Source: an uncultured Oscillospiraceae bacterium
Lineage (GTDB): Bacteria; Bacillota; Clostridia; Oscillospirales; Oscillospiraceae
Length of the DNA stretch: 64,000 bases
Assembly: GCA_949841355.1 (NCBI GenBank)
Contig: CATKZP010000010.1
Coordinates: 39,711-103,710 of the forward strand
Direction: 5' to 3'
The notes beneath the pieces are model-generated. The model had not been told where the DNA came from. It made no database searches and saw nothing but the letters and a program-made list of their open reading frames with translations. Position numbers and translations under genes: made by a program. Each line of letters opens with the position of its first letter. Position 1 is the first letter of the stretch. Shown in pieces: positions 1 through 64,000 of this stretch.

Positions 1-1073
1 TCATCTCCAAGGGCATGGGCTACTTCTCCCCCATCCGCTACTCCGAGCTTCCCCGCTTCTACCGGGAGAACATCGACGTGGACGTGGTGATGGTGCAGAC
101 CACCCCCATGGACGCCCACGGCAATTTCAGCTTTGCCCTGGCGGCCTCCCACCTGGCGGACATGATGACCAAGGCCAAAACGGTCATCGTGGAGGTCAAT
201 CGGAACATGCCCTGGGTGTACGGCCTCACCGGCAGTGAAATCAACATCAAGGACGTGGACCTCGTGGTGGAGGGGGACAATCCCCCCATCGCCCAGCTGG
301 GCGGGGGCGGCGAGCCGTCGGACGTGGACAAGGCGGTGGCCAACCTGATCGTGCCCGAGATTCCCAACGGGGCCTGTCTCCAGCTGGGCATCGGCGGCAT
401 GCCCAACGCGGTGGGCTCCATGATCGCCCAGTCCGACCTGAAGGACCTGGGCGTCCACACCGAGATGTACGTGGACGGCTTTGTGGACATCGCCCTGGCG
501 GGCAAGATCACCGGCAGGCGCAAGAATCTGGACAAGGGCCGTCAGGTGTACGCCTTCGCGGCGGGCACCCAGAAGCTCTACGACTACGTGAACCGCAACC
601 CCGACGTGATGGCGGCCCCCGTGGACTACACCAACGATGTGCGGGTGCTGGCCCAGCTGGACAATTTCATTTCCATCAACAACGCCATTGACCTGGACCT
701 GTTCGGCCAGGTGAACGCCGAATCTGCCGGCCTGCGGCAGATCTCCGGCACCGGCGGCCAGCTGGATTTCGTCATGGGCGCGTACCTCAGCCATGGCGGC
801 AAAAGCTTCATCTGCCTGTCCTCCACCGTCGCCGGCAAGGACGGCACGGTGAAGAGCCGCATTGTCCCCACCCTGACCCAAGGCTCCATCGCCACCGATC
901 CCCGGTCCTGCGTACAGTACCTGGTCACCGAGTACGGCATGGTGAACCTGAAGGGCCTGTCCACCTGGGAGCGTGCGGAGGGCATCATCGGCATCGCCCA
1001 CCCGGATTTCCGGGAGGAGCTCATCGCCAGCGCCGAAAAAATGGGCATCTGGCGCAGGAGCAATCAGCGCTGA
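1..1073 (+). CDS. CoA-transferase of the acetyl-CoA hydrolase/transferase family, 5' truncated
   Basis: This is the C-terminal part of a family I CoA-transferase. The frame is open to the window edge, so the start lies upstream. The glycine-rich [10 protein letters not shown] stretch and the HTEM segment, whose glutamate (residue 150 counted from the ATG at 15) matches the position that carries the CoA thioester, are intact. The closest families are butyryl-CoA:acetate CoA-transferase (But) and 4-hydroxybutyrate CoA-transferase. They catalyse the last step of butyrate formation or use of 4-hydroxybutyrate in the cytoplasm. I favour But from the full-length similarity of the C-terminal half, but the substrate cannot be fixed from sequence. 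A strong terminator follows the stop codon, so this ends its operon. Confidence 0.85.
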
Positions 1074-1083
1074 ATTACATAGC

Positions 1084-1123
1084 AAACAGGCCCGCGCGGC
1101 GTAAACCGCGCGGGCCTGTTTTC
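1084..1123 (+). terminator. Rho-independent terminator after the CoA-transferase gene
   Basis: A perfect 16-bp GC-rich stem (1084-1099 with 1106-1121) with a 6-nt loop ends in TTTT. It lies 10 nt after the stop codon and directly before parS site 1. Confidence 0.85.
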
Positions 1124-1137
1124 GTTTCACGTGAAAC
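1124..1137. other. parS site 1
   Basis: Exact 14-bp palindrome GTTTCACGTGAAAC, the ParB-binding core known from Bacillota. The TGA inside it is also the stop codon of the minus-strand AraC-type gene. Confidence 0.9.
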
Positions 1138-1990
1138 ATTCCGGGGGGCGCTGCGCCCCCGCCTTGACCACGGGAATCCACACCTCGAACCTCGTGCACT
1201 CCGGGTCCAGATAGACCTCCACGTCCGGCCCCTCGGCGTACTCATAGCCGGAGGTGGGCAGCCATTCGGCCACCACCCGCCGCTCCAACGCCTGGATGGC
1301 GGCGGGGCCGTCCCCCGTGCCGGGGAACACAGCCCAGGTGAAGGCGGGGACGGTGTACTCCTCCAGCCCCTCCCCCGCCGGGGCGTTGGAAGCCGCGGCG
1401 ATATAATACCGGGCGCTGTCCACCCCGTCGCACACCCCCAGCAGCCCCCGGGGCTCGCCGTCCATCAGCGCGGCCAGCCGGGGGATGGTGCCGTCCGCCG
1501 CCGCCCTGCCCCAGAGCTGGGGCACCTGTTGAAAGCTCTCCTCCATGTCCTTGGCCAGGGGCGCGGACACACCCACAATGCGGAACGCGTCCCGCTTCTC
1601 GATCCGATACTCCATTTTTTCCACTCCTTGTACGGTGATGGCGAAGCGCAGGGGCGGATAGCTTTTCAGCACGGCCCCCGGCGTTTTCGCCGCCGAGGGC
1701 GGCAGGCCGTGGACGGCCTGGAACGCCCGGTTGAAAGCGGTGGGCGAGCTGTAGCCGTATTTCAGCGCCGTATCCACGATTTTCTCCCCGCCCTGCAAAT
1801 CCGCCGCCGCCCGGGACATCCTCCGCCGCCGGAGGTACTCCGACAGCGGCACTCCGGCCAGCAGTCCGAACATCCGCTGAAAGTGGTAGGGGGAGCAGCA
1901 GGCGATTTTCGCCGCCTGGCGCAGGTCTGGCTCCTCCAAGCGCTCCTCCAGGTATTCCACCGCCCGGTTCAGACGGTCCATCCACTCCAT
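1127..1990 (-). CDS. AraC-family regulator with GyrI-like effector domain
   Basis: Predicted 287-residue transcription regulator. Residues 1-100 hold the two helix-turn-helix units of the AraC/XylS family, with the typical segments CCSPYHFQRMF and DTALKYGYSSPTAFNRAFQ. The C-terminal half resembles GyrI/Rob-type small-molecule-binding domains (opening with MEYRIEKRDAFRIVGVS). Such proteins usually sense hydrophobic drugs or metabolites. The open frame runs further upstream, but I place the start at 1990 because GGAG lies 10 nt before it and the upstream residues are unlike the family. A 10-bp palindrome (2009-2018) between gene and promoter region could be an operator. The last codons and the TGA stop lie inside parS site 1. 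Target genes are unknown. Confidence 0.85.
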   Translation of the reverse strand: MEWMDRLNRAVEYLEERLEEPDLRQAAKIACCSPYHFQRMFGLLAGVPLSEYLRRRRMSRAAADLQGGEKIVDTALKYGYSSPTAFNRAFQAVHGLPPSAAKTPGAVLKSYPPLRFAITVQGVEKMEYRIEKRDAFRIVGVSAPLAKDMEESFQQVPQLWGRAAADGTIPRLAALMDGEPRGLLGVCDGVDSARYYIAAASNAPAGEGLEEYTVPAFTWAVFPGTGDGPAAIQALERRVVAEWLPTSGYEYAEGPDVEVYLDPECTRFEVWIPVVKAGAQRPPECFT

Positions 1991-2163
1991 AACGCCTCGC
2001 TCCTTTTTGTTACGTAACTGGCTATAGTATACTCCAATCTCCCGGCCCTGTCCTCTCTTTTTTGAGACAAAATATGAGAGCGGCTGAAACCATTTTCCCC
2101 CCTTCCGTGTTATGATAGGTGAAAGACGTTTTTCAAGCCGCGCGGCTGAGCTTGCGCCGACGC

Positions 2164-2177
2164 GTTTCACGTGAAAC
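2164..2177. other. parS site 2
   Basis: Exact palindrome GTTTCACGTGAAAC in the gap between the divergent AraC-type and sigma-factor genes, 21 nt before the sigma start. It is preceded by CCGACGC, a flank shared with several other sites. Confidence 0.9.
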
Positions 2178-2198
2178 ATATTTGGGGAGGTGAGGCCC

Positions 2199-2765
2199 GT
2201 GACGGAAGAACAGCTGGTGAAGGCGCTGAACCGGGGGGAGCTGTCCGCCCTGGAGGCGCTGATGGACCGCTACGGCCCCTACGTCTCCTCGGTGGCCGCC
2301 CGCATCCTGCGGGGGCGCGCCTCGGACGCGGAGGAACTGACGGCGGACGTATTTCTCGCCGCCTGGGACAACCGGGACAAGCTGCGCCCCGGCAAGGTCA
2401 AGGGCTGGCTGGGGACGGTGGCCCGGAACCGGGCCTTCAACCTCCTCCGGGCGGACCGGGAGCACCTGCCCCTGGAGGACGACGTGCTAATTCTGGACGC
2501 CGGCGGTCCCGACCGGGAGCTGGACAAGCGGGAGACCGCCCGCATTGTCAACGAGGCGCTGTCCCGGCTGGACCGCCCCCAGCGGGAGCTATTTGTCCGG
2601 CACTACTACTACGGCCAGACGGTGCGGGAGGCGGCGCTGGCCATGGGGCTGAACCAGTCCACCGCCAAGACCTGGCTGCGCCGGGGGCGGGAGGCGCTGA
2701 AAATCATTTTGGAACAGGAGGGCTATGGACATGAGGCGATTCGAGATATCCAGGCTGATGGATGA
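2199..2765 (+). CDS. ECF-type RNA polymerase sigma factor
   Basis: A 188-residue sigma-70 family protein of extracytoplasmic-function size. Region 2 is visible around DAEELTADVFLAAWDN and the WLGTVARNRAFNLLR helix. Region 4 ends with a helix-turn-helix (TVREAALAMGLNQSTAKTWL). It would redirect RNA polymerase to a small regulon when released by its partner. I chose the GTG at 2199, 8 nt after GGGGAGG, over the in-frame GTG at 2190, which overlaps that site. The next gene overlaps its end by 41 bp and encodes a membrane protein that looks like the anti-sigma factor. Confidence 0.9.
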   Translation: MTEEQLVKALNRGELSALEALMDRYGPYVSSVAARILRGRASDAEELTADVFLAAWDNRDKLRPGKVKGWLGTVARNRAFNLLRADREHLPLEDDVLILDAGGPDRELDKRETARIVNEALSRLDRPQRELFVRHYYYGQTVREAALAMGLNQSTAKTWLRRGREALKIILEQEGYGHEAIRDIQADG

Positions 2766-3438
2766 ATACGAGGACAACGAGTTTTTCCCCCAGGGGGGCG
2801 AAACCGCCGACCTACAGGCGGTGAAGGCCCGGGTGCTGGCAAGGGCCGAACCGGCGAAGCGGCGGATGCCGCCCCTCAAGGCCGCCCTGCTGGCGGCGGC
2901 GCTGGCGGTGGGGTGCGCGCTGTGTATCGCGGCAGCTGGACCGCTCACCCAGTTATACCGCATGGTTTCCGGCGATTCCGTGCTCATTCAAACCGACCCC
3001 ACAGGCCAGTATTACCTCCACATCAGCTGGAAGGACATCAATACCCCCATTATGCTGGAGGACGGCCGGCTGTGGCTGGTGCTGGCGGATGATCGCATCG
3101 ACGTCACCGACCTCATTGACGAGGACACGCCCTATATTGTGGAGGGCGAGGACCCGGACTCCGGCTTGAAGAATTACCTGATCGTAGGCGGTACGCCGGA
3201 GGACTACGGCTGGCAGATATGGATGGAGATGCCTCTGGGCGGCTACAGCGGCGGCGGCTGGAACACCTATACAACCTACTACGACGTGGATGGGAAACTG
3301 GTTGAATACCACAAATGGAACGCGGAAAACCACCCCACAGACGGCAACCCTCTCCCTAGCGAGCTTGTCCCCGATACGGTCTTTGTCAATAAGCCCTGGT
3401 ACGATGCCGCCGACGCCCAGCTTGGCCTTTGGGATTGA
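2725..3438 (+). CDS. Putative single-pass membrane anti-sigma factor
   Basis: This 237-residue protein overlaps the 3' end of the sigma gene, the usual arrangement of an ECF sigma/anti-sigma pair. A charged cytoplasmic N-terminus of about 50 residues is followed by one hydrophobic segment (residues 51-71) and an extracellular domain of about 165 residues rich in Asp, Tyr and Gly. No zinc-binding HxxxCxxC motif is visible in the N-terminus, so it is not a classical ZAS-type anti-sigma. Function is inferred from topology and gene overlap only. AGGAGG lies just before the ATG at 2725; the ATG at 2731 is an alternative. A terminator follows the gene. Confidence 0.6.
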   Translation: MDMRRFEISRLMDEYEDNEFFPQGGETADLQAVKARVLARAEPAKRRMPPLKAALLAAALAVGCALCIAAAGPLTQLYRMVSGDSVLIQTDPTGQYYLHISWKDINTPIMLEDGRLWLVLADDRIDVTDLIDEDTPYIVEGEDPDSGLKNYLIVGGTPEDYGWQIWMEMPLGGYSGGGWNTYTTYYDVDGKLVEYHKWNAENHPTDGNPLPSELVPDTVFVNKPWYDAADAQLGLWD

Positions 3439-3466
3439 CCTCTTTCCTTTTTCCCTAACCTATGAT

Positions 3467-3499
3467 AAAATGGACTCCCCGCCTGGGGAGTCCATTTTT
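3467..3499 (+). terminator. Terminator of the sigma/anti-sigma operon
   Basis: A 14-bp stem (3467-3480 with 3485-3498) with loop GCCT and flanking A and T tracts, 28 nt after the stop codon. Confidence 0.85.
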
Positions 3500-3501
3500 A
3501 T

Positions 3502-3515
3502 GTTTCACGTGAAAC
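3502..3515. other. parS site 3
   Basis: Exact palindrome GTTTCACGTGAAAC directly after the terminator, upstream of tadA. Confidence 0.9.
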
Positions 3516-3570
3516 GCCAAAGGCTTCCCCCCTGTGGGGAAGGGGCAATACAAGCAGGAGGAAAACCGCC

Positions 3571-4128
3571 ATGACCCACGAGGACTACATGCGCCAGGCC
3601 ATTGACCTTGCCCGGGAGTGCCTGACCGGGGGACCCCATCGAAGCCCAGCGGAGCGGGTTCGATGGGGAGAGGAGGGACAGCGAAATGAGCGAGCTTTCG
3701 CCGCAGACGGAAGCGAGGGATATGCAGCTTGTCCCAACGACGTACCTGTGGGCTGTGTGGTGGTCTCCCCCGACGGCACGATCATCGGCCGGGGCCGCAA
3801 CCGCCGGGAGCAGGCAAACCGCGCCACCGCCCACGCCGAGGTGGAGGCCATCAACGAAGCCTGCGCCGCCCTAGGCTCCTGGCGGCTGGAGGGCTGCGCG
3901 CTGTACGTCACCCTGGAGCCCTGCCCCATGTGCGCCGGGGCCATCATCAACGCCCGCATCGCGGAGCTGTACTTCGGCGCGCGGGAGGGGAAGTCGGGCT
4001 GCTGCGGGTCCATCCTGAACCTGTTCTGCGAGCCCTTCAACCACCACCCCCGGGTGTACGGCCCCCTGCTGGAAGAGGAATGCCGCGCCCCGCTGACGGA
4101 ATTTTTCCAGAACCTGCGGAAGATTTAA
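3571..4128 (+). CDS. tadA: tRNA-specific adenosine deaminase with an in-frame repeat insertion
   Basis: TadA converts A34 of tRNA-Arg(ACG) to inosine. The catalytic zinc motifs are intact: HAEVEA (His ligand and proton-shuttle Glu) and PCPMC (two Cys ligands). At 185 residues the protein is longer than the usual 150-160. The extra 35-38 residues (about 18-55) sit between the first helix and the DVPVGCVVV strand. They are encoded by a DNA repeat (3628-3738) that also occurs in two intergenic places. The insertion keeps the frame and contains no stop codon. It falls at a surface turn in known TadA structures, so activity is plausible. GGAGG precedes the ATG. No SRP RNA gene or dnaX follows, unlike in Bacillus. 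Confidence 0.9.
   Translation: MTHEDYMRQAIDLARECLTGGPHRSPAERVRWGEEGQRNERAFAADGSEGYAACPNDVPVGCVVVSPDGTIIGRGRNRREQANRATAHAEVEAINEACAALGSWRLEGCALYVTLEPCPMCAGAIINARIAELYFGAREGKSGCCGSILNLFCEPFNHHPRVYGPLLEEECRAPLTEFFQNLRKI
3628..3738 (+). repeat. Family C structured repeat, copy inside tadA
   Basis: Three nested pairings are visible: a 10-bp hairpin (3634-3643 with 3659-3668), a long-range stem GGGACA/TGTCCC (3675-3680 with 3730-3735) and an inner stem (3694-3700 with 3708-3714). Conserved blocks GGGGAGAGGAG and GCGAGGGATATG are shared with the copy at 18621-18725. The arms differ in sequence from the other copies but still pair. Confidence 0.75.
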
Positions 4129-4228
4129 CACAACTGTAACACTTTCCCGCAAACTTCTGAAATATCTCCGCGGTATCTTAATACTTGCAAGAGATCATCC
4201 TTTCTTTTTCATTCTATCCTCCATCCTC

Positions 4229-4263
4229 AGAAAATCGGAGCCGAAAGGCTCCGATTTTCTTTT
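4229..4263. terminator. Terminator after tadA
   Basis: A 14-bp perfect stem (4229-4242 with 4247-4260) capped by a GAAA tetraloop and followed by TTT. The 100 nt between tadA and this hairpin are AT-rich and hold no recognisable gene. Confidence 0.8.
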
Positions 4264-4300
4264 CCCCTGACGGCGCGGGCCGGACGGGGGCGCCCTTAAT

Positions 4301-4314
4301 GTTTCACGTGAAAC
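4301..4314. other. parS site 4
   Basis: Exact palindrome GTTTCACGTGAAAC, 12 nt beyond the stop codon of the minus-strand xpt gene. Confidence 0.9.
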
Positions 4315-4326
4315 ATGGAGCGCTCC

Positions 4327-4896
4327 TCAGCAGAACTCCACCCGTCCCGGCGCCATGGACTTGATCCGGGCCAGAGCCTCCACCCGCACCCCTCTGGCCC
4401 GGATGCGCGCCCCGCCGGACTGGAACGCCTTCTCAACGGCCACCCCCGCCCCTGCCACCGACGCCCCGGCCTGCCGGGCCAGGGCCAGCAGGCCCTCCAG
4501 CGCCGCGCCGTTGGCCAGAAAGTCGTCGATGAGCAGCAGCCGGTCCTCCGGCCCCAGAAACCGCCTGGACACGATGACGTCGCTCACCCCGCCGTGGGTG
4601 AAGGAGGGCACCTCTGTTTGATACACGTCCCCGGCGATGTTTTTGGTGCGGCTCTTTTTGGCGAACACCACCGGCACGCCGAACTGCTGGGCGGCGACGC
4701 AGGCGATGCCAATGCCCGACGCCTCGATGGTCAGGATCTTGTTGACCCCCTCTCCGGCGAACAGCCGGGCCCACTCCCGCCCCATGGCGGCGAACAGCGC
4801 TACGTCCATCTGATGGTTCAGAAAGCTGTCCACCTTGAGCACGTCTGCGTCCTCCACGATGCCGTCCCGGCGGATGCGCTCTTCCAACTCCCGCAT
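4327..4896 (-). CDS. xpt: Xanthine phosphoribosyltransferase
   Basis: Predicted 189-residue purine salvage enzyme that makes XMP from xanthine and PRPP in the cytoplasm. The phosphoribosyl-pyrophosphate loop is clear (LLLIDDFLANGAALEGLL), as are the N-terminal LKVDSFLNHQMD segment and the EASGIG loop typical of Xpt. Length matches the family (about 190). I chose the ATG at 4896, preceded by GGAGAGAGG, over the longer open frame. I looked for a purine riboswitch in the 130 nt upstream and found none. It is a single gene facing the neighbouring YitT gene. Confidence 0.92.
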   Translation of the reverse strand: MRELEERIRRDGIVEDADVLKVDSFLNHQMDVALFAAMGREWARLFAGEGVNKILTIEASGIGIACVAAQQFGVPVVFAKKSRTKNIAGDVYQTEVPSFTHGGVSDVIVSRRFLGPEDRLLLIDDFLANGAALEGLLALARQAGASVAGAGVAVEKAFQSGGARIRARGVRVEALARIKSMAPGRVEFC

Positions 4897-4975
4897 GGTC
4901 CTCTCTCCTTTCGGTTTGTGCCCCCATTTTACCAGAACCGCCGCCGCATTTCCACCGTTTTTCTCCAAAATCCCC

Positions 4976-5004
4976 TTGCCCTTCCCCCGGTTTTCTGCTA
5001 CAAT
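4976..5004 (+). promoter_or_regulatory. Sigma-A type promoter for the YitT gene
   Basis: TTGCCC (4976-4981), a 17-nt spacer and TACAAT (4999-5004). parS site 5 lies about 12 nt downstream of the expected transcription start. Confidence 0.6.
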
Positions 5005-5022
5005 AGGCGCGCGCCGGAAAAT

Positions 5023-5036
5023 GTTTCACGTGAAAC
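5023..5036. other. parS site 5
   Basis: Exact palindrome GTTTCACGTGAAAC followed by GCGTCGG, the shared one-sided flank. It sits in the 5' leader of the YitT gene. Confidence 0.9.
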
Positions 5037-5110
5037 GCGTCGGCCCAAAGTCCGCTCTGATTCGGGATGCCCTTCATACATCCATCACCTCTGTCCCATC
5101 CCTCTAAAAC
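5037..5110 (-). repeat. Degenerate family C-like repeat next to parS 5
   Basis: Read on the minus strand, this segment shares the run CATCCCGAATC(A/G)GAGCGGAC and the following CGACGCG-parS junction with the family C copy at 7354-7463. The 5' hairpin is not preserved, so this looks like a decayed copy. Confidence 0.5.
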
Positions 5111-5132
5111 CCACGAAAGAAGGCCGTTCGCC

Positions 5133-5987
5133 ATGCAGCGCGTCAAAGCTACCTTGCGGCAGATTCCCCTGCTCACCCTGGGCACCTTTCTGGTGGCCGC
5201 GGGAGTTTATTTCTTCAAGTTCCCCAACCACTTCAACACCGGCGGCGTCACCGGCCTGGCGGTCATCCTCAACGCCGTGGTCCCGGCGGTAAGCCCGTCC
5301 ACCTTCGCCTCCGTTATCAACATTGGCTTTCTGGTGCTGGGCTTCTTCTTCCTGGACAAGAGCTTCGGGGTGAACACCATCTACTGCTCCGTGCTGTTTT
5401 CCGCCATGCTGTCCGGGCTGGAGTGGCTGTGCCCCCTGGCCGGCCCCCTCACCGACCAAAAGACGCTGGAGCTGTTTTTTGCCGTCATCCTCCCCTCCCT
5501 GGGCTCCGCCATCCTGTTCAACATGCAGAGCTCCACCGGCGGCACCGACATCCTGGCCATGATCCTCAAGCGGTTTTCCAGCATGGACATCGGCAACGCC
5601 CTCCTGTGCGTGGACGTGCTCATCGCCGCCTCCACCCTGTACTTCGTGGGCGTGGAGGCGGGGCTGTACTCCATCCTGGGCCTGGTGCTGAAGTCGGTGG
5701 TGGTGGACACGGTGATCGAGTCCCTCAACCGCCGCAAGAGCTTCATCGCCGTCACCTCCTGCCCGGACCAGGTGTGCCAGTTCATCACCCACACCCTCAA
5801 CCGCTCCGCTACCTACTGGCAGGCCCAGGGAGCCTACTCCCACGAGCCAAAGTGGATTGTGCTCACCGCCCTGTCCCGGTCCCAGGCGGTGGCCCTGCGG
5901 CTGTACCTCAAGTCCGCCGATCCCCACGCCTTCATCCTGGTGACCAACTCCAGCGAGATCTTCGGCAAGGGGTTTATGAGAACATAG
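5133..5987 (+). CDS. YitT family membrane protein
   Basis: This 284-residue integral membrane protein begins with five to six hydrophobic helices, including the conserved FNTGGVTGLAVIL loop and the STGGTDILAMIL segment. It ends with a cytoplasmic DUF2179 domain (from about residue 205, YSILGLVLKSVVVDTVIE onward). YitT proteins are common in Bacillota; their transported substrate is not settled. The start at 5133 is chosen because GAAAGAAGG lies 9 nt before it and the upstream frame crosses the leader repeat. It is transcribed alone, from the promoter at 4976-5004 to the hairpin at 6034-6071. The stop codon abuts a family B repeat. Confidence 0.9.
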   Translation: MQRVKATLRQIPLLTLGTFLVAAGVYFFKFPNHFNTGGVTGLAVILNAVVPAVSPSTFASVINIGFLVLGFFFLDKSFGVNTIYCSVLFSAMLSGLEWLCPLAGPLTDQKTLELFFAVILPSLGSAILFNMQSSTGGTDILAMILKRFSSMDIGNALLCVDVLIAASTLYFVGVEAGLYSILGLVLKSVVVDTVIESLNRRKSFIAVTSCPDQVCQFITHTLNRSATYWQAQGAYSHEPKWIVLTALSRSQAVALRLYLKSADPHAFILVTNSSEIFGKGFMRT

Positions 5988-6030
5988 AAGCGCGAGGGTA
6001 GGCGCATAGGGGCAGATGGCCCGAAGCGAC
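5988..6030 (+). repeat. Family B intergenic element, 5' part
   Basis: The element starts immediately after the YitT stop codon with AAGCGCGAGGGTAGGCGCAT. It matches the element at 35509-35644 and the minus-strand copy at 45845-45888 over the first 25 nt. Confidence 0.65.
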
Positions 6031-6033
6031 GGC

Positions 6034-6073
6034 AAAAACCCAGCCCCCCGCTATGCGGTTGGCTGGGTTTTGC
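6034..6073 (+). terminator. Hairpin terminator after the YitT gene
   Basis: An 11-bp stem AAAACCCAGCC/GGCTGGGTTTT (6035-6045 with 6061-6071). It occupies the position of the central hairpin of the family B element. Confidence 0.65.
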
Positions 6074-6080
6074 TTGCGAT

Positions 6081-6094
6081 GTTTCACGTGAAAC
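6081..6094. other. parS site 6
   Basis: Exact palindrome GTTTCACGTGAAAC directly after the YitT terminator. Confidence 0.9.
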
Positions 6095-6098
6095 ATTT

Positions 6099-6396
6099 CC
6101 GGCAAGAGCCCCCTGCCGGGGGCGTTCCTTTCTGCTCGTGCAGAAAGGAACCCAAAGACACGCTTAGGGGGCATCCCGCTCCCGCCGCGCTTTGCGCTCC
6201 AGGCGGGCTTCCCCCTAAGAACCCCCCATTACGGGAGAGCCCGATACGAACCGCGGACGCTGACCCTTCCGGCGCGTTCTGCGTTCGGCGCGTTGCTCCC
6301 CTTATTGGCGCTGCCGCTTGTGTCCGGGCGGCGAAACCGCCAGCGGTCCACGACCCGCGCCTTAGCTGGCGGACCGTCCGCTCCGCGGCGCGGAGC
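6099..6396 (+). other. Hairpin-rich non-coding segment between parS 6 and parS 7
   Basis: No plausible gene lies in these 300 nt. The segment holds a chain of perfect or near-perfect hairpins: 6108-6123, a 12-bp stem with a 4-nt loop at 6124-6151, a nested set bounded by TTAGGGGG/CCCCCTAA (6164-6218), and pairings near 6339-6373 and 6381-6395. It could be a structured RNA or a composite repeat. I do not recognise it as a known RNA class. It is flanked exactly by two parS sites. Confidence 0.5.
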
Positions 6397-6405
6397 CGCC
6401 CCAAT

Positions 6406-6419
6406 GTTTCACGTGAAAC
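6406..6419. other. parS site 7
   Basis: Exact palindrome GTTTCACGTGAAAC, 22 nt before the next site. Confidence 0.9.
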
Positions 6420-6441
6420 CACTCCTCACACACCCCAAAAT

Positions 6442-6455
6442 GTTTCACGTGAAAC
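6442..6455. other. parS site 8
   Basis: Exact palindrome GTTTCACGTGAAAC. Sites 7 and 8 are 36 bp apart, centre to centre, in the leader region of noc. Confidence 0.9.
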
Positions 6456-6532
6456 ATTCGGCCCCGCTTCCCCAGGATTCGCCCTCCCAGCTGTGGTATG
6501 CTTTTGGTATATTCACAATGGGAGGCTTTTTT

Positions 6533-7324
6533 ATGTCCCTCTTTCAGAAAACAGCCAAACGGCAGGTGCTGGACCTGCCCGTGAGCGCCATCCGCCCCAA
6601 CCCCCGCCAGCCCCGGCGGGACTTCCCCCAGGAGGAGCTGGCCGAGCTGGCCCGCTCCATCTCCCAGGTGGGGGTGCTTCAGCCCCTCAGCGTCCGGCGC
6701 ACCCAGGAGGGCTGGGAGCTCATCGCCGGGGAGCGCCGCCTGCGGGCCGCCCGGCTGGCGGGGCTGACCCGGGTGCCCTGCCTCAGCGTGGAGGCGGACA
6801 GCGACGCCTCCGCCCTGCTGGCTCTGGTGGAAAACCTCCAGCGCCAGGACCTCACCGTCTGGGAGGAGGCCGCCGCCCTGCGCCAGCTCATCGACCGCCA
6901 CCACCTCTCCCAGGAGGAGGCCGCCGCCCGGGTGGGCAAGAGCCAGTCCGCCGTGGCCAACAAGCTGCGGCTGCTCAAGCTGCCCCAGGACGTGATCGAC
7001 ACCCTGCGCGCCCAGCGCCTCACCGAGCGCCACGCCCGGGCCCTCCTCCGGCTGGACGGTCCCCAGGCCCAGCGCGCCGCCCTGGAGGAAATTGTGAAGC
7101 GGCAGCTCAACGTGGCCCAGAGCGAGGCGTACATCGACCGGCTGATCCAGCAAAAGTCCGCCCCCCGCCGGGCCGCGCCGGTCTACCGCCTGCGAGACGT
7201 GCGGCTGTTCCTCAACACGGTGAAGAAGAGCCTGGCGGTGATGCAGTCCGCCGGGGTGAACGCCCGCTGCGGCCGGGAGGAGACCGACAGCGAAATCACC
7301 CTCACCATCCACATTCCGAAATGA
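6533..7324 (+). CDS. noc: Nucleoid occlusion protein Noc (ParB-family paralogue)
   Basis: A 263-residue CTP-dependent DNA clamp related to ParB. Noc binds its own sites and keeps the division ring off the nucleoid. The CTP-binding segment GERRLRAARLAG (67-78) and the helix-turn-helix SQEEAAARVGKSQSAVANKLRLL (126-148) are clear. Four residues known to set Noc rather than ParB DNA specificity are all Noc-type, at the expected spacing: Q138, K144, K149 and R166 (Bacillus Noc Q158, K164, K169, R186). The start at 6533 follows GGAGG by 7 nt. The N-terminus (MSLFQKTAKR) could be a short membrane-binding helix, as in Noc. A terminator separates it from parA. Confidence 0.9.
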   Translation: MSLFQKTAKRQVLDLPVSAIRPNPRQPRRDFPQEELAELARSISQVGVLQPLSVRRTQEGWELIAGERRLRAARLAGLTRVPCLSVEADSDASALLALVENLQRQDLTVWEEAAALRQLIDRHHLSQEEAAARVGKSQSAVANKLRLLKLPQDVIDTLRAQRLTERHARALLRLDGPQAQRAALEEIVKRQLNVAQSEAYIDRLIQQKSAPRRAAPVYRLRDVRLFLNTVKKSLAVMQSAGVNARCGREETDSEITLTIHIPK

Positions 7325-7332
7325 CCGGCGAT

Positions 7333-7346
7333 GTTTCACGTGAAAC
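7333..7346. other. parS site 9
   Basis: Exact palindrome GTTTCACGTGAAAC, 8 nt after the noc stop codon. Confidence 0.9.
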
Positions 7347-7353
7347 GTTCGCA

Positions 7354-7463
7354 CCCCCCGCAAAGCCGTCCTTCAGGCTTTGTGGGGAAAGGAGGAGCAA
7401 GGGAGCGGGATGAGGGATGGCCGGGACGGGCATCCCGAATCGGAGCGGACTTTGCGACGACGC
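7354..7463 (+). repeat. Family C structured repeat between noc and parA
   Basis: It opens with a 12-bp hairpin (7356-7367 with 7376-7387, one G-T pair), then GGAAAGGAG, an outer stem GCAA/TTGC (7397-7400 with 7452-7455) and an inner stem GGGATG/CATCCC (7414-7419 with 7431-7436). It shares the layout of the copies in tadA and after aspS, and its 3' end runs into parS site 10. Confidence 0.7.
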
Positions 7464-7477
7464 GTTTCACGTGAAAC
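7464..7477. other. parS site 10
   Basis: Exact palindrome GTTTCACGTGAAAC preceded by CGACGC, at the end of a family C repeat. A further half-site (TGTTTCAC) follows at 7501. Confidence 0.9.
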
Positions 7478-7508
7478 GCTCCCAAGGGGGTTCCCCGGAA
7501 TGTTTCAC

Positions 7509-7540
7509 AAAAAGGCCAGGCCCTGCGCCCGGCCTTTTTA
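7509..7540 (+). terminator. Terminator between noc and parA
   Basis: A 9-bp stem AAAAAGGCC/GGCCTTTTT (7509-7517 with 7531-7539) followed by ATTTT. Confidence 0.75.
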
Positions 7541-7553
7541 TTTTGTAAAACGG

Positions 7554-7582
7554 TTGAAATCACGCCCGGAACAGGATATAAT
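7554..7582 (+). promoter_or_regulatory. Sigma-A promoter of the parA-parB operon
   Basis: TTGAAA (7554-7559), a 17-nt spacer and a perfect TATAAT (7577-7582), about 45 nt before the parA start. Confidence 0.8.
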
Positions 7583-7633
7583 GAATTTCAATGCCATGTG
7601 CGCCGCATTTCACGAGAGAGAGGGAGATCCCCC

Positions 7634-8404
7634 ATGGGCAAGACCATCGCCATCGTCAATCAAAAGGGGGGCGTGGGCAAAACCACGTCCTGTGTCAACC
7701 TGGCCGCCGCCCTCACCGCCCAGGGCGCCCGGGTGCTGGTGTGCGACTTCGACCCCCAGGGCAACGCCACCTCCGGCTTCGGGCTGGACAAAAGCCGCTC
7801 CCCCAGCGTCTACGAGGTGGTTTTAGGCGGCGCGCCCATGTCCAAGGCCATCGTCAGCACCAAGTGGGGGGACGTGGTCCCCGCCAACAAGGCCCTGTCC
7901 GGAGCCACGGTGGAGCTTATCGCCCTGGACCGGCGGGAGTTCCGGCTCAAGGACGCCATCCAGGAGGTCAAGGACTGCTACGACGTGATTTTCATTGACT
8001 GCCCCCCCTCCCTGGAGCTGCTCACCCTGGACGGGCTGTGCGCCGCGGACAGCCTGCTGGTCCCCGTCCAGTGCGAATACTACGCCTTGGAGGGGCTGAG
8101 CGACCTTTTGTATACCGTCCGGCTGGCCAAGCAGCGGCTCAATCCGCAGCTGGAGATCGAAGGCGTCCTGCTCACCATGTACGACGGGCGGACCAACCTG
8201 TCCCTCCAGGTGGCCGAGCAGGTGAAGCGCCACTTCCCCGGCAAGGTGTACGCCTCGGTGATCCCCCGCAACGTCCGGCTGTCCGAGGCGCCCAGCCACG
8301 GAGTGCCCGTGTCCGTCTACGATCCCCTGTCCCGGGGGTCGGAGGCCTATGAGGCGCTGGCCAAGGAATTCCTGCGCAAAAACCCCATCGCGGCGCGTAA
8401 TTAG
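7634..8404 (+). CDS. parA: Chromosome partitioning ATPase ParA/Soj
   Basis: A 256-residue deviant Walker-type ATPase that binds DNA as an ATP dimer and works with ParB to segregate origins and regulate DnaA. The deviant Walker A motif KGGVGKTT lies at residues 11-18, Walker A' at VLVCDFDPQGNAT and Walker B at VIFIDCPPSL. Length fits Soj (about 255). The ATG at 7634 follows AGGGAG by 7 nt; the open frame begins further upstream without a ribosome binding site. The gene has its own perfect promoter and is followed by parB after 24 nt. Confidence 0.96.
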   Translation: MGKTIAIVNQKGGVGKTTSCVNLAAALTAQGARVLVCDFDPQGNATSGFGLDKSRSPSVYEVVLGGAPMSKAIVSTKWGDVVPANKALSGATVELIALDRREFRLKDAIQEVKDCYDVIFIDCPPSLELLTLDGLCAADSLLVPVQCEYYALEGLSDLLYTVRLAKQRLNPQLEIEGVLLTMYDGRTNLSLQVAEQVKRHFPGKVYASVIPRNVRLSEAPSHGVPVSVYDPLSRGSEAYEALAKEFLRKNPIAARN

Positions 8405-8428
8405 TTTTAGAGAGGAGACACACCTGAA

Positions 8429-9328
8429 ATGGCTAAAGCCAAAGGCTTGGGGCGGGGCCTGGACGCCCTGATGGGCGATTCCGCCACCCTGCAAAACCAG
8501 GAGGAGTCCGGCTCGGTGACGCTGCCCATTTCCCAGGTGGAGCCGGGGCTCAACCAGCCCCGAAAGCGGTTCGACGAGGCCGCGCTGGCCGACCTGGCCG
8601 CCTCCATCCAGGAGCACGGCATCATTCAGCCCCTCACCGTCCGGCGGCTGGGCACGGGCTACTACCAGATCATCGCCGGAGAGCGCCGCTGGCGGGCCGC
8701 CAAGCTGGCCGGCCGCCGGGAGGTCCCCGTGGTCGTCATCGAGGCGGACGACCGCAAGGTGATGGAGCTGGGCCTCATCGAAAACCTCCAGCGGGAAAAC
8801 CTGAACCCGGTGGAGGAGGCGGAGGGCTATCTGGCCCTGCTCACCGACTACGGCCTCACCCAGGACGAGCTGGCCCACCGCATGGGCAAGTCCCGCCCCG
8901 CCATCTCCAACGCCCTGCGGCTCACCGCCCTGCCCCCCTGCGTGCGGGAGATGATGATTGAGGGCACGCTGTCCGCCGGACACGGCCGGGCGGTGCTGAT
9001 GGTGGAGGGCGAGCAGACCCAGACCGCTTTCGCCCAGAAAATCGTGGAGGAGGGCTGGAGCGTCCGGCAGGCGGAGGCCAAGGCCCGGAACTTCGTGCTC
9101 CCCTCCCAGTGGGACCTGCCCCCCGAAAACACCCCTGACCCCCACGCCATCTACACCAAGGCGGTGGAGCAGAGCCTGTCCCAGCGGCTGGGGCGAAAGG
9201 TCACCATCAAAAACGGGGCCAAAAAGGGCAAGCTGGAGCTGGAATTCTACGACGTGGACGACCTGAACGACCTGTTGGACCTGCTGGAACAGCTGCGCCC
9301 GGCGGCTGAAAAGGAGGCCGAGACATGA
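8429..9328 (+). CDS. parB: Chromosome partitioning protein ParB/Spo0J
   Basis: A 299-residue CTP-dependent clamp that loads at parS and recruits SMC. The N-terminal MAKAKGLGRGLDALM ParA-stimulating segment, the CTP motif GERRWRAAKLAG (85-96) and the helix-turn-helix (TQDELAHRMGKSRPAISNALRL) are present. The four specificity positions read R156, A162, A167 and G184, which is ParB-type (R, T/A, A, G) and unlike the Noc paralogue upstream, so binding to the many parS sites around it is expected. AGAGGAGA precedes the start. The next gene overlaps its stop codon. Confidence 0.96.
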   Translation: MAKAKGLGRGLDALMGDSATLQNQEESGSVTLPISQVEPGLNQPRKRFDEAALADLAASIQEHGIIQPLTVRRLGTGYYQIIAGERRWRAAKLAGRREVPVVVIEADDRKVMELGLIENLQRENLNPVEEAEGYLALLTDYGLTQDELAHRMGKSRPAISNALRLTALPPCVREMMIEGTLSAGHGRAVLMVEGEQTQTAFAQKIVEEGWSVRQAEAKARNFVLPSQWDLPPENTPDPHAIYTKAVEQSLSQRLGRKVTIKNGAKKGKLELEFYDVDDLNDLLDLLEQLRPAAEKEAET

Positions 9329-9966
9329 GCGAAAAGGAACACATTATCCCCGGCGAGGCCCCGAATGTTTCACGTGAAACATCCCAGCCCCGTGAAACCA
9401 ACGCCCAGGAGACGCCGGGGAAAAACAAGCGCTCCTCCTTCTACGTCTATCTTGTGGTGCTGTTCGGCGCGGCGTTTCTGATGCTGCTGCTGGCCTACTT
9501 CGTCCAGCGGCGCAACAACGAGACCGCCCAGAGCGACCTGCGCTCCTCGTTCTCCGCCTCCCGGCAGGAGCTGATGGAGGAGATTGAGGGGCTGGAGGAG
9601 GAAAAGCAGGGGCTGCTGGCCGAAAAAGAGGGGCTCCAGGCCCAGCTCAGCGACGCACAGGCAAACCTGGACGGAGCGAACGCCCTCTATGAGGACCTCC
9701 TGGACGGCTACGACAAATATGTGGGATATACCTCCATTTTGCAGACGCTGTACGCCAGCGAGGTCAAGCTGGAGGCGCGGGACTTCGACGGCGCGGCCGC
9801 AACGCTGACCGATATGGAATACCAGTACTTTGTGGACACCATAGGAGACTACGATGCGGAGATGGAGCACTACAACCCGGAGGGGTTGTTCCTGCGTCCC
9901 CGCTTCGACGCCCTGGTGGAGGAACTCACCCGGCGCGGTGCGCTGGACGAGAGCTGGGCCGGTTAG
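9325..9966 (+). CDS. Single-pass membrane protein with coiled coil, co-translated with parB
   Basis: The ATG overlaps the parB stop (ATGA), so translation is coupled to ParB. The 213-residue product has a soluble N-terminus, one membrane helix at residues 39-60, a long coiled coil (about 66-110, rich in Glu, Leu and Gln) and an outer C-terminal domain. parS site 11 lies inside the coding sequence and is translated as N-V-S-R-E-T (residues 14-19). I do not recognise the family. A link between nucleoid, membrane and division is an attractive inference from context, but nothing in the sequence proves it. Confidence 0.85.
   Translation: MSEKEHIIPGEAPNVSRETSQPRETNAQETPGKNKRSSFYVYLVVLFGAAFLMLLLAYFVQRRNNETAQSDLRSSFSASRQELMEEIEGLEEEKQGLLAEKEGLQAQLSDAQANLDGANALYEDLLDGYDKYVGYTSILQTLYASEVKLEARDFDGAAATLTDMEYQYFVDTIGDYDAEMEHYNPEGLFLRPRFDALVEELTRRGALDESWAG
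9367..9380. other. parS site 11, inside a coding sequence
   Basis: Exact palindrome GTTTCACGTGAAAC within the gene downstream of parB, read as part of codons 14-19. Confidence 0.9.
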
Positions 9967-9968
9967 CC

Positions 9969-9982
9969 GTTTCACGTGAAAC
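9969..9982. other. parS site 12
   Basis: Exact palindrome GTTTCACGTGAAAC followed by GCGTCGG, 2 nt after a stop codon and 43 nt before serS. Confidence 0.9.
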
Positions 9983-10025
9983 GCGTCGGGACACAGCGCA
10001 ACATCTACAGGAAAAAGGTGATTTT

Positions 10026-11330
10026 ATGTTAGACATCAAATTTGTCCGGGACAACCCGGAGATTGTCAAGGAAAACATCAAAAAGAAGTTCCAGGACGAA
10101 AAGCTCCCCCTGGTGGATGAGGTCATCGAGCTGGACCGCCGCAACCGGGACGCCATGACCGAGGCCAACAACCTGCGCTCCGAGCGCAACAAGCTGTCCA
10201 AGCAGGTGGGGATGCTCATGGGCCAGGCCAAAAAGGACCCGTCCAAGCTGGAGGAGGCCGAGGCCGCCAAGGCTCAGGTCAAGGCCAACGCCGACCGTCT
10301 GGCCCAGCTGGAACAGCAGGAAACCCAGCTGGCCGCGGAGATCCGCAGGATTATGCTCCAGATCCCCAACATCATCCACCCCTCCGTGCCCGTCGGCAGG
10401 GACGACAGCGAAAATGTGGAGGTGGAGAAGTTCGGTGAGCCTCTGATCCCGGAGTTCGAGGTGCCCTACCACACCGACATCATGGAGCGGTTCGACGGCG
10501 TGGACATGGACGCCGCGGGCCGCGTGTCCGGCGCCGGGTTCTACTACCTCATGGGGGACATCGCCCGGCTCCACGAGGCGGTGCTGGCCTACGCCCGGGA
10601 CTTCATGATCGGCAAGGGCTTCACCTTCTGCGTGCCCCCCTTCATGATCCACGGCAATGTGGTGGAGGGCGTCATGTCCCAGACCGATATGGACGCCATG
10701 ATGTATAAAATCGAGGGCGAGGACCTATATTTGATCGGGACCTCCGAGCACTCCATGATCGGCAAGTTCATCGACCAGATCATCCCCGAGGAAAAGCTCC
10801 CCCAGACCCTCACCTCCTACTCCCCCTGCTTCCGCAAGGAGAAGGGCTCCCACGGCATCGAGGAGCGGGGCGTCTACCGCATCCACCAGTTCGAAAAGCA
10901 GGAGATGATCGTGGTGTGCAGGCCCGAGGACTCCATGGACTGGTACGAAAAGATGTGGCGGTACTCCGTGGAGCTGTTCCGGTCCATGGACATCCCCGTG
11001 CGCCAGCTGGAGTGCTGCTCCGGCGACCTGGCCGACTTGAAGGTCAAGTCCTGCGACATCGAGGCCTGGTCCCCCCGGCAGAAGAAATACTTCGAGGTGT
11101 GCTCCTGCTCCAACCTGGGGGACGCCCAGGCCCGCCGCCTGAAAATGCGGGTGAAGGGCGAGGGCGGCGCCTCCTACCTGCCCCACACCCTCAACAACAC
11201 CGTGGCCGCGCCCCCCCGTATGCTCATCGCCCTGCTGGAAAACAACCTCCAGGCCGACGGCTCCGTGAAGGTTCCCCAGGTGCTCTGGCCCTACATGGGC
11301 GGGACCCAGGTGCTGACGCCCAAGCACTGA
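10026..11330 (+). CDS. serS: Serine--tRNA ligase
   Basis: A 434-residue class II aminoacyl-tRNA synthetase that charges tRNA-Ser. Residues 1-105 form the helical hairpin arm that grips the long variable arm of tRNA-Ser. The catalytic domain shows motif 2 (FRKEKGSHGIEERGVYRIHQF) and motif 3 near the C-terminus (VLWPYMGGTQVL). Length matches bacterial SerRS (about 425-430). The ATG follows AAGGTG. No T-box is visible in the 59-nt leader, which instead holds parS site 12. A weak hairpin and parS site 13 follow the gene. Confidence 0.96.
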   Translation: MLDIKFVRDNPEIVKENIKKKFQDEKLPLVDEVIELDRRNRDAMTEANNLRSERNKLSKQVGMLMGQAKKDPSKLEEAEAAKAQVKANADRLAQLEQQETQLAAEIRRIMLQIPNIIHPSVPVGRDDSENVEVEKFGEPLIPEFEVPYHTDIMERFDGVDMDAAGRVSGAGFYYLMGDIARLHEAVLAYARDFMIGKGFTFCVPPFMIHGNVVEGVMSQTDMDAMMYKIEGEDLYLIGTSEHSMIGKFIDQIIPEEKLPQTLTSYSPCFRKEKGSHGIEERGVYRIHQFEKQEMIVVCRPEDSMDWYEKMWRYSVELFRSMDIPVRQLECCSGDLADLKVKSCDIEAWSPRQKKYFEVCSCSNLGDAQARRLKMRVKGEGGASYLPHTLNNTVAAPPRMLIALLENNLQADGSVKVPQVLWPYMGGTQVLTPKH

Positions 11331-11332
11331 GG

Positions 11333-11346
11333 GTTTCACGTGAAAC
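11333..11346. other. parS site 13
   Basis: Exact palindrome GTTTCACGTGAAAC followed by GCGTCGG, 2 nt after the serS stop codon. Confidence 0.9.
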
Positions 11347-11356
11347 GCGTCGGGGC

Positions 11357-11385
11357 GGGCTTCGTTTGTTCACGCAAGCCCCCCT
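11357..11385 (+). terminator. Weak hairpin after serS
   Basis: GGGCTT pairs with AAGCCC (11357-11362 with 11376-11381) plus CGT/ACG inside, with one bulge. Only a short T run follows, so termination is uncertain. Confidence 0.4.
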
Positions 11386-11430
11386 TTGGCAAGCCTATGC
11401 CCGTCCATTAAATTTTAAGGAGAATTCGCC

Positions 11431-11784
11431 ATGAAAAAGTTTTGGAAAGTCCTGGGCCTCACCGCGCTGGCCGCCGCCCTGGTGCCCTACCGCATCGAGG
11501 GCGACGACGAGACCGGCACGCTCACCGTGCGGGCCCTGCTGTGGAAGGCTACCGAAAAGGTGAAGGCCGACGGCACCAAGGACCTCAGCATCAAGCTGCT
11601 GTCCTTCGGCCCCGACGAGGAGGAAAACCTGTTCACCGACGACCCGGAGGAGGCCGTGCTCTTCGCGGACGACGAGCCGGAGGCCGCCGTCATCACCGCT
11701 GAGAATACGGTCCCTGCCCCCGAGGAGAAGGCCACCGCCGCGGAAGAGGAGGCCGGCGAGGAAGATTTCGACCCGGAGCTGTAA
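11431..11784 (+). CDS. Small acidic protein of unknown function
   Basis: A 117-residue protein with a short, weakly hydrophobic N-terminus (FWKVLGLTALAAALVPY), a basic-hydrophobic middle and a strongly acidic C-terminal half rich in Glu, Asp and Ala. AAGGAG precedes the ATG. The acidic tail resembles low-complexity linkers. I do not recognise a family. It is followed after 15 nt by mscL and may share its transcript. Confidence 0.7.
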   Translation: MKKFWKVLGLTALAAALVPYRIEGDDETGTLTVRALLWKATEKVKADGTKDLSIKLLSFGPDEEENLFTDDPEEAVLFADDEPEAAVITAENTVPAPEEKATAAEEEAGEEDFDPEL

Positions 11785-11799
11785 CAGGAGGCTCCACTG

Positions 11800-12186
11800 A
11801 TGAAAAAATTCCTCAACGAGTTTAAGCAGTTCATCGCCCGGGGAAACGTGATGGATATGGCCGTGGGCGTTATCATCGGCGGGGCGTTCTCCTCCATCAC
11901 CAGCTCCCTCATCAACGACATCATCATGCCCCTGCTAGGCATCTTTACCGGCAGCATCTCCTTCGCGGCGCTGTACTTTGAGGTCAACGGAACCGTCTTT
12001 GCCTACGGCAATTTCATCCAAGCCGTCCTCAACTTCCTGGTGATGGCCTTCGTGGTGTTCTGCCTGGTGAAGGGGCTGAACAAGCTCCACCGCAAAAAAG
12101 AGGAGGCCCCCCCTCCCCCGCCCGCGCCCTCCAACGAGGAAAAGCTGCTGGCGGAGATTCGGGACCTCTTAAAGGAGAAGAAATAA
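11800..12186 (+). CDS. mscL: Large-conductance mechanosensitive channel
   Basis: A 128-residue pentameric tension-gated channel that releases solutes on hypo-osmotic shock. The first helix carries the family signature (FIARGNVMDMAVGVIIGGAF), followed by the periplasmic loop, the second helix (FIQAVLNFLVMAFVVFCLVK) and the cytoplasmic C-terminal helix (EEKLLAEIRDLLKE). Length is typical. The ATG follows AGGAGG. A fragment of a family A repeat begins directly after the stop codon. Confidence 0.96.
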   Translation: MKKFLNEFKQFIARGNVMDMAVGVIIGGAFSSITSSLINDIIMPLLGIFTGSISFAALYFEVNGTVFAYGNFIQAVLNFLVMAFVVFCLVKGLNKLHRKKEEAPPPPPAPSNEEKLLAEIRDLLKEKK

Positions 12187-12222
12187 AAAGCGTTGAGCCG
12201 TCGCGAGCAGCGCGGAGAAGCT
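12187..12222 (+). repeat. Family A intergenic element, 5' fragment
   Basis: The segment directly after the mscL stop carries GTTGAGCCGTCGCGAGCAG and then CGCGGA, the 5' module of family A. The 3' module is missing. Confidence 0.65.
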
Positions 12223-12252
12223 CCCCAAACCCAATGCCATCAGGAGGATTTT

Positions 12253-12594
12253 ATGCCGGAAGATCAGACCAATCCCAACAACGAAGGCGGCTACACCCCC
12301 GCCTCCTTTGAAAAACGCGCCGCCGCCTGGACGGGCGTCGTGTACGTGCTGATGCTGCTGTTCATCCTCAACTTTACCCTGTTCACCGGAGGACGGCAGC
12401 TGCCCGGCACCTTCCCCCTGTTCCTGGTCCCCATTTCGGTGGCCCTGGCGGTGGTGGTCGTCCACCGCATGAGAAACGGAACCATCGCCGGCGGAACTCC
12501 AGGCGGGGTGATGGTGCTGGCCATGTGCGCCGTCGGTATCGTCACCGGCCTGTCGCTGGGCGTGCCCGCCCTGCTGGCCGCCCTGGGGGTGTGA
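12253..12594 (+). CDS. Small membrane protein of unknown function
   Basis: A 113-residue protein with a polar N-terminus of about 25 residues and three predicted membrane helices (26-45, 53-71, 84-105). The ATG at 12253 follows AGGAGGATTTT; the longer open frame starts inside the upstream repeat and is not credible. The stop is 3 nt before the GTG of rsmG, so the two are probably co-transcribed. I do not recognise the family. Confidence 0.75.
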   Translation: MPEDQTNPNNEGGYTPASFEKRAAAWTGVVYVLMLLFILNFTLFTGGRQLPGTFPLFLVPISVALAVVVVHRMRNGTIAGGTPGGVMVLAMCAVGIVTGLSLGVPALLAALGV

Positions 12595-12597
12595 GCC

Positions 12598-13311
12598 GTG
12601 GAGGCGCTGATCCGCACCGGCCTGGCCCAGCTGGGTCAGGCCGAACACGTCCCCCAAAACGCCCCCGCCCTGCTGGCCCGGTACGGACAGCTGCTGCTGG
12701 AGCAGAACCAGGTGATGAACCTCACCGCCATCACCGACCCCGCCGGGGTGGCCAGCCTCCACATGCTGGACTGCGCCGCCCTGCTGGGCTGCGCCCAGCT
12801 CGAGGGCAAGAGCCTCATCGACGTGGGCACCGGGGCCGGGTTCCCCGGGATGGCGCTGAAAATTTTGGTGCCCTCCCTGGACCTGACCCTTCTGGATTCC
12901 CTCAAAAAGCGGCTGGACTTTTTGCAGGCGGTCTGCGAGGACCTGTCCATCCGAGGGTTCCACACCATCCACAGCCGGGCCGAGGAGCTGGGACACGAGG
13001 CTGAATTCCGGGAGCAGTACGACTTCGCCACCGCCCGGGCGGTGGCCGATCTGCGGCTCCTGTGCGAGCTGTGCCTGCCCCTCGTCAAGGCGGGCGGACG
13101 GTTTTTGGCCATGAAAGGGCCGGACTGCGACGGGGAAATCCAGGACGCCCTGCCCGCCATCGCCCTGCTGGGTGGCCGGGTGGAGCGGCGGTTTGACTAC
13201 GATGTCCCCTACACCCAGGCCCGCCACCGGGTGGTGGTGGTGGAGAAAATCAGTCCTACACCGGAAAAATATCCCAGACGATGGGCGAAAATGCAGAAAA
13301 ATCCGCTTTAA
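12598..13311 (+). CDS. rsmG: 16S rRNA (guanine527-N7)-methyltransferase
   Basis: A 237-residue SAM-dependent methyltransferase (GidB) that modifies G527 of 16S rRNA, the site linked to low-level streptomycin resistance when lost. The SAM loop IDVGTGAGFPGMALKI and the following acidic strand (DLTLLDS) are clear. It begins with GTG. In most Bacillota rsmG follows mnmG and sits next to noc. Here it is near parAB, but mnmE and mnmG are not in the window. Confidence 0.95.
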   Translation: MEALIRTGLAQLGQAEHVPQNAPALLARYGQLLLEQNQVMNLTAITDPAGVASLHMLDCAALLGCAQLEGKSLIDVGTGAGFPGMALKILVPSLDLTLLDSLKKRLDFLQAVCEDLSIRGFHTIHSRAEELGHEAEFREQYDFATARAVADLRLLCELCLPLVKAGGRFLAMKGPDCDGEIQDALPAIALLGGRVERRFDYDVPYTQARHRVVVVEKISPTPEKYPRRWAKMQKNPL

Positions 13312-13372
13312 GGGCCTATCTCCCCAATAAGCGGATCTCACGGATATTCTTTCATTATTTTCAGAATTTTTG

Positions 13373-13401
13373 TTGCCATTTTCATAAATTCATGTTATGA
13401 T
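13373..13401 (+). promoter_or_regulatory. Sigma-A promoter of the MinD-like gene
   Basis: TTGCCA (13373-13378), a 17-nt spacer and TATGAT (13396-13401) in an AT-rich stretch 30 nt before the gene. Confidence 0.7.
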
Positions 13402-13429
13402 TTTGAGTAGTATCGGAAGGAGGCGTCCC

Positions 13430-14161
13430 ATGGGAACCGCCGTCATGGTCACATCTGGAAAGGGCGGAACCGGTAAGACCTCCCTCACCGCGGGGGCGGC
13501 CTCCTGCCTGGCGGCCTTGGGCCATCGGGTGCTGTGCATCGACTTGGATATCGGCCTGCGCAACCTGGACTTGGTGCTGGGCCTGTCCGACCGGGCGGTG
13601 ATGGACTTCTCCGACGTGATGGACTACCGCTGCTCCCTGCTGGAGGGCGCCGTGGAGCAGCCCGATATCCGGGGGCTGTTCCTGCTCACCGCCCCCCTCT
13701 CCCCCGAGGGGCTGGACCAGGAGCGGTTCTGCGCGGTGGTGGACGAGGCCAAGGAGTACTTCGACTTCGTGTTCATGGACTCCCCCGCCGGACTGGGCGA
13801 GGGCTTTCAGCTGGCCCGCGCCGCCGCAGACCGGGCCATCGTGGTGTCCGCCGTGGACCCCGCCGCCCTGCGGGACGCCCAGCGGGCGGTGACAGAGCTT
13901 CACGACCTGCCCCAGCTCCACCTGGTGATGAACCGGGTGCAGCCCAAGCTCATCGCCAAGCTGCGCACCTCCATCGACAGCGCCATGGACGCCGCCGGGC
14001 TGCCCCTGCTGGGGGTGGTGCCCGAGGACGCCAGCGTCACCATGGCCGCCGCCAGCGGCGTGCCCCTGGTGCTGGCCACCTATAAGGGCGCCGCGCCCGC
14101 CTACCTCAATATCTCCAAACGCCTTCTGGGCCAGCGGGTTCCCCTGCTGCGCATCCGCTGA
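13430..14161 (+). CDS. MinD-like P-loop ATPase lacking the usual membrane-targeting tail
   Basis: A 243-residue member of the MinD/ParA superfamily. The deviant Walker A motif SGKGGTGKTS and the MinD hallmark DLDIGLRNLDLVLG are intact, so ATP-dependent dimerisation is expected. Typical MinD is about 265 residues and ends in an amphipathic membrane-binding helix. This protein stops shortly after the segment that precedes that helix (ISKRLLGQRVPLL), and no minC or minE is adjacent. AAGGAGG precedes the start at 13430. It may be a MinD with altered membrane binding or a MinD-derived regulator. The mgsA-like gene follows after 31 nt. Confidence 0.8.
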   Translation: MGTAVMVTSGKGGTGKTSLTAGAASCLAALGHRVLCIDLDIGLRNLDLVLGLSDRAVMDFSDVMDYRCSLLEGAVEQPDIRGLFLLTAPLSPEGLDQERFCAVVDEAKEYFDFVFMDSPAGLGEGFQLARAAADRAIVVSAVDPAALRDAQRAVTELHDLPQLHLVMNRVQPKLIAKLRTSIDSAMDAAGLPLLGVVPEDASVTMAAASGVPLVLATYKGAAPAYLNISKRLLGQRVPLLRIR

Positions 14162-14192
14162 CCCAGGCGACACCATAGAAAGGACGATCCGC

Positions 14193-14606
14193 ATGAATAT
14201 AGCCTTGATGAGCCACGACAACAAAAAAGAACTGATGGTCCAATTCTGCATCGCCTACTGCGGCATTCTGTCCAAGCATACCGTGTGCGCCACCAGCAAT
14301 ACCGGCAGACAGGTGGCCGAGGCCACCGGACTGCCCGTCCAGCTCTTCCTGGCCCACGCCCAGGGCGGCTCCCAGCAGATCGGCGCCCGCATCGCCTACG
14401 ACGAGATCGACATGGTGCTCTTCTTCAACGACCCCACCAGCGACGAGCTGGACAAGGATATGAGCTATATCATCAACCTGTGCGACCAGCACAACGTGCC
14501 CATCGCCACCAACGCCGCCTCCGCCGAAATGCTCATCCACGGACTGGCCCGGGGCGACCTGGACTGGCGGCTGATTATCAAGCCCACCTCCCCCCTGAAA
14601 GTGTAA
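14193..14606 (+). CDS. Methylglyoxal synthase-like protein with altered active site
   Basis: A 137-residue protein with the MgsA fold and recognisable blocks (MNIALMSHDNKKELM, GGSQQIGARI, IDMVLFFNDP, HNVPIATNAASAE). MgsA normally converts dihydroxyacetone phosphate to methylglyoxal. Several positions held to be catalytic are changed: the base Asp of GGDQQ is Ser60, the phosphate-binding ATGTTG loop reads ATSNTG, and the PHDPD segment with the active-site His is absent. It may therefore be inactive or act on another ligand. It lies after the MinD-like gene and before the T-box leader. Confidence 0.8.
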   Translation: MNIALMSHDNKKELMVQFCIAYCGILSKHTVCATSNTGRQVAEATGLPVQLFLAHAQGGSQQIGARIAYDEIDMVLFFNDPTSDELDKDMSYIINLCDQHNVPIATNAASAEMLIHGLARGDLDWRLIIKPTSPLKV

Positions 14607-14614
14607 TCAAACCC

Positions 14615-14875
14615 GCAATTGAATACGCCGCGTTGAGGCCGGATGAGTACCGCCCACGCCGCCGGACAGAGAAAAACGCCATGGCTGGAAGCGTTTACGG
14701 CAGGAGGACGGGAAAGACGCCGGCTGAGCGGGCCCGGAGACGGGCCGGTCCCCCCTCCCGCACCAGAGGGGCTGAGGGCGGGCCATTTGGTCCGCTGAAT
14801 GTGGGTGGCACCACGAAGTGTTTGATGGAAAACGCTCTCGTCCCATAGCTGTGGGGCGGGAGCATACTTTTTTCC
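14615..14875 (+). promoter_or_regulatory. T-box leader of the hisS-aspS operon, probably tRNA-Asp responsive
   Basis: The conserved T-box core TGGGTGGCACCACG (14802-14815) is present, followed by an intrinsic terminator (12-bp stem 14834-14845 with 14852-14863, then a T run at 14868-14873). A stem I candidate holds AGTA on its 5' side and AAAGACG on its 3' side, giving GAC (14716-14718) as specifier. The base after TGG is C, which would pair with a discriminator G73 as in tRNA-Asp, not the C73 of tRNA-His. I therefore read this as an Asp-responsive switch upstream of hisS and aspS. The T-box call is firm; the specifier is an inference. Confidence 0.85.
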
Positions 14876-14902
14876 CCCATTGACCAGAAAGGAGAGTCCT
14901 AT

Positions 14903-16273
14903 ATGGCTAAACAGAAACCCCGCACCCTGTCCGGATTCATGGAGCTGCTCCCCGCGCCCCAGGCCCAGTTCGACCGGATGGCGGAGCTGCTCCGCCAGTG
15001 CTATTCCCGCTACGGCTTCACCCCCCTGGACACCCCGGTCATCGAGGCCAGCGAGGTGCTGCTGGCCAAGGCCGGCGGCGAGACGGAAAAACAGATCTAC
15101 CGCTTCACCAAGGGGGACAGCGACCTGTCCCTGCGGTTCGACCTCACCGTGCCCCTGGCCAAATATGTGGCCCTGCACTACGCCGAGCTGTCCTTCCCCT
15201 TCCGCCGGTTCCAGATCGGCAAGGTCTACCGGGGAGAACGGGCCCAGCGGGGCCGGTTCCGGGAGTTCTATCAGGCCGACATCGACGTCATCGGGGACGG
15301 AAAGCTGGATATCGTCAACGAGGCGGAAATCCCCGCCATCATCTGCCAGACCTTCACCACCCTGGGGCTGCACAGGTTCCAGATCCGGGTGAACAACCGG
15401 AAGGTGCTCAACGGGTTCTACGCCATGCTGGGGCTGACCGACAAGGCCGGAGACGTGATGCGCACCGTGGACAAGCTGCCCAAAATCGGCGCGGACAAGG
15501 TGCGGGATATGCTCACTGGGGAGGGGATCGGCCTCACCGGGGAGCAGGCCGATGAGATTTTGAAGTTTATCTCCATTACGGGCGGTAATCAAACGGTCCT
15601 TGATTCCCTGGAGGCATACCGCGGGCGGCACCAGCTCTTCGACCAGGGGCTGGACGAGCTGTCCACCGTGGTGAAGTACCTGGCGGACTTCGGCGTGCCC
15701 CAGGAGAAGTTCGCGGTGGACCTCACCATCGCCCGGGGACTGGATTACTACACCGGCACCGTGTACGAGACCTTTATGACCGACCACCCCGAGATCGGCT
15801 CCATCTGCTCCGGGGGACGGTATGACAACTTAGCGGAATATTACACCGATAAACAACTCCCCGGCGTTGGTATCTCCATCGGGCTTACCCGGCTGTTCTA
15901 CGTGCTGGAGGAGCAGGGCTGCCTCAACGACGCCCTCATCACCGCGCCCGCCGACGTGCTGGTGCTGCCCATGACCGACGACCTCTCCCCCGCCATCGCC
16001 TTCGCCACCCGGCTGCGGGGGGCGGGCATCCGGACCCAGCTCTACACCGAGCAGAAGAAGTTCAAGCAGAAGATGAGCTATGCCGACAAGCTGGGGGTCC
16101 CCTTCGCCGCGTTCCTGGGAGAGGACGAGATCAGGCAGGGCAAGGTGTCGCTGAAAGACATGGGCTCCGGCGAGCAGAAGCTGCTGGATCTGGACCAGGC
16201 GGCGGATGCCGTGCTGGAGGCCCTGGCGGCGGGGCGGAACGCGCCCCCCATCCGGGAGAAGGAGGACGCATGA
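14903..16273 (+). CDS. hisS: Histidine--tRNA ligase
   Basis: A 456-residue class II synthetase that charges tRNA-His. Motif 1 lies near FTPLDTPVIEASEVL, motif 2 at YRGERAQRGRFREFYQADID, and the histidine-specific segment at ARGLDYYTGTVYETF. A C-terminal anticodon-binding domain completes the usual length. AAGGAGAG precedes the ATG. The T-box leader controls it, and the next gene overlaps its stop codon by 4 nt. Confidence 0.96.
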   Translation: MAKQKPRTLSGFMELLPAPQAQFDRMAELLRQCYSRYGFTPLDTPVIEASEVLLAKAGGETEKQIYRFTKGDSDLSLRFDLTVPLAKYVALHYAELSFPFRRFQIGKVYRGERAQRGRFREFYQADIDVIGDGKLDIVNEAEIPAIICQTFTTLGLHRFQIRVNNRKVLNGFYAMLGLTDKAGDVMRTVDKLPKIGADKVRDMLTGEGIGLTGEQADEILKFISITGGNQTVLDSLEAYRGRHQLFDQGLDELSTVVKYLADFGVPQEKFAVDLTIARGLDYYTGTVYETFMTDHPEIGSICSGGRYDNLAEYYTDKQLPGVGISIGLTRLFYVLEEQGCLNDALITAPADVLVLPMTDDLSPAIAFATRLRGAGIRTQLYTEQKKFKQKMSYADKLGVPFAAFLGEDEIRQGKVSLKDMGSGEQKLLDLDQAADAVLEALAAGRNAPPIREKEDA

Positions 16274-16770
16274 AAAAACCCGCGGGCCCTTTGATCGCCG
16301 GGCTGGCGGCCGCCGCCATTGCCGCATTCTGCCTGTGGTATACCCTTGTCCCCAAGAGCTGGGCCGGGATTGACGGCTCCAGCCAGCCCATCGCCCTGTC
16401 CAGCATTTCTCTGTCCCTCACCCCCTCCGGCGGCGACGGCCGCGAGTACGCCTCCCGCAGCCTGGACGCGGGCGGCCACCCCGCCGCTCAGGCCGTCATC
16501 AGCGCCTTGGAGGAGCACGCCTACCGGGCCGATCTGGCCAACCTGAGCCCCGTCCCCCGGGACAGCATCAGCGCGCCCGGGACGGACGTCCTCTCGCTGA
16601 TGCTGCGCACCCGGGAGAAAAGGCTGATGCTGGTCACCATTTACAGCAATGGACAGCTCACCACCGGAGGACTGTCCCTGTCGCCGGAGGGCTGCCGGTC
16701 CTACAAAACGGACACGGGCCTGTTCCAGGAGATGCTGGGCATCTTGCAGGAATACGGCACAGCAGAGTGA
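16270..16770 (+). CDS. Membrane-anchored protein of unknown function in the hisS-aspS operon
   Basis: The ATGA overlap with hisS implies coupled translation. The 166-residue product has an N-terminal membrane anchor (residues 8-27) without a lipobox and an extracytoplasmic domain of about 135 residues with no cysteines beyond two single ones and no motif I recognise. Being between hisS and aspS, it is probably co-induced by the T-box, but no role in aminoacylation is suggested by its sequence. Confidence 0.75.
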   Translation: MKKPAGPLIAGLAAAAIAAFCLWYTLVPKSWAGIDGSSQPIALSSISLSLTPSGGDGREYASRSLDAGGHPAAQAVISALEEHAYRADLANLSPVPRDSISAPGTDVLSLMLRTREKRLMLVTIYSNGQLTTGGLSLSPEGCRSYKTDTGLFQEMLGILQEYGTAE

Positions 16771-16820
16771 TACAAAACGTTATCAAATTAGAATAATATT
16801 ACGAATTGGAGTTGATTAGC

Positions 16821-18599
16821 ATGGTTCAATCGCGCACCCACACCTGTAACGAGCTGCGCATGGCCCACGTGGGAGAGCAGGTCACCATCGCCGGATGGAT
16901 GGAAAACGTCCGGGAGGTGGGCCAGAATCTGGCCTTCCTGGTGCTGCGGGACTTCTATGGCACCACCCAGGTGGTCATTGAGACCGAGGAGATGATGGCC
17001 GCGGTCAAGGGGCTTAACAAGGAGTCCACCCTCTCGGTGTCCGGCGTGGTCCGGGAGCGGGACAGCAAAAACCCTAATATGCCCACCGGCGATATCGAGG
17101 TGGTTCCCTCCAAAATCGAGGTGCTGGGCCGCTGCCGCCACAATGAGCTGCCCTTCCAGATCAACCGCTCCCGGGAGGCGGACGAGACCCAGCGGCTGAA
17201 GTACCGCTACCTGGACCTGCGCAACCCCGAGGTGAAAAACAACATCATCCTGCGCTGCAATGTGGTGGCCGCCCTGCGCGCCGCCATGCTGGCCGAGGGC
17301 TTTTTGGAGATCACCACCCCCATCCTCACCGCCTCCTCCCCCGAGGGGGCCCGGGATTACCTGGTGCCCTCCCGCAAGCATCCGGGCAAGTTCTACGCCC
17401 TGCCCCAGGCCCCCCAGCAGTTCAAGCAGCTGCTCATGGCCTCCGGCTTCGACCGCTACTTCCAGATCGCCCCCTGCTTCCGGGACGAGGACGCCCGGGG
17501 CGACCGCTCCCCCGGCGAGTTCTACCAGCTGGATATGGAGATGGCCTTCGCCAGCCAGGACGACGTGTTCGCCGTGCTGGAACGGGTGCTCCCCCCCATC
17601 TTCGCCAAGTACGGCAAGTACGACACCGCCTCCCAGGCGCCTTTCGTCCGCATTCCCTATCTGGAGGCCATGGACAAGTACGGCTCTGACAAGCCGGATC
17701 TGCGCATCGACCTGACCCTCACCGACGCCACCGATCTGTTGGGAGGCTGCGGCTTCCCGCCCTTCGAGGGAAACACCGTCAAGGCCATTGTGGTCACCGG
17801 CTTCTCCGGCACCCGCAAGCAGATCGACGGGCTGTGCAATGAGGTGGAGGTCCAGGCGGGCAATAAGGCGTATTGGTTCCGCTACGACGAGAACCGGGAG
17901 ATCGTGGGTGGCATCGCCAAGTTCGTCCAGCCCATCAAAGACCAGGTGGTGGAGGCGCTGGGGCTGGAGCCCGGGTGCTTCGTGGGCCTCACCGCGGGCA
18001 AGCTGCTGGCCGCCCAAAAGACGGCCGGGGTTCTGCGCAATAAGCTGGGCGCCTTCTGCCCCGAGCATATGGACGCCCAGCGCTATGAATTCTGTTGGAT
18101 TGTGGACTTCCCCATGTACGAGATCGGGGAGGAGAGCGGCGAACTGGAATTCTGCCACAACCCCTTCTCCATGCCCAACGGCGGGCTTGACGTCCTGAAA
18201 AAGGCGGCGGCGGGCCAGGCGGACCCCCTGTCCATCACCGCGTTCCAGTACGACCTGGTGTGCAACGGGGTGGAGCTGTCCTCCGGCGCGGTGCGAAACC
18301 ATGACCCCGAAATTATGATCGAAGCCTTCCAGCTGGTGCGGCTGGGCGAGGACGACGTGAAGGCCAAGTTCCCCGCCATGTATAACGCCTTTACCTACGG
18401 CGCGCCCCCCCACGCGGGCATCGCCCCCGGCGTGGACCGGATGGTGATGCTGCTGGCCGGTGAGGACTCCATCCGGGAGATCATCCCCTTCCCCATGAAC
18501 AAAAACGCCCAGGACGTAATGATGGGCGCGCCGTCCTTCGTGGAACAGAAGCAGCTGGATGAGCTGAATATCGCCTGCACCGCCAAGGAAGAGGACTGA
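16821..18599 (+). CDS. aspS: Aspartate--tRNA ligase
   Basis: A 592-residue bacterial-type AspRS. It has the N-terminal OB-fold anticodon domain (residues 1-110), the class II core with motif 2 (FRDEDARGDRSPGEFYQLD), the bacterial GAD insertion domain and motif 3 at the C-terminus (GIAPGVDRMVMLL). The ATG at 16821 lies 9 nt after GGAG; an in-frame TTG at 16806 overlaps that site. The last 76 nt of the gene are repeated 201 nt downstream with mostly silent differences, which suggests allele replacement. Confidence 0.96.
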   Translation: MVQSRTHTCNELRMAHVGEQVTIAGWMENVREVGQNLAFLVLRDFYGTTQVVIETEEMMAAVKGLNKESTLSVSGVVRERDSKNPNMPTGDIEVVPSKIEVLGRCRHNELPFQINRSREADETQRLKYRYLDLRNPEVKNNIILRCNVVAALRAAMLAEGFLEITTPILTASSPEGARDYLVPSRKHPGKFYALPQAPQQFKQLLMASGFDRYFQIAPCFRDEDARGDRSPGEFYQLDMEMAFASQDDVFAVLERVLPPIFAKYGKYDTASQAPFVRIPYLEAMDKYGSDKPDLRIDLTLTDATDLLGGCGFPPFEGNTVKAIVVTGFSGTRKQIDGLCNEVEVQAGNKAYWFRYDENREIVGGIAKFVQPIKDQVVEALGLEPGCFVGLTAGKLLAAQKTAGVLRNKLGAFCPEHMDAQRYEFCWIVDFPMYEIGEESGELEFCHNPFSMPNGGLDVLKKAAAGQADPLSITAFQYDLVCNGVELSSGAVRNHDPEIMIEAFQLVRLGEDDVKAKFPAMYNAFTYGAPPHAGIAPGVDRMVMLLAGEDSIREIIPFPMNKNAQDVMMGAPSFVEQKQLDELNIACTAKEED

Positions 18600-18620
18600 C
18601 GCAAGCGCCCATCAGCGGGG

Positions 18621-18725
18621 CCCCCACGAAAACGATATTCTGTTTTCGTGGGGAGAGGAGCCGCAGCGCAATGATCGAGCGTTTGCCCCGGCAAACGCGA
18701 GGGATATGGAGCTTGCGGCGACGAG
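18621..18725 (+). repeat. Family C structured repeat after aspS
   Basis: A 12-bp hairpin CCCCACGAAAAC/GTTTTCGTGGGG (18622-18633 with 18642-18653), an outer stem CCGCA/TGCGG (18661-18665 with 18714-18718) and an inner stem GTTTGC/GCAAAC (18681-18686 with 18691-18696). The blocks GGGGAGAGGAG and GCGAGGGATATGGAGCTT match the copy inside tadA. Confidence 0.75.
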
Positions 18726-18830
18726 GGCGCGCCTAGCTTTGTGGAGCAGAAACAGTTGGACGAGCTGAACATCGCCTGCACCGCCAAGGAAGAGGACTGA
18801 ACCAAGCGCCCATCAGCGGGGCCCCTACAA
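18725..18830 (+). pseudogene. aspS: Remnant of a second aspS 3' end
   Basis: The segment reproduces the last 23 codons of aspS (A-P-S-F-V-E-Q ... K-E-E-D-stop, 18730-18800) and about 25 nt of its downstream flank. Every amino acid is identical to the intact copy, yet about ten codon positions differ, nearly all at third bases; one serine codon is AGC instead of TCC. No start or other aspS sequence is attached. It looks like the tail of a diverged allele, not a fresh duplication. Confidence 0.8.
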
Positions 18831-18837
18831 AAAAACG

Positions 18838-18868
18838 AACCCCCGTCCTTCGACGGGGGTTTGGTTTT
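18838..18868 (+). terminator. Terminator of the hisS-aspS operon
   Basis: A 10-bp stem AACCCCCGTC/GACGGGGGTT with a CTTC loop (18838-18861), then TGGTTTT. It follows the aspS remnant and was probably the terminator of the original aspS. Confidence 0.85.
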
Positions 18869-18889
18869 CCACATGCGTGCGCAGGCCGC

Positions 18890-19033
18890 TCACCCGCTCT
18901 GCGCGTCCATGGCGGCCTTCCAGCCGGCGGTGAAGGCGGTGCGGATCAGATTATACACAGCCTCGTTGATGGCTTCACAGCAATCGTCGTCCAAAAATTC
19001 AGAGAGGGCCTTATCAAATTCCATTTCGCTCAT
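18890..19033 (-). CDS. 47-residue acidic protein of unknown function
   Basis: The short frame starts at ATG 19033 with GGGTGA just upstream and runs to 18890. An N-terminal acidic half (FLDDDCCEA) is followed by a helix ending in LIRTAFTAGWKAAMDA, a pattern common in small phage- and plasmid-type proteins. A near-perfect sigma-A promoter lies 10 nt before the gene. It diverges from a ribbon-helix-helix gene. No function can be assigned. Confidence 0.65.
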   Translation of the reverse strand: MSEMEFDKALSEFLDDDCCEAINEAVYNLIRTAFTAGWKAAMDAQSG

Positions 19034-19049
19034 AGTATCACCCGATCTC

Positions 19050-19078
19050 ATTGTATATGATCTAATATGAGTTGTCAA
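19050..19078 (-). promoter_or_regulatory. Sigma-A promoter of the 47-residue protein gene
   Basis: On the minus strand TTGACA (19078-19073), a 17-nt spacer and TACAAT (19055-19050). The AT-rich gap also holds a direct repeat ATATGATCTAA (19055-19065 and 19098-19108), a candidate operator for the divergent regulator. Confidence 0.75.
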
Positions 19079-19120
19079 TATTATATTCGTCAAAATGATA
19101 TGATCTAAACAGGTGATAAT

Positions 19121-19279
19121 ATGAAGCCACTAAAGGTACGCATCAGCATTACCCTTGACGAGCCTATTTATCAGAAGATCAAGGGTCTGGCCGAATACGA
19201 CGACCGGTCGGTCTCCAGCTATATCAACCTCGCCCTGCGGGATCACCTGGAAGAGCTGGAACAGCATGCGGATCAATGA
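19121..19279 (+). CDS. Small ribbon-helix-helix (CopG/Arc-like) protein
   Basis: A 52-residue protein. It starts MKPLKVRISITLDEPIYQKI, a beta strand followed by helix A, and continues with a second helix around RSVSSYINLALRDHLEEL. This is the size and pattern of CopG/Arc-type DNA-binding dimers, which often act as antitoxins or autoregulators. AGGTGAT precedes the ATG at 19121. The divergent 47-residue gene and shared AT-rich operator region suggest a two-gene regulatory unit. A bidirectional terminator follows. Confidence 0.7.
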   Translation: MKPLKVRISITLDEPIYQKIKGLAEYDDRSVSSYINLALRDHLEELEQHADQ

Positions 19280-19282
19280 GAA

Positions 19283-19310
19283 AAGCGCCGGGAATCTCCC
19301 GGCGCTTCTC
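19283..19310. terminator. Bidirectional terminator between the RHH gene and rnhA
   Basis: An 11-bp perfect stem (19283-19293 with 19297-19307) with a 3-nt loop, A-rich on one side and CTCTT on the other. Confidence 0.75.
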
Positions 19311-19335
19311 TTATGCTTTACTTTCGTTCTCCTGG

Positions 19336-19773
19336 CTACTTCAGCTTCTGCCACTCGGCCACCGCCAGCTGGTCACAGCGGTTGTTATAGGGGTTGTCCG
19401 CGTGGCCCTTTACCCAGTGGAGGTTGACTGTGTGGACCTCGCACAGCTCCAGCAGACGCCCCCATAGGTCCGGGTTCAGAGCGGGCTTCTTGTCGGCCTT
19501 CACCCAGCCCCGCGCCCGCCAGCCCCGCGCCCAGCCCTTTTCCAGCGCGTCAATGACGTACTTGGAGTCGGAGTACAGCTCCACCATGCAGGGCTCCCGC
19601 AGAGCCTCCAGCCCCCGGATGACGGCGGTGAGCTCCATGCGGTTGTTAGTGGTGGCGGGCTCGCCGCCGCTGAGCTCCTTTTTATGCTCCCCGAACATCA
19701 GAATGGCGCCCCAGCCCCCGGGACCGGGATTGCCGGAACAGGCGCCGTCGGTATATAAGGTTATGGTTTTCAT
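19336..19773 (-). CDS. rnhA: Ribonuclease HI
   Basis: A 145-residue enzyme that degrades RNA in RNA-DNA hybrids, as in R-loops and primers. The catalytic carboxylates are visible in order: Asp in [16 protein letters not shown], Glu in [15 protein letters not shown], Asp in [12 protein letters not shown], and the final Asp in NNRCDQLA with the [11 protein letters not shown] handle loop. Length is typical. The start overlaps the end of the upstream membrane-protein gene region, so the two may be co-transcribed from the gyrA side. Confidence 0.95.
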
Positions 19774-19776
19774 CCA

Positions 19777-20193
19777 TTAAGCGTTCCTTTTCTTCCAGAT
19801 AAGCCGGATCAGGGACAATCCGAAGGGGATTACGGTGATGGCGCACAGACCGACACAGCCCCAGCCGCCCACGCTCTCCAGCAGGGAGGGCAGTCCCATC
19901 AGCACAAAGCACGGGGCCAGGGGGAGAAATCCCACCCGTGCGGTAACCTTCCAGGCAAAGCGGGTTTCCTCCGGCCACTGGCCGTAGGCCAGAGCCAACG
20001 TACCTGCCCCGCCCGCCGCCATTCCCGCCCCGGTGAAGAAGCCCACCAGCCGTTCCCGGAAGCCCTCAAAATAGACGCCGCCCAAAGCGAACACCATGAG
20101 CACAGCCCCGCCCAAAACCAAACCAGTAAAGAACTTATTCCCATCCCGCTCCACCCAGGGGGGAGTCAGATACTTTTTCCAGTCCATGCCCAT
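19777..20193 (-). CDS. Membrane protein of unknown function
   Basis: A 138-residue protein with a polar N-terminus and four hydrophobic segments (about 23-42, 50-70, 86-102, 112-132). It begins 9 nt downstream of the gyrA stop and ends 3 nt before the rnhA start on the same strand. I do not recognise the family. Confidence 0.7.
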   Translation of the reverse strand: MGMDWKKYLTPPWVERDGNKFFTGLVLGGAVLMVFALGGVYFEGFRERLVGFFTGAGMAAGGAGTLALAYGQWPEETRFAWKVTARVGFLPLAPCFVLMGLPSLLESVGGWGCVGLCAITVIPFGLSLIRLIWKKRNA

Positions 20194-20202
20194 GGCCGTC
20201 CG

Positions 20203-22716
20203 TCACTCCTCCGCCAGCGCGTCCTCCACCGTCGCGTCCTCCACCGGCTCCTTCTCCGCCAGCGACAGGGCGATCACCCGGTCCTCCTCGTCCTTGAAGC
20301 GCATGACGATGACGCCCTGACTGGCCCGGCCGCAGGTGCGGATCTCGTCCACGTCGGTGCGGATGATGGCGCCCGACTGAGTGACCAGCAGCAGATCCTC
20401 GCTGCCGTCCACCACCTTGACCCCCACCACGGCCCCGGTCTTGTCCGTCAGGCCGTAGTTCTTGATGCCGTAGGCGCCCCGATTGGTCACCCGGTAGTCC
20501 TCCACCGGGGAGCGCTTGCCGTAGCCGTTCTCCGTGATGGTGAGCACCGTTCTGTCCGCCTTCGCCCGGGCGGCGGCCACCACGTAGTCCCCGTCCCGCA
20601 GGCGGATGCCCCGCACGCCCGCGGCGGTGCGGCCCATGGGGCGCACCTGGCTCTCGTGGAAGCACATGGCCATGCCGTCGTGGGTGGCGATGAGCAGGTT
20701 CTGATCCCCGTCGGTCTCCCGGACCTCGATAAGCTCATCGTCCTCGTCCAGGGTGATGACCCGCAGGCCGTTGCTGCGCAGATTCCGAAGGGCCGAGGCG
20801 TCCAGCCGCTTTACGGTGCCCTTCCGGGTGAACATGGTGAGGTAGCGGGGGTTTTCCCCCTCGCTGATGTCCCGGGTGTGGATCATCACCGCCACCTTCT
20901 CCCCAGGCTCCACCTGGAGGACGTTGACAATGCTGGTGCCCTTGGCGGTGCGGCCCGCCTCCGGGATCTGATAGCCCTTCTTGCGGAACACCCGGCCCTT
21001 GTTGGTGAAGAACAGGATATGGTCGTGGGTGGAGGCGGTGAACACGGTGTTTACATAGTCCTCCTCCCGGGCGGTCATCCCCTTGCGGCCCATGCCGCCC
21101 TTGCCCTGAGCGGCGTACTCGCTGGCGCAGGTGCGCTTGATGTAGCCGTTGGCCGTCATGGTGAACACCGACTGCTCCTCCTCAATGAGGTCCTCGATGT
21201 CGATGTCGTTCTCCGCGAAGCCGATCTCGGTTTTGCGCTCGTCGCCGTACTTGTCCCGGATCTCGATAAGCTCGTCCTTCAAAACGCCCCGGAGCTTGCC
21301 CTCGTCCGCCAGCAGGGAGTTGAAGTAGGAAATGCGCTCCTCCAGCTCCTTGTACTCCGCCTCCAGCTTCTCCCGGTTCAGCCCCTGGAGGGCGATGAGG
21401 CGCATGTCGCAGATGGCCTGGGCCTGGACGTCGTCCAGCCCAAAGCGCTCCATCAGCCGCTCCTTGGCGTTGTCGTAGCTGGAGCGGATGATCTGGATGA
21501 CCTCGTCGATGTTGTCCTGAGCGATGAGCAGGCCCTCCAGCAGATGGGCGCGCTCCTGGGCCTTTTTCAGGTCGAAGCGGGTGCGCCGGGTGAGGACCTC
21601 CTCCTGAAAGGTGATATACTCGTCCAGAATCTGCCGCAGGGTGAGAATGCGGGGCTGCATCTGGTCGTCCACCAGCGCCAGCAGGATCACGCCGAAGGTA
21701 ATCTGCATCTGGGTCTGGGCAAAGAGGCGGTTCAGCGTCACCTGGGGGTTGGCGTCCTTTTTCAGCTCGATGACGATGCGCATACCCTTCTTGCCGTCCG
21801 ACTCGTCCCGCAGGCCGGACACACCCTCTAAGCGCTTGTCCTTCACCTGGTCCGCGATGTTCTCCACCAGGCGGGATTTGTTCACCTGATAGGGCAGCTC
21901 GGTGACGATGATGCGGGTGCGGCCCTGGCCGAACTCCTCCATCTCGGTCCTCGCCCGGACCTGGATGCGGCCCCGGCCGGTGGCGTAGGCCGCCCGAATG
22001 CCCGACCGGCCCAGGATGATGCCCCGGGTGGGAAAATCAGGGCCCTTGATGTGCTCCATCAGGTCGTCCAGGGTGGCGTTTTCGTTTTCCAGCACGCAGA
22101 TCACCGCGTCGATGACCTCCCGCAGGTTGTGGGGCGGGATGTTGGTGGTCATGCCAACGGCGATGCCGCTGGAACCGTTCACCAGCAGGTTGGGGAAGCG
22201 GGAGGGCAGCACCCGGGGCTCCTTGGTGGACTCGTCGAAGTTGGGGTCCCAGTTCACGGTGTCCTTGTCGATGTCCCGGAGCATCTCGTTGGCCAGCTTG
22301 GACATGCGGGCCTCGGTATAACGGTAGGCCGCCGGGGGATCGCCGTCCACGCTGCCGAAGTTGCCGTGGCCGTCCACCAGCATATAGCGCATGGAAAAGT
22401 CCTGGGCCAGGCGGACCAGGGCGTCGTAAACCGACTGGTCGCCGTGGGGGTGGTACTTGCCCAGCACCTCGCCCACGCAGGTGGCGGACTTTTTGAAGGG
22501 CTTGTCCGAGGTAAGCCCCGTGTCGTACATGGAGTACAGGATGCGGCGGTGGACGGGCTTCAGGCCGTCCCGCACGTCGGGCAGGGCCCGGCCCTTAATC
22601 ACCGACATGGCGTACTCAATGTACGCGTTCTGCATCTCGTGCTCCAGGTTGATTTCCACTATTTTTTGATTTGGAAAGCTAATGTCCCGGGTCATGTATT
22701 CGTCGTTTTTTGCCAT
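20203..22716 (-). CDS. gyrA: DNA gyrase subunit A
   Basis: An 837-residue catalytic subunit of gyrase. The active-site tyrosine is Tyr133 in [10 protein letters not shown] (Escherichia coli Tyr122). Six C-terminal beta-pinwheel repeats follow, including the GyrA-box-like [11 protein letters not shown]. In the quinolone-binding region the sequence reads [14 protein letters not shown]: the position equal to E. coli Ser83 is Gln94, while the acidic Asp at 87 is kept. It is transcribed away from the origin with gyrB, from which it is separated only by a 36-bp repeat and a short leader. Confidence 0.97.
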
Positions 22717-22732
22717 TTAGTTGGGTCCTCCT

Positions 22733-22768
22733 GTCACGCTGCGCCTGTTCACGACGGCTCCGCGCTTC
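22733..22768 (-). repeat. Family A minimal element between gyrB and gyrA
   Basis: Read on the minus strand the element begins directly after the gyrB TAA with GAAGCGCGGAGCCGTCG and ends with GCAGCGTGAC just before the gyrA ribosome binding site. It contains the outer modules only, without the central hairpin. Confidence 0.7.
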
Positions 22769-24739
<1,971 letters not shown>

Positions 24740-24769
24740 CTAAGTTATGAATTGGGCCGCTCGAGGCCC

Positions 24770-25171
24770 TCAGTCCAGGTCGCCGCCGTCATCCCCGTCG
24801 TGATAGTCCGGGCCGTCGTCCTGGCTGAGCAGCTCGGTGGTGCGCATACGCCGCCGGTCCTTGGCCTCCTCCACGCTCTGGTGGATGAGCTCCTTGACCT
24901 GGCGGGGATTTTTCACGTTCTTCAGGTCCATATGCGGGCTGCTCTTGTCCGAGGAGTGGACGCACACCGTCCCCACCCCGAACATGCGCTGGCCCAGGGT
25001 CATGGTGAGCTCCAGGTCCTGCACCCGGTAGAGCAGCACCTCTTCCGCCTTCAGGTTCAGCAGTCCGGTCTCGCAGAACAGCCGGTCCCCGCTGAGAAAA
25101 TACCGGGTGAAGGACAGGGGCAGGCCAAAATGGCGCTTGCGGTCCTGCCACAAATATTCGATGGGTTCCAT
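24770..25171 (-). CDS. Bacterial PH-domain-like protein
   Basis: A 133-residue soluble protein whose first 100 residues match the pattern of bacterial PH (DUF304-like) domains: YFLSGDRLFCETGLLNLKAEEVLLYRVQDLELTMTLGQRMFGVGTV, then HMDLKNVKNPRQVKELI. The C-terminus is acidic (DDGPDYHDGDDGGD). Such domains bind membranes or partner proteins; its role is unknown. It sits between remB and gyrB, a location often seen in this group. Confidence 0.75.
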   Translation of the reverse strand: MEPIEYLWQDRKRHFGLPLSFTRYFLSGDRLFCETGLLNLKAEEVLLYRVQDLELTMTLGQRMFGVGTVCVHSSDKSSPHMDLKNVKNPRQVKELIHQSVEEAKDRRRMRTTELLSQDDGPDYHDGDDGGDLD

Positions 25172-25211
25172 TTTATATCCTCCTTATTTCACGCATGGAC
25201 GGGACAAGCCC

Positions 25212-25475
25212 CTATACCGGCACATCCCGCGAGCTCCGGGCGGCCAGCGCCGCCGGAGAGAGGGGGGTCAGATAAACCGTGGGCCGTCCCTCCCGGTCCT
25301 CCGCCAGCACGAAGGAGCGGGGCAGATCGTCCCCCAGGGCGCTCACCCGCCCCTCCCGCTCCGCCCGGTCCAAAAATCGGCGGGTGCGAAAGGACCAGGT
25401 GGTATTATCCAAGTCAAATATGCCGATCACGTCCTGACCGCGGACCAGGACGTTTTGGCCAAGGTGGAGATACAT
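25212..25475 (-). CDS. remB: RemB-like DUF370 protein
   Basis: An 87-residue protein beginning MYLHLGQNVLVRGQDVIGIFDLDNTT, the hallmark of the DUF370/RemB family. RemA and RemB regulate extracellular matrix genes in Bacillus, where RemB likewise lies between recF and gyrB. The C-terminal half is less conserved and ends in an Ala/Ser-rich tail. It starts 3 nt after the recF stop, so translation is likely coupled. Confidence 0.85.
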   Translation of the reverse strand: MYLHLGQNVLVRGQDVIGIFDLDNTTWSFRTRRFLDRAEREGRVSALGDDLPRSFVLAEDREGRPTVYLTPLSPAALAARSSRDVPV

Positions 25476-25478
25476 CCC

Positions 25479-26594
25479 CTAACCTCCCATAGAAAACAGC
25501 TGCCCGTCCCGCACCCGAAAGGCGCCGCCCTCCCTGAGCCGGGCCAATTTTTCCTCCTCGCAGCAGGTGATGAACACCTGCCCCGAGGTGATGCGGTTTA
25601 ACACAAACTCCTGCCGCCGCTGGTCCAGCTCGCTGAGCACGTCGTCCAGCAGCAGCACCGGCCACTCCTCGGTGTCCTGGCGGAAAATGTCCCGGGCGGC
25701 CAGCTTCAGGGCCAGCGCCGCCGTTCTGGTCTGCCCCTGGGAGGCGAAGCTCTTGGCGGGCTGGCCGTCGATGTCCATCGCCAGCTCGTCCTTGTGGGGG
25801 CCGGACAGGCAGGCGCGGGCGGCAAGCTCCGCCTCCCGGTGGGCCTCCTGATGGGCCAGCAGCTGGGGGAGCAGCGCCTTGGGCGGGGCCTCCGGATCGG
25901 TGACGGCGGACACCGTTTCATACCGCAGCTCCAGCCTCTCCCGCCCGCCGGAGCAGTCGGCGTGTATGGGGGGCGCCGCCTCCCGCAGGCGCTTGATGAA
26001 GTGTGCCCGGTAGTGGATAATCACCGCGCCGCACTGGGCCATGCGCAGGGAAAAATCGTCCAGCGCGTCCAGCAGGCCGGGATACTGCTCGCTGTCCTTC
26101 AGAATGCGGGTTTTGTGCTGGTACAGCCGCCTGTATTCCCCCAGAGCCTGGGCGTAGCGGGGGCGCAGCTGGCAGATGCAGCCGTCCAGAAACCGCCGCC
26201 GGGCCTCCGCCCCCTCCCGTATGAGAAACAGGTCCTCGGGGCAAAACAGCACCGTGTTCAGCACGCCGGACAGCTCCCCCGCCGTTTTCAGCTTCACCCC
26301 GTTGCAGCGCAGCTGGCGGCGGGCGCCCCGGTGCAGATCCGCTTCCAGGGTGAGCTCCCGCCCCCGGCTGGTGACCTGCGCCTTGAGAAAGGCGTGGTCC
26401 ACCCCGTGGCGGATGAGCTCCCGGTCATACCTGGCCCGGTGGGACGACGCGGAGGACAGGTAGGCGATGGCCTCCAGCAGATTGGTCTTGCCCTGGGCGT
26501 TTTCCCCAACAATGACGTTGACCCCGGGGTGAAAACGGGCCTCCCCGTGGACATAGCTGCGAAAAAAGTCCAGGCTGATTTGATTGACGGTCAT
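25479..26594 (-). CDS. recF: DNA replication and repair protein RecF
   Basis: A 371-residue SMC-like ATPase that helps load RecA at gaps. Walker A is [13 protein letters not shown] (30-42), the ABC signature appears at [19 protein letters not shown], and Walker B at [14 protein letters not shown] place the start at 26594, overlapping the stop of the S4 gene (ATGA); the longer open frame reads through the overlapping upstream gene. Position between rlbA and remB is conserved. Confidence 0.96.
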
Positions 26595-26803
26595 TCCACC
26601 ACCAGCGTCAGGCCGGGCAGCTCCGCCCGGTCGCCGGGGCGCAGCTTCCTGCCCCGCATGGTGCACACCTCGCCGTTTACCTTCACCTCGCCGTTCTGGA
26701 TGGCCAGCTTGGCCTCTCCCCCGGTTTCCACCGCGCCGGCAAACTTCAGCAGGGCGTCCAGCTTGATATACTCCGTGTTTATTTTAATGTGTTCCTCTTC
26801 CAT
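26591..26803 (-). CDS. rlbA: S4-domain RNA-binding protein (RlbA/YaaA)
   Basis: A 70-residue protein consisting of one S4 RNA-binding fold ([47 protein letters not shown]). In Bacillus the equivalent gene lies between dnaN and recF and affects ribosome assembly or RNA binding. It overlaps recF by 4 nt. Length is typical. Confidence 0.92.
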
Positions 26804-26827
26804 GATGATCTCCTTGGCCGCCTTGCC

Positions 26828-26856
26828 GTCACGCTACCCAGACGGTTCAGCGCTTC
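26828..26856 (-). repeat. Family A minimal element between dnaN and rlbA
   Basis: On the minus strand it begins directly after the dnaN TAA with GAAGCGCTGAACCGTC and ends GTAGCGTGAC. Only the outer modules are present. Confidence 0.65.
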
Positions 26857-27975
26857 TTATTCCGACGCCCGCAGCCGCACGGGCAGAACCATATACAAGA
26901 AATGATCTGCCTCCCCCTCCTGGGGCAGGATGAGGCAGGGAGAGGTGGCGGTGTTCAGCTCCAGCCGGACCCGCTGGGCGGGGGCGGCCTTCACCGCGTC
27001 CAGGAGAAAGCGGTTGTTAAAGCCGATTTCCAGCCCCTTGCCGTCCCCGGAGATGGGGCAGGCGTCAAAGGCGGAGCCCATGGCGGTCTTGGAGGTGATG
27101 GACAGCACGCCGTCGTCAAACTTGCAGCGCAGGGGGCTTTTCAGCTTGTCGTTGATGATGAGCGAAGCCCGGTCAATGGAGCGCTGAAGGTCGGCGCTGT
27201 CCGCCTCCAGCACAATGGCGTTGTTTTGTGGGATGGTCTGGCGGTAGTTGAGGAATTCCCCCTCCAGCCGCCGGGCCACCAGCAGGGTATCCCCGATCTG
27301 GAAGGTGACGTGGCGGTCCCCCTGGGTGACGGTCACCGGTTCGTCGGAATCGGCACAGATCTTTTCAACCTCCCGCAGGGCGGCGCCGGGCACCACGAAG
27401 GACAGCTTTCCCTCTCCCTCCTGGCTGAGCAGCTTTTCCCGCCGCAGGGCCAGGCGGTAGCCGTCCACCGCCACCATGGTCAGCACGCCCTCCTCCGCCT
27501 CGAACAGGGCGCCGGTATGGATGGGACGGCTCTCGTTGTCGCTGACGGCAAAGGCGGTCTGTCCGATCATGGCGCGCAGGCTGCTCTGGGCGACGGACAG
27601 CCCCCGGCCCTCGTCCACCCGGGGAAGCTCGGGAAAGTCTTCGTCGCTGCTGCCCATGATGTCGAAGGAGGTGGGTCCGCACTGGATATGGATGGAACAG
27701 CCGTCCACCGCAATGGACACTACGTCGTCCGGCATACGCCGCAGAATCTCTCCGAACAGCCGGGCGGACAGGACGATGGCCCCCCCCTCCGCCACGTCGG
27801 CGGATACGGTGGTAATAATGCCGGTTTCCAGATTGTAGCCGCTGAGGCTCAGACTGTCCCCGGCGGCCTCAATGAGCACGCCCTCCAGCGCCTGGATGGA
27901 GCTTTTAGGAGCGACGACCCGGCCGGCGGTGGTGACGGCGGTTTGCAGGATCGCTTTTTCGCAGGAAAATTTCAT
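26857..27975 (-). CDS. dnaN: DNA polymerase III beta sliding clamp
   Basis: A 372-residue clamp with the three repeated domains of DnaN and the C-terminal PVRLR end typical of the peptide-binding pocket. The start MKFSCEKAILQTAV at 27975 is preceded by GAAAGGAACC; the open frame extends 94 codons upstream into the origin and is not coding there. It is transcribed away from oriC. A family A element lies right after its stop codon. Confidence 0.96.
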   Translation of the reverse strand: MKFSCEKAILQTAVTTAGRVVAPKSSIQALEGVLIEAAGDSLSLSGYNLETGIITTVSADVAEGGAIVLSARLFGEILRRMPDDVVSIAVDGCSIHIQCGPTSFDIMGSSDEDFPELPRVDEGRGLSVAQSSLRAMIGQTAFAVSDNESRPIHTGALFEAEEGVLTMVAVDGYRLALRREKLLSQEGEGKLSFVVPGAALREVEKICADSDEPVTVTQGDRHVTFQIGDTLLVARRLEGEFLNYRQTIPQNNAIVLEADSADLQRSIDRASLIINDKLKSPLRCKFDDGVLSITSKTAMGSAFDACPISGDGKGLEIGFNNRFLLDAVKAAPAQRVRLELNTATSPCLILPQEGEADHFLYMVLPVRLRASE

Positions 27976-28009
27976 GTCGGTTCCTTTCTCCCTCCCCGCC
28001 AGGAGAGGA

Positions 28010-28200
28010 GGGGTTAAAAAATTCGTAGTAGTCCGTAGGGGGCGCGGAAGCTGTGGAAAACTCTCAAAAGCCGGGCCGCCCAGGGTTTTACCCGTCCACA
28101 GCGGGGTAAACAAAATATGCACAGCCACCGCAAGAATGGAGAAGGCTGGAGACGCTTCCACATGGTTCCACAGCACAGGCCGCAGAATTGTGGAAGCTTG
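28010..28200 (-). promoter_or_regulatory. oriC: Chromosomal replication origin (oriC) unwinding region and DnaA boxes
   Basis: Read on the minus strand, a DnaA box TTTTCCACA (28060-28052) is followed by a GC-rich spacer, a DnaA-trio run CTACGGACTACTAC (28038-28025) and an AT-rich stretch (28024-28013). This is the order of the basal unwinding system described in Bacillus. Four more boxes of the form NNNTCCACA lie at 28092-28100, 28154-28162, 28164-28172 and, inverted, 28189-28197. Location between dnaA and dnaN supports the call. Confidence 0.8.
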
Positions 28201-28204
28201 TGAG

Positions 28205-28331
28205 TGCGAAGCCGTCGTGAGCAGCGCGGATGGACTGGAGCGAGGACAAAAATCCAAGGCCTACGCAGCAGGACTGAATTTTGTCCGAGTCGGAGGGAAG
28301 CCGCGCGTCGCGAACAGGCGAAGCATGATAA
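28205..28331 (+). repeat. Family A full-length element in the dnaN-dnaA gap
   Basis: Full element read on the plus strand, opposite to dnaA and dnaN. The central stem GGACAAAA/TTTTGTCC (28244-28251 with 28279-28286) and an outer stem GCGCGG/CCGCGC (28224-28229 with 28301-28306) pair perfectly. The flanks carry GAGCAG and GAACAGGCGAAGC. Confidence 0.75.
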
Positions 28332-28341
28332 CGTGGGCGGA

Positions 28342-29661
28342 TCAATACGCGGAATTCACCGCGTTGGTAATGTCCCGTATAATCTCCATCAGCTCCGGCT
28401 GGGCCTTCATCATCTTCTCCACCCGGTTGATGGAGTTCAAGACGGTGGAGTGGTGCCGCCCGCCGAACTGCTGGCCGATCTCCGCCAGGGAGAGCTGGGT
28501 CATCTCCCGGATGATATACATGGCCACGTTTCGGGCGGTGCTGATCTCCTTGTTCTGGCTCTGGCCCCGGATGGCGGCGGCGTCCAGCTCGTAGAACCGG
28601 GCCACCTCCTGAATGATGGTGTCCGCCGAGGGGAGAAAGTTCTCCTTGGCCCGCAGGATGTCCCGCACGGCCCGCACGGTGGTCTCCACGTCCACCTGGG
28701 CGCCCATCAGCTCCTGGAAGGCCATGATTTTATTGACCACGCCCTCGATCTGCCGCACGTTGGAGGTGATGTTCTCCGCCACGTAGGACAGCACCGGGTC
28801 GGGCAGGGAAATGCCCCGCTCCAGCGCCTTGTTTTTCAGCAGGGCCACGCGGGTCTCGTAGTCGGGGGGCTGTATATCGGCGGGCAGACCCTGCTCAAAG
28901 CGGGTCTTGAGCCGCTGCTCCAGCCGGAGCATTTCGTGGGGCGGCCGGTCGGAGGTGAATACAATCTGCTTTTTCTGCTCGTACAGGGTGTTGAAGGTGT
29001 GGAACAGCTCCTCCTCGCTGGAATCCTTGCCGGCGATGAACTGCACGTCGTCCATGAGAAACAGGTCCACCTGGCGGTACTTGTCCCGGAAGCCCTGCAT
29101 GTCGATGCCCCGGCGCAGGTTGCCGATGAGCTCGTTGACAAAGTCCTCGCTCTGTACGTACATGATGCGGCAGCCGGGGCTGTTGTGCCGCACCCGGTTG
29201 GCGATGGCGTGGAGCAGGTGGGTCTTGCCCAGCCCGGACTGGCCGTAGATGAACAGCGGGTTATAGGCTCCGCCCGGCTCCTCCGCCACCTTCTGGGCGG
29301 CGGTGAAGGCGAAGCGGTTGGTGGAGCCCACCACAAAGCGCTCGAAGGTGTACTTGTTCTCGTCCGCTCCGGCGGCGGCGGGGGTCGCGGACTGCTGGGC
29401 GTAGACCTCTCGCTCCTCGGGCAGCAGCAGGGCCACGTCCACGTCAAAGGAGAACAGCTCCTTCAGCGCCTGCTCCACCGCGCTCTGGAACCTGGTGCGG
29501 ATGATGTTCCGCTTGAAGTCGGTGGGCACGCACAAGACAAGGCGGGTGTCCTCCAGGGCGACAGCCTCCACATCCCCGAACCAGGTCTCGATGGATACGG
29601 CCGTCATGCCGCTCTCCATCAGGCTTTTTACTTTTTCCCAGACGTCGCCAGCGGATCTCAT
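28342..29661 (-). CDS. dnaA: Chromosomal replication initiator DnaA
   Basis: A 439-residue AAA+ initiator. Walker A is IYGQSGLGKTHLL (138-150), Walker B lies at DLFLMDDVQFIAG, and the DNA-binding domain carries the DnaA signature GGRHHSTVLNSI. I place the start at ATG 29661, 9 nt after GGGAGG; an in-frame TTG is two codons upstream. Domain II is short. Its promoter and the divergent rpmH promoter lie in the 315-nt gap upstream. Confidence 0.97.
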   Translation of the reverse strand: MRSAGDVWEKVKSLMESGMTAVSIETWFGDVEAVALEDTRLVLCVPTDFKRNIIRTRFQSAVEQALKELFSFDVDVALLLPEEREVYAQQSATPAAAGADENKYTFERFVVGSTNRFAFTAAQKVAEEPGGAYNPLFIYGQSGLGKTHLLHAIANRVRHNSPGCRIMYVQSEDFVNELIGNLRRGIDMQGFRDKYRQVDLFLMDDVQFIAGKDSSEEELFHTFNTLYEQKKQIVFTSDRPPHEMLRLEQRLKTRFEQGLPADIQPPDYETRVALLKNKALERGISLPDPVLSYVAENITSNVRQIEGVVNKIMAFQELMGAQVDVETTVRAVRDILRAKENFLPSADTIIQEVARFYELDAAAIRGQSQNKEISTARNVAMYIIREMTQLSLAEIGQQFGGRHHSTVLNSINRVEKMMKAQPELMEIIRDITNAVNSAY

Positions 29662-29702
29662 GGGCAAAAGCCTCCCTAAAAAAGAAATATCGCAACTTAA
29701 AT

Positions 29703-29731
29703 ATTATACCAAAAAAGGGTGCGGTGAGCAA
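29703..29731 (-). promoter_or_regulatory. Promoter of dnaA
   Basis: On the minus strand TTGCTC (29731-29726), a 17-nt spacer and a perfect TATAAT (29708-29703), about 35 nt before the dnaA ribosome binding site. No convincing DnaA box is seen in this gap. Confidence 0.75.
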
Positions 29732-29834
29732 GTGTTTTCACAATTCTTTTTTATAAGGTAAGAGAGGCGGGGGACCGGGGAAAATACAAGATGTTGTGTC
29801 CGCCGTGGGAAAAAAGAATATTGCCGCTTTTTTG

Positions 29835-29863
29835 TTGACAGCGGGGAAAAATCAAGGTATAAT
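29835..29863 (+). promoter_or_regulatory. Consensus promoter of the rpmH-rnpA-yidC operon
   Basis: Perfect TTGACA (29835-29840), a 17-nt spacer and perfect TATAAT (29858-29863). The leader to rpmH is about 110 nt. The strongest promoter match in the window, as expected for a ribosomal-protein operon. Confidence 0.9.
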
Positions 29864-29976
29864 CATCAGAAGCGTGATTTGCGCGCAGCAATTGCCAACC
29901 GCGCCCCGGTTTGAGGGCGTTGTGGAGCGCGCCGCCCCGCCGGAGCGGCGTGAAACTATACAGGAGGTGTTCCCGC

Positions 29977-30111
29977 ATGGTTCGTACCTATCAGCCCAAG
30001 AAGCGCCAGCGTTCCAAGGTCCACGGCTTCCGCAAGCGCATGGCCACCGCCAACGGCCGGAAGGTTCTGGCCCGCCGCCGCGCCAAGGGCCGCGCCCGCC
30101 TGAGCCACTGA
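29977..30111 (+). CDS. rpmH: 50S ribosomal protein L34
   Basis: A 44-residue very basic protein ([20 protein letters not shown] start) with the complete L34 pattern. The ATG at 29977 follows CAGGAGGTG; the longer frame begins in the leader. First gene after the origin on the right arm, as in most bacteria. A GC-rich hairpin (30142-30167) with a T-rich tail lies between it and rnpA and may attenuate read-through. Confidence 0.96.
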
Positions 30112-30141
30112 TGGCGCACACATCGGGATAAACAATAGACC

Positions 30142-30178
30142 GGGGCGCGGGAGTTTTCCCTCGCCCCTTGGTTCTTTT
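30142..30178 (+). terminator. Possible attenuating hairpin between rpmH and rnpA
   Basis: GGGGCG pairs with CGCCCC (30142-30147 with 30162-30167), with GGG/CCC inside, followed by TTGGTTCTTTT. It would lower rnpA expression relative to rpmH. Confidence 0.5.
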
Positions 30179-30219
30179 CCCGAGAAGCGCGGCAAAGCGC
30201 CGCCCAAACGGAGGTCCGT

Positions 30220-30570
30220 ATGAAGAAAACCGTACCGCTCAAGGAAAACCATCTGTTCCGCCGGGCCTACAGCCGGGGGAAGTCCGCCGCCGACGGCCGG
30301 TTGGTGCTCTACGTCCGGGGAAACGGACAGAAGGGCAACCGGCTGGGCTTCACCGTGTCCACCAAGGTGGGGTGCGCCGTGGTGCGCAACCGCGTCCGCC
30401 GCCGCCTGCGGGAGATTTACCGGCTCCACGAGGGGCAGGTGCTGGGCGGCCGGGACGTGGTGGTGGTGGCCCGGGTGCGCTCCGCCGAAAGCGGCTACCG
30501 CCAGCTGGAGAAGTCCTTTTTGAAGCTGGCGGACAAGCTGGATCTGCTGAAAAAGGAAGGGTCCCGGTGA
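30220..30570 (+). CDS. rnpA: Ribonuclease P protein component
   Basis: A 116-residue basic protein that assists the RNase P RNA in tRNA 5' maturation. The signature helix VVRNRVRRRLREIYR is intact, with LGFTVSTKVG before it. AGGTCC-type spacing after CGGAGG supports the start. The yidD gene overlaps its stop codon. Confidence 0.94.
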   Translation: MKKTVPLKENHLFRRAYSRGKSAADGRLVLYVRGNGQKGNRLGFTVSTKVGCAVVRNRVRRRLREIYRLHEGQVLGGRDVVVVARVRSAESGYRQLEKSFLKLADKLDLLKKEGSR

Positions 30571-30806
30571 AAAAGCTGCTGCTGGCCCTCATCCGCTGGT
30601 ACCGGCGGGACGTTTCGCCCTATCGTCCCCCCTGCTGCCGGTTCATCCCCACCTGCTCCACCTACGCCCTGGAGGCGGTGGAGGTCCACGGGGCGGTGAA
30701 GGGCGGAGCGCTGGCCCTGTGGCGCATCCTGCGCTGCCACCCCTTCCACAAGGACGAAAATTTCATCTACGACCCCGTTCCGCCCAAGAAAATCAAACGA
30801 ATTTAG
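30567..30806 (+). CDS. yidD: Membrane protein insertion efficiency factor YidD
   Basis: A 79-residue protein with the YidD signature SPYRPPCCRFIPTCSTYALEA and RCHPFH. It begins with GTG overlapping the rnpA stop, after AAGGAAGGG. YidD is a peripheral membrane protein that aids YidC; its gene lies between rnpA and yidC in most bacteria. Confidence 0.93.
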   Translation: MKKLLLALIRWYRRDVSPYRPPCCRFIPTCSTYALEAVEVHGAVKGGALALWRILRCHPFHKDENFIYDPVPPKKIKRI

Positions 30807-30816
30807 GAGGCCAAAC

Positions 30817-32130
30817 ATGGATATTTGGCAAATCCTCATGACCCCGTTCAGCCTGCTGCTCAAGCTGTTCTGCCAGGTGTTCAACAGCTACGGCATCGCG
30901 TTGATCCTGTTCACCGTGGTGGTAAAGATCATCCTCTTCCCCCTCCAGCTCAAGGCCAAGAAGAGCATGATTAAAATGAACGTGCTCAACGCCCAGCTTC
31001 AGGAGATCCAGAAGCGCTGCGGAAACGACAAGGAGCGCTATAACCAGGAGGTCCAGAAGTTCTACGCCGAGAACAACGCCAACCCCATGGGGGGCTGCGG
31101 CTGGTCCATGATCCCCATGCTCATCCTGTGGCCGCTGTACGCCATCATCCGCCGCCCGCTGAAGTACATGATGAACCTCACCGAGGCGGCCACCACCGCC
31201 GTGGGTAAGGCTCTGGGCTGGGCGGACTTCGCCCCCGTGGGCTATAACGAGCTGACCCTTGGCTCCATGATGAGCGCCAGCAACCTGGCCGCCGCCAAGG
31301 ACGCCGCGGCCGCCGCCGGTGTGTCCGCCGCCGGCATGTTCGTCATCAACTTCGACTTCTTCGGCATCGACCTGTCCCTGATCCCCCAGCTGAAGTTCTG
31401 GGAGGGCGGGCTGTCCTGGGGGGCTGTGGGACTGTTCCTGCTGCCCGTCATCTCCGCCGCCATCTCCCTGGCGTCCATGTTCGTCACCCAGAAAACCAAC
31501 CAGATGAACAAGGACCAGGAAGCCCCCAAGATGAATCTGTCCCTGCTCCTGCTGGGGCCCGGCATGTCGCTGTTCATCGGCTTCGGAATGCCCGCCGGCA
31601 TGTGTGTGTACTGGATCGCCAACTCCCTGCTGATTATGGTGCAGGAGGTCATCTGCGGCGCCATGCTCCGCAAGGACTACGAGGCCGCCCAGAAGGAGAT
31701 GGCCGAGCAGGCCGCAAAGGCCAAGGAGGCCGAAAAGGAGCGCCGCCGCATCGCTGCGGAAAAGAAGGCCGCCGCCATCGCCGCCGGTAAGGACCCCAAG
31801 AAGGCCCACCAGAAGAAGGCCAAGGAGCCCGGCGTGGACCTCACCGCCAGCCGGGAGGGCCTGCGGGCCTATGCCCGGGGCCGGGCCTATGACCCCAACC
31901 GATATCCCGTCACCCCCTACTACGACCCCAGCGGCCCCGCCAAGCCCGCCCAGGAGGAGCCGGAGGAGCCCGCCCCGGAGAAGGCCGAGGACGAGGTGAA
32001 GATCGTCTCCTTGGGGGAGAAGGTTTCCATCGAGGCTGTGCCGTCCGCCGGCCGATCCCCCGAGGAGAAGCCCGCCGGCGACAGCGGGGACTATGAGGAG
32101 GCCTACGCCGAGGACGAGGAAGAAAACTGA
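30817..32130 (+). CDS. yidC: Membrane protein insertase YidC/Oxa1
   Basis: A 437-residue insertase. The first membrane helix is followed by the Oxa1 core (YGIALILFTVVVKIILFPLQLK with the hydrophilic-groove arginine region after it), the cytoplasmic helical hairpin, and further helices up to about residue 290. There is no lipobox at the N-terminus, unlike Bacillus SpoIIIJ. The C-terminal 145 residues are an unusually long charged tail rich in Lys, Glu, Ala and Pro that may bind ribosomes. AGGAGG precedes the start. Confidence 0.94.
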   Translation: MDIWQILMTPFSLLLKLFCQVFNSYGIALILFTVVVKIILFPLQLKAKKSMIKMNVLNAQLQEIQKRCGNDKERYNQEVQKFYAENNANPMGGCGWSMIPMLILWPLYAIIRRPLKYMMNLTEAATTAVGKALGWADFAPVGYNELTLGSMMSASNLAAAKDAAAAAGVSAAGMFVINFDFFGIDLSLIPQLKFWEGGLSWGAVGLFLLPVISAAISLASMFVTQKTNQMNKDQEAPKMNLSLLLLGPGMSLFIGFGMPAGMCVYWIANSLLIMVQEVICGAMLRKDYEAAQKEMAEQAAKAKEAEKERRRIAAEKKAAAIAAGKDPKKAHQKKAKEPGVDLTASREGLRAYARGRAYDPNRYPVTPYYDPSGPAKPAQEEPEEPAPEKAEDEVKIVSLGEKVSIEAVPSAGRSPEEKPAGDSGDYEEAYAEDEEEN

Positions 32131-32178
32131 CGTAAAACAGCGGAATTTATCCAAACTTGACAAAAGGAGTGCAGTTTC

Positions 32179-32982
32179 ATGCTGAAATACATGGAATTCA
32201 CCGCCAAGACAGAGGACGAGGCCATCGCCAAGGGTCTGGCCTATCTGGGCATGGACCGGGACGACGTGTCCGTTGAAATTCTGGACCGGGGCAAGACCGG
32301 CTTTCTGGGCATCGGCTCCGTGCCCGCCAAGGTGAAGCTCACCTACGAGGCGCCCGACGAGCCCGCGCCCATCCCTGAGCCCGAGCCGGTCAAGCCCGCC
32401 CCCGCGCCCATGCCCGAAAAGCCCCAGCCCGCGCCCAAGCCTCAGCCCAGGCCCCAGCCCGCGCCCCGTGTGGAAAAGCCCGCTCCCGCCGCCCAGCCCG
32501 CCCCCGCCGGGGAGGGCGCGGACGACAGCGTGGCCGCGGCTATCATCAAGTTCCAGACCGGCCTGTTCCAGCACATGGGGGTGGAGGCCACCCCCGTGGT
32601 CACCCGGGAGGGAGACACCTACCAGGTGGTGCTGGAGGGGGAGAATATGGGCGCGCTCATCGGCCACCGGGGGGAGACCCTGGACGCCATCCAGCAGCTC
32701 ACCGGCTACGCGGTAAACCGGGGCCGGGGCCACCGGGTGCGCATACACGTGGACGCGGAGGGCTACCGCGCCCGCCGGGAGGAGTCCCTCAACCGCCTGG
32801 CCCGCAAGACGGCGGGCAAGGTGGTGAAGTACCGCCGGAACATCACCCTGGAGGCCATGAACGCCTACGAGCGCCACGTGATCCACACCGCCCTTCAGGA
32901 GTATCCCGGCGTATCCACCTTCTCCACCGGCACCGAGCCCAACCGCCGCACGGTGGTGGCTTACGACCCCGGCAAGCAGTGA
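32179..32982 (+). CDS. khpB: RNA-binding protein KhpB (Jag)
   Basis: A 267-residue protein with the Jag N-terminal domain (MEFTAKTEDEAIAKGLAYLG), a Pro/Ala-rich linker (about 58-115), a KH-like domain with the GALIGHRGETLDAIQQL loop, and a C-terminal R3H domain (RNITLEAMNAYERHVIHTALQ). KhpB binds RNA with KhpA and influences cell elongation and division. The gene follows yidC as usual. A strong terminator ends the operon. Confidence 0.94.
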   Translation: MLKYMEFTAKTEDEAIAKGLAYLGMDRDDVSVEILDRGKTGFLGIGSVPAKVKLTYEAPDEPAPIPEPEPVKPAPAPMPEKPQPAPKPQPRPQPAPRVEKPAPAAQPAPAGEGADDSVAAAIIKFQTGLFQHMGVEATPVVTREGDTYQVVLEGENMGALIGHRGETLDAIQQLTGYAVNRGRGHRVRIHVDAEGYRARREESLNRLARKTAGKVVKYRRNITLEAMNAYERHVIHTALQEYPGVSTFSTGTEPNRRTVVAYDPGKQ

Positions 32983-32987
32983 CCCAG

Positions 32988-33017
32988 AGGCCCCCGGCGC
33001 CGCCGGGGGCCTTTTTG
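32988..33017 (+). terminator. Terminator of the rpmH-khpB operon
   Basis: An 11-bp GC-rich stem (32988-32998 with 33002-33012) followed by TTTTG, 5 nt after the khpB stop. Confidence 0.9.
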
Positions 33018-33041
33018 AATCAAACAAGGAGGCGGCTCGGC

Positions 33042-33239
33042 GTGGAGCACACAAAAGAGGAGTTTGCCGAGGCCAAACGGCAGATTGATTCCACCCTGCA
33101 TAAGCTGCGGGAGACGGTGAAAACCCTACAGGCCAAGGAAAACCCGGAACGGTACAAATCCCAGCTCACGTTGGCGCAGCGGCGCATCAAGGCCCTTGAG
33201 ATCGCCGGGTCGCTGATTGCCAAGGAGCTGGAACAATAA
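33042..33239 (+). CDS. Small helical protein of unknown function
   Basis: A 65-residue, highly charged protein that should form two helices (EEFAEAKRQIDSTLHKLRETVKTL and QLTLAQRRIKALEIAGSLIAKEL). It begins with GTG at 33042, 10 nt after AAGGAGG; the longer frame crosses the upstream terminator. It lies 17 nt before the metallo-hydrolase gene and may be co-transcribed with it and hemZ. Confidence 0.75.
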   Translation: MEHTKEEFAEAKRQIDSTLHKLRETVKTLQAKENPERYKSQLTLAQRRIKALEIAGSLIAKELEQ

Positions 33240-33256
33240 AACGACGAGGTGATTTT

Positions 33257-33886
33257 ATGGAGATCAGCGTGCTGCGCCTGGGGCAGATCGGCACCAACTG
33301 CTATGTTTTCCGCCGGGACGGCGGGCATCAGTGCGGCATTGTGGACCCCGGCGACCAGGGAGAGCAGGTGGCCCGGTGGCTGATAGACAAGGGGTTGGAG
33401 GCGGAGGCCGTCCTGCTCACCCACGGCCATTTCGACCACATCCTGGGCATACCCGGCCTGCGGGAGGAGTGGCCGGACCTTCCCGTCTACTGCCACCCCG
33501 CCGACCTGGGGGAGGGGGACGCCGCGGTCCTGTTTGGCGAGAGCTTCCCCACCGTGCGCTCCTTTGGGGACGTCACCCCCTACCGGGAGGGGGACCGGAT
33601 CACCGTGGCGGACCTTGAGGTGGAGGTGCTGGAAACCCCCGGCCACACCCCCGGCTCGGTGACGCTGCGCGCCGGGGACGTGCTCTTCACCGGCGACACC
33701 CTGTTCGCCGGTTCCATGGGCCGCACCGACCTGCCCGGAGGGGACGAGGGACAGCTCATGGCCTCCCTGCGGCGGCTGGGGGAGCTGCCGGGGGACTACC
33801 GGGTCCTTCCCGGCCACGAGGAACGCTCCACCCTGGAGCGGGAGCGGCAGGGCAATTACTGCCTGCGCGCCGCCATGAGGGGCTGA
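33257..33886 (+). CDS. Metallo-beta-lactamase-fold hydrolase (glyoxalase II-like)
   Basis: A 209-residue MBL-fold protein with the zinc motif THGHFDH, a second His in ETPGHTPGS, the bridging Asp in FTGDTLF and a final His in PGHEERSTLE. It belongs to the YcbL/GloB-like group of thioester hydrolases. In clostridia such genes often precede hemZ. Substrate unknown. Confidence 0.88.
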   Translation: MEISVLRLGQIGTNCYVFRRDGGHQCGIVDPGDQGEQVARWLIDKGLEAEAVLLTHGHFDHILGIPGLREEWPDLPVYCHPADLGEGDAAVLFGESFPTVRSFGDVTPYREGDRITVADLEVEVLETPGHTPGSVTLRAGDVLFTGDTLFAGSMGRTDLPGGDEGQLMASLRRLGELPGDYRVLPGHEERSTLERERQGNYCLRAAMRG

Positions 33887-33887
33887 G

Positions 33888-35432
33888 ATGAGGATTTGGT
33901 TCACCTCCGACGGCTGGATCTGGCCGGAGGGGGGGATGAAATACCGCTTTCCCACCGAGCAGATGCTGCTCACCCTGTTTCCCGGGGAAAAGCCGGAGTA
34001 TCCAGACCAGCCTCCCCAGGCGCCGGAGGGGGAAAAGGGGGTCGTCATCACCCTGACCCGGGGGGAGCGGCAGGCCGGTATGCGCGTGGAGGTGAAGCTG
34101 GACGGGCGCTGTGAGAGCGGCGCGGTGAGCTTCCCCCCGGAAAAGCTGGACGAGCCGGAGGAGGCGGTCTACCACACCGTGTCCCACGCCCTGAAGCAGG
34201 CCTTTTACCAGGCGGGGATCGCCCTTTTGGGCCATGAGCTGCCCTGGGGATCGCTCACCGGGGTGCGGCCGGTGAAGCTGCCCACCCGCGCCATGCTGGC
34301 GGGCAAAACGGCCAAACAGGCGCAGCGGGAGCTGCGGGAGGTCTACCGGGTGTCGCCGCCCCGGGCGGCGCTGGCGGTGGAGTGCGCAAAGGCGGCGCTG
34401 GACGTGGACCGGGAGCTGAAGGCCGGCGGGCTGGCCCTGTATATCGGCATCCCCTTCTGCCCCACTCGGTGCGCCTACTGCTCCTTCATCTCTGCGGACG
34501 TGAAGCGCTCGCTGGCGCTGGTGGAGCCCTATGTGGACGCCCTGTGCCGGGAGATCGAGCTGGCGGGGCGGCTGCTGCGGGAGCGGGGGCTGCATATCTC
34601 CTGCGCCTACATGGGGGGCGGCACCCCCACCACCCTGAGCGCCGCGCAGATCCACAAGGTGCTGACCTGTGTGGAAAACTTTCTGCCCATGGAGGGGTGC
34701 GGGGAGTTTACCGTGGAGGCCGGCCGGCCGGACACCATCACCGTGGACAAGCTGGAAACCCTGGCCGCCCACGGCATCCGCCGCATCTCCATCAACCCCC
34801 AGACCATGGAGGAGCATGTGCTGCGGGCCATGGGCCGGGCCCACACCCCGGCGGAGATTGTGGAAGCTGCGGCGCTGGCCGAAGCGCGCTTCGGCGGGCT
34901 GGTGAACATGGACCTCATCGCCGGGCTGCCCGGCGACGGCACGGAGGGCTTCGCGCGCACGCTGGACCGGGTGCTGGCCATGGACCCGGCCAATATCACG
35001 GTGCACACCCTGGCGCTGAAAAAGGGCTCCCGCCTCACCGAGGAGGGCCCCGCTGGGGCAGGCGGGGCGCTGTGCCCGCCCCAGGCGGTGGAGGAAATGC
35101 TGGCCCTGGCGTCGGACCGGCTGCGGGGGGCGGGTTACGCGCCCTATTACCTCTACCGGCAGAAGTATATGTCCGGCTCCTTTGAGAACGTGGGCTGGAC
35201 GAAGCCGGGGGGCGTGTGCGCCTATAACATCGTGATGATGGAGGAATTGCAGACGGTGCTGTCCCTGGGGGCGGGGGGAATCACCAAGCTGGTGGACCGC
35301 TCCCGGGGGAAAATCGTCCGGCTGAACAACCCCAAGTACGCCAAAGAGTACCTGGACAGCTGGGACAAGATTGCTGCGGCAAAGCAGCGCGCGGCGGAAT
35401 TTCAGGCGGAATTGGCGCAGAGAACGAAATAA
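33888..35432 (+). CDS. hemZ: Radical SAM coproporphyrinogen dehydrogenase-like HemZ
   Basis: A 514-residue radical SAM protein with the cluster motif CPTRCAYCSF (CxxxCxxC). The catalytic core is followed by the HemZ-type C-terminus. An N-terminal extension of about 170 residues separates HemZ from HemN. Oxygen-independent conversion of coproporphyrinogen III is the classical assignment, although many anaerobes with HemZ lack a full heme pathway. It starts 1 nt after the upstream stop. Confidence 0.9.
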   Translation: MRIWFTSDGWIWPEGGMKYRFPTEQMLLTLFPGEKPEYPDQPPQAPEGEKGVVITLTRGERQAGMRVEVKLDGRCESGAVSFPPEKLDEPEEAVYHTVSHALKQAFYQAGIALLGHELPWGSLTGVRPVKLPTRAMLAGKTAKQAQRELREVYRVSPPRAALAVECAKAALDVDRELKAGGLALYIGIPFCPTRCAYCSFISADVKRSLALVEPYVDALCREIELAGRLLRERGLHISCAYMGGGTPTTLSAAQIHKVLTCVENFLPMEGCGEFTVEAGRPDTITVDKLETLAAHGIRRISINPQTMEEHVLRAMGRAHTPAEIVEAAALAEARFGGLVNMDLIAGLPGDGTEGFARTLDRVLAMDPANITVHTLALKKGSRLTEEGPAGAGGALCPPQAVEEMLALASDRLRGAGYAPYYLYRQKYMSGSFENVGWTKPGGVCAYNIVMMEELQTVLSLGAGGITKLVDRSRGKIVRLNNPKYAKEYLDSWDKIAAAKQRAAEFQAELAQRTK

Positions 35433-35438
35433 AAGCAA

Positions 35439-35464
35439 AAAGTCAAGGAAAACCCCTTGACTTT
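35439..35464 (+). other. Inverted repeat after hemZ
   Basis: A 10-bp stem AAAGTCAAGG/CCTTGACTTT (35439-35448 with 35455-35464) with a 6-nt loop and no T tract. Its right arm contains the -35 box of the rplU promoter, so it may be an operator as well as a weak terminator. Confidence 0.5.
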
Positions 35465-35485
35465 ACAAAAACAGGCTGATATACT
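35457..35485 (+). promoter_or_regulatory. Promoter of the rplU-prp-rpmA operon
   Basis: TTGACT (35457-35462), a 17-nt spacer and TATACT (35480-35485). The leader of about 215 nt contains a full family B element. Confidence 0.75.
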
Positions 35486-35508
35486 ATTTGAGCCGCTTGG
35501 ACCGGGTA

Positions 35509-35644
35509 GAAGCGCGAGGATAGGCACATAGGGGAGTTTGGACCGGAGCGAGGACAAAAAACCAAGATTTGCGAAGCAAATCTGTATTTTGTCCGAGGCG
35601 AAGGGAAAACGACCCGGCCATGTGCCCAATCCCAGTGTGACAAC
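35509..35644 (+). repeat. Family B full-length element in the rplU leader
   Basis: The outer pairing GGCACAT/ATGTGCC (35523-35529 with 35619-35625) encloses the stem GGACAAAA/TTTTGTCC (35552-35559 with 35587-35594) and an inner 8-bp hairpin AGATTTGC/GCAAATCT (35565-35572 with 35576-35583). The ends are GAAGCGCGAGG and GTGTGACAAC. It lies inside the transcript of a ribosomal-protein operon, so a role as leader RNA should be considered. Confidence 0.75.
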
Positions 35645-35704
35645 AAGTGGGGATCATCCCCCGCCCCCGACAGCGAGCCCGTAATTAAGGAAAGGAGTGC
35701 AGAC

Positions 35705-36016
35705 ATGCACGCGATCATCGAGACCGGCGGAAAGCAGTATAAGGTGGCCGAGGGCGATACCCTCTACATCGAGAAGCTGAATGTAGAAGCCGGCGAAACC
35801 GTCACCTTCGACAAGGTGCTGGCCGTCCTGGACGGCGACAAGGCTACCTTCGGCGCCCCCGCAGTGGCCGGCGCCTCCGTCACCGCCAATGTGGTGAAGA
35901 ACGGCAAGGGCAAGAAAATCCTGGTGTTTAAGTATAAGCCCAAAAAGAACTACCGCCGCCGTCAGGGCCACCGTCAGCCCTATACCAAGGTGGAGATCAC
36001 CAAGGTCAACGCCTGA
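35705..36016 (+). CDS. rplU: 50S ribosomal protein L21
   Basis: A 103-residue protein with the L21 start [18 protein letters not shown] and the basic C-terminal end ([19 protein letters not shown]). AAGGAGTG precedes the start. First gene of the conserved rplU-prp-rpmA operon. Confidence 0.97.
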
Positions 36017-36027
36017 GGAGGCGCTTG

Positions 36028-36372
36028 ATGACCACCGTCACCTTCCACAGCGGGTCCGGCCGCATCGACGGCTTCGTGGTGGAGGGCCATAGCGGGTACG
36101 CAGAAGCGGGGGCGGACATTGTGTGCGCCGCCGTCTCCGCCGCGGTGGGCCTGAGCGAATGCACCATCAACGAAGTGCTGGGCCTTGGGGCCCCGGTGAA
36201 GGCCAGCGAAAAGGACGCCCGCATCTCCCTCAAGCTCCCCGGCGGGCTGAGCGAGGCTAACGAACACACCTGCCAGAACCTGCTGGCCGGGCTGCTGGTC
36301 TACCTCCAGGCCATGGGGGAGGAATACCCCGATAATCTCATCGTCCTCATGGACGATGATGATGAAGCGTGA
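36028..36372 (+). CDS. prp: Ribosomal-processing cysteine protease Prp
   Basis: A 114-residue protease that removes the N-terminal extension of L27. The catalytic pair His21 (GHSGYAEAGAD) and Cys33 (DIVCAAVS) is intact. The ATG at 36028 follows GAGGAGG; a TTG one codon upstream is less likely. The substrate is encoded next door with a matching extension. The last codons and stop (GAAGCGTGA) form the first bases of a family A element. Confidence 0.94.
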   Translation: MTTVTFHSGSGRIDGFVVEGHSGYAEAGADIVCAAVSAAVGLSECTINEVLGLGAPVKASEKDARISLKLPGGLSEANEHTCQNLLAGLLVYLQAMGEEYPDNLIVLMDDDDEA

Positions 36373-36403
36373 GCTTAGGCGCGGCCAAGGCGAGCGCGAC
36401 AAC
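36364..36403 (+). repeat. Family A short element overlapping the prp stop codon
   Basis: Begins GAAGCGTGAGC, in which TGA is the prp stop, and ends GAGCGCGACAAC before the rpmA ribosome binding site. Central modules are reduced. Confidence 0.6.
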
Positions 36404-36434
36404 TTAACCTTTGATAGAAAGGACGGAAACGACT

Positions 36435-36719
36435 ATGCTGAAGCTCAATATCCAGTTCTTCGCCCATAAAAAGGGCGGCGGCTCCACCAAGAACGGCCGC
36501 GACTCCCAGGCCAAGCGCCTGGGCGTGAAGCGCGGCGACGGCCAGTTTGTGCTGGCCGGCAATATCCTGGTGCGCCAGCGCGGCACCCATATCCACCCCG
36601 GCGTCAACGTGGGCAAGGGCAGAGACGACACCCTGTTCGCCCTCAAGGACGGCAAGGTGAAGTTCGAGCGCCTGGGCAAGGACCGCAAGCAGGTCTCCAT
36701 CGTGGAGATCGCCCAGTAA
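36435..36719 (+). CDS. rpmA: 50S ribosomal protein L27 with cleavable N-terminal extension
   Basis: A 94-residue protein beginning [16 protein letters not shown]. The nine residues ending in FF are the known Prp cleavage signal of Bacillota and are removed to expose the Ala-His-Lys-Lys N-terminus that reaches the peptidyl-transferase centre. The remainder is typical L27. The start at 36435 is set by this motif and by AAAGGA upstream. A strong terminator follows. Confidence 0.97.
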
Positions 36720-36728
36720 GATTTGCCG

Positions 36729-36766
36729 AAAAGCCGCAAACGGGAGGACCGTTTGCGGCTTTTTTA
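36729..36766 (+). terminator. Terminator of the rplU-prp-rpmA operon
   Basis: A 15-bp perfect stem (36729-36743 with 36749-36763) flanked by A and T tracts. Confidence 0.92.
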
Positions 36767-36785
36767 CGAAAAGGAGGAGAACGGC

Positions 36786-36971
36786 ATGAGGACGCAGCTG
36801 CAGCTTCAGGGAATTGTGTTCATCCTATTCGGGGTGCTGCTGGCGCTGGCCGGATGGACGCTTGGCAGCTTCTATGGCCGGGTTCTGGCGCTGATCTTTT
36901 GCGTGTTAGCGCTGATTATGGGCATACTGGGGGTGGCGCTCAGCCTCTCCAAGGATCACAGCGGGAAATAG
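36786..36971 (+). CDS. Small two-helix membrane protein
   Basis: A 61-residue protein with two hydrophobic segments (about 8-28 and 32-53) and a short charged tail. AAGGAGGAG precedes the ATG at 36786, right after the terminator. It is 3 nt upstream of the acetyltransferase gene. No family recognised. Confidence 0.7.
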   Translation: MRTQLQLQGIVFILFGVLLALAGWTLGSFYGRVLALIFCVLALIMGILGVALSLSKDHSGK

Positions 36972-36974
36972 TTT

Positions 36975-37415
36975 ATGTTCGCGTTTCAAGACCGCTTCAA
37001 TCGAATTGACGGCGGGGACATTGTGCTGCAAATCCGGGAACGGGCGGAGGGCGGCGGGCCGCTGCTCCCCTTCTACTATTACGACATCCTGTCGGAGGGC
37101 ATACCCGTTGGAAAAATCAGCATCCGCATCGGGGACAATTTCCACGCATACTACAACGGCCACGTGGGCTATGAGATAGACCCGGAGTTCCAGGGGCGCG
37201 GCTATGCCCGCCGGGCCTGCGGGCTGGTGCTGGACGTGGCCCGGGCCCACGGGATGACCCGGATCTATCTTACCTGCGCGGAGGACAACGACCCCTCCCG
37301 GCGCACCATCGAGGGGCTGGGCGGACGGCTGCTGGAGATCTGCGAGGCGCCCCGGACGTACTTTGCCTGGTACGAGGGGATGCCCAGGCAGCGAATTTAT
37401 CAACTGGCTTTGTAA
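36975..37415 (+). CDS. GNAT-family N-acetyltransferase
   Basis: A 146-residue acetyltransferase with the acetyl-CoA loop FQGRGYARRACGLVLDVA and a C-terminal beta strand segment (YLTCAEDNDPSRRTIEGLGGRLLE). The N-terminus (FYYYDILSEGIPVGKISIRIG) fits the fold. Substrate unknown. It lies directly upstream of obgE with an 11-nt gap. Confidence 0.85.
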   Translation: MFAFQDRFNRIDGGDIVLQIRERAEGGGPLLPFYYYDILSEGIPVGKISIRIGDNFHAYYNGHVGYEIDPEFQGRGYARRACGLVLDVARAHGMTRIYLTCAEDNDPSRRTIEGLGGRLLEICEAPRTYFAWYEGMPRQRIYQLAL

Positions 37416-37426
37416 AGGAGGCCCAT

Positions 37427-38710
37427 ATGGCCAATCAATTTATCGACACCGCCCGCATCACCGTCCGGGCGGGGACGGGCGGCGGCGGCGCGGTGGCCTT
37501 TCACCGGGAGAAATATATCGCCGCCGGCGGCCCCGACGGCGGGGACGGCGGCCGGGGCGGCGACATCATCCTGCGGGTGGACCCCCATATGTCCACCCTG
37601 ATGGACTTTCGCTACAAGCGCAAATACACCGCCGAAAACGGCAAGGACGGCCAGGGCAAGCGCTGCTCCGGCAAGGACGGGGCGGATCTGGTCATCCGCG
37701 TGCCCCGGGGTACCGTGGTGCGGGACCTGGAGACAAAAGAGATCATCTGCGACATGTCCGCCCAGGAGGATTTCCTGCTGGCGAGGGGCGGCAACGGCGG
37801 CTGGGGCAACCAGCACTTCGCCACCCCCACCCGTCAGTGCCCCCGGTTCGCCAAGGCGGGCCTGCCGGGGCAGTACCGGGAGGTGCTGCTGGAGCTGAAG
37901 CTGCTGGCCGACGTGGGGCTGGTGGGCTTCCCCAACGTGGGCAAGTCCACCCTCTTGAGCGTGGTCACCCGCGCCCAGCCCAAAATCGCCAACTATCACT
38001 TCACCACCCTCTCCCCCAACCTGGGGGTGGTGGCGGTGGACGAGGGGACGTCCTTCGTGCTGGCGGACATACCCGGCATCATTGAGGGCGCCGCCGACGG
38101 CGCGGGGCTGGGCCACGACTTCCTGCGCCATGTGGACCGCTGCCGCCTGCTGATCCACGTGGTGGACGTGTCCGGCAGCGAGGGCCGGGACCCGGTGGCC
38201 GACTTCGACGCCATCTGCGAAGAGCTCCAGCGCTGGTCCCCCGAGCTGGCCGCCCGGCGGATGATGGTGGCCGCCAACAAGGTGGACATCATGGAGGACC
38301 CCGCCCTTTTGGACAGCCTCCGCCGCCATGTGGAGGCCAAGGGCTGCCCCCTGTTCGAGCTGTCCGCCGCCACCCACCGGGGCACGCGGGAGCTGATGCT
38401 CGCCGCCGCCCGGGAGCTGGCGGACCTCCCCCCTGTCATCGTGTTCGAGCCCACCTATGTGGAGCGCCCCCCGGAGGTGGACACGTCCGCCGCGCTGGAC
38501 ATACAGCGGGACGAGGACGGCACCTGGCTGGTGGACGGACCCTGGCTGCGCCAGCTCATGGCCAACGTCAACTTCAGCGACTACGAGAGCCGCAACTGGT
38601 TCGAGCGCAGGCTGCGGGAGGCCGGGGTGTACCAGCAGCTGGAGGAGCTGGGCGTCCAGGACGGGGACGCGGTGTGCCTGTATAACCTGGAGTTTGAATA
38701 TCAGCACTGA
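37427..38710 (+). CDS. obgE: GTPase Obg/CgtA
   Basis: A 427-residue ribosome-associated GTPase involved in 50S maturation and stress control. The glycine-rich Obg fold (residues 1-158) is followed by the G domain with G1 GFPNVGKST, G3 DIPGIIEGA and G4 NKVD, and by the C-terminal OCT domain. AAGGAGG precedes the ATG. It ends at a strong bidirectional terminator. Confidence 0.97.
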   Translation: MANQFIDTARITVRAGTGGGGAVAFHREKYIAAGGPDGGDGGRGGDIILRVDPHMSTLMDFRYKRKYTAENGKDGQGKRCSGKDGADLVIRVPRGTVVRDLETKEIICDMSAQEDFLLARGGNGGWGNQHFATPTRQCPRFAKAGLPGQYREVLLELKLLADVGLVGFPNVGKSTLLSVVTRAQPKIANYHFTTLSPNLGVVAVDEGTSFVLADIPGIIEGAADGAGLGHDFLRHVDRCRLLIHVVDVSGSEGRDPVADFDAICEELQRWSPELAARRMMVAANKVDIMEDPALLDSLRRHVEAKGCPLFELSAATHRGTRELMLAAARELADLPPVIVFEPTYVERPPEVDTSAALDIQRDEDGTWLVDGPWLRQLMANVNFSDYESRNWFERRLREAGVYQQLEELGVQDGDAVCLYNLEFEYQH

Positions 38711-38752
38711 AAAAAGCTCTCCCTCCGCCGGGCGGCGGGGGGAGAGCTTTTT
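38711..38752. terminator. Bidirectional terminator between obgE and the VOC gene
   Basis: AAAAAGCTCTCCC pairs with GGGAGAGCTTTTT (38711-38723 with 38740-38752); the inner part is also GC-rich. It serves the convergent genes on both sides. Confidence 0.9.
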
Positions 38753-38755
38753 GGT

Positions 38756-39142
38756 TCACGGCTTTTCCTGGAAAAATTCGATCTCCTCCCCCAGCGGCCC
38801 GGTGCAGAAGGCGATCCGGGCGGCAAGGGGCGGGTCGGCGGGGATCACGATATCCTTCGGCTCCACAAAGACGGGATACCCGGCGTCTCTCACAATGGCG
38901 GCGCACCGGTCCGTGTCGGCGGCGGCCAGGGCGATGTGCCGGATGGCCCCCTTGCCGGGGGAGCCCTCCCCATTGGTGAAAATCTCGATCAGCGCCGAGC
39001 CGGTATCCAGCATCAGCCCGTCCGCCCACCGGCGGACGATGGGCAGGCCCAGCAGGCCGTGGTAAAATTCCACCGCCCGCTCAAGCTGCTCCGGGGCGCA
39101 CTTCATGCTGAAATGGTGGGCGCCCACAATCAATCGTTCCAT
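38756..39142 (-). CDS. VOC-superfamily (glyoxalase/dioxygenase fold) protein
   Basis: A 128-residue protein with two beta-alpha-beta-beta-beta units of the vicinal-oxygen-chelate fold. Candidate metal ligands are His at residues 9-10 (GAHHFSM), Glu in LIEIFTN, His in RHIALA and Glu in EIEFFQE. The set resembles glyoxalase I-type proteins, but the substrate is unknown. It follows the ClC gene on the same strand after 15 nt. Confidence 0.82.
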   Translation of the reverse strand: MERLIVGAHHFSMKCAPEQLERAVEFYHGLLGLPIVRRWADGLMLDTGSALIEIFTNGEGSPGKGAIRHIALAAADTDRCAAIVRDAGYPVFVEPKDIVIPADPPLAARIAFCTGPLGEEIEFFQEKP

Positions 39143-39157
39143 GGCGGTCAGTCCTCC

Positions 39158-40420
39158 TCAATGGGTGTTTTCGTGGTTGAGCCGGGCCTCCAGCTTGGAG
39201 TAGACGATATTCTGGCTGGAATACAGCGAATAGCGCCCGCTGAGCAGGAAGCTCAGGGAGCAGGCCAGGGCGAAGAACAGCAGGCCCTCCCCCCCGAACA
39301 GCTCGATGGACAGGAAGATGGAGGCCAGCGGGCAGTTCACCACCCCGCAGAACAGGGCGATCATGGCCACCGCCGCGCCGAAGGCCGGGTCCAGCCCGAA
39401 CAGCGGGCCCGCCGCGCAGCCCAGCGTGGAGCCGATGAACAGCGTGGGCACGATCTCCCCGCCCCGGAAGCCCGCCCCCAGGGTGAGGGCGGTGAAGAGC
39501 ATCTTCAGCGCGAAGGCCCAGGGCGCGTGAACCTGCCCCTCCACCGCCAGCTCGATGATGGGTCCTCCCGCGCCGTTGTAGTCGCCGCTGCCCTCCGCGA
39601 TGGTGAGCAGAATGACCAGCGCCGCCCCCGCCGCCGCCCGCAGGTACGGATTGGGGAGGTGCTTTTGATAGAGCCGTCCGGCCTCGTGCATGAGGGCGCA
39701 GAAGGCGATGGACACCAGCGCCGCCAGGACGGCCAGCGCGCCGCATTGCAGCAGGGAGACCGCGCCCAGCTCCGGCAGGCCGGACAGGACGTAGTGTTCC
39801 CCGGGCAGGCCCAGCGCCCGGGGGATGGAGTTGGCGATGAGGGCGGACAGCAGGCAGGGGAACAGCGCGGCGTAGCGGAAATGGCCCACGTTCACCACCT
39901 CCAGGGCGAACACGGTGGCGGTGAGGGGGGTGCCGAACAGGGCGGAGAACAGCCCCGCCATGCCGCACTGGATGATGGTGTTCAAATTCCGGTCCCCCAG
40001 GCGCAGCAGCCGCCCGATGCCGGCGGAGATGCTGCCGCCGATCTGCAAGGCCGCGCCCTCCCGCCCGGCGCTGCCGCCGGTGAGGTGGGTGAGCACCGAG
40101 CCCAGAAAAATCAGCGGGGCCAGGCGCACCGGGGGACGCTCCCCGCCCCGGACGCTGGCGATGATCTGGTTGGTGCCGCTGTCGTTGGCCATGCCCGCCG
40201 CCCGGTAGCTGAACACGATGGCCAGCCCCGCCAGGGGCATCAGAAGCAGCAGCCAGGTGTGGGCGGCGCGCAGGGCCGTGACCTGGGCCACGCACCAGGC
40301 AAAGGCCGCCCCGGCCAGCCCACAGGCCGCCCCCGTCAGCCCGGCCAGCCCCGCCCACTGCCCCAGCGCCCGCAGGGAGGGCAGCACGGCGGCCAGCCGC
40401 GCCTTGAGCTTTTGCGCCAT
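39158..40420 (-). CDS. ClC-family anion channel or transporter
   Basis: A 420-residue membrane protein with about ten to twelve helices. The ClC motifs are present: GSAGREGAALQIG, with the gating glutamate kept, and GAGFRGGEIVPTLFIGS for the second ion-binding loop. The first loop reads MANDSGTNQII, which departs from the GSGIP consensus. It may move chloride or fluoride; the deviation at the first loop leaves this open. An extended -10 promoter lies upstream. Confidence 0.88.
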   Translation of the reverse strand: MAQKLKARLAAVLPSLRALGQWAGLAGLTGAACGLAGAAFAWCVAQVTALRAAHTWLLLLMPLAGLAIVFSYRAAGMANDSGTNQIIASVRGGERPPVRLAPLIFLGSVLTHLTGGSAGREGAALQIGGSISAGIGRLLRLGDRNLNTIIQCGMAGLFSALFGTPLTATVFALEVVNVGHFRYAALFPCLLSALIANSIPRALGLPGEHYVLSGLPELGAVSLLQCGALAVLAALVSIAFCALMHEAGRLYQKHLPNPYLRAAAGAALVILLTIAEGSGDYNGAGGPIIELAVEGQVHAPWAFALKMLFTALTLGAGFRGGEIVPTLFIGSTLGCAAGPLFGLDPAFGAAVAMIALFCGVVNCPLASIFLSIELFGGEGLLFFALACSLSFLLSGRYSLYSSQNIVYSKLEARLNHENTH

Positions 40421-40456
40421 GAGAAGCGCCTCCCTTCCCTTAAAAGATTCTTCATC

Positions 40457-40462
40457 ATTATA
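40457..40462 (-). promoter_or_regulatory. Extended -10 promoter of the ClC gene
   Basis: On the minus strand TGGTATAAT with no good -35 box; the -10 is at 40462-40457, 37 nt before the ClC start. Confidence 0.5.
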
Positions 40463-40488
40463 CCAGTGCTGTCAAGAGGGAAAAACCC

Positions 40489-40517
40489 TTGCGGGAAGGG
40501 GGGCGAAGTGTTATAAT
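40489..40517 (+). promoter_or_regulatory. Promoter of the lipoprotein gene
   Basis: TTGCGG (40489-40494), a 17-nt spacer and TATAAT (40512-40517). Confidence 0.7.
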
Positions 40518-40573
40518 CCATCTTGCGCCCCGCGCCGCGGGGCCGAGAACGACAGTGTAAGGAGAGCGTCGCA

Positions 40574-41083
40574 ATGAAAAAATGGCTGGTGTTCCTGTTT
40601 GCCCTGGTGCTGCTGCTGCCTGCCGGCTGCGCCAAGAAGATCAACGACCATGTGGTGGACTATAAGGTGGACGTGCCCGAAGGCTTCGAGGAGATGGAGA
40701 TGGAGGGCGTGAAGGACTGCTGGGTCAACGCCGAGGACGGCTCCAACATCAACACCACCGTCACCGTCAAGGAGAGCGGCGTAAACGCGGCCTTCAAGCT
40801 CATCAACGCCGACCTGGCCCGGGAGACCCTGAAAGAGATGTTTAAGACCACCTATGACGTGGAGCCTGACGTCACCGATCGGTTCTTCACCAGGGACGCC
40901 GTGTGCGGCCTGCCCGCGTACCAGTACTGCTACGACGTGGAGCTGGACGGCGAGACCATGACCCAGCTGATCGTCACCGTCAACGCCGACAAGCTCTACG
41001 CGTTTACTTACACCGACATGACCGGCGACTGGATCGACACATTCCAGGAGAGCGCCAAAAATATCGAGCTGACCATCGAGTGA
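40574..41083 (+). CDS. Lipoprotein of unknown function
   Basis: A 169-residue protein with a lipoprotein signal ending LLPAGC, so Cys19 would be lipidated and the protein anchored on the outer face of the membrane. The mature part has an alpha/beta composition with two further cysteines and no family I recognise. AAGGAGAG precedes the ATG at 40574. Monocistronic, between the divergent ClC gene and gap. Confidence 0.8.
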   Translation: MKKWLVFLFALVLLLPAGCAKKINDHVVDYKVDVPEGFEEMEMEGVKDCWVNAEDGSNINTTVTVKESGVNAAFKLINADLARETLKEMFKTTYDVEPDVTDRFFTRDAVCGLPAYQYCYDVELDGETMTQLIVTVNADKLYAFTYTDMTGDWIDTFQESAKNIELTIE

Positions 41084-41176
41084 GCGCCCAGGGCCTGGAA
41101 GGGTCTGGGGAAAATATCCATGGGCCGGGAGGCTTCCCCCGGGAAACTTCCCGGCTTGTCGGAAAAGACCTAAAAT

Positions 41177-41206
41177 TTGTGAAAAAGTTTGAAAAATTTT
41201 TCACAA
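41177..41206. promoter_or_regulatory. Inverted repeat upstream of gap, possible redox-repressor (Rex-like) operator
   Basis: TTGTGAAAAA and TTTTTCACAA (41177-41186 and 41197-41206) form a perfect 10-bp inverted repeat; an inner palindrome TGAAAAATTTTTCA overlaps the right half. Rex operators of Bacillota have TTGTGAA/TTCACAA-type half-sites, but the spacing differs here. It lies about 30 nt before the -10 box. Confidence 0.45.
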
Positions 41207-41235
41207 TACCTCTTCCCTTTGGGGCGCGGTTAGAG

Positions 41236-41241
41236 TATAAT
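41236..41241 (+). promoter_or_regulatory. -10 box of the gap promoter
   Basis: TATAAT at 41236-41241 with a poor -35 (TTCCCT at 41213-41218, 17-nt spacer), as expected for a regulated promoter. Confidence 0.6.
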
Positions 41242-41279
41242 AATACCGCGCAGATCCATCACCACCATAATTATATTAA

Positions 41280-42302
<1,023 letters not shown>

Positions 42303-42322
42303 TTGCGGTCAAAACCGTTGAT

Positions 42323-42358
42323 AAAAGCGCCCCCTGGAACTCCAGGGGGCGCTTTTTT
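42323..42358 (+). terminator. Terminator of gap
   Basis: AAAAGCGCCCCCTGGA pairs with TCCAGGGGGCGCTTTT (42323-42338 with 42341-42356), followed by TT. Confidence 0.93.
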
Positions 42359-42365
42359 GCGTTTG

Positions 42366-42524
42366 TCATGGGAGAAAGAGCATCAGGAGATAGAGGACTA
42401 AAAGAATCAGCGGCGGGATCATTCTGACCCACAGGGGTTTGTCCCGCAGCCAGTCCATATAGGCGCCGCGCATATCAATGATCTCCCAAATCTGATCGAC
42501 CACATCCCGCCAAGATCCCTTCAT
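42366..42524 (-). CDS. 52-residue membrane protein downstream of divIVA
   Basis: A short frame on the minus strand from ATG 42524 to TGA 42366. The N-terminus MKGSWRDVVDQIWEIIDMRG is amphipathic and the C-terminus is a clear membrane helix (MIPPLILLVLYLLMLFLP). The ribosome binding site is weak (GGGCGG). It follows the divIVA terminator by about 20 nt. A real small protein is likely but not certain. Confidence 0.55.
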   Translation of the reverse strand: MKGSWRDVVDQIWEIIDMRGAYMDWLRDKPLWVRMIPPLILLVLYLLMLFLP

Positions 42525-42544
42525 AACCGCCCGCCCCTCTTATG

Positions 42545-42580
42545 AAAAAAGGAGAAGCGGACCGCTCGTCTGCTTCTCCC
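42545..42580 (-). terminator. Terminator of the divIVA operon
   Basis: On the minus strand GGAGAAGC pairs with GCTTCTCC (42579-42572 with 42558-42551), with GAC/GTC inside, followed by TTTTTT. Confidence 0.85.
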
Positions 42581-42587
42581 CTCTGCG

Positions 42588-43319
42588 TCACTGAATTTCG
42601 TAGTCCTTGCCAAATTGCAGGTCGGTATACCGCCGTGTGGCGTCCGGGTCCAGCTCGAAGTCGTCCTGATCCTGGCCGGACAGAGGCTCCAGATCGTCGG
42701 GCATGGGGGGCACGTCGTCGTCCGGCCCCACCGCCACCAGACGGGGCGCGCTCTTCTGCGCGGCGGCCTGGGCCTGGCGCTGCTCCTCCTCCAGGCGGAC
42801 CTGGGCGGCCAGCGCGGCCTTGATGTCCTCGGAGGGGTCGGCGTCCTTGGCGGCGGCCAGCTCCGGCGGGACCAGCTCCCCCAGGTTGGCCAGGAAGGCC
42901 AGCTCCTCGTCATGGGCCTTGGCCAGCTTGCGCACATAGGCGGCGGTGGATTCCTGGGCCTTTTTCAGGCGGAACTCCTCCGCCTTAACCGCCTTTTGCA
43001 GCTCCTCCACCCGCTGGCTGGCGTCGTGCTCCGCCTCGCCCACCAGCTCCTGCTTCTTCCGCTTGGCGTCGGCCACCATGTCGTCCGCCATCTTCTGGGC
43101 GGCCAGCAGGGTTTTGCGCATGGCGTTGTCGGTGGCGCGGTATTCCTCCACCGTGTCGGAGAGCACCTTCAGCTTGTTTTTCAAAATCGCGTTCTCGTTA
43201 TAAAGAGCGGTGTAATCCTCGGTGAGCGCGTCCAGAAACTCGTCCACCTGGGCCAGGTTATAGCCGCCCAGGGTGGCCTTGGCAAAGGAGTGGCTGGCCA
43301 CCTCCTGCGGAGTCATCAT
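42588..43319 (-). CDS. divIVA: Cell-division/polarity protein DivIVA
   Basis: A 243-residue coiled-coil protein that recognises curved membrane at poles and septa. The N-terminal lipid-binding segment MTPQEVASHSFAKATLGGYNLAQVDEFLD matches the family. Residues 30-150 form heptad repeats; the C-terminal 80 residues are acidic and disordered. It is the last gene of the hlyD-yggS-sepF-divIVA block, 27 nt after sepF. Confidence 0.93.
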   Translation of the reverse strand: MMTPQEVASHSFAKATLGGYNLAQVDEFLDALTEDYTALYNENAILKNKLKVLSDTVEEYRATDNAMRKTLLAAQKMADDMVADAKRKKQELVGEAEHDASQRVEELQKAVKAEEFRLKKAQESTAAYVRKLAKAHDEELAFLANLGELVPPELAAAKDADPSEDIKAALAAQVRLEEEQRQAQAAAQKSAPRLVAVGPDDDVPPMPDDLEPLSGQDQDDFELDPDATRRYTDLQFGKDYEIQ

Positions 43320-43346
43320 AGCGTAAAGTCCCCCTTATTCTCTGTG

Positions 43347-43820
43347 TCAGAAGTACAGGCCGTTGTTTTCCAGCTCGTCGATGAGGTCGCCCAGGATCTC
43401 CACATTGTAAGGGGTGATGATATAGGTGGACAGGGCCACCTTTTTGATGGTGCCCTCGTTGGCGTAGGCCACGCCGGACAAAAAGTCGATGAGGCGGCGG
43501 GCGATGTTTTTGTCGGTCTGCTCCAGGTTGAGCACCACCGTGCGCTTGTCCCGCAGGTGGTCGGCAATCTCGCTGGCGTTCTCAAACCGGGTGGGGCTGA
43601 CCAGCACCACCTGAAGCTGGGTGGTGGTGTGGATATTGACCACCTTATTGCCGCTGCGGCGGTCCGCATCGCGGTCGCGGTCCCGGTCTCTGTCGCGGTC
43701 GCGCTCCCGGGGGAGCTCCTTGATGCCGCTGCTCACCGGGGTGAAATCCTCCTCATAGTCGTCCTCCTCCTCGTCCTCATAGGGGCGGGCCAGACGCTTG
43801 AGTTCATCGAATAAGCTCAT
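43347..43820 (-). CDS. sepF: Cell-division protein SepF with an Arg-Asp repeat linker
   Basis: A 157-residue FtsZ-binding membrane anchor. The N-terminal amphipathic helix MSLFDELKRLARPYED and the C-terminal SepF core (VSPTRFENASEIADHLRDKRTVVLNLEQTD) are clear. Between them lies a low-complexity linker with five to six Arg-Asp pairs (ERDRDRDRDRDRDAD), absent from Bacillus SepF. I chose the ATG at 43820; the longer frame reads into the yggS gene. Confidence 0.94.
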   Translation of the reverse strand: MSLFDELKRLARPYEDEEEDDYEEDFTPVSSGIKELPRERDRDRDRDRDRDADRRSGNKVVNIHTTTQLQVVLVSPTRFENASEIADHLRDKRTVVLNLEQTDKNIARRLIDFLSGVAYANEGTIKKVALSTYIITPYNVEILGDLIDELENNGLYF

Positions 43821-43836
43821 ATAGACGAGTCTCCCT

Positions 43837-44550
43837 TCAATCGTGAGTAGATGACATAGGCGGGCGGGGGCCGAACAGAGCCGAGCCCACCCGCACACAG
43901 GTGGAGCCAGCAGCAGCGGCATCCGCAAAGTCGCCGCTCATCCCCATGGAAAGCACGTCCATATCTATGCTATTATCTAACATTTCCCGCGTTATGTCAA
44001 CAGCCAACCGGCGTAATTTTTGAAAATATGGGAGATTATCCCCTGGGAGGACCGCTCTGGGCGGAATGCACATCAGCCCCCGCAGCCGCACGCCCCCCAG
44101 GGAAGCCGCCAGCCGGGCGGCGTCCAGGGCCTGTCCGGGGGAAAAACCGGACTTGGATTCCTCCCCGGCCAGGTTGATTTCCAGCAGGATGTCCTGCACC
44201 AGCCCCAGCCTGTCCGCCTGGGCGGCCACCGCCCGCAGCAGCTTGTCCGAGGAGATAGAGTGGATGAGCGCCACCCTGCCCACTACGTCCTTGACCTTGT
44301 TGGTCTGGAGGTGGCCGATGAAGTGGACCGCCGCCCCCTCATAAGCACCCTCGGCCAGGTGGGCGGTGAGCTCCTGCACCCGGTTTTCGCCGCACACGGT
44401 AATGCCCGCCCTGACCGCGGCGCGGATGGTCTCCCCGCTCTGGGTTTTGGTGGCGGCCAGCAGAGTGATTTCCCCCGGATCGCGCCCGGCGGCCCGGGCG
44501 GCCTCGTCCAGCTGGTTCCGCACCCGGGCGATATTTTCCCGCAGGCCCAT
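43837..44550 (-). CDS. yggS: Pyridoxal-phosphate homeostasis protein YggS
   Basis: A 237-residue PLP-binding protein of the alanine-racemase-like barrel fold. The PLP lysine is Lys35 in LLAATKTQ; HFIGHLQTNKVK and SMGMSGDFADA are the other family landmarks. It starts at ATG 44550, overlapping the stop of the upstream gene (TGATG). In Bacillota yggS lies next to sepF (ylmE-ylmF). The open frame in the same phase runs on into the upstream gene but in the wrong frame for it. Confidence 0.94.
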   Translation of the reverse strand: MGLRENIARVRNQLDEAARAAGRDPGEITLLAATKTQSGETIRAAVRAGITVCGENRVQELTAHLAEGAYEGAAVHFIGHLQTNKVKDVVGRVALIHSISSDKLLRAVAAQADRLGLVQDILLEINLAGEESKSGFSPGQALDAARLAASLGGVRLRGLMCIPPRAVLPGDNLPYFQKLRRLAVDITREMLDNSIDMDVLSMGMSGDFADAAAAGSTCVRVGSALFGPRPPMSSTHD

Positions 44551-45809
44551 CAGCGCACCACCTTTCCATGGTAGATGCCGGCGGAGTTGAAGATGACCTC
44601 GTCCCCCGGGCGCAGGCGCTTGGCGTCCTCCAGGTCGGCGGGCCGGACTAGGTAGTAGCTGTCGTCGGTGTAGAGCACCTCCACCTCGTGCCACTCCGCC
44701 TGGGCGCCCACCACGGTGAACACGCCGTAGCGGTTCACCTGGCGTACGGCGCCGTCCTCGCCGGTCTCCTCCGCCGTCTCCACCCGCAGGGCCTGGCGGG
44801 GGATGCGGATGCCCTCCAGGGTCTGGGTGACCACGTCCACCGTCTGAAGGCGCAGCAGGGTGGTGTCCGACAGGTTGGTGCGGCAGGAGAAGATGGCCAG
44901 CGTCCGCTCCCCCTCCAGGGAGACCCGGTCCAGGGTCATAACGATCTGGCCGAAGTAGTCGCCGGAAAAGCTGATGGTGTAGCGCCGGCCGGACTGCAGG
45001 CCGGTGTCCGTCCCGTCCAGCAGGGCGGCGTAGTACCAGGTGGAGCCGGTGATGAGCTTGCCCACGCAGCCGGGGGCGGGGCTGTACTGCTGGCGGAGCA
45101 GCGCGTCCAGCTCGTCGGCGGTGAGGCTGTCCAGCATGGCGGGGGTGGCCACGGCCTCCCAGCCGTCCGCCCCGGCGGAGTAGACGCCGGAGGCGGGGGC
45201 GTACACGGTGGTGGACACCTGATTCAGCGAGCGGTGAAGCTCGTCCAGCTGGGACTGCTTGTCCGCGATGAGGCGGCTGAGCTGGTCGGCCGCCCCGGTG
45301 TCCCCATAGGCGTAATCCCGCTTGAACACCATGGAGCGCAGGGTGAGGGTGCTGTCGTCCAGCCCCGTCAGGTCCCCCCCGGCGGCCAGAGAGCGCAGGG
45401 CCACGATGGACGAGATGACCTGGGCGTCCAGCCGGGCGGCGTCGGTGTTCTGGGTGCCGGTGGACAGGGCGTATTGCAGCTGCTCGATCTCCGCCGACAG
45501 GGTGCGGATGGACTGCCGGGTGGTGAGGGCGGAGGGATCGGCGTACAGCAGGGCCACGGGGTCCCCCGCGGCGGCCTTGGCCCCCTCGGGCAGGATCTGG
45601 TCCAGATAGCCCTTTCCGCCGGCCAGGGGGGTTTCGGTGCGCACCAGGATGCCCTGGGCCTCCCGCCCCACGTCCAGGGAATAGGCGTAGGCGTAGGTGG
45701 TGACCAGGTCCTGCTTCCAGCCCCGGACCAGATAGACGGCCAGGTAGACGGACACGCCCAGGCACAGAATGGCGATCATCACTTTGGTGGCGAGGGTGCT
45801 CTCTTTCAA
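44550..45809 (-). CDS. HlyD-like membrane-anchored protein
   Basis: A 419-residue protein with one N-terminal membrane helix (residues 10-28), a short coiled coil (about 85-130 and 190-210) and beta-rich barrels split around it, as in HlyD/MFP adaptors (residues 40-80 and 215-400). No partner transporter is nearby. In clostridia such genes commonly head the yggS-sepF-divIVA block, so a cell-envelope or division role is likelier than export. The start follows GGACTGATTTC-type leader with AAAAAGG. Confidence 0.78.
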   Translation of the reverse strand: MKESTLATKVMIAILCLGVSVYLAVYLVRGWKQDLVTTYAYAYSLDVGREAQGILVRTETPLAGGKGYLDQILPEGAKAAAGDPVALLYADPSALTTRQSIRTLSAEIEQLQYALSTGTQNTDAARLDAQVISSIVALRSLAAGGDLTGLDDSTLTLRSMVFKRDYAYGDTGAADQLSRLIADKQSQLDELHRSLNQVSTTVYAPASGVYSAGADGWEAVATPAMLDSLTADELDALLRQQYSPAPGCVGKLITGSTWYYAALLDGTDTGLQSGRRYTISFSGDYFGQIVMTLDRVSLEGERTLAIFSCRTNLSDTTLLRLQTVDVVTQTLEGIRIPRQALRVETAEETGEDGAVRQVNRYGVFTVVGAQAEWHEVEVLYTDDSYYLVRPADLEDAKRLRPGDEVIFNSAGIYHGKVVR

Positions 45810-45844
45810 CTTGAAATCAGTCCTTTTTCTCTCTGTGTGCGGCG

Positions 45845-45888
45845 CGGAGCTGCCGTAGGATTGGCCTATGCGCCGATCCTCACGCTTC
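45845..45888 (-). repeat. Family B element overlapping the hfq stop codon
   Basis: On the minus strand it begins GAAGCGTGAGGATCGGCGCAT, in which TGA is the hfq stop codon. The first 25 nt match the elements at 5988 and 35509; the rest has diverged. Confidence 0.6.
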
Positions 45889-46125
45889 CAGCTCCACGGG
45901 GTGTTCCGGCGCGATGGTGGAAATGGCGTGCTTGTAGATCACCTGCTGCCTGCCGTCGGACACCACCACCACCACATAGGGGTCGAAGGCGGTGATGACA
46001 CCCCGCAGCTGATAGCCGTTCATGAGAAAGACGGTGACCCGGGCGGCCAGGCGGCGGGCGGCGGACAGGAACGCGTCCTGTACGTTGGGCTGTTTTGCCA
46101 CGGAGACGGTGGATGTAAGGCTCAT
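45880..46125 (-). CDS. hfq: RNA chaperone Hfq
   Basis: An 81-residue Sm-like protein. Sm1 is visible as FLMNGYQLRGVITAFDPYVVVV and Sm2 as IYKHAISTI. I chose the ATG at 46125, 10 nt after GGAG, over the TTG two codons upstream. It lies downstream of miaA as in many bacteria. The last codons (GAA GCG TGA) coincide with a family B repeat. Confidence 0.94.
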   Translation of the reverse strand: MSLTSTVSVAKQPNVQDAFLSAARRLAARVTVFLMNGYQLRGVITAFDPYVVVVVSDGRQQVIYKHAISTIAPEHPVELEA

Positions 46126-46227
46126 GTTCAATACACTCCTCTATCTGATGATGTCGCGCTGGGATTGGACCCATATGGAGGCGGCTGTCGTCCGCCCCTG
46201 CGGTCTGTCCCCGCGCGTCGAGCGTAT

Positions 46228-47178
46228 TTATTGTAATCCACAGCCTATGACAAGTTGTGTCGAAAAATCGGCGGCGGCGGACAAATCAGGAATTTTTTCC
46301 CATTCAAACCAATAGGCTTGCCGGTTGCGGCGAAACCAGGTGAGCTGCCGCTTGGCGTACTGCCGGGAGCGCAGCTTGACCTCCTGCGCCCCCTGGGCCG
46401 CGGGGAGGCCCTCCACAATGGCGGCGGCGATCTCCTTGTAGCCGATGGCCTGCATGGCGGTGCAGTCCCGTGGGACGCCCCGGTCCAGCAGGGCCCGGAC
46501 CTCCTGCTCCAGCCCCCGGGCCATCATCTCGTCCACCCGGCGGTCGATGCGCTCCCACAGCCAGGGGCGCTCCTTGAAGTTCAGCGCGATGGTGAGGGGA
46601 ACGTAGCGGTTGGGCAGGGCGCGGCTCTCCCGGTCGTGCTGGGAGATGGTCCTGCCGGTGGAGAGGTAGACCTCCAGCGCCCGCAGGGTGCGCTTTTCGT
46701 CGTTGGGGTGGATGCGCCCGGCGGCCTCCGGGTCTACCCGTTCCAGCTCCTGACGCAGGGTAGGCAGGCCCTCCTCCCGCGCCCGAGCCTGGAGGGTCTG
46801 GCGCAGGCCGCTGTCCGGCTCAAAGGGGGCGAACTGCCGCCCGGCCACCAGGTTGTCGATGTAGAGCCCCGTCCCCCCCGCCACGATGGGCAGCTTTCCC
46901 CGGGCAAGGATGCCGTCCACAATGGGAACGGCGTCGTGAACATACCGGGCCACGGAGTAGTTTTCCTCCGGGTCCGCCACGTCCAGCATGTGGTGGGGGA
47001 CGCCCCGCATCTCCTCGGGGGTGGGCTTGGCGGTGCCGGTGTCCATGCCCCGGTAGACCTGCATGGAGTCGGCGGACACCACCTCCCCGCCCAGCCGCAG
47101 GGCCAGCTCCACCGCCAGGGCGGTCTTGCCGGAGGCCGTAGGGCCGCATATGACGAGAATATTGGATTTCACGGCCAT
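46228..47178 (-). CDS. miaA: tRNA dimethylallyltransferase
   Basis: A 316-residue enzyme that adds the isopentenyl group to A37 of tRNAs reading UNN codons. The P-loop is GPTASGKTALA; SADSMQVYRGMDTGTAKPT and VAGGTGLYI are further conserved blocks. Length is typical. Its product is the substrate of MiaB, encoded 2 kb away. hfq follows on the same strand. Confidence 0.96.
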   Translation of the reverse strand: MAVKSNILVICGPTASGKTALAVELALRLGGEVVSADSMQVYRGMDTGTAKPTPEEMRGVPHHMLDVADPEENYSVARYVHDAVPIVDGILARGKLPIVAGGTGLYIDNLVAGRQFAPFEPDSGLRQTLQARAREEGLPTLRQELERVDPEAAGRIHPNDEKRTLRALEVYLSTGRTISQHDRESRALPNRYVPLTIALNFKERPWLWERIDRRVDEMMARGLEQEVRALLDRGVPRDCTAMQAIGYKEIAAAIVEGLPAAQGAQEVKLRSRQYAKRQLTWFRRNRQAYWFEWEKIPDLSAAADFSTQLVIGCGLQ

Positions 47179-47342
47179 ACCACCTCAATTTTGGCAGGAA
47201 TACTTGGCGTAGTTCAAGAAAATTCAACGCAGTAAGGCGGGGAAAGGCCCGTCCAGACGGCGCTTGCGGCTGTGCATACAGGTTCTGAGATTACCCGTAT
47301 CATACCACGCTTTGCCGCCGGGTTCAACGGGAAATTGCGCCC

Positions 47343-47371
47343 TTGCGCCCCGGCGCGTTCCATGATACAAT
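47343..47371 (+). promoter_or_regulatory. Promoter of the FAD-protein gene
   Basis: TTGCGC (47343-47348), a 17-nt spacer and TACAAT (47366-47371). Confidence 0.6.
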
Positions 47372-47412
47372 ATACTGTCTGTATATGCCCATTACTGTGA
47401 GAGGAGCCCACT

Positions 47413-48807
47413 ATGAATACCAACTTCGACGTGATGATCCTGGGCACCGGTGAGGCCGGCATTTACGCCGCCTATGAGCTGGCATTGAAGTGCCCCTCCG
47501 CCCGCGTGCTGGTGGTGGATAAGGGGGCGGACATCTACCGCCGCCAGTGCCCCATTGTGGCGGGGAAGGTGAAAGCCTGCGTCCAGTGCAGGGTGTGCGG
47601 AACCATGTGCGGCTTTGGCGGCGCGGGGGCCTTCTCCGACGGCAAGTTCAACTTCACCACCGCCTTCGGCGGCTGGCTCACCGACTTTTTGGACCAGCGG
47701 GAGGTGATGGACCTTATCGGCTACGTGGACGCCCTCAACGTCAAGCACGGGGCCACCACCGAGGTCTACTCCACCTCCACCCCGGCGGCCCGCGCCCTGG
47801 AGCGGGAGGCGCTGAAGTACGACCTCCACCTTCTTCAGGCCCAGTGCAAGCACCTGGGGACGGAGAACAACCTGAAAATCCTCACCAGCATCTATGAGTC
47901 CATTCGGGACAGGCACACCTTCCTCTTTGACACCGCCGTGGAGGCCATTGAGGCCGGGGAGGGCGCCTACACCCTGGTGACGGAGGCGGGGGAGCGGTAC
48001 ACCGCCCCCTATCTCATCGCGGGCCCGGGCCGGTCCGGGGCGGAGTGGTTCGCCAACCAGTGCAAGGGCCTGGGGCTGGAGCTTTTGAACAACCAGGTGG
48101 ACATCGGCGTGCGGGTGGAGCTGCCCGCCGCCGTGTTCGAGCACATCACCGACGTGGTGTACGAATCCAAGCTGGTCTACCGCACCCAGCAGTACGGCGA
48201 CAGCGTGCGCACCTTCTGTATGAACCCCTACGGCCACGTGGTGGCGGAGAACGTGGAGGGCATCAACACCGTCAACGGCCACTCCTACTCCGACCCGGCC
48301 CTGAGAAGCGAGAACACCAACTTCGCCCTGCTGGTGTCCAACCGCTTCACCTCGCCGTTTAACGAGCCCTACCGCTACGGCAAGCACATCGCGTCGCTGT
48401 CCAATATGCTGGCGGGGGGCGTGCTGGTGCAGCGCTTCGGGGACCTGGTGGGCGGCCGGCGCACCAACGACCACCGCATGTCCAAGTCCTTTGTGCGCCC
48501 CACCCTCACCGCCGCCGTGCCGGGGGACCTGTCCCTGGCCCTGCCCAAGCGGCAGCTGGACGACATCATCGAGATGATCTATGCCCTGGACAAGCTGGCC
48601 CCGGGCACCGCCAACTACGACACCCTGCTCTACGGCGCGGAGGTGAAGTTCTACTCCGCCCGCATCAGGCTGTCCCACGAGCTGGAGACCGCCCTGCCCG
48701 GCTTCTTCGCCGTGGGGGACGGGGCGGGCGTCACCCGTGGCTTAGCCCAGGCGGGGGCGTCGGGTGTGAAAGCGGCGCGGGTTGTGGCCCAGCGTTTGAA
48801 CGGATAG
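47413..48807 (+). CDS. FAD-dependent oxidoreductase with a ferredoxin-like cysteine motif
   Basis: A 464-residue flavoprotein with the dinucleotide fold ILGTGEAGIYAAYEL (9-23) and a C-terminal FAD segment (FFAVGDGAGVTRGLAQAGASG). Residues 56-66 read CVQCRVCGTMC, that is CxxCxxCxxxC, with another Cys at 46. This spacing is the one used for 4Fe-4S clusters in ferredoxins and would place a cluster close to the flavin. It belongs to a broadly distributed group of uncharacterised FAD-dependent dehydrogenases. Single gene with its own promoter; physiological role unknown. Confidence 0.85.
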   Translation: MNTNFDVMILGTGEAGIYAAYELALKCPSARVLVVDKGADIYRRQCPIVAGKVKACVQCRVCGTMCGFGGAGAFSDGKFNFTTAFGGWLTDFLDQREVMDLIGYVDALNVKHGATTEVYSTSTPAARALEREALKYDLHLLQAQCKHLGTENNLKILTSIYESIRDRHTFLFDTAVEAIEAGEGAYTLVTEAGERYTAPYLIAGPGRSGAEWFANQCKGLGLELLNNQVDIGVRVELPAAVFEHITDVVYESKLVYRTQQYGDSVRTFCMNPYGHVVAENVEGINTVNGHSYSDPALRSENTNFALLVSNRFTSPFNEPYRYGKHIASLSNMLAGGVLVQRFGDLVGGRRTNDHRMSKSFVRPTLTAAVPGDLSLALPKRQLDDIIEMIYALDKLAPGTANYDTLLYGAEVKFYSARIRLSHELETALPGFFAVGDGAGVTRGLAQAGASGVKAARVVAQRLNG

Positions 48808-48896
48808 GCCGCCGGAGGCCGTCAAGCTGGCGCGGGGCGTTCTGCCCGGGGACGCATGATTTATTTGTTCATATTTTCGTGACAAAAAAGTTATGA

Positions 48897-48979
48897 TTTT
48901 CCACAGCTCCCCCCAGGCCCCGGCGGCCCGATTCCCCACCGTTCCACAGTTTTCAACAGCTTCCACACAGTTTTCCACA
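48897..48979 (+). promoter_or_regulatory. DnaA-box cluster upstream of miaB
   Basis: Within 83 nt lie TTTTCCACA (48897-48905), CGTTCCACA (48940-48948), TTTTCAACA (48950-48958), GCTTCCACA (48959-48967) and TTTTCCACA (48971-48979), all in the same orientation. They share the NNTTCCACA form of the boxes in oriC. The rest of the 262-nt gap (48808-49069) holds no gene. Confidence 0.65.
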
Positions 48980-49069
48980 AAGCCAACCGGACGGAAACAG
49001 GCGGCAGAATCCCTGTCAAGAAAAACTTGTCCGGCTTATCTCACAAACTTTTATTGGGAGGACCTGCCC

Positions 49070-50512
49070 TTGAACCGAACCACCCCCGTCGTCCCCGCTG
49101 AGGACATCCAGCGGCAAAGAGAATACTGCGCTGAGCTGCGCGCCCTCAACGCCCAACGCCCCGCCCCCCCGCTGGCCTATGTGGACACCTACGGCTGCCA
49201 GCAGAACGAGGCCGACTCCGAGCTGCTGCGGGGTATGCTGTGCGAGATGGGCTACGAGATCACGGACAGCGAGAAGGGCGCGGACGTCATCGTCATCAAC
49301 ACCTGCGCCATCCGGGAGCACGCCGAGCAGCGGGTGTTCGGCAACGTGGGCGCCCTGGTCCACGGCAAGCGGAAAAACCCGGAGCAGATCATCTGCCTGT
49401 GCGGCTGCATGGCCCAGGAGGCCCATGTGGCCGACCGCCTGCGCCAGTCCTACCGCCATGTGGACCTGGTGTTCGGCCCCCAGCAGCTGTGGCGGTTCCC
49501 GGAATTTCTGCGCCGGGTGCTGCTGCGCCGCGGCCGGGTGTTTGAGACCGCCCCCGACGACGGCGCCATCGCGGAGGGCCTGCCGGTGCGCCGGTCGGGC
49601 AGGCTGAAGGCCTGGGTGTCCATCATGTACGGCTGCAATAATTTCTGCTCCTACTGCATCGTGCCCTACACCCGGGGGCGGGAGCGCAGCCGGGAGCCGG
49701 ACGTCATCCTGCGGGAGATCCAGGAGCTGGCGGACCAGGGGTACAAGGACATCACCCTGCTGGGCCAGAACGTGAACTCCTACGGGAAGGACCTGGAGGG
49801 CGGCTGGGACTTCCCCCGCCTGTTGGAGGCGGCCGCGGCCGTCCCCGGGGAGTTTTTGCTGCGTTTCATGACCTCCCACCCCAAGGACGCCACGGAAAAG
49901 CTCTTTGACGTGATGGCGCGGTGCGAAAAAGCGGCCCCGGTGATCCACCTGCCCTTCCAGTCGGGGAACACCCGGGTGCTCACGGCCATGAACCGACGCT
50001 ACACCCGGGAGCAGTACCTGGCCAAGGTGGAGGCCCTGCGGGAGCGCATCCCGGACGTGGTGCTCACCAGCGACGTGATCGTGGGCTTCCCCGGGGAGAC
50101 CACCGCCGAGTTTGAGGACACCCTCTCCCTCATCGAGCAGGTGCGCTTCGACGCGCTGTTCACCTTTATCTACTCCCCCCGGAAGGGCACCCCCGCGGCG
50201 GAGATGGACGACCCCATGGCGAAGGATGAGAAGTCCGCCAACTTTGACCGGCTGGTGGAGACCCAGAACCGCATTTCCCTGGAAAAGCACCGGGCCTATA
50301 CCGGCACGGTCCAGCGCTGCCTCATCGACGGGCTGGGGGAGGACCCCCGGAACAACCTCACCGCCCGGACGGCGGGGGGCCGGCTGGTCCACCTCAGCGG
50401 AGACCCGGCCCTGGTGGGGCAGTTCGCGGACATCCGCATCACCGGCTGCTCCACCTGGGCGCTGTTTGGTGAACTGAGCGCTGAGCCGTCGCGAGCAGCC
50501 GTTAGGCCGTAA
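49070..50512 (+). CDS. miaB: tRNA-2-methylthio-N6-dimethylallyladenosine synthase
   Basis: A 480-residue radical SAM methylthiotransferase. The N-terminal cluster uses Cys in TYGCQQNEADS, NTCAIREHAEQ and CGCMAQE; the radical SAM motif is MYGCNNFCSYCIVPY; a TRAM domain closes the protein. I chose the TTG at 49070, 8 nt after GGGAGG, because the upstream frame crosses the DnaA-box cluster. The last 11 residues and the stop codon are encoded by a family A repeat. Confidence 0.94.
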   Translation: MNRTTPVVPAEDIQRQREYCAELRALNAQRPAPPLAYVDTYGCQQNEADSELLRGMLCEMGYEITDSEKGADVIVINTCAIREHAEQRVFGNVGALVHGKRKNPEQIICLCGCMAQEAHVADRLRQSYRHVDLVFGPQQLWRFPEFLRRVLLRRGRVFETAPDDGAIAEGLPVRRSGRLKAWVSIMYGCNNFCSYCIVPYTRGRERSREPDVILREIQELADQGYKDITLLGQNVNSYGKDLEGGWDFPRLLEAAAAVPGEFLLRFMTSHPKDATEKLFDVMARCEKAAPVIHLPFQSGNTRVLTAMNRRYTREQYLAKVEALRERIPDVVLTSDVIVGFPGETTAEFEDTLSLIEQVRFDALFTFIYSPRKGTPAAEMDDPMAKDEKSANFDRLVETQNRISLEKHRAYTGTVQRCLIDGLGEDPRNNLTARTAGGRLVHLSGDPALVGQFADIRITGCSTWALFGELSAEPSRAAVRP

Positions 50513-50660
50513 AGCGGCCATAGGCCTAAGCCGCCCAAGGGGCGGCCCACGGCGCGGATGGACTGAAGCGAGGGGAAAAGCCCAGCCGCCGCAAAGCGGC
50601 AGGCGGGTTTTGCCCGAGTCGAAAGGAAGCCGCGCGTGGCGAGCAGGCGAAGCGTGACAA
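50474..50660 (+). repeat. Family A composite element after miaB, first unit
   Basis: Full element with an extra module inserted after GAGCAG. The central stem pairs GGG/CCC, AAAA/TTTT and CCC/GGG (50572-50583 with 50605-50615, one mismatch and one bulge). The inserted module has its own hairpin CCGCCC/GGGCGG near 50531-50545. It supplies the end of the miaB coding sequence. Confidence 0.75.
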
Positions 50661-50756
50661 TGAACTGAGCGCTGAGCCGTCGCGCGGAGCCGTTAGGCGG
50701 CAAAGCCGCCCTAGGCCTAAGCCGCGCGATGCGCGGCCCACGGCAAACGCGACAAC
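50661..50756 (+). repeat. Family A composite element after miaB, second unit
   Basis: Repeats the first 24 nt of the preceding unit exactly (50470-50493 and 50661-50684) and then carries the extra module with a changed but still pairing hairpin CCGCGC/GCGCGG, ending CGCGACAACC before the mreD ribosome binding site. Confidence 0.7.
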
Positions 50757-50778
50757 CTGAACAAAGAGGAGAACCTCT

Positions 50779-51288
50779 ATGCCCATGACCCGACACGACA
50801 AAATACTCAAATGGACCGCCTACCTGCTGGTGATGCTGGGGGTGGCGGTGGTCAATTACTATGTGCTGGGCCCTCTGCCCATCTCCCTGCCCCTGCTGCT
50901 GCCCGTGCTGGCGGTGGCCGGGGGGACGCTGGAGGGCGCGCCCTTCGGCGCCGTCTACGGGGCGGCCTGCGGAGCGGTGATGTCCGCCCTGGGCTACCTG
51001 GGGCCGGGATGCGTGCTGTCCCTGTCCGTCTTTGGGTGGGTGTCCGGCATTACCACCCAATACCTCCTCCGGCGGGACGCCTGGGGCCATATGATCTGCT
51101 CGGTGGCCGCGGTGCTGCTGTGGGAGGGCTGGACGGTGGGCATCCGCCTGCTCCGCCGCACCGCGCCGGCGGAGGTGCTGCTGCGGGTGGCGGCGCCCGA
51201 GCTTTTGTGGACCCTGGCCCTGGCCCTGCCGGTGTACTGGGCGGGACGGTTCTGCTGCGTTAACTACGGGAGGATCTACCATGAATAA
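50779..51288 (+). CDS. mreD: MreD-like rod-shape protein
   Basis: A 169-residue membrane protein with five to six helices filling most of its length (about 14-30, 35-55, 60-85, 88-106, 110-130, 140-158). Length, topology and its position directly before a PBP2 gene fit MreD, an elongasome component. Sequence conservation of MreD is low, so the call rests on context. AGAGGAG precedes the start; the end overlaps mrdA by 8 nt. mreB and mreC are not in the window. Confidence 0.8.
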   Translation: MPMTRHDKILKWTAYLLVMLGVAVVNYYVLGPLPISLPLLLPVLAVAGGTLEGAPFGAVYGAACGAVMSALGYLGPGCVLSLSVFGWVSGITTQYLLRRDAWGHMICSVAAVLLWEGWTVGIRLLRRTAPAEVLLRVAAPELLWTLALALPVYWAGRFCCVNYGRIYHE

Positions 51289-53527
51289 CCCCTTTGACCC
51301 CATGCACATCCAGGAGGAAAAGGCCGAGCGGGAGGCGCGCCGCCTCAAGCTGCGCACCAACCTGCTCATTGCGGTGTTCTGCGCGGTGCTGGCCGGCTTT
51401 GTGGCGGTGCTCTACCAGGCCCAGATCGTCAGCGGGAGCGACTACCGCGCCAACTCCAGCGTGCGCATCTCCAAGTCCGAGGTGGTGGACAGCGTCCGGG
51501 GGGAGATCCTGGACCGCTACGGCCGGGTGCTTGTCACCAACGAGGTGAGCTATTACGTCGCCCTGGACTGGACCGCCATGGGCTCCGACCGGCTGGACAT
51601 CCTCGCCCGCCTGCTGGACATCTGCCGGGAGGAGGGGGTGGAGTGGACCGACTCCCTGCCCATCTCCCAGAGCGCCCCGTGGAGCTATACCGCCGACATC
51701 CCCCTGGCCTCCCAGGCTGTGGATGAGGAGGGGAACCCCGCCGTCAATGAGAAGGGGGAGGCCGTTATCAACAAGACCGCCCTGGGCAGCCTGGCGGAGA
51801 AATGCGGCTGGGTGGGGAAGGCGGAAAAGTCCAACCTCACCGCCGGGGAGCTGCTCACCGCCATGTGCCAGACCTTCGGCCTCATAGAAAAGACGCCCCG
51901 CCCCCGGCTGGAGCACCCGGAGCTGGCCGGTATGCTCAGCGCCGCCGGGCAGGGCCTGGGCCTCATCGACCAGGGGGGCGGCATCAGCCAGGAGGTCCGG
52001 CAGCTGGCCGGAGTGCTCTACGAGCTGTACCTGCGCCTCAATGAGGTGGACAACAGCCAATACGTGTTCGCCCAGGGGGTGGACATGACCTTCATCTCCA
52101 AGGTGAAGGAAAACGCCCTGGCGGGCGTGCGCATCGAGACCACCACCGCCCGGCGGTACCAGACCGGCTACGCCGCCCACGTGCTGGGCTACACGGGCAA
52201 AATCTACCGGAACACCTGGGAGTACTACAAGGAGCTGGGCTACTCCATGGACGCCACCGTGGGGGTGGAGGGGGTGGAGCTGGCCTTTGAGGAGCAGCTC
52301 CACGGCGCCAGCGGCACCCGGCTCATCGAGAAGGACAGCGCCGGCAACACCATCGGCCAGGAGTGGCGCAAGGAGCCGGAGCCGGGGGAGAACGTGGTGC
52401 TCACCCTGGACATCGGCTTCCAGGCCACGGTGGAGGACCTGCTGGCCCAGTATTCCGCCAGGCAGGAGGTCAAGCTGGGGGAGGATGGGGAGCCGGAGCC
52501 CGTCAAGGGCATGGCCGCCGCGGTGGTGGACATGCGCGGCGGGGTGCTGGCCCTGGCGTCCTACCCCACCTACGACCTGGCCTCCTTCCGGGAGAACTTC
52601 AACGAATTGAGCCGCGACGAGAGCAAGCCCCTGAACAACCGGGCCACCATGGGCCTGTACGCCCCCGGCTCCACCTTCAAGCCTCTCACCGCCATCGCGG
52701 CGCTGGACTCCGGCACCATCGAGCCCCGGGACACGGTGGAGTGTACCGCGTACTACCACTTCTACCCCGACGTCTCCCCCGCCTGCTGGATCGCCCCCGG
52801 GCGGCACGGCAGGGAGAACGTCACCCAGGCCATCAAGGACTCCTGCAATATCTTCTTCTACGATGTGGGGCGGCGCACCACAATCGAAACCCTCCAGGAA
52901 TACGCCCGGAAGTTCGGCCTGGGGGAGTACACCGGCATTGAGATCTCGGAGTACAAGGGCTGGGTGGCCGGGCCGGAGGCCAACGCCCACTTTAACCTGC
53001 CCTGGTACGGCGGCGATATCATGAATGCCGCCATCGGCCAGGGCACCAACCAGTTCACCCCCCTGCAGCTGGCCAACTACGTGGCCACCCTGGTGAACGG
53101 CGGGAATCACTACGCCTGCCACCTGCTCAAGGAGTGCAAGTCCAGCGACTACAGCCAGGTCACCGAGACCTATGAGGCCGCCCCCCTGCACACCATCGAC
53201 CTCCAGCCCGAGGATCTGGCCGCCGTCAAGCAGGGCATGTACGACCTGTCCAAGACCTACACCATGGCCCGGTGGTTCAGCTCCCTGCCGGTGGAGGTGG
53301 GCTGTAAGACGGGCACCGCCGAGACCTCCGCCAAGGCGGCGTCCACCGACGCCATTTTCGTGTGCTTCGCCCCCTACGACGACCCCCAGATCGCCCTGTG
53401 CATCGTGGCGGAGGGCGGCGACGCCGGCGGCTCCCTGGCGGAGATCGCCGCGGGCATCATGGCCCAGTATTTCTCCACCGACGGCTCCCTCAACAACGTC
53501 AGCCGGGAGAACACCCTGCTGCACTGA
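51281..53527 (+). CDS. mrdA: Penicillin-binding protein 2 (class B transpeptidase)
   Basis: A 748-residue peptidoglycan transpeptidase of the elongation complex. One N-terminal membrane helix (about 26-46) is followed by the pedestal domain and the transpeptidase domain with active-site motifs S464-T-F-K, S521-C-N and K676-T-G-T. Length fits PBP2 with an expanded pedestal. It is translationally coupled to mreD and ends at a strong terminator. Confidence 0.95.
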   Translation: MNNPFDPMHIQEEKAEREARRLKLRTNLLIAVFCAVLAGFVAVLYQAQIVSGSDYRANSSVRISKSEVVDSVRGEILDRYGRVLVTNEVSYYVALDWTAMGSDRLDILARLLDICREEGVEWTDSLPISQSAPWSYTADIPLASQAVDEEGNPAVNEKGEAVINKTALGSLAEKCGWVGKAEKSNLTAGELLTAMCQTFGLIEKTPRPRLEHPELAGMLSAAGQGLGLIDQGGGISQEVRQLAGVLYELYLRLNEVDNSQYVFAQGVDMTFISKVKENALAGVRIETTTARRYQTGYAAHVLGYTGKIYRNTWEYYKELGYSMDATVGVEGVELAFEEQLHGASGTRLIEKDSAGNTIGQEWRKEPEPGENVVLTLDIGFQATVEDLLAQYSARQEVKLGEDGEPEPVKGMAAAVVDMRGGVLALASYPTYDLASFRENFNELSRDESKPLNNRATMGLYAPGSTFKPLTAIAALDSGTIEPRDTVECTAYYHFYPDVSPACWIAPGRHGRENVTQAIKDSCNIFFYDVGRRTTIETLQEYARKFGLGEYTGIEISEYKGWVAGPEANAHFNLPWYGGDIMNAAIGQGTNQFTPLQLANYVATLVNGGNHYACHLLKECKSSDYSQVTETYEAAPLHTIDLQPEDLAAVKQGMYDLSKTYTMARWFSSLPVEVGCKTGTAETSAKAASTDAIFVCFAPYDDPQIALCIVAEGGDAGGSLAEIAAGIMAQYFSTDGSLNNVSRENTLLH

Positions 53528-53533
53528 CCCCGG

Positions 53534-53575
53534 AAAAGGCCGGAGACGGAATATTATTCCGTCCCCGGCCTTTTT
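53534..53575 (+). terminator. Terminator of mreD-mrdA
   Basis: An 18-bp stem with one mismatch (53534-53552 with 53556-53574) and loop ATT, followed by T residues. Confidence 0.9.
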
Positions 53576-53679
53576 GGGTGGGCGGGACATAATTGTTTTG
53601 GGCAAATCAGAGAAAATAAACCGGGTACTTCCGGGCCAGGATGCCCCCGCGTCCTGCAATCCAGTTTTTGGGAAACCAT

Positions 53680-53720
53680 TGATCCACAAGGCTTCCACAA
53701 CTTCCACACAAACTTCCACA
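53680..53720 (+). promoter_or_regulatory. DnaA-box cluster downstream of mrdA
   Basis: Four 9-mers in one orientation: TGATCCACA (53680-53688), GCTTCCACA (53691-53699), ACTTCCACA (53700-53708) and ACTTCCACA (53712-53720), spaced 9-12 bp. The surrounding 330 nt between the two terminators hold no gene. Confidence 0.65.
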
Positions 53721-53857
53721 GCACTGTGCAAGGATGACGGACGGCATTCCTGCATAACCGGGTTTACATAAAGGGATGTCAAGCCCAATTCCTCCGTGAA
53801 TTCCACGATTTTAAAAATTCCGGTATATCGCTCCAATCTGAGGCGGGAGGGCAAAAA

Positions 53858-53888
53858 AAGCGCCCCGGCTTTTCACCGGGGCGCTTGT
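53858..53888 (-). terminator. Terminator of the transketolase operon
   Basis: On the minus strand AAGCGCCCCGG pairs with CCGGGGCGCTT around a TGAAAAG loop, followed by a TTTTTT run. Confidence 0.9.
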
Positions 53889-53905
53889 CTCGAACCGAAC
53901 GGGGC

Positions 53906-54850
53906 TCAGCTTCTGGCGAACTGCTCCGCCACGCTGGCGATGTTGGCCGCGCACAGCCCGAACTGCTCCAGCAGGGCCGCCGCCGGGCCGGAGTGGCCGA
54001 ACACGTCGTTGACGCCGATGCGCTTGACGGGGGTGGGGCGCTTTTCGCCCAGCAGGGAGCACACCGCCTCCCCCAGCCCGCCGATGACGGAGTGCTCCTC
54101 GCAGGTGATAATCTTCCCGCACTCCGCCGCCGCTTGGAGCACCAGCTCCTCGTCCAGCGGCTTGATGGTGGCCATGTTGATGATCCGGGCGGACAGGCCC
54201 CGCTGGGCCAGCAGCTCTCCGGCCTCCACCGCCTCGGCCACCAGCAGGCCGTTGGCGATGATGGCGATGTCGCCGCCGTCCCGCATCACCTCGCCCCTGC
54301 CGATCTCAAAGGCGAAGCTGTCCTCGTCGTGGAACACGGGCACCGGGGAGCGGCCAAAGCGCATATACACGGGGCCCTGGTGCTCATAGGCGGCTTTGAC
54401 CATGGCCTTGGCCTCCACCGCGTCGGCGGGGGACATGACCACCATGCCGGGGATGGCGCGCATGAGGGCGAAGTCCTCCAGGCACTGGTGGGAGGCGCCG
54501 TCCTCCCCCACGGAGATGCCGCCGTGGGAGGCGCCGATCTTCACGTTGAGCCCCGTGTAGCCGATGGAGTTGCGCACCTGCTCATAGGCCCGCCCGGCGG
54601 CGAACATGGCGAAGGAGGAGGCGAAGGCCACCATGCCCATGGCGGCGGCCCCGGCGGCCACGGCCATCATGTTCCCCTCCGCGATGCCGCAGTTGAAGTG
54701 GCGGTCCGGGAACGCCTTGCCGAACATGGCGGTCTGGGTGGAGCCGGCCAGGTCCGCGTCGAACACCACCACGTTGTCGTGGGCGGCCCCCAGCTCCCGC
54801 AGGGCCTCGCCGTACCCCTGCCGGGTGGCAATCTTTTTCACGCTTTCCAT
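53906..54850 (-). CDS. Transketolase, C-terminal subunit
   Basis: A 314-residue subunit holding the pyrimidine-binding and C-terminal domains of transketolase. The TPP-activating Glu lies in FNCGIAEGNMM, and KIGASHGGISVGEDGASHQ is the family landmark. It begins immediately after the stop codon of the N-terminal subunit (TAA-ATG). Together they exchange two-carbon units in the non-oxidative pentose phosphate pathway. Confidence 0.94.
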   Translation of the reverse strand: MESVKKIATRQGYGEALRELGAAHDNVVVFDADLAGSTQTAMFGKAFPDRHFNCGIAEGNMMAVAAGAAAMGMVAFASSFAMFAAGRAYEQVRNSIGYTGLNVKIGASHGGISVGEDGASHQCLEDFALMRAIPGMVVMSPADAVEAKAMVKAAYEHQGPVYMRFGRSPVPVFHDEDSFAFEIGRGEVMRDGGDIAIIANGLLVAEAVEAGELLAQRGLSARIINMATIKPLDEELVLQAAAECGKIITCEEHSVIGGLGEAVCSLLGEKRPTPVKRIGVNDVFGHSGPAAALLEQFGLCAANIASVAEQFARS

Positions 54851-55696
54851 TTATACCGCCTCCAATCCGGCCAGAGCCGCGCGCAGCTCGCTCAGCGCGG
54901 TCTCGGCCTGCTCGTCGTTGGGGGCCTTGCCGTGCCAGCCCGCCTGGTTTTCCATAAAGCTGACCCCTTTGCCCTTGGTGGTTTTCATCACGATGGCGAA
55001 GGGGCGGCCCTTCACCCGCCTGGCCTGGGCGAAGGCGGCCTCGAGCTGTTCGAAGTCGTGGCCGTCCACCTCCGCCGTCTCCCAGCCGAAGGCGCGCAGC
55101 TTGTCAGCGATGGGGTAGGGGCTCATCACCTGGTCCACGGGCCCGTCGATCTGGAGGCCGTTGTTGTCGATGACGGCGCACAGGTTGTCCAGCTTGTAGT
55201 GGTGGGCGAACATCATGGCCTCCCACACCTGGCCCTCCTGGATTTCGCCGTCCCCCAGCAGGGTGTAGACCCGGCAGGGATTGTTTTGCAGCTTGGCGGA
55301 CAGGGCCATGCCGCAGGCGGCGGACACCCCCTGCCCCAAGGAGCCGGTGGACATGTCCACCCCGGGGATGGACTTCATGTCCGGGTGGCCCTGGAGGTAG
55401 CTGCCGATATGGCGCAGGGTTTTGAGGTCCTCCCAGGGGAAGAAGCCCCGCAGCGCCAGCGCGGCGTACAGCCCCGGCGCGCAGTGGCCCTTGGAGAGGA
55501 CGAACCGGTCCCGGCCCCCCTTCTTGGGGTCCTTAGGGTCCACGTTCAGCTCCTTGAAGTAGAGGTAGGCGAACAGGTCGGCGGAGGACAGGCTTCCGCC
55601 GGGGTGGCCCGCTTTGGCGGCGTGGGTGGACTGGATGATCCCCATGCGCACCTTGCAGGCGTTGGCCATCAGCGTCTTTTTCTCGTTGGCAGTCAT
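54851..55696 (-). CDS. Transketolase, N-terminal subunit
   Basis: A 281-residue TPP-binding subunit. The diphosphate-binding motif GDGEIQEGQVWEAMMFAHHYKLDN and TGSLGQGVSAACG are intact, with SKGHCAPGLYAALA near the start. Split transketolases are common in anaerobic Bacillota. The gene is the first of the pair and starts at ATG 55696. Confidence 0.94.
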   Translation of the reverse strand: MTANEKKTLMANACKVRMGIIQSTHAAKAGHPGGSLSSADLFAYLYFKELNVDPKDPKKGGRDRFVLSKGHCAPGLYAALALRGFFPWEDLKTLRHIGSYLQGHPDMKSIPGVDMSTGSLGQGVSAACGMALSAKLQNNPCRVYTLLGDGEIQEGQVWEAMMFAHHYKLDNLCAVIDNNGLQIDGPVDQVMSPYPIADKLRAFGWETAEVDGHDFEQLEAAFAQARRVKGRPFAIVMKTTKGKGVSFMENQAGWHGKAPNDEQAETALSELRAALAGLEAV

Positions 55697-55767
55697 ATGA
55701 TTCCTTCTTTCCTCCGGCAGGGCCGCGGGAACTCAGGCGGTCTGCGGTAATGTATGATAAGAGCGGC

Positions 55768-56853
55768 CTACGGCGTGTCGATGCTGTCCCGGCAGAAGAA
55801 GCGGTAGCTGGTCTGGCTGTGGAACTCCTCCCCCGCCCGCAGCACGCAGGAGGGGAAGTCCGGCCGGTTGGGGGAGTCGGGGAAGAACTGGGTCTCCAGG
55901 CAGAAGCCGCAGCGGTCGCCGTATGCCGCGCCGCCCTTCCCGGCGGGACAGCCCCCCAGGAAATTGCCCGCGTAGAACTGGATGCCCGGCATATCGGTGT
56001 GGACGGACATGGCGATGCCGGTGTTCTTGGAGAAAGCCATGGCGGCGGGAAGGCCGCTGTTCGGGCGCAGGACCCAGTTGTGGTCGTACCCCCCGGCCAG
56101 AGCAAGCTGGGGGAAGTCCTCCCCGATGCGGGCGCCGATGGGCTGGGCGCGGCGCAGGTCCATGGGAGTGCCGTCCACGGGGAGGACGGGCATCTCGCAC
56201 CCGTCCCCGTCCGCGGTCCTGACGGGGATAAGCCCCGGCCCGATGGGGGTGTAGTGGTCGGAGAACAGCCGGATGTGCTGGTCCTCCACCCTGCCGCTGG
56301 CGTGGCCGGAGAGGTTGAAATAGCTGTGGTTGGTGGGGTTGAACACGGTGTCCTGGTCGCACCGCGCCCAGTAGAGGATGCGCAGGGTATCCTGGTACAG
56401 CTGGTAGGTGACCCGCACCTCCAGATTGCCGGGGTAGCCCTCCTCCCCGTCGGGGCTGGCGAGGGAGAGGGTGACGGCGTCCTGTTTCACCTCTTCCGCC
56501 GTCCACACCCGCTTGTCGAAGCCCACGGCCCCGCCGTGGAGGGAGTTGGGCCCGTCGTTGGCACACAGAACGTACTCCTTATCGTGCAGGGTGAACCGCG
56601 CCCCGGCGATGCGGTTGGCGTACCGGCCCACAATGGCGCCCATATACTTGTCCTGGGCCAGGTAGTCCTCCAGGGTGTCAAAGCCCAAAACCACGTCCAC
56701 CGGCCTGCCGTCCCGGTCGGGGACCTCCAGCGAGCGCACCGCGCCGCCGTAGGTGAGCACCTGGCAGCGCAGCCAGCCGTTGTCCAGGGTGATCTGGTCC
56801 ACCTGCGCGCCGCCGTCGGGCATGCGGCCGAAGGCGGCTGTGTTGTTTTCCAT
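55768..56853 (-). CDS. galM: Aldose 1-epimerase
   Basis: A 361-residue mutarotase that interconverts alpha and beta anomers of galactose or glucose. Catalytic His residues lie in GGAVGFDKRVW upstream context and NPTNHSYFNLSGH, and the catalytic Glu in FCLETQFFPDSPNRPDFPS. The start at 56853 follows GGAGG; the longer open frame runs into the divergent gene. It is separated from the transketolase genes by 71 nt and has its own promoter. Confidence 0.94.
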   Translation of the reverse strand: MENNTAAFGRMPDGGAQVDQITLDNGWLRCQVLTYGGAVRSLEVPDRDGRPVDVVLGFDTLEDYLAQDKYMGAIVGRYANRIAGARFTLHDKEYVLCANDGPNSLHGGAVGFDKRVWTAEEVKQDAVTLSLASPDGEEGYPGNLEVRVTYQLYQDTLRILYWARCDQDTVFNPTNHSYFNLSGHASGRVEDQHIRLFSDHYTPIGPGLIPVRTADGDGCEMPVLPVDGTPMDLRRAQPIGARIGEDFPQLALAGGYDHNWVLRPNSGLPAAMAFSKNTGIAMSVHTDMPGIQFYAGNFLGGCPAGKGGAAYGDRCGFCLETQFFPDSPNRPDFPSCVLRAGEEFHSQTSYRFFCRDSIDTP

Positions 56854-56929
56854 AGATTCCTCCTGTGTCTGCCGGCATGTGTGAGGGGAGGGGCCGGCCC
56901 CGCTCCCGGCGTCAAATACATTCCAGTCC

Positions 56930-56958
56930 ATTTTACCATACCCGGCGGGGGAAAACAA
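56930..56958 (-). promoter_or_regulatory. Promoter of galM
   Basis: On the minus strand TTGTTT (56958-56953), a 17-nt spacer and TAAAAT (56935-56930). Confidence 0.55.
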
Positions 56959-57026
56959 CCGCAAACCGGTTTTTTCCGGCCTTTTTGTCGAATTGGTGAC
57001 ACTGACCAAAAATTTCCCGCGCCCTG

Positions 57027-57055
57027 TTGGCATCCATCCATTTTTTTGATATAAT
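57027..57055 (+). promoter_or_regulatory. Promoter of the DUF1538-PII genes
   Basis: TTGGCA (57027-57032), a 17-nt spacer and TATAAT (57050-57055), 26 nt before the gene. Confidence 0.75.
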
Positions 57056-57081
57056 GCCCTATACATCATTACAATGGCGGG

Positions 57082-58641
57082 ATGTTTGCCATAGAGAGGA
57101 CGGTGGAGCGGTTGGGCGGTTCCCTCCCGAAATTGAAGGAAAAGCTGCTGGAGGCGCTCAAGGCGGTGTTGCCCATTGTGGGCATCGTGCTGGCGCTGTG
57201 CTTCAGCATGGCCCCCATCTCCCCCAGCATTCTGCTGTGCTTTCTGCTGGGGGCGGCCATGATCGTGGCGGGCATGATGTTTTTCACCCTGGGCGCGGAG
57301 GCCAGCATGACCCCCATGGGAGAGCGGGTAGGCTCCGCCGTCACCCGCAGCCGCAGGCTGTGGGTCATCATTGTCATGGGCTTTTTGCTGGGCTTTCTCA
57401 TCACCATCTCCGAGCCGGATCTCCAGGTGCTGGCCGGCCAGGTGCCCGCCGTGCCCAACCTGACCCTGATCCTGTCGGTGGCGGCGGGGGTGGGCGTGTT
57501 TCTGGTGGCGGCGCTGCTGCGCATGCTGCTGGGCATCGCCCTGGCCCCCATGCTGGTGTTTTTCTACGGGGCGGTGTTCGTCCTGGCCTTTTTCGTCCCG
57601 CCGGACTTTCTGGCGGTGGCCTTCGACTCCGGCGGCGTCACCACGGGGCCTATGACGGTGCCCTTTATCATGGCCCTGGGCGTGGGCATCTGCGCCATCC
57701 GAAACGACCGCCACGCTGCGGACGACAGCTTCGGCCTGGTGGCGCTGTGCTCCATCGGGCCCATCCTGGCGGTGCTCATCCTGGGCATGATCTTCCGCCC
57801 GGAGGACGGGGCGTACACGCCCCCCGTCCTGCCGGAGATCGCGGACTCGGTGGAGCTGTGGGCGCTGTTCCGGGACGGGCTGCCCACCTACATGGGGGAG
57901 ATCGCCCTGTCCCTGCTGCCCATCACCGCCCTGTTCGGGATATTCCAGCTGGCGGCGCTGAAGCTGTCCCCCCGGACGCTGAAGAAGATCGGCGTGGGGC
58001 TTGTCTACACCTACGCGGGGCTGGTGCTCTTTCTCACGGGGGCCAACGTGGGCTTTATGCCCGCAGGCAATTACCTGGGCCAGGTGATGGCGGGGCGGGA
58101 CTTCCGCTGGATCATCGTGCCGGTGGGCATGGTCATCGGCTACTTCATCGTCAAGGCGGAGCCCGCGGTCTACGTCCTCAACCGGCAGGTGGAGGAGATC
58201 ACCGACGGGGCCATCCCCTCCTCGGCCATGGGGGCGGCGCTGTCGCTGGGCGTGGCGGCGTCCATCGGCCTGGCCATGGTGCGGGTGCTCACGGGGATCT
58301 CCATTTTGTGGTTTCTCATACCGGGCTACGCCATCGCCATTATCCTGTCCTTTTTCGTGCCCAAGATATTCACCGCCATCGCCTTTGACTCCGGCGGCGT
58401 GGCCTCGGGACCCATGACCGCGGCCTTTCTGCTGCCCTTCGCCCAGGGGGCGTGCGCGGCGGTGGGCGGGAACATCGTCACCGACGCCTTCGGGGTGGTG
58501 GCCATGGTGGCCATGACGCCCCTCATCGCCATCCAGGTGCTGGGCGTGGTCTACCGCGTCCGGCAGGGCGCGGGGGCCAAGGCTGTCCCGGCGGCCCCGT
58601 CCTTCGAGGATCTGGACGACGACGCGATTATTGAGCTATAA
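57082..58641 (+). CDS. DUF1538 membrane protein
   Basis: A 519-residue membrane protein made of two similar halves, each with about six helices and the signature AFDSGGV(T/A)(T/S)GPMT (around residues 180 and 440). DUF1538 proteins are predicted transporters that are often encoded with a PII-like protein, as here. The duplicated signature loops suggest a pseudo-symmetric transport path. Substrate unknown. A full family A element lies between its stop codon and the next gene. Confidence 0.88.
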   Translation: MFAIERTVERLGGSLPKLKEKLLEALKAVLPIVGIVLALCFSMAPISPSILLCFLLGAAMIVAGMMFFTLGAEASMTPMGERVGSAVTRSRRLWVIIVMGFLLGFLITISEPDLQVLAGQVPAVPNLTLILSVAAGVGVFLVAALLRMLLGIALAPMLVFFYGAVFVLAFFVPPDFLAVAFDSGGVTTGPMTVPFIMALGVGICAIRNDRHAADDSFGLVALCSIGPILAVLILGMIFRPEDGAYTPPVLPEIADSVELWALFRDGLPTYMGEIALSLLPITALFGIFQLAALKLSPRTLKKIGVGLVYTYAGLVLFLTGANVGFMPAGNYLGQVMAGRDFRWIIVPVGMVIGYFIVKAEPAVYVLNRQVEEITDGAIPSSAMGAALSLGVAASIGLAMVRVLTGISILWFLIPGYAIAIILSFFVPKIFTAIAFDSGGVASGPMTAAFLLPFAQGACAAVGGNIVTDAFGVVAMVAMTPLIAIQVLGVVYRVRQGAGAKAVPAAPSFEDLDDDAIIEL

Positions 58642-58765
58642 GCGCTGAGCCGTCGCGAGCAGCGCGGGTGGACCGAAGCGAGGGCGAGCGCCGGGGCGCA
58701 CAGCGCCCCGGCGACCAGCCCGAGACGGAGGGAAGCCGCGCGTTGCGAGCAGGCGAAGCGTGACG
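58640..58765 (+). repeat. Family A full-length element between the DUF1538 and PII-like genes
   Basis: It starts at the DUF1538 stop codon and ends GCGAAGCGTGACGGCAAAC. The central arms GGGC/GCCC (58682-58685 with 58718-58721) and an 11-bp hairpin CGCCGGGGCGC/GCGCCCCGGCG (58689-58699 with 58703-58713) replace the AT-rich arms of other copies while keeping the pairing. Confidence 0.8.
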
Positions 58766-58798
58766 GCAAACAGCAAGAAAGGTGGAAGAGCCTTCCTG

Positions 58799-59500
58799 AT
58801 GAATGAATTATATCTCATGGTGACCATCACCGAGCGGGCGCGGGCAAAGCAGTTTTTGGCCCTGTTTGCCCGCCACAACGCCGCCGTGGCCCTCAGCGCC
58901 CTGGGGGCGGGCACCGCGCGCAGCGAGCTTTTGGACTACTTCGGCCTGGAAAAGACGGAGAAGGCGGTCACCTTCTGCGTGGTCACCCGCTCCACCTGGC
59001 GCGGGGTGAAGGGGGCCATGCAGCGGGAGCTGAACATCGACGTGCCCGGCACGGGCATCGCCTTTATCATCCCCCTGAGCAGCATCGGGGGGAAGAAGCC
59101 GCTGGCCTTCCTCACCGACGGCCAGGATTTTGAAGCGGGGGAGGAGAGCGCCTTGAAGGACACGAAATATGAGCTGCTGGTGGTCATCGCCAACCAGGGG
59201 TACACCGAGCTGATTATGGACGCCGCCCGGGAGCAGCAGGCGGGGGGCGGCACCGTGCTGCACGCCAAGGGCACCGGCATGGAGAAGGCGGAGAAATTTT
59301 TGGGCTTCTCCCTGGTGAACGAGAAGGAGATGGTGTTCATCGTGGTCAAGACCGCCACCAAAAACCGCATCATGCGCGCCATCATGGACAAGGCGGGGCT
59401 GCACAGCAAGGCCCAGTCCATCGTGTTCTCCCTGCCCGTGACGGGGACGGCGGGTATGCGCCTGCTGGAGCTGGCCGGCGACGAGACGGACGAGGACTGA
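58799..59500 (+). CDS. Tandem PII-like signalling protein
   Basis: A 233-residue protein formed by two PII-like ferredoxin folds: one begins LYLMVTITERARAKQFLALF, the second YELLVVIANQGYTELIMDAAREQQAGGGTVLHAKG. The second carries the usual helix-loop of PII proteins, but no T-loop tyrosine context is seen. It probably senses a nucleotide or anion and gates the DUF1538 protein encoded upstream. The start at 58799 lies after AAAGGTGG. Confidence 0.82.
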   Translation: MNELYLMVTITERARAKQFLALFARHNAAVALSALGAGTARSELLDYFGLEKTEKAVTFCVVTRSTWRGVKGAMQRELNIDVPGTGIAFIIPLSSIGGKKPLAFLTDGQDFEAGEESALKDTKYELLVVIANQGYTELIMDAAREQQAGGGTVLHAKGTGMEKAEKFLGFSLVNEKEMVFIVVKTATKNRIMRAIMDKAGLHSKAQSIVFSLPVTGTAGMRLLELAGDETDED

Positions 59501-59503
59501 TCC

Positions 59504-60052
59504 GTGGACGCGCCGGAGCGCTTGACCCTCAACGGGAGGGACTACGCCATCCTGGGCCTTCTGGGGAAGGGCAAGGGGGGCTATACCTGGCTGGCCCAGC
59601 GGGACGGGGTTCGGTACGCCCTGAAGCAGATCCACCACGAGCCCTGTGACTACTACCAGTTTGGCGACAAGCTGGCCGCCGAGCTGAGGGACTATGAGCG
59701 GCTGTCCGCCCTGGGGGTGCCCCTGCCCAGGCTGCTGGACGCGGACCGGGCCGCCGAGCGGCTTTTGAAGGAGCTGCTCCCCGGGGAGACCATCTACCGC
59801 CTGGCTCTGGCGGACGCGGTGGAGCCCTGGCAGTGGGAGCAGGTCCGGGGGCTGTCCCGGATGCTGCGGGAGGCGGGGCTGAACATCGACTGGTTCCCCA
59901 CCAACTTCATGTGCCGGGACGGGGTGCTGTACTACGTGGACTACGAGTGTAATCCTTACATGGAGCAGTGGAGCTTTGAACACTGGGGGGCGCGCTACTG
60001 GTCGCGCACGCCGGAGCTGACGGCCTATGCCGGAGAGCACGGGGACGAATGA
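59504..60052 (+). CDS. Small protein-kinase-fold protein
   Basis: A 182-residue protein with a glycine loop (LLGKGKGGYTWLA), a candidate ATP lysine in YALKQIHHEP, and the C-terminal segment GLNIDWFPTNFMCRDGVLYYVDYECNPY, which resembles the catalytic and metal-binding loops of small Bud32/RIO-like kinases. It begins with GTG 3 nt after the PII-like gene. Targets unknown; the fold could also serve small-molecule phosphorylation. Confidence 0.75.
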   Translation: MDAPERLTLNGRDYAILGLLGKGKGGYTWLAQRDGVRYALKQIHHEPCDYYQFGDKLAAELRDYERLSALGVPLPRLLDADRAAERLLKELLPGETIYRLALADAVEPWQWEQVRGLSRMLREAGLNIDWFPTNFMCRDGVLYYVDYECNPYMEQWSFEHWGARYWSRTPELTAYAGEHGDE

Positions 60053-60065
60053 GGAGGACAACGCC

Positions 60066-60473
60066 ATGAGACGGGAAAAAAGCTGCGGCGCGGTGATTTT
60101 CCGCGAGGAGGCCGGAGGCCGGGAGTACCTGGTGCTCCACAGCACCCAGGGGCACACCACCCTGTGCAAGGGCCACGTGGAGGGGGACGAGACGGAGCAC
60201 GAGACCGCCGTCCGGGAAATCATGGAGGAGACCGGCCTGCGCGTGGATTTTGTGGACGGCTTCCGGGCGGACATCGCCTATTCCCCCCGGCCGGGGGTGG
60301 ACAAGGACGTGGTGTTCTTCCTGGCCCGCAGGTCCGGGGGAACGCTGGCCTGCCAGCCCGAGGAGGTGGCGGACGCCCGCTTCCTGCCCTTTGAGGGGGC
60401 GATGGCGGCGCTGACCCACCCCTCCGACCGGGAGGTGCTGGAGCGGGCCAACGCCTTTTTGGAGTGGGGCTGA
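60066..60473 (+). CDS. Nudix hydrolase, diadenosine tetraphosphatase-like
   Basis: A 135-residue hydrolase with a complete Nudix box (GHVEGDETEHETAVREIMEETGL). The N-terminus MRREKSCGAVIFREEAGGREYLVLHS matches asymmetric Ap4A hydrolases. The start at 60066 follows AGGAGGAC, with an in-frame longer version overlapping the upstream gene. It could clear Ap4A or other nucleoside diphosphate derivatives. Confidence 0.86.
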   Translation: MRREKSCGAVIFREEAGGREYLVLHSTQGHTTLCKGHVEGDETEHETAVREIMEETGLRVDFVDGFRADIAYSPRPGVDKDVVFFLARRSGGTLACQPEEVADARFLPFEGAMAALTHPSDREVLERANAFLEWG

Positions 60474-60476
60474 GCC

Positions 60477-61799
60477 GTGGGCGCGCCGCTGTACGAGGCC
60501 CTGCGGGCGCTGGCGGACCGCCGCCCTCTGCGGCTGGACATGCCCGGCCACCACGGGACCCCCCTGCCCGGGGGGATGCCCTGGCCGTCCCACATCGACT
60601 TCACCGAGAACGGCGACACCGGCGACCTGTACGGCGGCGAGCCCGACGCCATCCAGGCGGCGGAGGCGCTGTGGGCGGAGGGGCTTGGCTTTGATTCCTG
60701 CCTGTTCCTCACCGGCGGGTCCACCCAGGGCATCCACGCGGGGCTGGCGCTGCTGGCGGGGTGCGGCTCGGCGGCCGCCGTGGACCGGGGCAGCCACCGG
60801 GCGGTGTACCACGCCCTGGCCCTGCTGGACCTGGACCCGGTGTTCCTCCCCCGGCCCTGGCTGGAGGAGGAGGGCGTCGCCGGCCCCATCGACCCCCTGG
60901 CGGTGGAGGAGGCACTCCGCGCCCGGCCGGACGTCAAAACAGTGTGTATCACTTCTCCAACTTATTACGGCGTGTTGTCGGACATCCCCGCCATCGCCGC
61001 GGTGTGCCATGCCCACGGCGTGAAGCTCATGGTGGACGGGGCCCATGGGGCCCACCTGCCCTTCCTGGGCTATGAGGGCTTTCGGGCCGCCGACGTGGTG
61101 GTGATGTCCGCCCACAAGACCCTCCCCGCCCCGGGGCAGTCCGCCCTGCTGCTGGCCAACGGCTTCCCCCTGTCCGCTTTGCAGCGGTGGGGGTCGGTGT
61201 ACGGCTCGTCGTCGCCGTCCTACGTGCTCATGGCCGCGCTGGACGAAGCCCGACGCTACATGGAGGGGGAGGGCGCGGCCCGGTACCGGGAGACCGTCCG
61301 GCGGACGCGCGCCCTGCGCCGCCGCTTCCCCGCCCTGGGGGAGCGGGAGGGCCTGGCGCTGGACCCGGCGCGGCTCACCCTCAGCAGCCCCGACGGCTTC
61401 GCCCTGGCCCGGGCCCTGCGGGAGCGGGGGGCGTACCCCGAGATGGCGGATGCGGGCCATGTGGTGTGCATTCTCACCTGCGCCGACGGCGCGGCGGAAT
61501 TTACCCGGCTGGAGGGGGCGCTGGCGGACGCCGGCCTCACCGGCCCCTGTCCCCCCATACCCGCCCCGCCGCCCTCCCCTGCCGCCGTCCTCCGCCCCCG
61601 GCGCGCCCTGTTCGCCCCCCGGGAGACAGTCCCCCTGGCCCGCAGCGCGGGGCGGATCGCCGCGGAGCAGATCGCGCCCTACCCCCCCGGCGTGCCGGTG
61701 ATCGCCCCCGGAGAGCGGATCGAAAAAAAACATCTGGCCTATTTGCGGGAAATAGGATATAATAAAGCGTACTGTGATGTGATCTTGGGAGAGGAGTGA
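60477..61799 (+). CDS. PLP-dependent Orn/Lys/Arg decarboxylase-family protein (YaaO-like)
   Basis: A 440-residue fold-type I PLP enzyme. The PLP lysine is in VVMSAHKTLPAPGQSA, and MVDGAHGAHLPF holds the PLP-binding Asp. The family includes arginine and lysine decarboxylases; YaaO of Bacillus lies before tmk-darA-holB. Here darA follows directly and tmk is absent. It begins with GTG 3 nt after the Nudix gene. Substrate unknown. Confidence 0.88.
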   Translation: MGAPLYEALRALADRRPLRLDMPGHHGTPLPGGMPWPSHIDFTENGDTGDLYGGEPDAIQAAEALWAEGLGFDSCLFLTGGSTQGIHAGLALLAGCGSAAAVDRGSHRAVYHALALLDLDPVFLPRPWLEEEGVAGPIDPLAVEEALRARPDVKTVCITSPTYYGVLSDIPAIAAVCHAHGVKLMVDGAHGAHLPFLGYEGFRAADVVVMSAHKTLPAPGQSALLLANGFPLSALQRWGSVYGSSSPSYVLMAALDEARRYMEGEGAARYRETVRRTRALRRRFPALGEREGLALDPARLTLSSPDGFALARALRERGAYPEMADAGHVVCILTCADGAAEFTRLEGALADAGLTGPCPPIPAPPPSPAAVLRPRRALFAPRETVPLARSAGRIAAEQIAPYPPGVPVIAPGERIEKKHLAYLREIGYNKAYCDVILGEE

Positions 61800-61803
61800 G
61801 CCC

Positions 61804-62127
61804 ATGAAGCTGGTCATCGCCATCATCAACCACGACGACGCGGGGGCCGTCACCCAGAACCTGAGCAAGAACGGGTTTTCGTCCACCCGGCTGTCCACCA
61901 CCGGCGGCTTTCTGCTGGCCCGGAACGTCACGCTGCTCATCGGCGTGGAGGAGGAGAAGGTGCAGCAAGTCATCGACCTGATCCACCGCTACTCCCACAG
62001 CCGCAAGCAGATGGTGCCCGCCCTCACGGAGATGAGCTACGGCTTCATGCCCGTCATGCCGGTGGAGGTCACCGTGGGCGGGGCCACCCTGTTCGTGGTG
62101 GACGTGGAGCGGTTCGAGCGGCTATGA
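61804..62127 (+). CDS. darA: Cyclic di-AMP receptor DarA (PstA)
   Basis: A 107-residue PII-like protein of the DUF970 family that binds cyclic di-AMP. The typical segments are MKLVIAIINHDDAGAV, TTGGFLLARNVTLLIGVEEEKV and the C-terminal GGATLFVVDVERFERL. Length matches the family. The gene overlaps holB by 4 nt. Confidence 0.93.
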   Translation: MKLVIAIINHDDAGAVTQNLSKNGFSSTRLSTTGGFLLARNVTLLIGVEEEKVQQVIDLIHRYSHSRKQMVPALTEMSYGFMPVMPVEVTVGGATLFVVDVERFERL

Positions 62128-62876
62128 CGGACCTGCCCAATCCCCTGTCCCACGCCTACCTCCTCACCGGGGGGAGCGGGGAGAGCCGCGCGGCCCTCAT
62201 CCAGCGCATGACGGCGGCCTACCTGTGCCAGGGGGAGCGGCCCCCCTGCGGGCGGTGCGCGCCCTGCCGGAAGGCGGCGGCGGGGGTCCACCCGGACGTG
62301 TGGCGCACCGCTCCCGCCCCGGACAAGCGGGAGATCACGGTGGACCAGATCCGCGCCCTGCGGGCGGACGCCTACGTCCGCCCCAACGAGGGCCGGCGCA
62401 AGGTATATATCATCGACCCGGCGGACGCCATGAACCCCGCCGCCCAGAACGCCCTGCTCAAGGTGCTGGAGGAGGGGCCGGCCTACGCGGCGTTTCTGCT
62501 GTCCGCCGCCCAGCCGGGGCTGCTGCTGGACACGGTGCGCTCCCGGTGCGAGCCGCTGTGCCTCCCCCCGGAGGAGGCCCCCCCCGACCCGGAGCTTCTG
62601 GAGCGGGGGGCGGCGCTGGCGGCGCTGCTGCTGGAGGGGGACGAGCTGGCCTGCGCCCAGGCCCTGGTGGAGCTGGAGCTGCAAAAGCCCAAGGGCGAGC
62701 AGCTGTCCGCCCTGCTGGGGGAGGCGGAAAACCAGGCGTCCCGGCGGCTGGCCCAGGACCCCCGGCGGGGGGCGCGGGTGCTGCGGGCGCTGAAGGCGTG
62801 CCGGGAGAACGCGGTCTACCGCCCCAGCGCGGGCCACACCCTGGGGTGGCTGCTGGCGGAGCTGTTCCAGAGCTGA
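62124..62876 (+). CDS. holB: DNA polymerase III delta-prime subunit
   Basis: A 250-residue clamp-loader subunit. It has the AAA+ core (SHAYLLTGGSGESRAALIQ), a cysteine-rich zinc finger (CPxCGRCAPCRKAA pattern at 34-50) and the SRC-like segment VRSRCEPL. It is shorter than many HolB proteins because the C-terminal collar domain is reduced. Start overlaps the darA stop. Confidence 0.88.
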   Translation: MTDLPNPLSHAYLLTGGSGESRAALIQRMTAAYLCQGERPPCGRCAPCRKAAAGVHPDVWRTAPAPDKREITVDQIRALRADAYVRPNEGRRKVYIIDPADAMNPAAQNALLKVLEEGPAYAAFLLSAAQPGLLLDTVRSRCEPLCLPPEEAPPDPELLERGAALAALLLEGDELACAQALVELELQKPKGEQLSALLGEAENQASRRLAQDPRRGARVLRALKACRENAVYRPSAGHTLGWLLAELFQS

Positions 62877-62884
62877 AAACGGAT

Positions 62885-62898
62885 GTTTCACGTGAAAC
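62885..62898. other. parS site 14
   Basis: Exact palindrome GTTTCACGTGAAAC between holB and ricT, about 35 kb from oriC on the right arm. Confidence 0.9.
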
Positions 62899-62937
62899 GT
62901 CCGCCCGGCATTCAAACAGATACGGAGGAAAATTCTC

Positions 62938-64000
62938 ATGACGGAGATCATCAGCGTCCGGTTCCGGCCGGGCGGCAAGCAATACTATTTCGACCCCGCG
63001 GGCCTCACCGTGGCCGAGGGGCAGGGCGTCATCGTGGAGACGGGCAAGGGCCTGGAATACGGAACCTGCGTGCGCCGCAACACCCAGGTGGAGGACGAGG
63101 CGGTGGTCCAGCCCCTGCGCCCGGTGGTGCGCATGGCCACCGAGCGGGACGAAAAGCAGGTGCGGGAAAACCGGGGCAGGGAGAAGGAGGCCCTGCGCAC
63201 CTGCCAGCAGCTGGTGGAGCGCCACGGGCTGGACATGAAGCTGGTCCAGGTGGAGTACAGCTTCGACGGCAATAAGATCCTGTTTTTCTTCACCTCCGAC
63301 GGCCGGGTGGACTTCCGGGCGCTGGTGAAGGACCTGGCGGGCATCTTCCGCGCCCGCATCGAGCTGCGGCAGATCGGCGTGCGGGACGAGGCCAGGATGC
63401 TGGGGGGCTTCGGCATCTGCGGCAAGCCCTTTTGCTGCGCCCAGTTCCTGGACGAGTTCCAGCCCGTGTCCATCAAGATGGCCAAGACCCAGAACCTCTC
63501 CCTCAACCCCACCAAGATCTCCGGCACCTGCGGGCGGCTGATGTGCTGCTTGAAGTACGAGCAGGGCGCCTATGAGGACGCGGTGAAGCGCTGCCCCAAG
63601 CAGGAATCCTTTGTGGAGTGCCCCGACGGGGCGGGCACGGTGTCCTCCGTCAACCTGCTGCGCGAGCAGGTGAAGGTCCGCCTGGAGGACTCCACCGAGC
63701 AGCCCAAGAGCTACCTGACGGAGGAGATCCGGGTGGTGCGCTCCGGCAAGGGCCGCAGGCCAGAGGGCTATGAGCCGCCCCCCCGGGGGGAGCTGGAGAA
63801 GCTGCGCACCCAGGAGGGAGAGCAGCTGCGCAGCGGCCGCAAGCTGTCCGACGGCCCGGCCGACCTCAATCAGGTGCTGGAGCGCTACCTGAGCGAGGGC
63901 GGGCAGCAGCAGGAGGGCGGCCAGCGCCAGGGCGGCCGCCGGGGCCGGGGCCACGGAAAGCCCGCCCCTCAGCCCCAGTCCGGCAGGCAGGACAAGGGCG
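62938..64000 (+). CDS. ricT: RicT/YaaT PSP1-domain protein, 3' truncated
   Basis: The frame is open to the window end (354 codons seen). The PSP1 domain shows GGFGICGKPFCCAQFL and GTCGRLMCCLKYEQG, whose cysteines bind 4Fe-4S clusters in the Bacillus RicAFT complex that stimulates RNase Y maturation of mRNAs. The C-terminus beyond residue 290 is a disordered tail rich in Gly, Gln and Arg. The ATG at 62938 follows GGAGG. Position after holB is conserved. Confidence 0.93.
   Translation, partial: MTEIISVRFRPGGKQYYFDPAGLTVAEGQGVIVETGKGLEYGTCVRRNTQVEDEAVVQPLRPVVRMATERDEKQVRENRGREKEALRTCQQLVERHGLDMKLVQVEYSFDGNKILFFFTSDGRVDFRALVKDLAGIFRARIELRQIGVRDEARMLGGFGICGKPFCCAQFLDEFQPVSIKMAKTQNLSLNPTKISGTCGRLMCCLKYEQGAYEDAVKRCPKQESFVECPDGAGTVSSVNLLREQVKVRLEDSTEQPKSYLTEEIRVVRSGKGRRPEGYEPPPRGELEKLRTQEGEQLRSGRKLSDGPADLNQVLERYLSEGGQQQEGGQRQGGRRGRGHGKPAPQPQSGRQDKG

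What the first reader, a model, noticed from the sequence alone, without database searches (positions are those of the whole stretch)
5988..58765. Modular intergenic element (families A and B) that abuts stop codons and shows covarying hairpins
At least eleven copies occur: 5988, 12187, 22733, 26828, 28205, 35509, 36364, 45845, 50474, 50661 and 58640. Most begin right at a stop codon (after gyrB, dnaN, mscL, DUF1538, YitT; overlapping it in hfq and prp) with GAAGCGYKGAG and end in GCGTGAC(AAC) shortly before the next ribosome binding site. The central hairpin arms are GGACAAAA/TTTTGTCC, GGG-AAAA-CCC/GGG-TTTT-CCC, or GGGC plus an 11-bp GC stem: different sequences, same pairing. Such compensatory change is strong evidence of selection on RNA or cruciform structure. 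Short copies equal the long ones minus the part between two GCGAGCAG repeats, which suggests nested insertion or deletion. I know of no described element with this layout.
Basis: partly seen in the sequence, partly recalled or inferred. Interest (0 to 1): 0.88.

Follow-up and report, generated by a model that had tools for sequence, protein, structure and literature searches.

The report
Mobile RNA rods at stop codons
Scattered through this bacterium and its relatives is a new family of short repeated sequences that fold into jointed RNA rods, mostly sit right after a gene's stop codon in the gene's own direction, and have spread by a machinery that is not yet known.

Summary
The eleven places belong to a large dispersed family: 57 covariance-model hits in the 2.76 Mb genome, 51-83 in five congeners, 0 in two others. 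It is in 42 of 300 sampled genomes of the family (18 of 106 genera); no sampled genome outside that family matched. Record titles point to Oscillospiraceae. Three interchangeable 'feet' (A, B, C) sit on one central module. Pairing is kept by compensatory change. G-U exceeds A-C 304 to 28, so the sense strand is what folds. In codirectional gaps 88 of 97 copies are sense; of 58 scorable copies 27 start 0-6 nt after the stop codon, against 3.6 expected. Orthologous loci show insertion without target duplication at two clean sites, and the same site holding different interiors. Rfam has no match. The own genome shows no Y1 or IS630-type transposase. Best reading: a new, BOX/REP-like but distinct, non-autonomous modular repeat whose transcript is a compact rod, sometimes domesticated (rplU leader). 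What moves it is open; insertion at RNA level is not excluded.

The parts
5988..6078 (+). B-foot copy directly after the TAG stop of the YitT-family gene 5067-5987; 3' end lost
12188..12215 (+). A-foot 5'-arm fragment directly after the MscL stop codon
22734..22767 (-). short A copy between gyrB stop and gyrA start; relatives L060, L069 and L071 read TATTRAG^CAGGAGG without it
26829..26855 (-). short copy directly after the dnaN stop; the same site is filled by other interiors in L062, L063, L065 and empty in others
28202..28329 (+). full A rod, antisense between dnaN and dnaA
35510..35640 (+). full B rod in the 5' leader of rplU, conserved at the same place in two congeners
36365..36400 (+). 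short copy overlapping the Prp stop codon, before rpmA
45840..45887 (-). B-foot copy overlapping the Hfq stop codon; altered 3' end
50475..50658 (+). full A rod with an extra two-hairpin module, at the end of the Radical SAM/TRAM gene
50668..50753 (+). second, shorter copy 9 nt downstream with the same two-hairpin module
58640..58764 (+). full A rod beginning inside the DUF1538 stop codon; the same site holds C rods or an A-footed copy in congeners and is empty in others

Best explanation
This is a new family of non-autonomous, mobile, modular small interspersed repeats, found so far in one bacterial family. Each full copy (about 125-133 nt) is transcribed as part of the host mRNA and folds into one long rod: a basal helix, one of three exchangeable feet, a constant central module with symmetric purine (G-A) internal loops, and a freely variable apical hairpin. 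Copies sit preferentially at or just after a stop codon, in the sense direction, in an AG^CA-like context and, at the two clean sites, without target duplication. Because the rod closes on itself, the upstream stop codon and the downstream ribosome-binding site stay close in space, so operons, leaders and even a reading frame tolerate it. Arms exchange, nest and shorten; some copies have become useful leader parts (rplU). SHOWN: structure, covariation, orientation, position, empty and filled sites, nesting, distribution. INFERRED: transcription, neutrality by folding, domestication. UNKNOWN: the enzyme that moves it, and whether the CA belongs to the target or the element.
For: Copy number and patchiness. 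Distribution. Covariation with three different feet. Sense-strand wobble bias. 88 sense vs 9 antisense in codirectional gaps, start at the stop codon. Closing base pairs covary into the flank, 17 of 18. Empty sites: 34 nt at window 22733 vs L060, and 135 nt (138 against L064) at L054:3539 vs 11 loci, no duplication at either. Same site, different interior. Nested and tandem copies. rplU copy 96.9% and 93.9% identical in two congeners while the 5' flank is 77% and 66% and rplU itself 92.0% in the one where it could be scored. Two virus contigs, no plasmid and no phage record match.
Against: No mobilising enzyme or autonomous copy was found. Not every junction is clean: for example at 28203, L088:2493, L197, L199 and L205 extra bases, a few to about 45 nt, differ between filled and empty loci. 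At L054:3539 the base pair right of the junction is CA in only 5 of the 11 empty loci. No transcript data. Stop-codon anchoring and sense bias could come from selection alone. The A alignment is biased: 78 of its 84 rows contain the exact 21-nt pattern used for fetching.
Confidence: 0.66

Rival explanations
1. Functional cis-acting mRNA element rather than a selfish repeat: the rod after the stop codon tunes termination, mRNA stability or translation of the next gene, and is spread and kept for that use.
For: Position and orientation; rplU copy at 96.9% where rplU is 92.0%; orthologous copies at 96-98% where flanks are 75-94% in L133/L139, L091/L095/L104 and L149/L153; REPs within 15 nt of a stop codon are reported to stall ribosomes (passages of PMC12306157).
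Against: Copy number swings from 0 to 83 inside one genus; 21 of 27 orthologous pairs scored are at or below 0.80 identity or differ in type (recounted; the list is incomplete and some rows repeat one locus); neighbouring genes are unrelated in function.
Confidence: 0.15
2. RNA-level mobility: the folded transcript is inserted, by reverse transcription or reverse splicing, into other messages near the stop codon (a bacterial SINE-like element).
For: Sense bias 88:9; no target duplication at two clean sites; stop-codon anchoring; reverse transcriptase (RVT_1) matches in all six copy-rich genomes counted.
Against: RVT_1 was not found in G009, G013 and G025, for which one search lists copies, nor in G040, which has at least a short copy (L064); it is present in copy-free G019; the matches are of several lengths and none is linked to the element; genomes are incomplete.
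Confidence: 0.12
3. REP-like relics moved by a Y1 (RAYT-type) transposase acting on single-stranded hairpin DNA, now lost.
For: No target duplication, hairpin, a short sequence preference at the ends.
Against: No Y1_Tnp match in the own genome, with 5 of 14 control genomes ringing, nor in G022, G024, G036, G038, G039; orientation follows genes.
Confidence: 0.1
4. MITE of an IS630-type element with TA duplication.
For: A minority of copies read TA-rod-TA.
Against: TA, AT and AC/GT ends all follow the base-pairing rule (17 of 18); no duplication at the two clean sites; no DDE_3 match in the own genome, G022, G024, G036 or G038, though G039 has two.
Confidence: 0.05
5. DNA-level element (cruciform or protein-binding palindrome).
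For: Long inverted repeats; the duplex could extrude.
Against: G-U to A-C asymmetry 304:28, or 76:28 without the three fixed wobbles, and strong sense bias.
Confidence: 0.04

Closest known systems
BOX-type composite repeats of Streptococcus pneumoniae and S. suis (PMC3049150: passages, and sections 5 and 6)
   Same: Small interspersed, modular (end modules with exchangeable inner modules), folded as RNA with compatible changes, 125 elements in one genome, one forms a composite structure with T-box riboswitches, proposed to be parasitic
   Different: BOX has terminal inverted repeats and target duplications and is over-represented between convergent genes; ours has no duplication at two clean sites, is not enriched between convergent genes (10 of 119 placed outside genes) and is sense and stop-anchored. 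Sequences were not compared
REP/BIME elements and RAYTs (PMC3733652 and PMC12306157: passages and abstract starts)
   Same: Short, abundant, downstream of genes, GT pairing in stems, some within 15 nt of stop codons
   Different: REPs are 20-40 bp with a GTAG or CGTC tag; ours is a rod of about 130 nt with no Y1 transposase match in its genome
Rickettsia palindromic elements (recalled; only a search listing seen)
   Same: Structured repeat that can sit in frame inside a protein gene (valS, L133/L139)
   Different: Mostly outside genes here; no sequence comparison made

Membership tests
REP/RAYT | Cognate Y1 tyrosine transposase in the genome | tested here: not met
   0 matches in the own genome; 16 of 42 congeners have one, but not the five copy-rich ones
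REP/RAYT | 20-40 bp palindrome with a GTAG or CGTC end tag | tested here: not met
   rods of about 125-133 nt; the flank logo shows only AG before and CAACA after
BOX-type composite repeat | End modules with exchangeable or repeated inner modules, RNA stem-loop | tested here: met
   feet A/B/C, variable apical hairpins, extra modules
BOX-type composite repeat | Terminal inverted repeats and target-site duplication | tested here: not met
   two clean empty sites without duplication; other sites were not clean enough to tell
BOX-type composite repeat | Sequence relation to boxA/boxB/boxC | not tested
   no BOX sequences were compared
IS630-type MITE | TA target duplication and related transposase | tested here: not met
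Known Rfam RNA family | Match at gathering score | tested here: not met
   0 matches in the window and in 24 distinct loci (L139 was given twice); only chance-level matches at E up to 5 for two copies
Intrinsic terminator | GC hairpin followed by a T run | tested here: not met
   3' flank is CAACA, T at most 0.30 in any of 12 positions; the terminator scan tool was not run
Rickettsia palindromic element | In-frame insertion inside protein genes | tested here: inconclusive
   5 of 125 placed copies lie in sense inside called genes; the valS reading frame runs through the rod and matches Pfam

The most novel reading that the evidence does not exclude
A bacterial SINE-like element: a structured RNA that spreads by inserting its own transcript, in sense, next to stop codons of other messages in an AG^CA-like context, without target duplication, using a reverse transcriptase or other RNA-acting machinery supplied in trans.
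Probability: 0.13. Interest if true: 0.92.

Novelty: new variant of a known kind. Interest (0 to 1): 0.64.

Why it matters
It adds a large repeat family, undescribed as far as my searches show, to bacteria that are common in animal guts. Its anatomy (sense, stop-anchored, self-closing rod with exchangeable feet) gives a testable rule for how mobile sequence can be made harmless inside operons. It also poses a sharp question: what enzyme inserts a rod at a stop codon in the direction of transcription. The same-site copies with different interiors and the conserved rplU copy offer natural experiments on the step from selfish repeat to regulatory RNA.

Tried and rejected
Rfam at gathering score and, for two copies, at E up to 5: nothing meaningful. 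Y1_Tnp, IS630-type DDE_3 and RVT_1 as movers: none is found in every copy-bearing genome; RVT_1 is the only one of the three found in all six copy-rich genomes. An autonomous long copy with the same ends was looked for only by reading partial hits; none was seen, but no systematic search was made. attC-like integron sites were considered and dropped without a formal test. Replication-linked orientation was not tested statistically. Papers: searches listed no paper on this family, as far as titles and abstract starts show; of PMC8040213 I saw passages only and its supplementary tables were not available, so an unnamed entry there cannot be excluded; of PMC10969869 a term search found none of my six terms.

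Dropped rows: four actinobacterial loci (L072, L086, L147, L148) were kept as negatives and gave 0 hits; titles of the last 33 of 113 stretches were not shown to me. 21 of 146 merged copies were set aside as too close to a locus end; 30 of 88 codirectional copies with a negative distance were left out of the uniform-gap test. The B and C alignments used 12 and 15 of the near-full hits; A/C mosaics, duplicates of one locus and copies with large inner inserts were left out.

Full report
Check of the observation. All eleven coordinates carry the repeat. A nucleotide search with the 58640 copy gives 48 matches in the 2.76 Mb genome (E up to 10, so the weakest may be chance). A covariance model built from 84 A-type copies gives 57 hits at E up to 0.01 in the own genome, 66, 79, 79, 83 and 51 in congeners G022, G024, G036, G038 and G039, and none in G019 and G031 (150 candidates scored per genome). 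Four chance matches of the fetching pattern in Streptomyces and Nocardioides gave no profile hit. Gene names used here for the window were checked with Pfam.

Anatomy. A full copy is one continuous rod. From outside inwards: a basal helix AAGCGC/GCGTGA whose first pair is a near-fixed G-U; a foot; a constant central module GGACC-GRA-GC-GA-GGNC / GNCC-GA-GUC-GGA-GGG with symmetric purine internal loops; and a variable apical hairpin. Three feet occur. A is GCCGTCGYGARCAGCGCGG with CCGCGCGTCGCGARCAGGC; B is RGATAGNNGCNN with its complement and AATCY; C is GAAGCGGNCAG with CTGNCCGCTTC. Mosaics with an A foot on one side and a C foot on the other exist (L141:5607-5731, L078:4615-4746), as do further hairpin modules inside loops.

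Covariation. A: 84 sequences, 34 pairs, 97.5% of cells paired against 89.2 (sd 0.3) in shuffles and 26-49% in slid controls; 20 pairs with changes on both sides. B: 12 sequences, 30 pairs, 98.9% against 86.6, 15 pairs with double changes. C: 15 sequences, 36 pairs, 98.0% against 84.2, 22 pairs. For B one of the five measures, further pair types, is not above its shuffles (349 of 500). The A set is biased: 78 of its 84 rows contain the exact 21-nt pattern used for fetching, so columns 9-29 could hardly vary. None of the B and C rows contains that pattern, and they covary at least as strongly. Structures were derived from the same sequences, so slid controls favour them somewhat.

Which strand. 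In A, 304 cells are G-U and 28 A-C; leaving out the three positions where G-U is the norm, 76 against 28. Structure in the sense strand is what is kept, which points to RNA (or sense single-stranded DNA) rather than a cruciform.

Position and direction. With a home-made gene caller, 146 merged A-profile copies gave: both neighbours in the copy's direction 88, both against it 9, divergent 12, convergent 10, inside a called gene 6 (5 sense), and 21 near a locus end not placed. In codirectional gaps the 88:9 split has p = 2e-17. 54 of the 88 start between -20 and +6 of the upstream stop. Among the 58 with non-negative distances on both sides, 27 start within 6 nt of the stop against 3.6 expected from uniform placement, and none ends within 6 nt of the next start. 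Copies are related by descent, and most loci were fetched through the A arm, so these p values overstate independence. Only 9 of the 88 are from the own genome's stretches. The share in codirectional gaps is not significantly above background (p = 0.07) and convergent gaps are not enriched (p = 0.18).

Ends. In 82 copies beginning AAG, the flank is A (0.71) G (0.84) before, and C (0.85) A (0.91) A (0.67) C (0.67) A (0.68) after, with no signal at +6. Closing pairs extend into the flank: of 95 copies ending in GA, 69 pair -1 with +1, 18 pair the first base with +1, and 8 do neither; 17 of the 18 also pair -1 with +2 (chance 6 in 16, p = 7e-7).

Insertion. At window 22733 the relative L060 reads TATTGAG^CAGGAGGAC where the window has 34 nt inserted; L069 and L071 also read TATTAAG^CAGGAGG. 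At L054:3539 eleven loci lack exactly 135 nt (138 in the alignment to L064) that end in GTGA; the gene's end changes from IYDPVPPKKIRK-stop to IYDPVPPKRKR-stop, with the new stop supplied by the rod. In five of the eleven loci the bases right of the junction are CA, in six AA. No duplication is seen at either site. Of 144 sites tested, 26 site-by-relative rows over ten sites passed my junction filter (one, L080:4907, is a different insertion); several of the others show extra bases on one or both sides. The DUF1538 site (58640) holds an A rod in the window, an A-footed copy with a foreign interior in G038 (L210), C rods in G036 (L197) and G009 (L205), and is empty in the six loci listed (at most six rows were printed per site). 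The site of 26829 is filled in the window, L062, L063 and L065 with different interiors but a shared right flank, and empty in others. Thus interiors turn over at fixed sites. Nested insertion is visible in L063 at the gyrB site. Head-to-tail arrays, often with a 7-nt spacer, occur in several genomes.

Short copies. The two arms of foot A share the direct repeat CGTCGYGARCAG, 10 of 12 identical; copy 22734-22767 is what deletion between them would leave.

Distribution. 42 of 300 sampled genomes of the family, 18 of 106 genera, have hits (at most 11 candidates scored per genome, stricter filters). In a class sample 2 of 291, both of the window's genus; in an order sample 9 of 245, all of the window's family. 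Distant relatives of the element below this sensitivity would be missed. Two virus contigs match the 5' pattern and one of them the 3' pattern; no match in plasmids, phages or E. coli.

What moves it. Y1_Tnp: 0 in the own genome, 16 of 42 congeners, none of the five copy-rich ones named above. IS630-type DDE_3: 8 of 42, not in the own genome, G022, G024, G036 or G038, but in G039. RVT_1: 25 of 42, including all six copy-rich genomes, but also copy-free G019, and not found in G009, G013 and G025, for which one search lists copies. Genomes are incomplete, so absences are weak. No mover is identified.

Use by the host. The B rod in the rplU leader is 127/131 and 123/131 identical in G038 and G035, while the 77 nt before it are 76.6% and 66.2% identical. 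The rplU gene is 92.0% in G038 (third codon positions 82%); for G035 only 86 of 312 positions could be aligned and I do not use that figure. The G035 changes include a compensated apical helix. G039 (L061) carries a C rod there and L159 none. Three other sets of orthologous copies are 96-98% identical with flanks at 75-94%, but 21 of the 27 pairs scored are at or below 80% (the rplU pairs fell outside that filter, and L061/L136 and L065/L166 are one locus each). One conserved set is in frame inside valS (L133, L139; Pfam). In L104 the rod sits antisense in the leader of a threonyl-tRNA-synthetase-type gene (Pfam tRNA_SAD) that I read, from memory of the T-box consensus, as a T-box; Rfam did not call one there. 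Such cases could be selection, gene conversion or repeated insertion; I cannot separate them.

Comparison. The nearest described kind is the BOX composite repeat: modular, RNA-folding, proposed parasitic, one fused to T-boxes (PMC3049150). BOX has inverted ends, makes target duplications and favours convergent gaps; this family, as far as tested, does not. REPs share the downstream position and GT pairing (PMC3733652), and those within 15 nt of a stop are reported to stall ribosomes (PMC12306157), but the tag, size and RAYT tests fail. I therefore file it as a new variant of a known kind: a small interspersed repeat with a layout of its own.

Noticed in passing
window 1124-11333 and 62885: Fourteen exact GTTTCACGTGAAAC palindromes, which I recall as parS-like, thirteen of them in the first 11.4 kb around ParA- and ParB-family genes 7598-8404 and 8429-9328.
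   Followed up: partly
window 50499-50553 and 50690-50744: A separate two-hairpin module beginning CCGTTAGGC sits inside two rods; similar modules in own-genome loci L007, L012, L015 and in L070.
   Followed up: partly
window 6100-6230; L053, L061, L071: Another intergenic repeat with a hairpin like CTTTCTGCNCGNGCAGAAAG and a CTTAGGGGG segment, seen by eye in several congeners.
   Followed up: no
L133:1289-1410 and L139:800-921: A-type rod in frame inside a valyl-tRNA synthetase gene, 98% identical in two genomes whose flanks are 75% identical.
   Followed up: partly
L104:727-849, L091, L095: Antisense rod apparently embedded at a hairpin tip of a threonyl-tRNA synthetase leader that looks like a T-box (recalled consensus); not called by Rfam.
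   Followed up: partly
L146, L094, L079; G022:C18, G024:C17: Head-to-tail arrays with a recurrent 7-nt spacer (AACATAG, AACATCG, AGCGCAG).
   Followed up: partly
L218:7410-7529: One full rod, after a TAG stop, in a contig filed as viral; it could be host DNA. The other virus contig, L217, was not examined.
   Followed up: no
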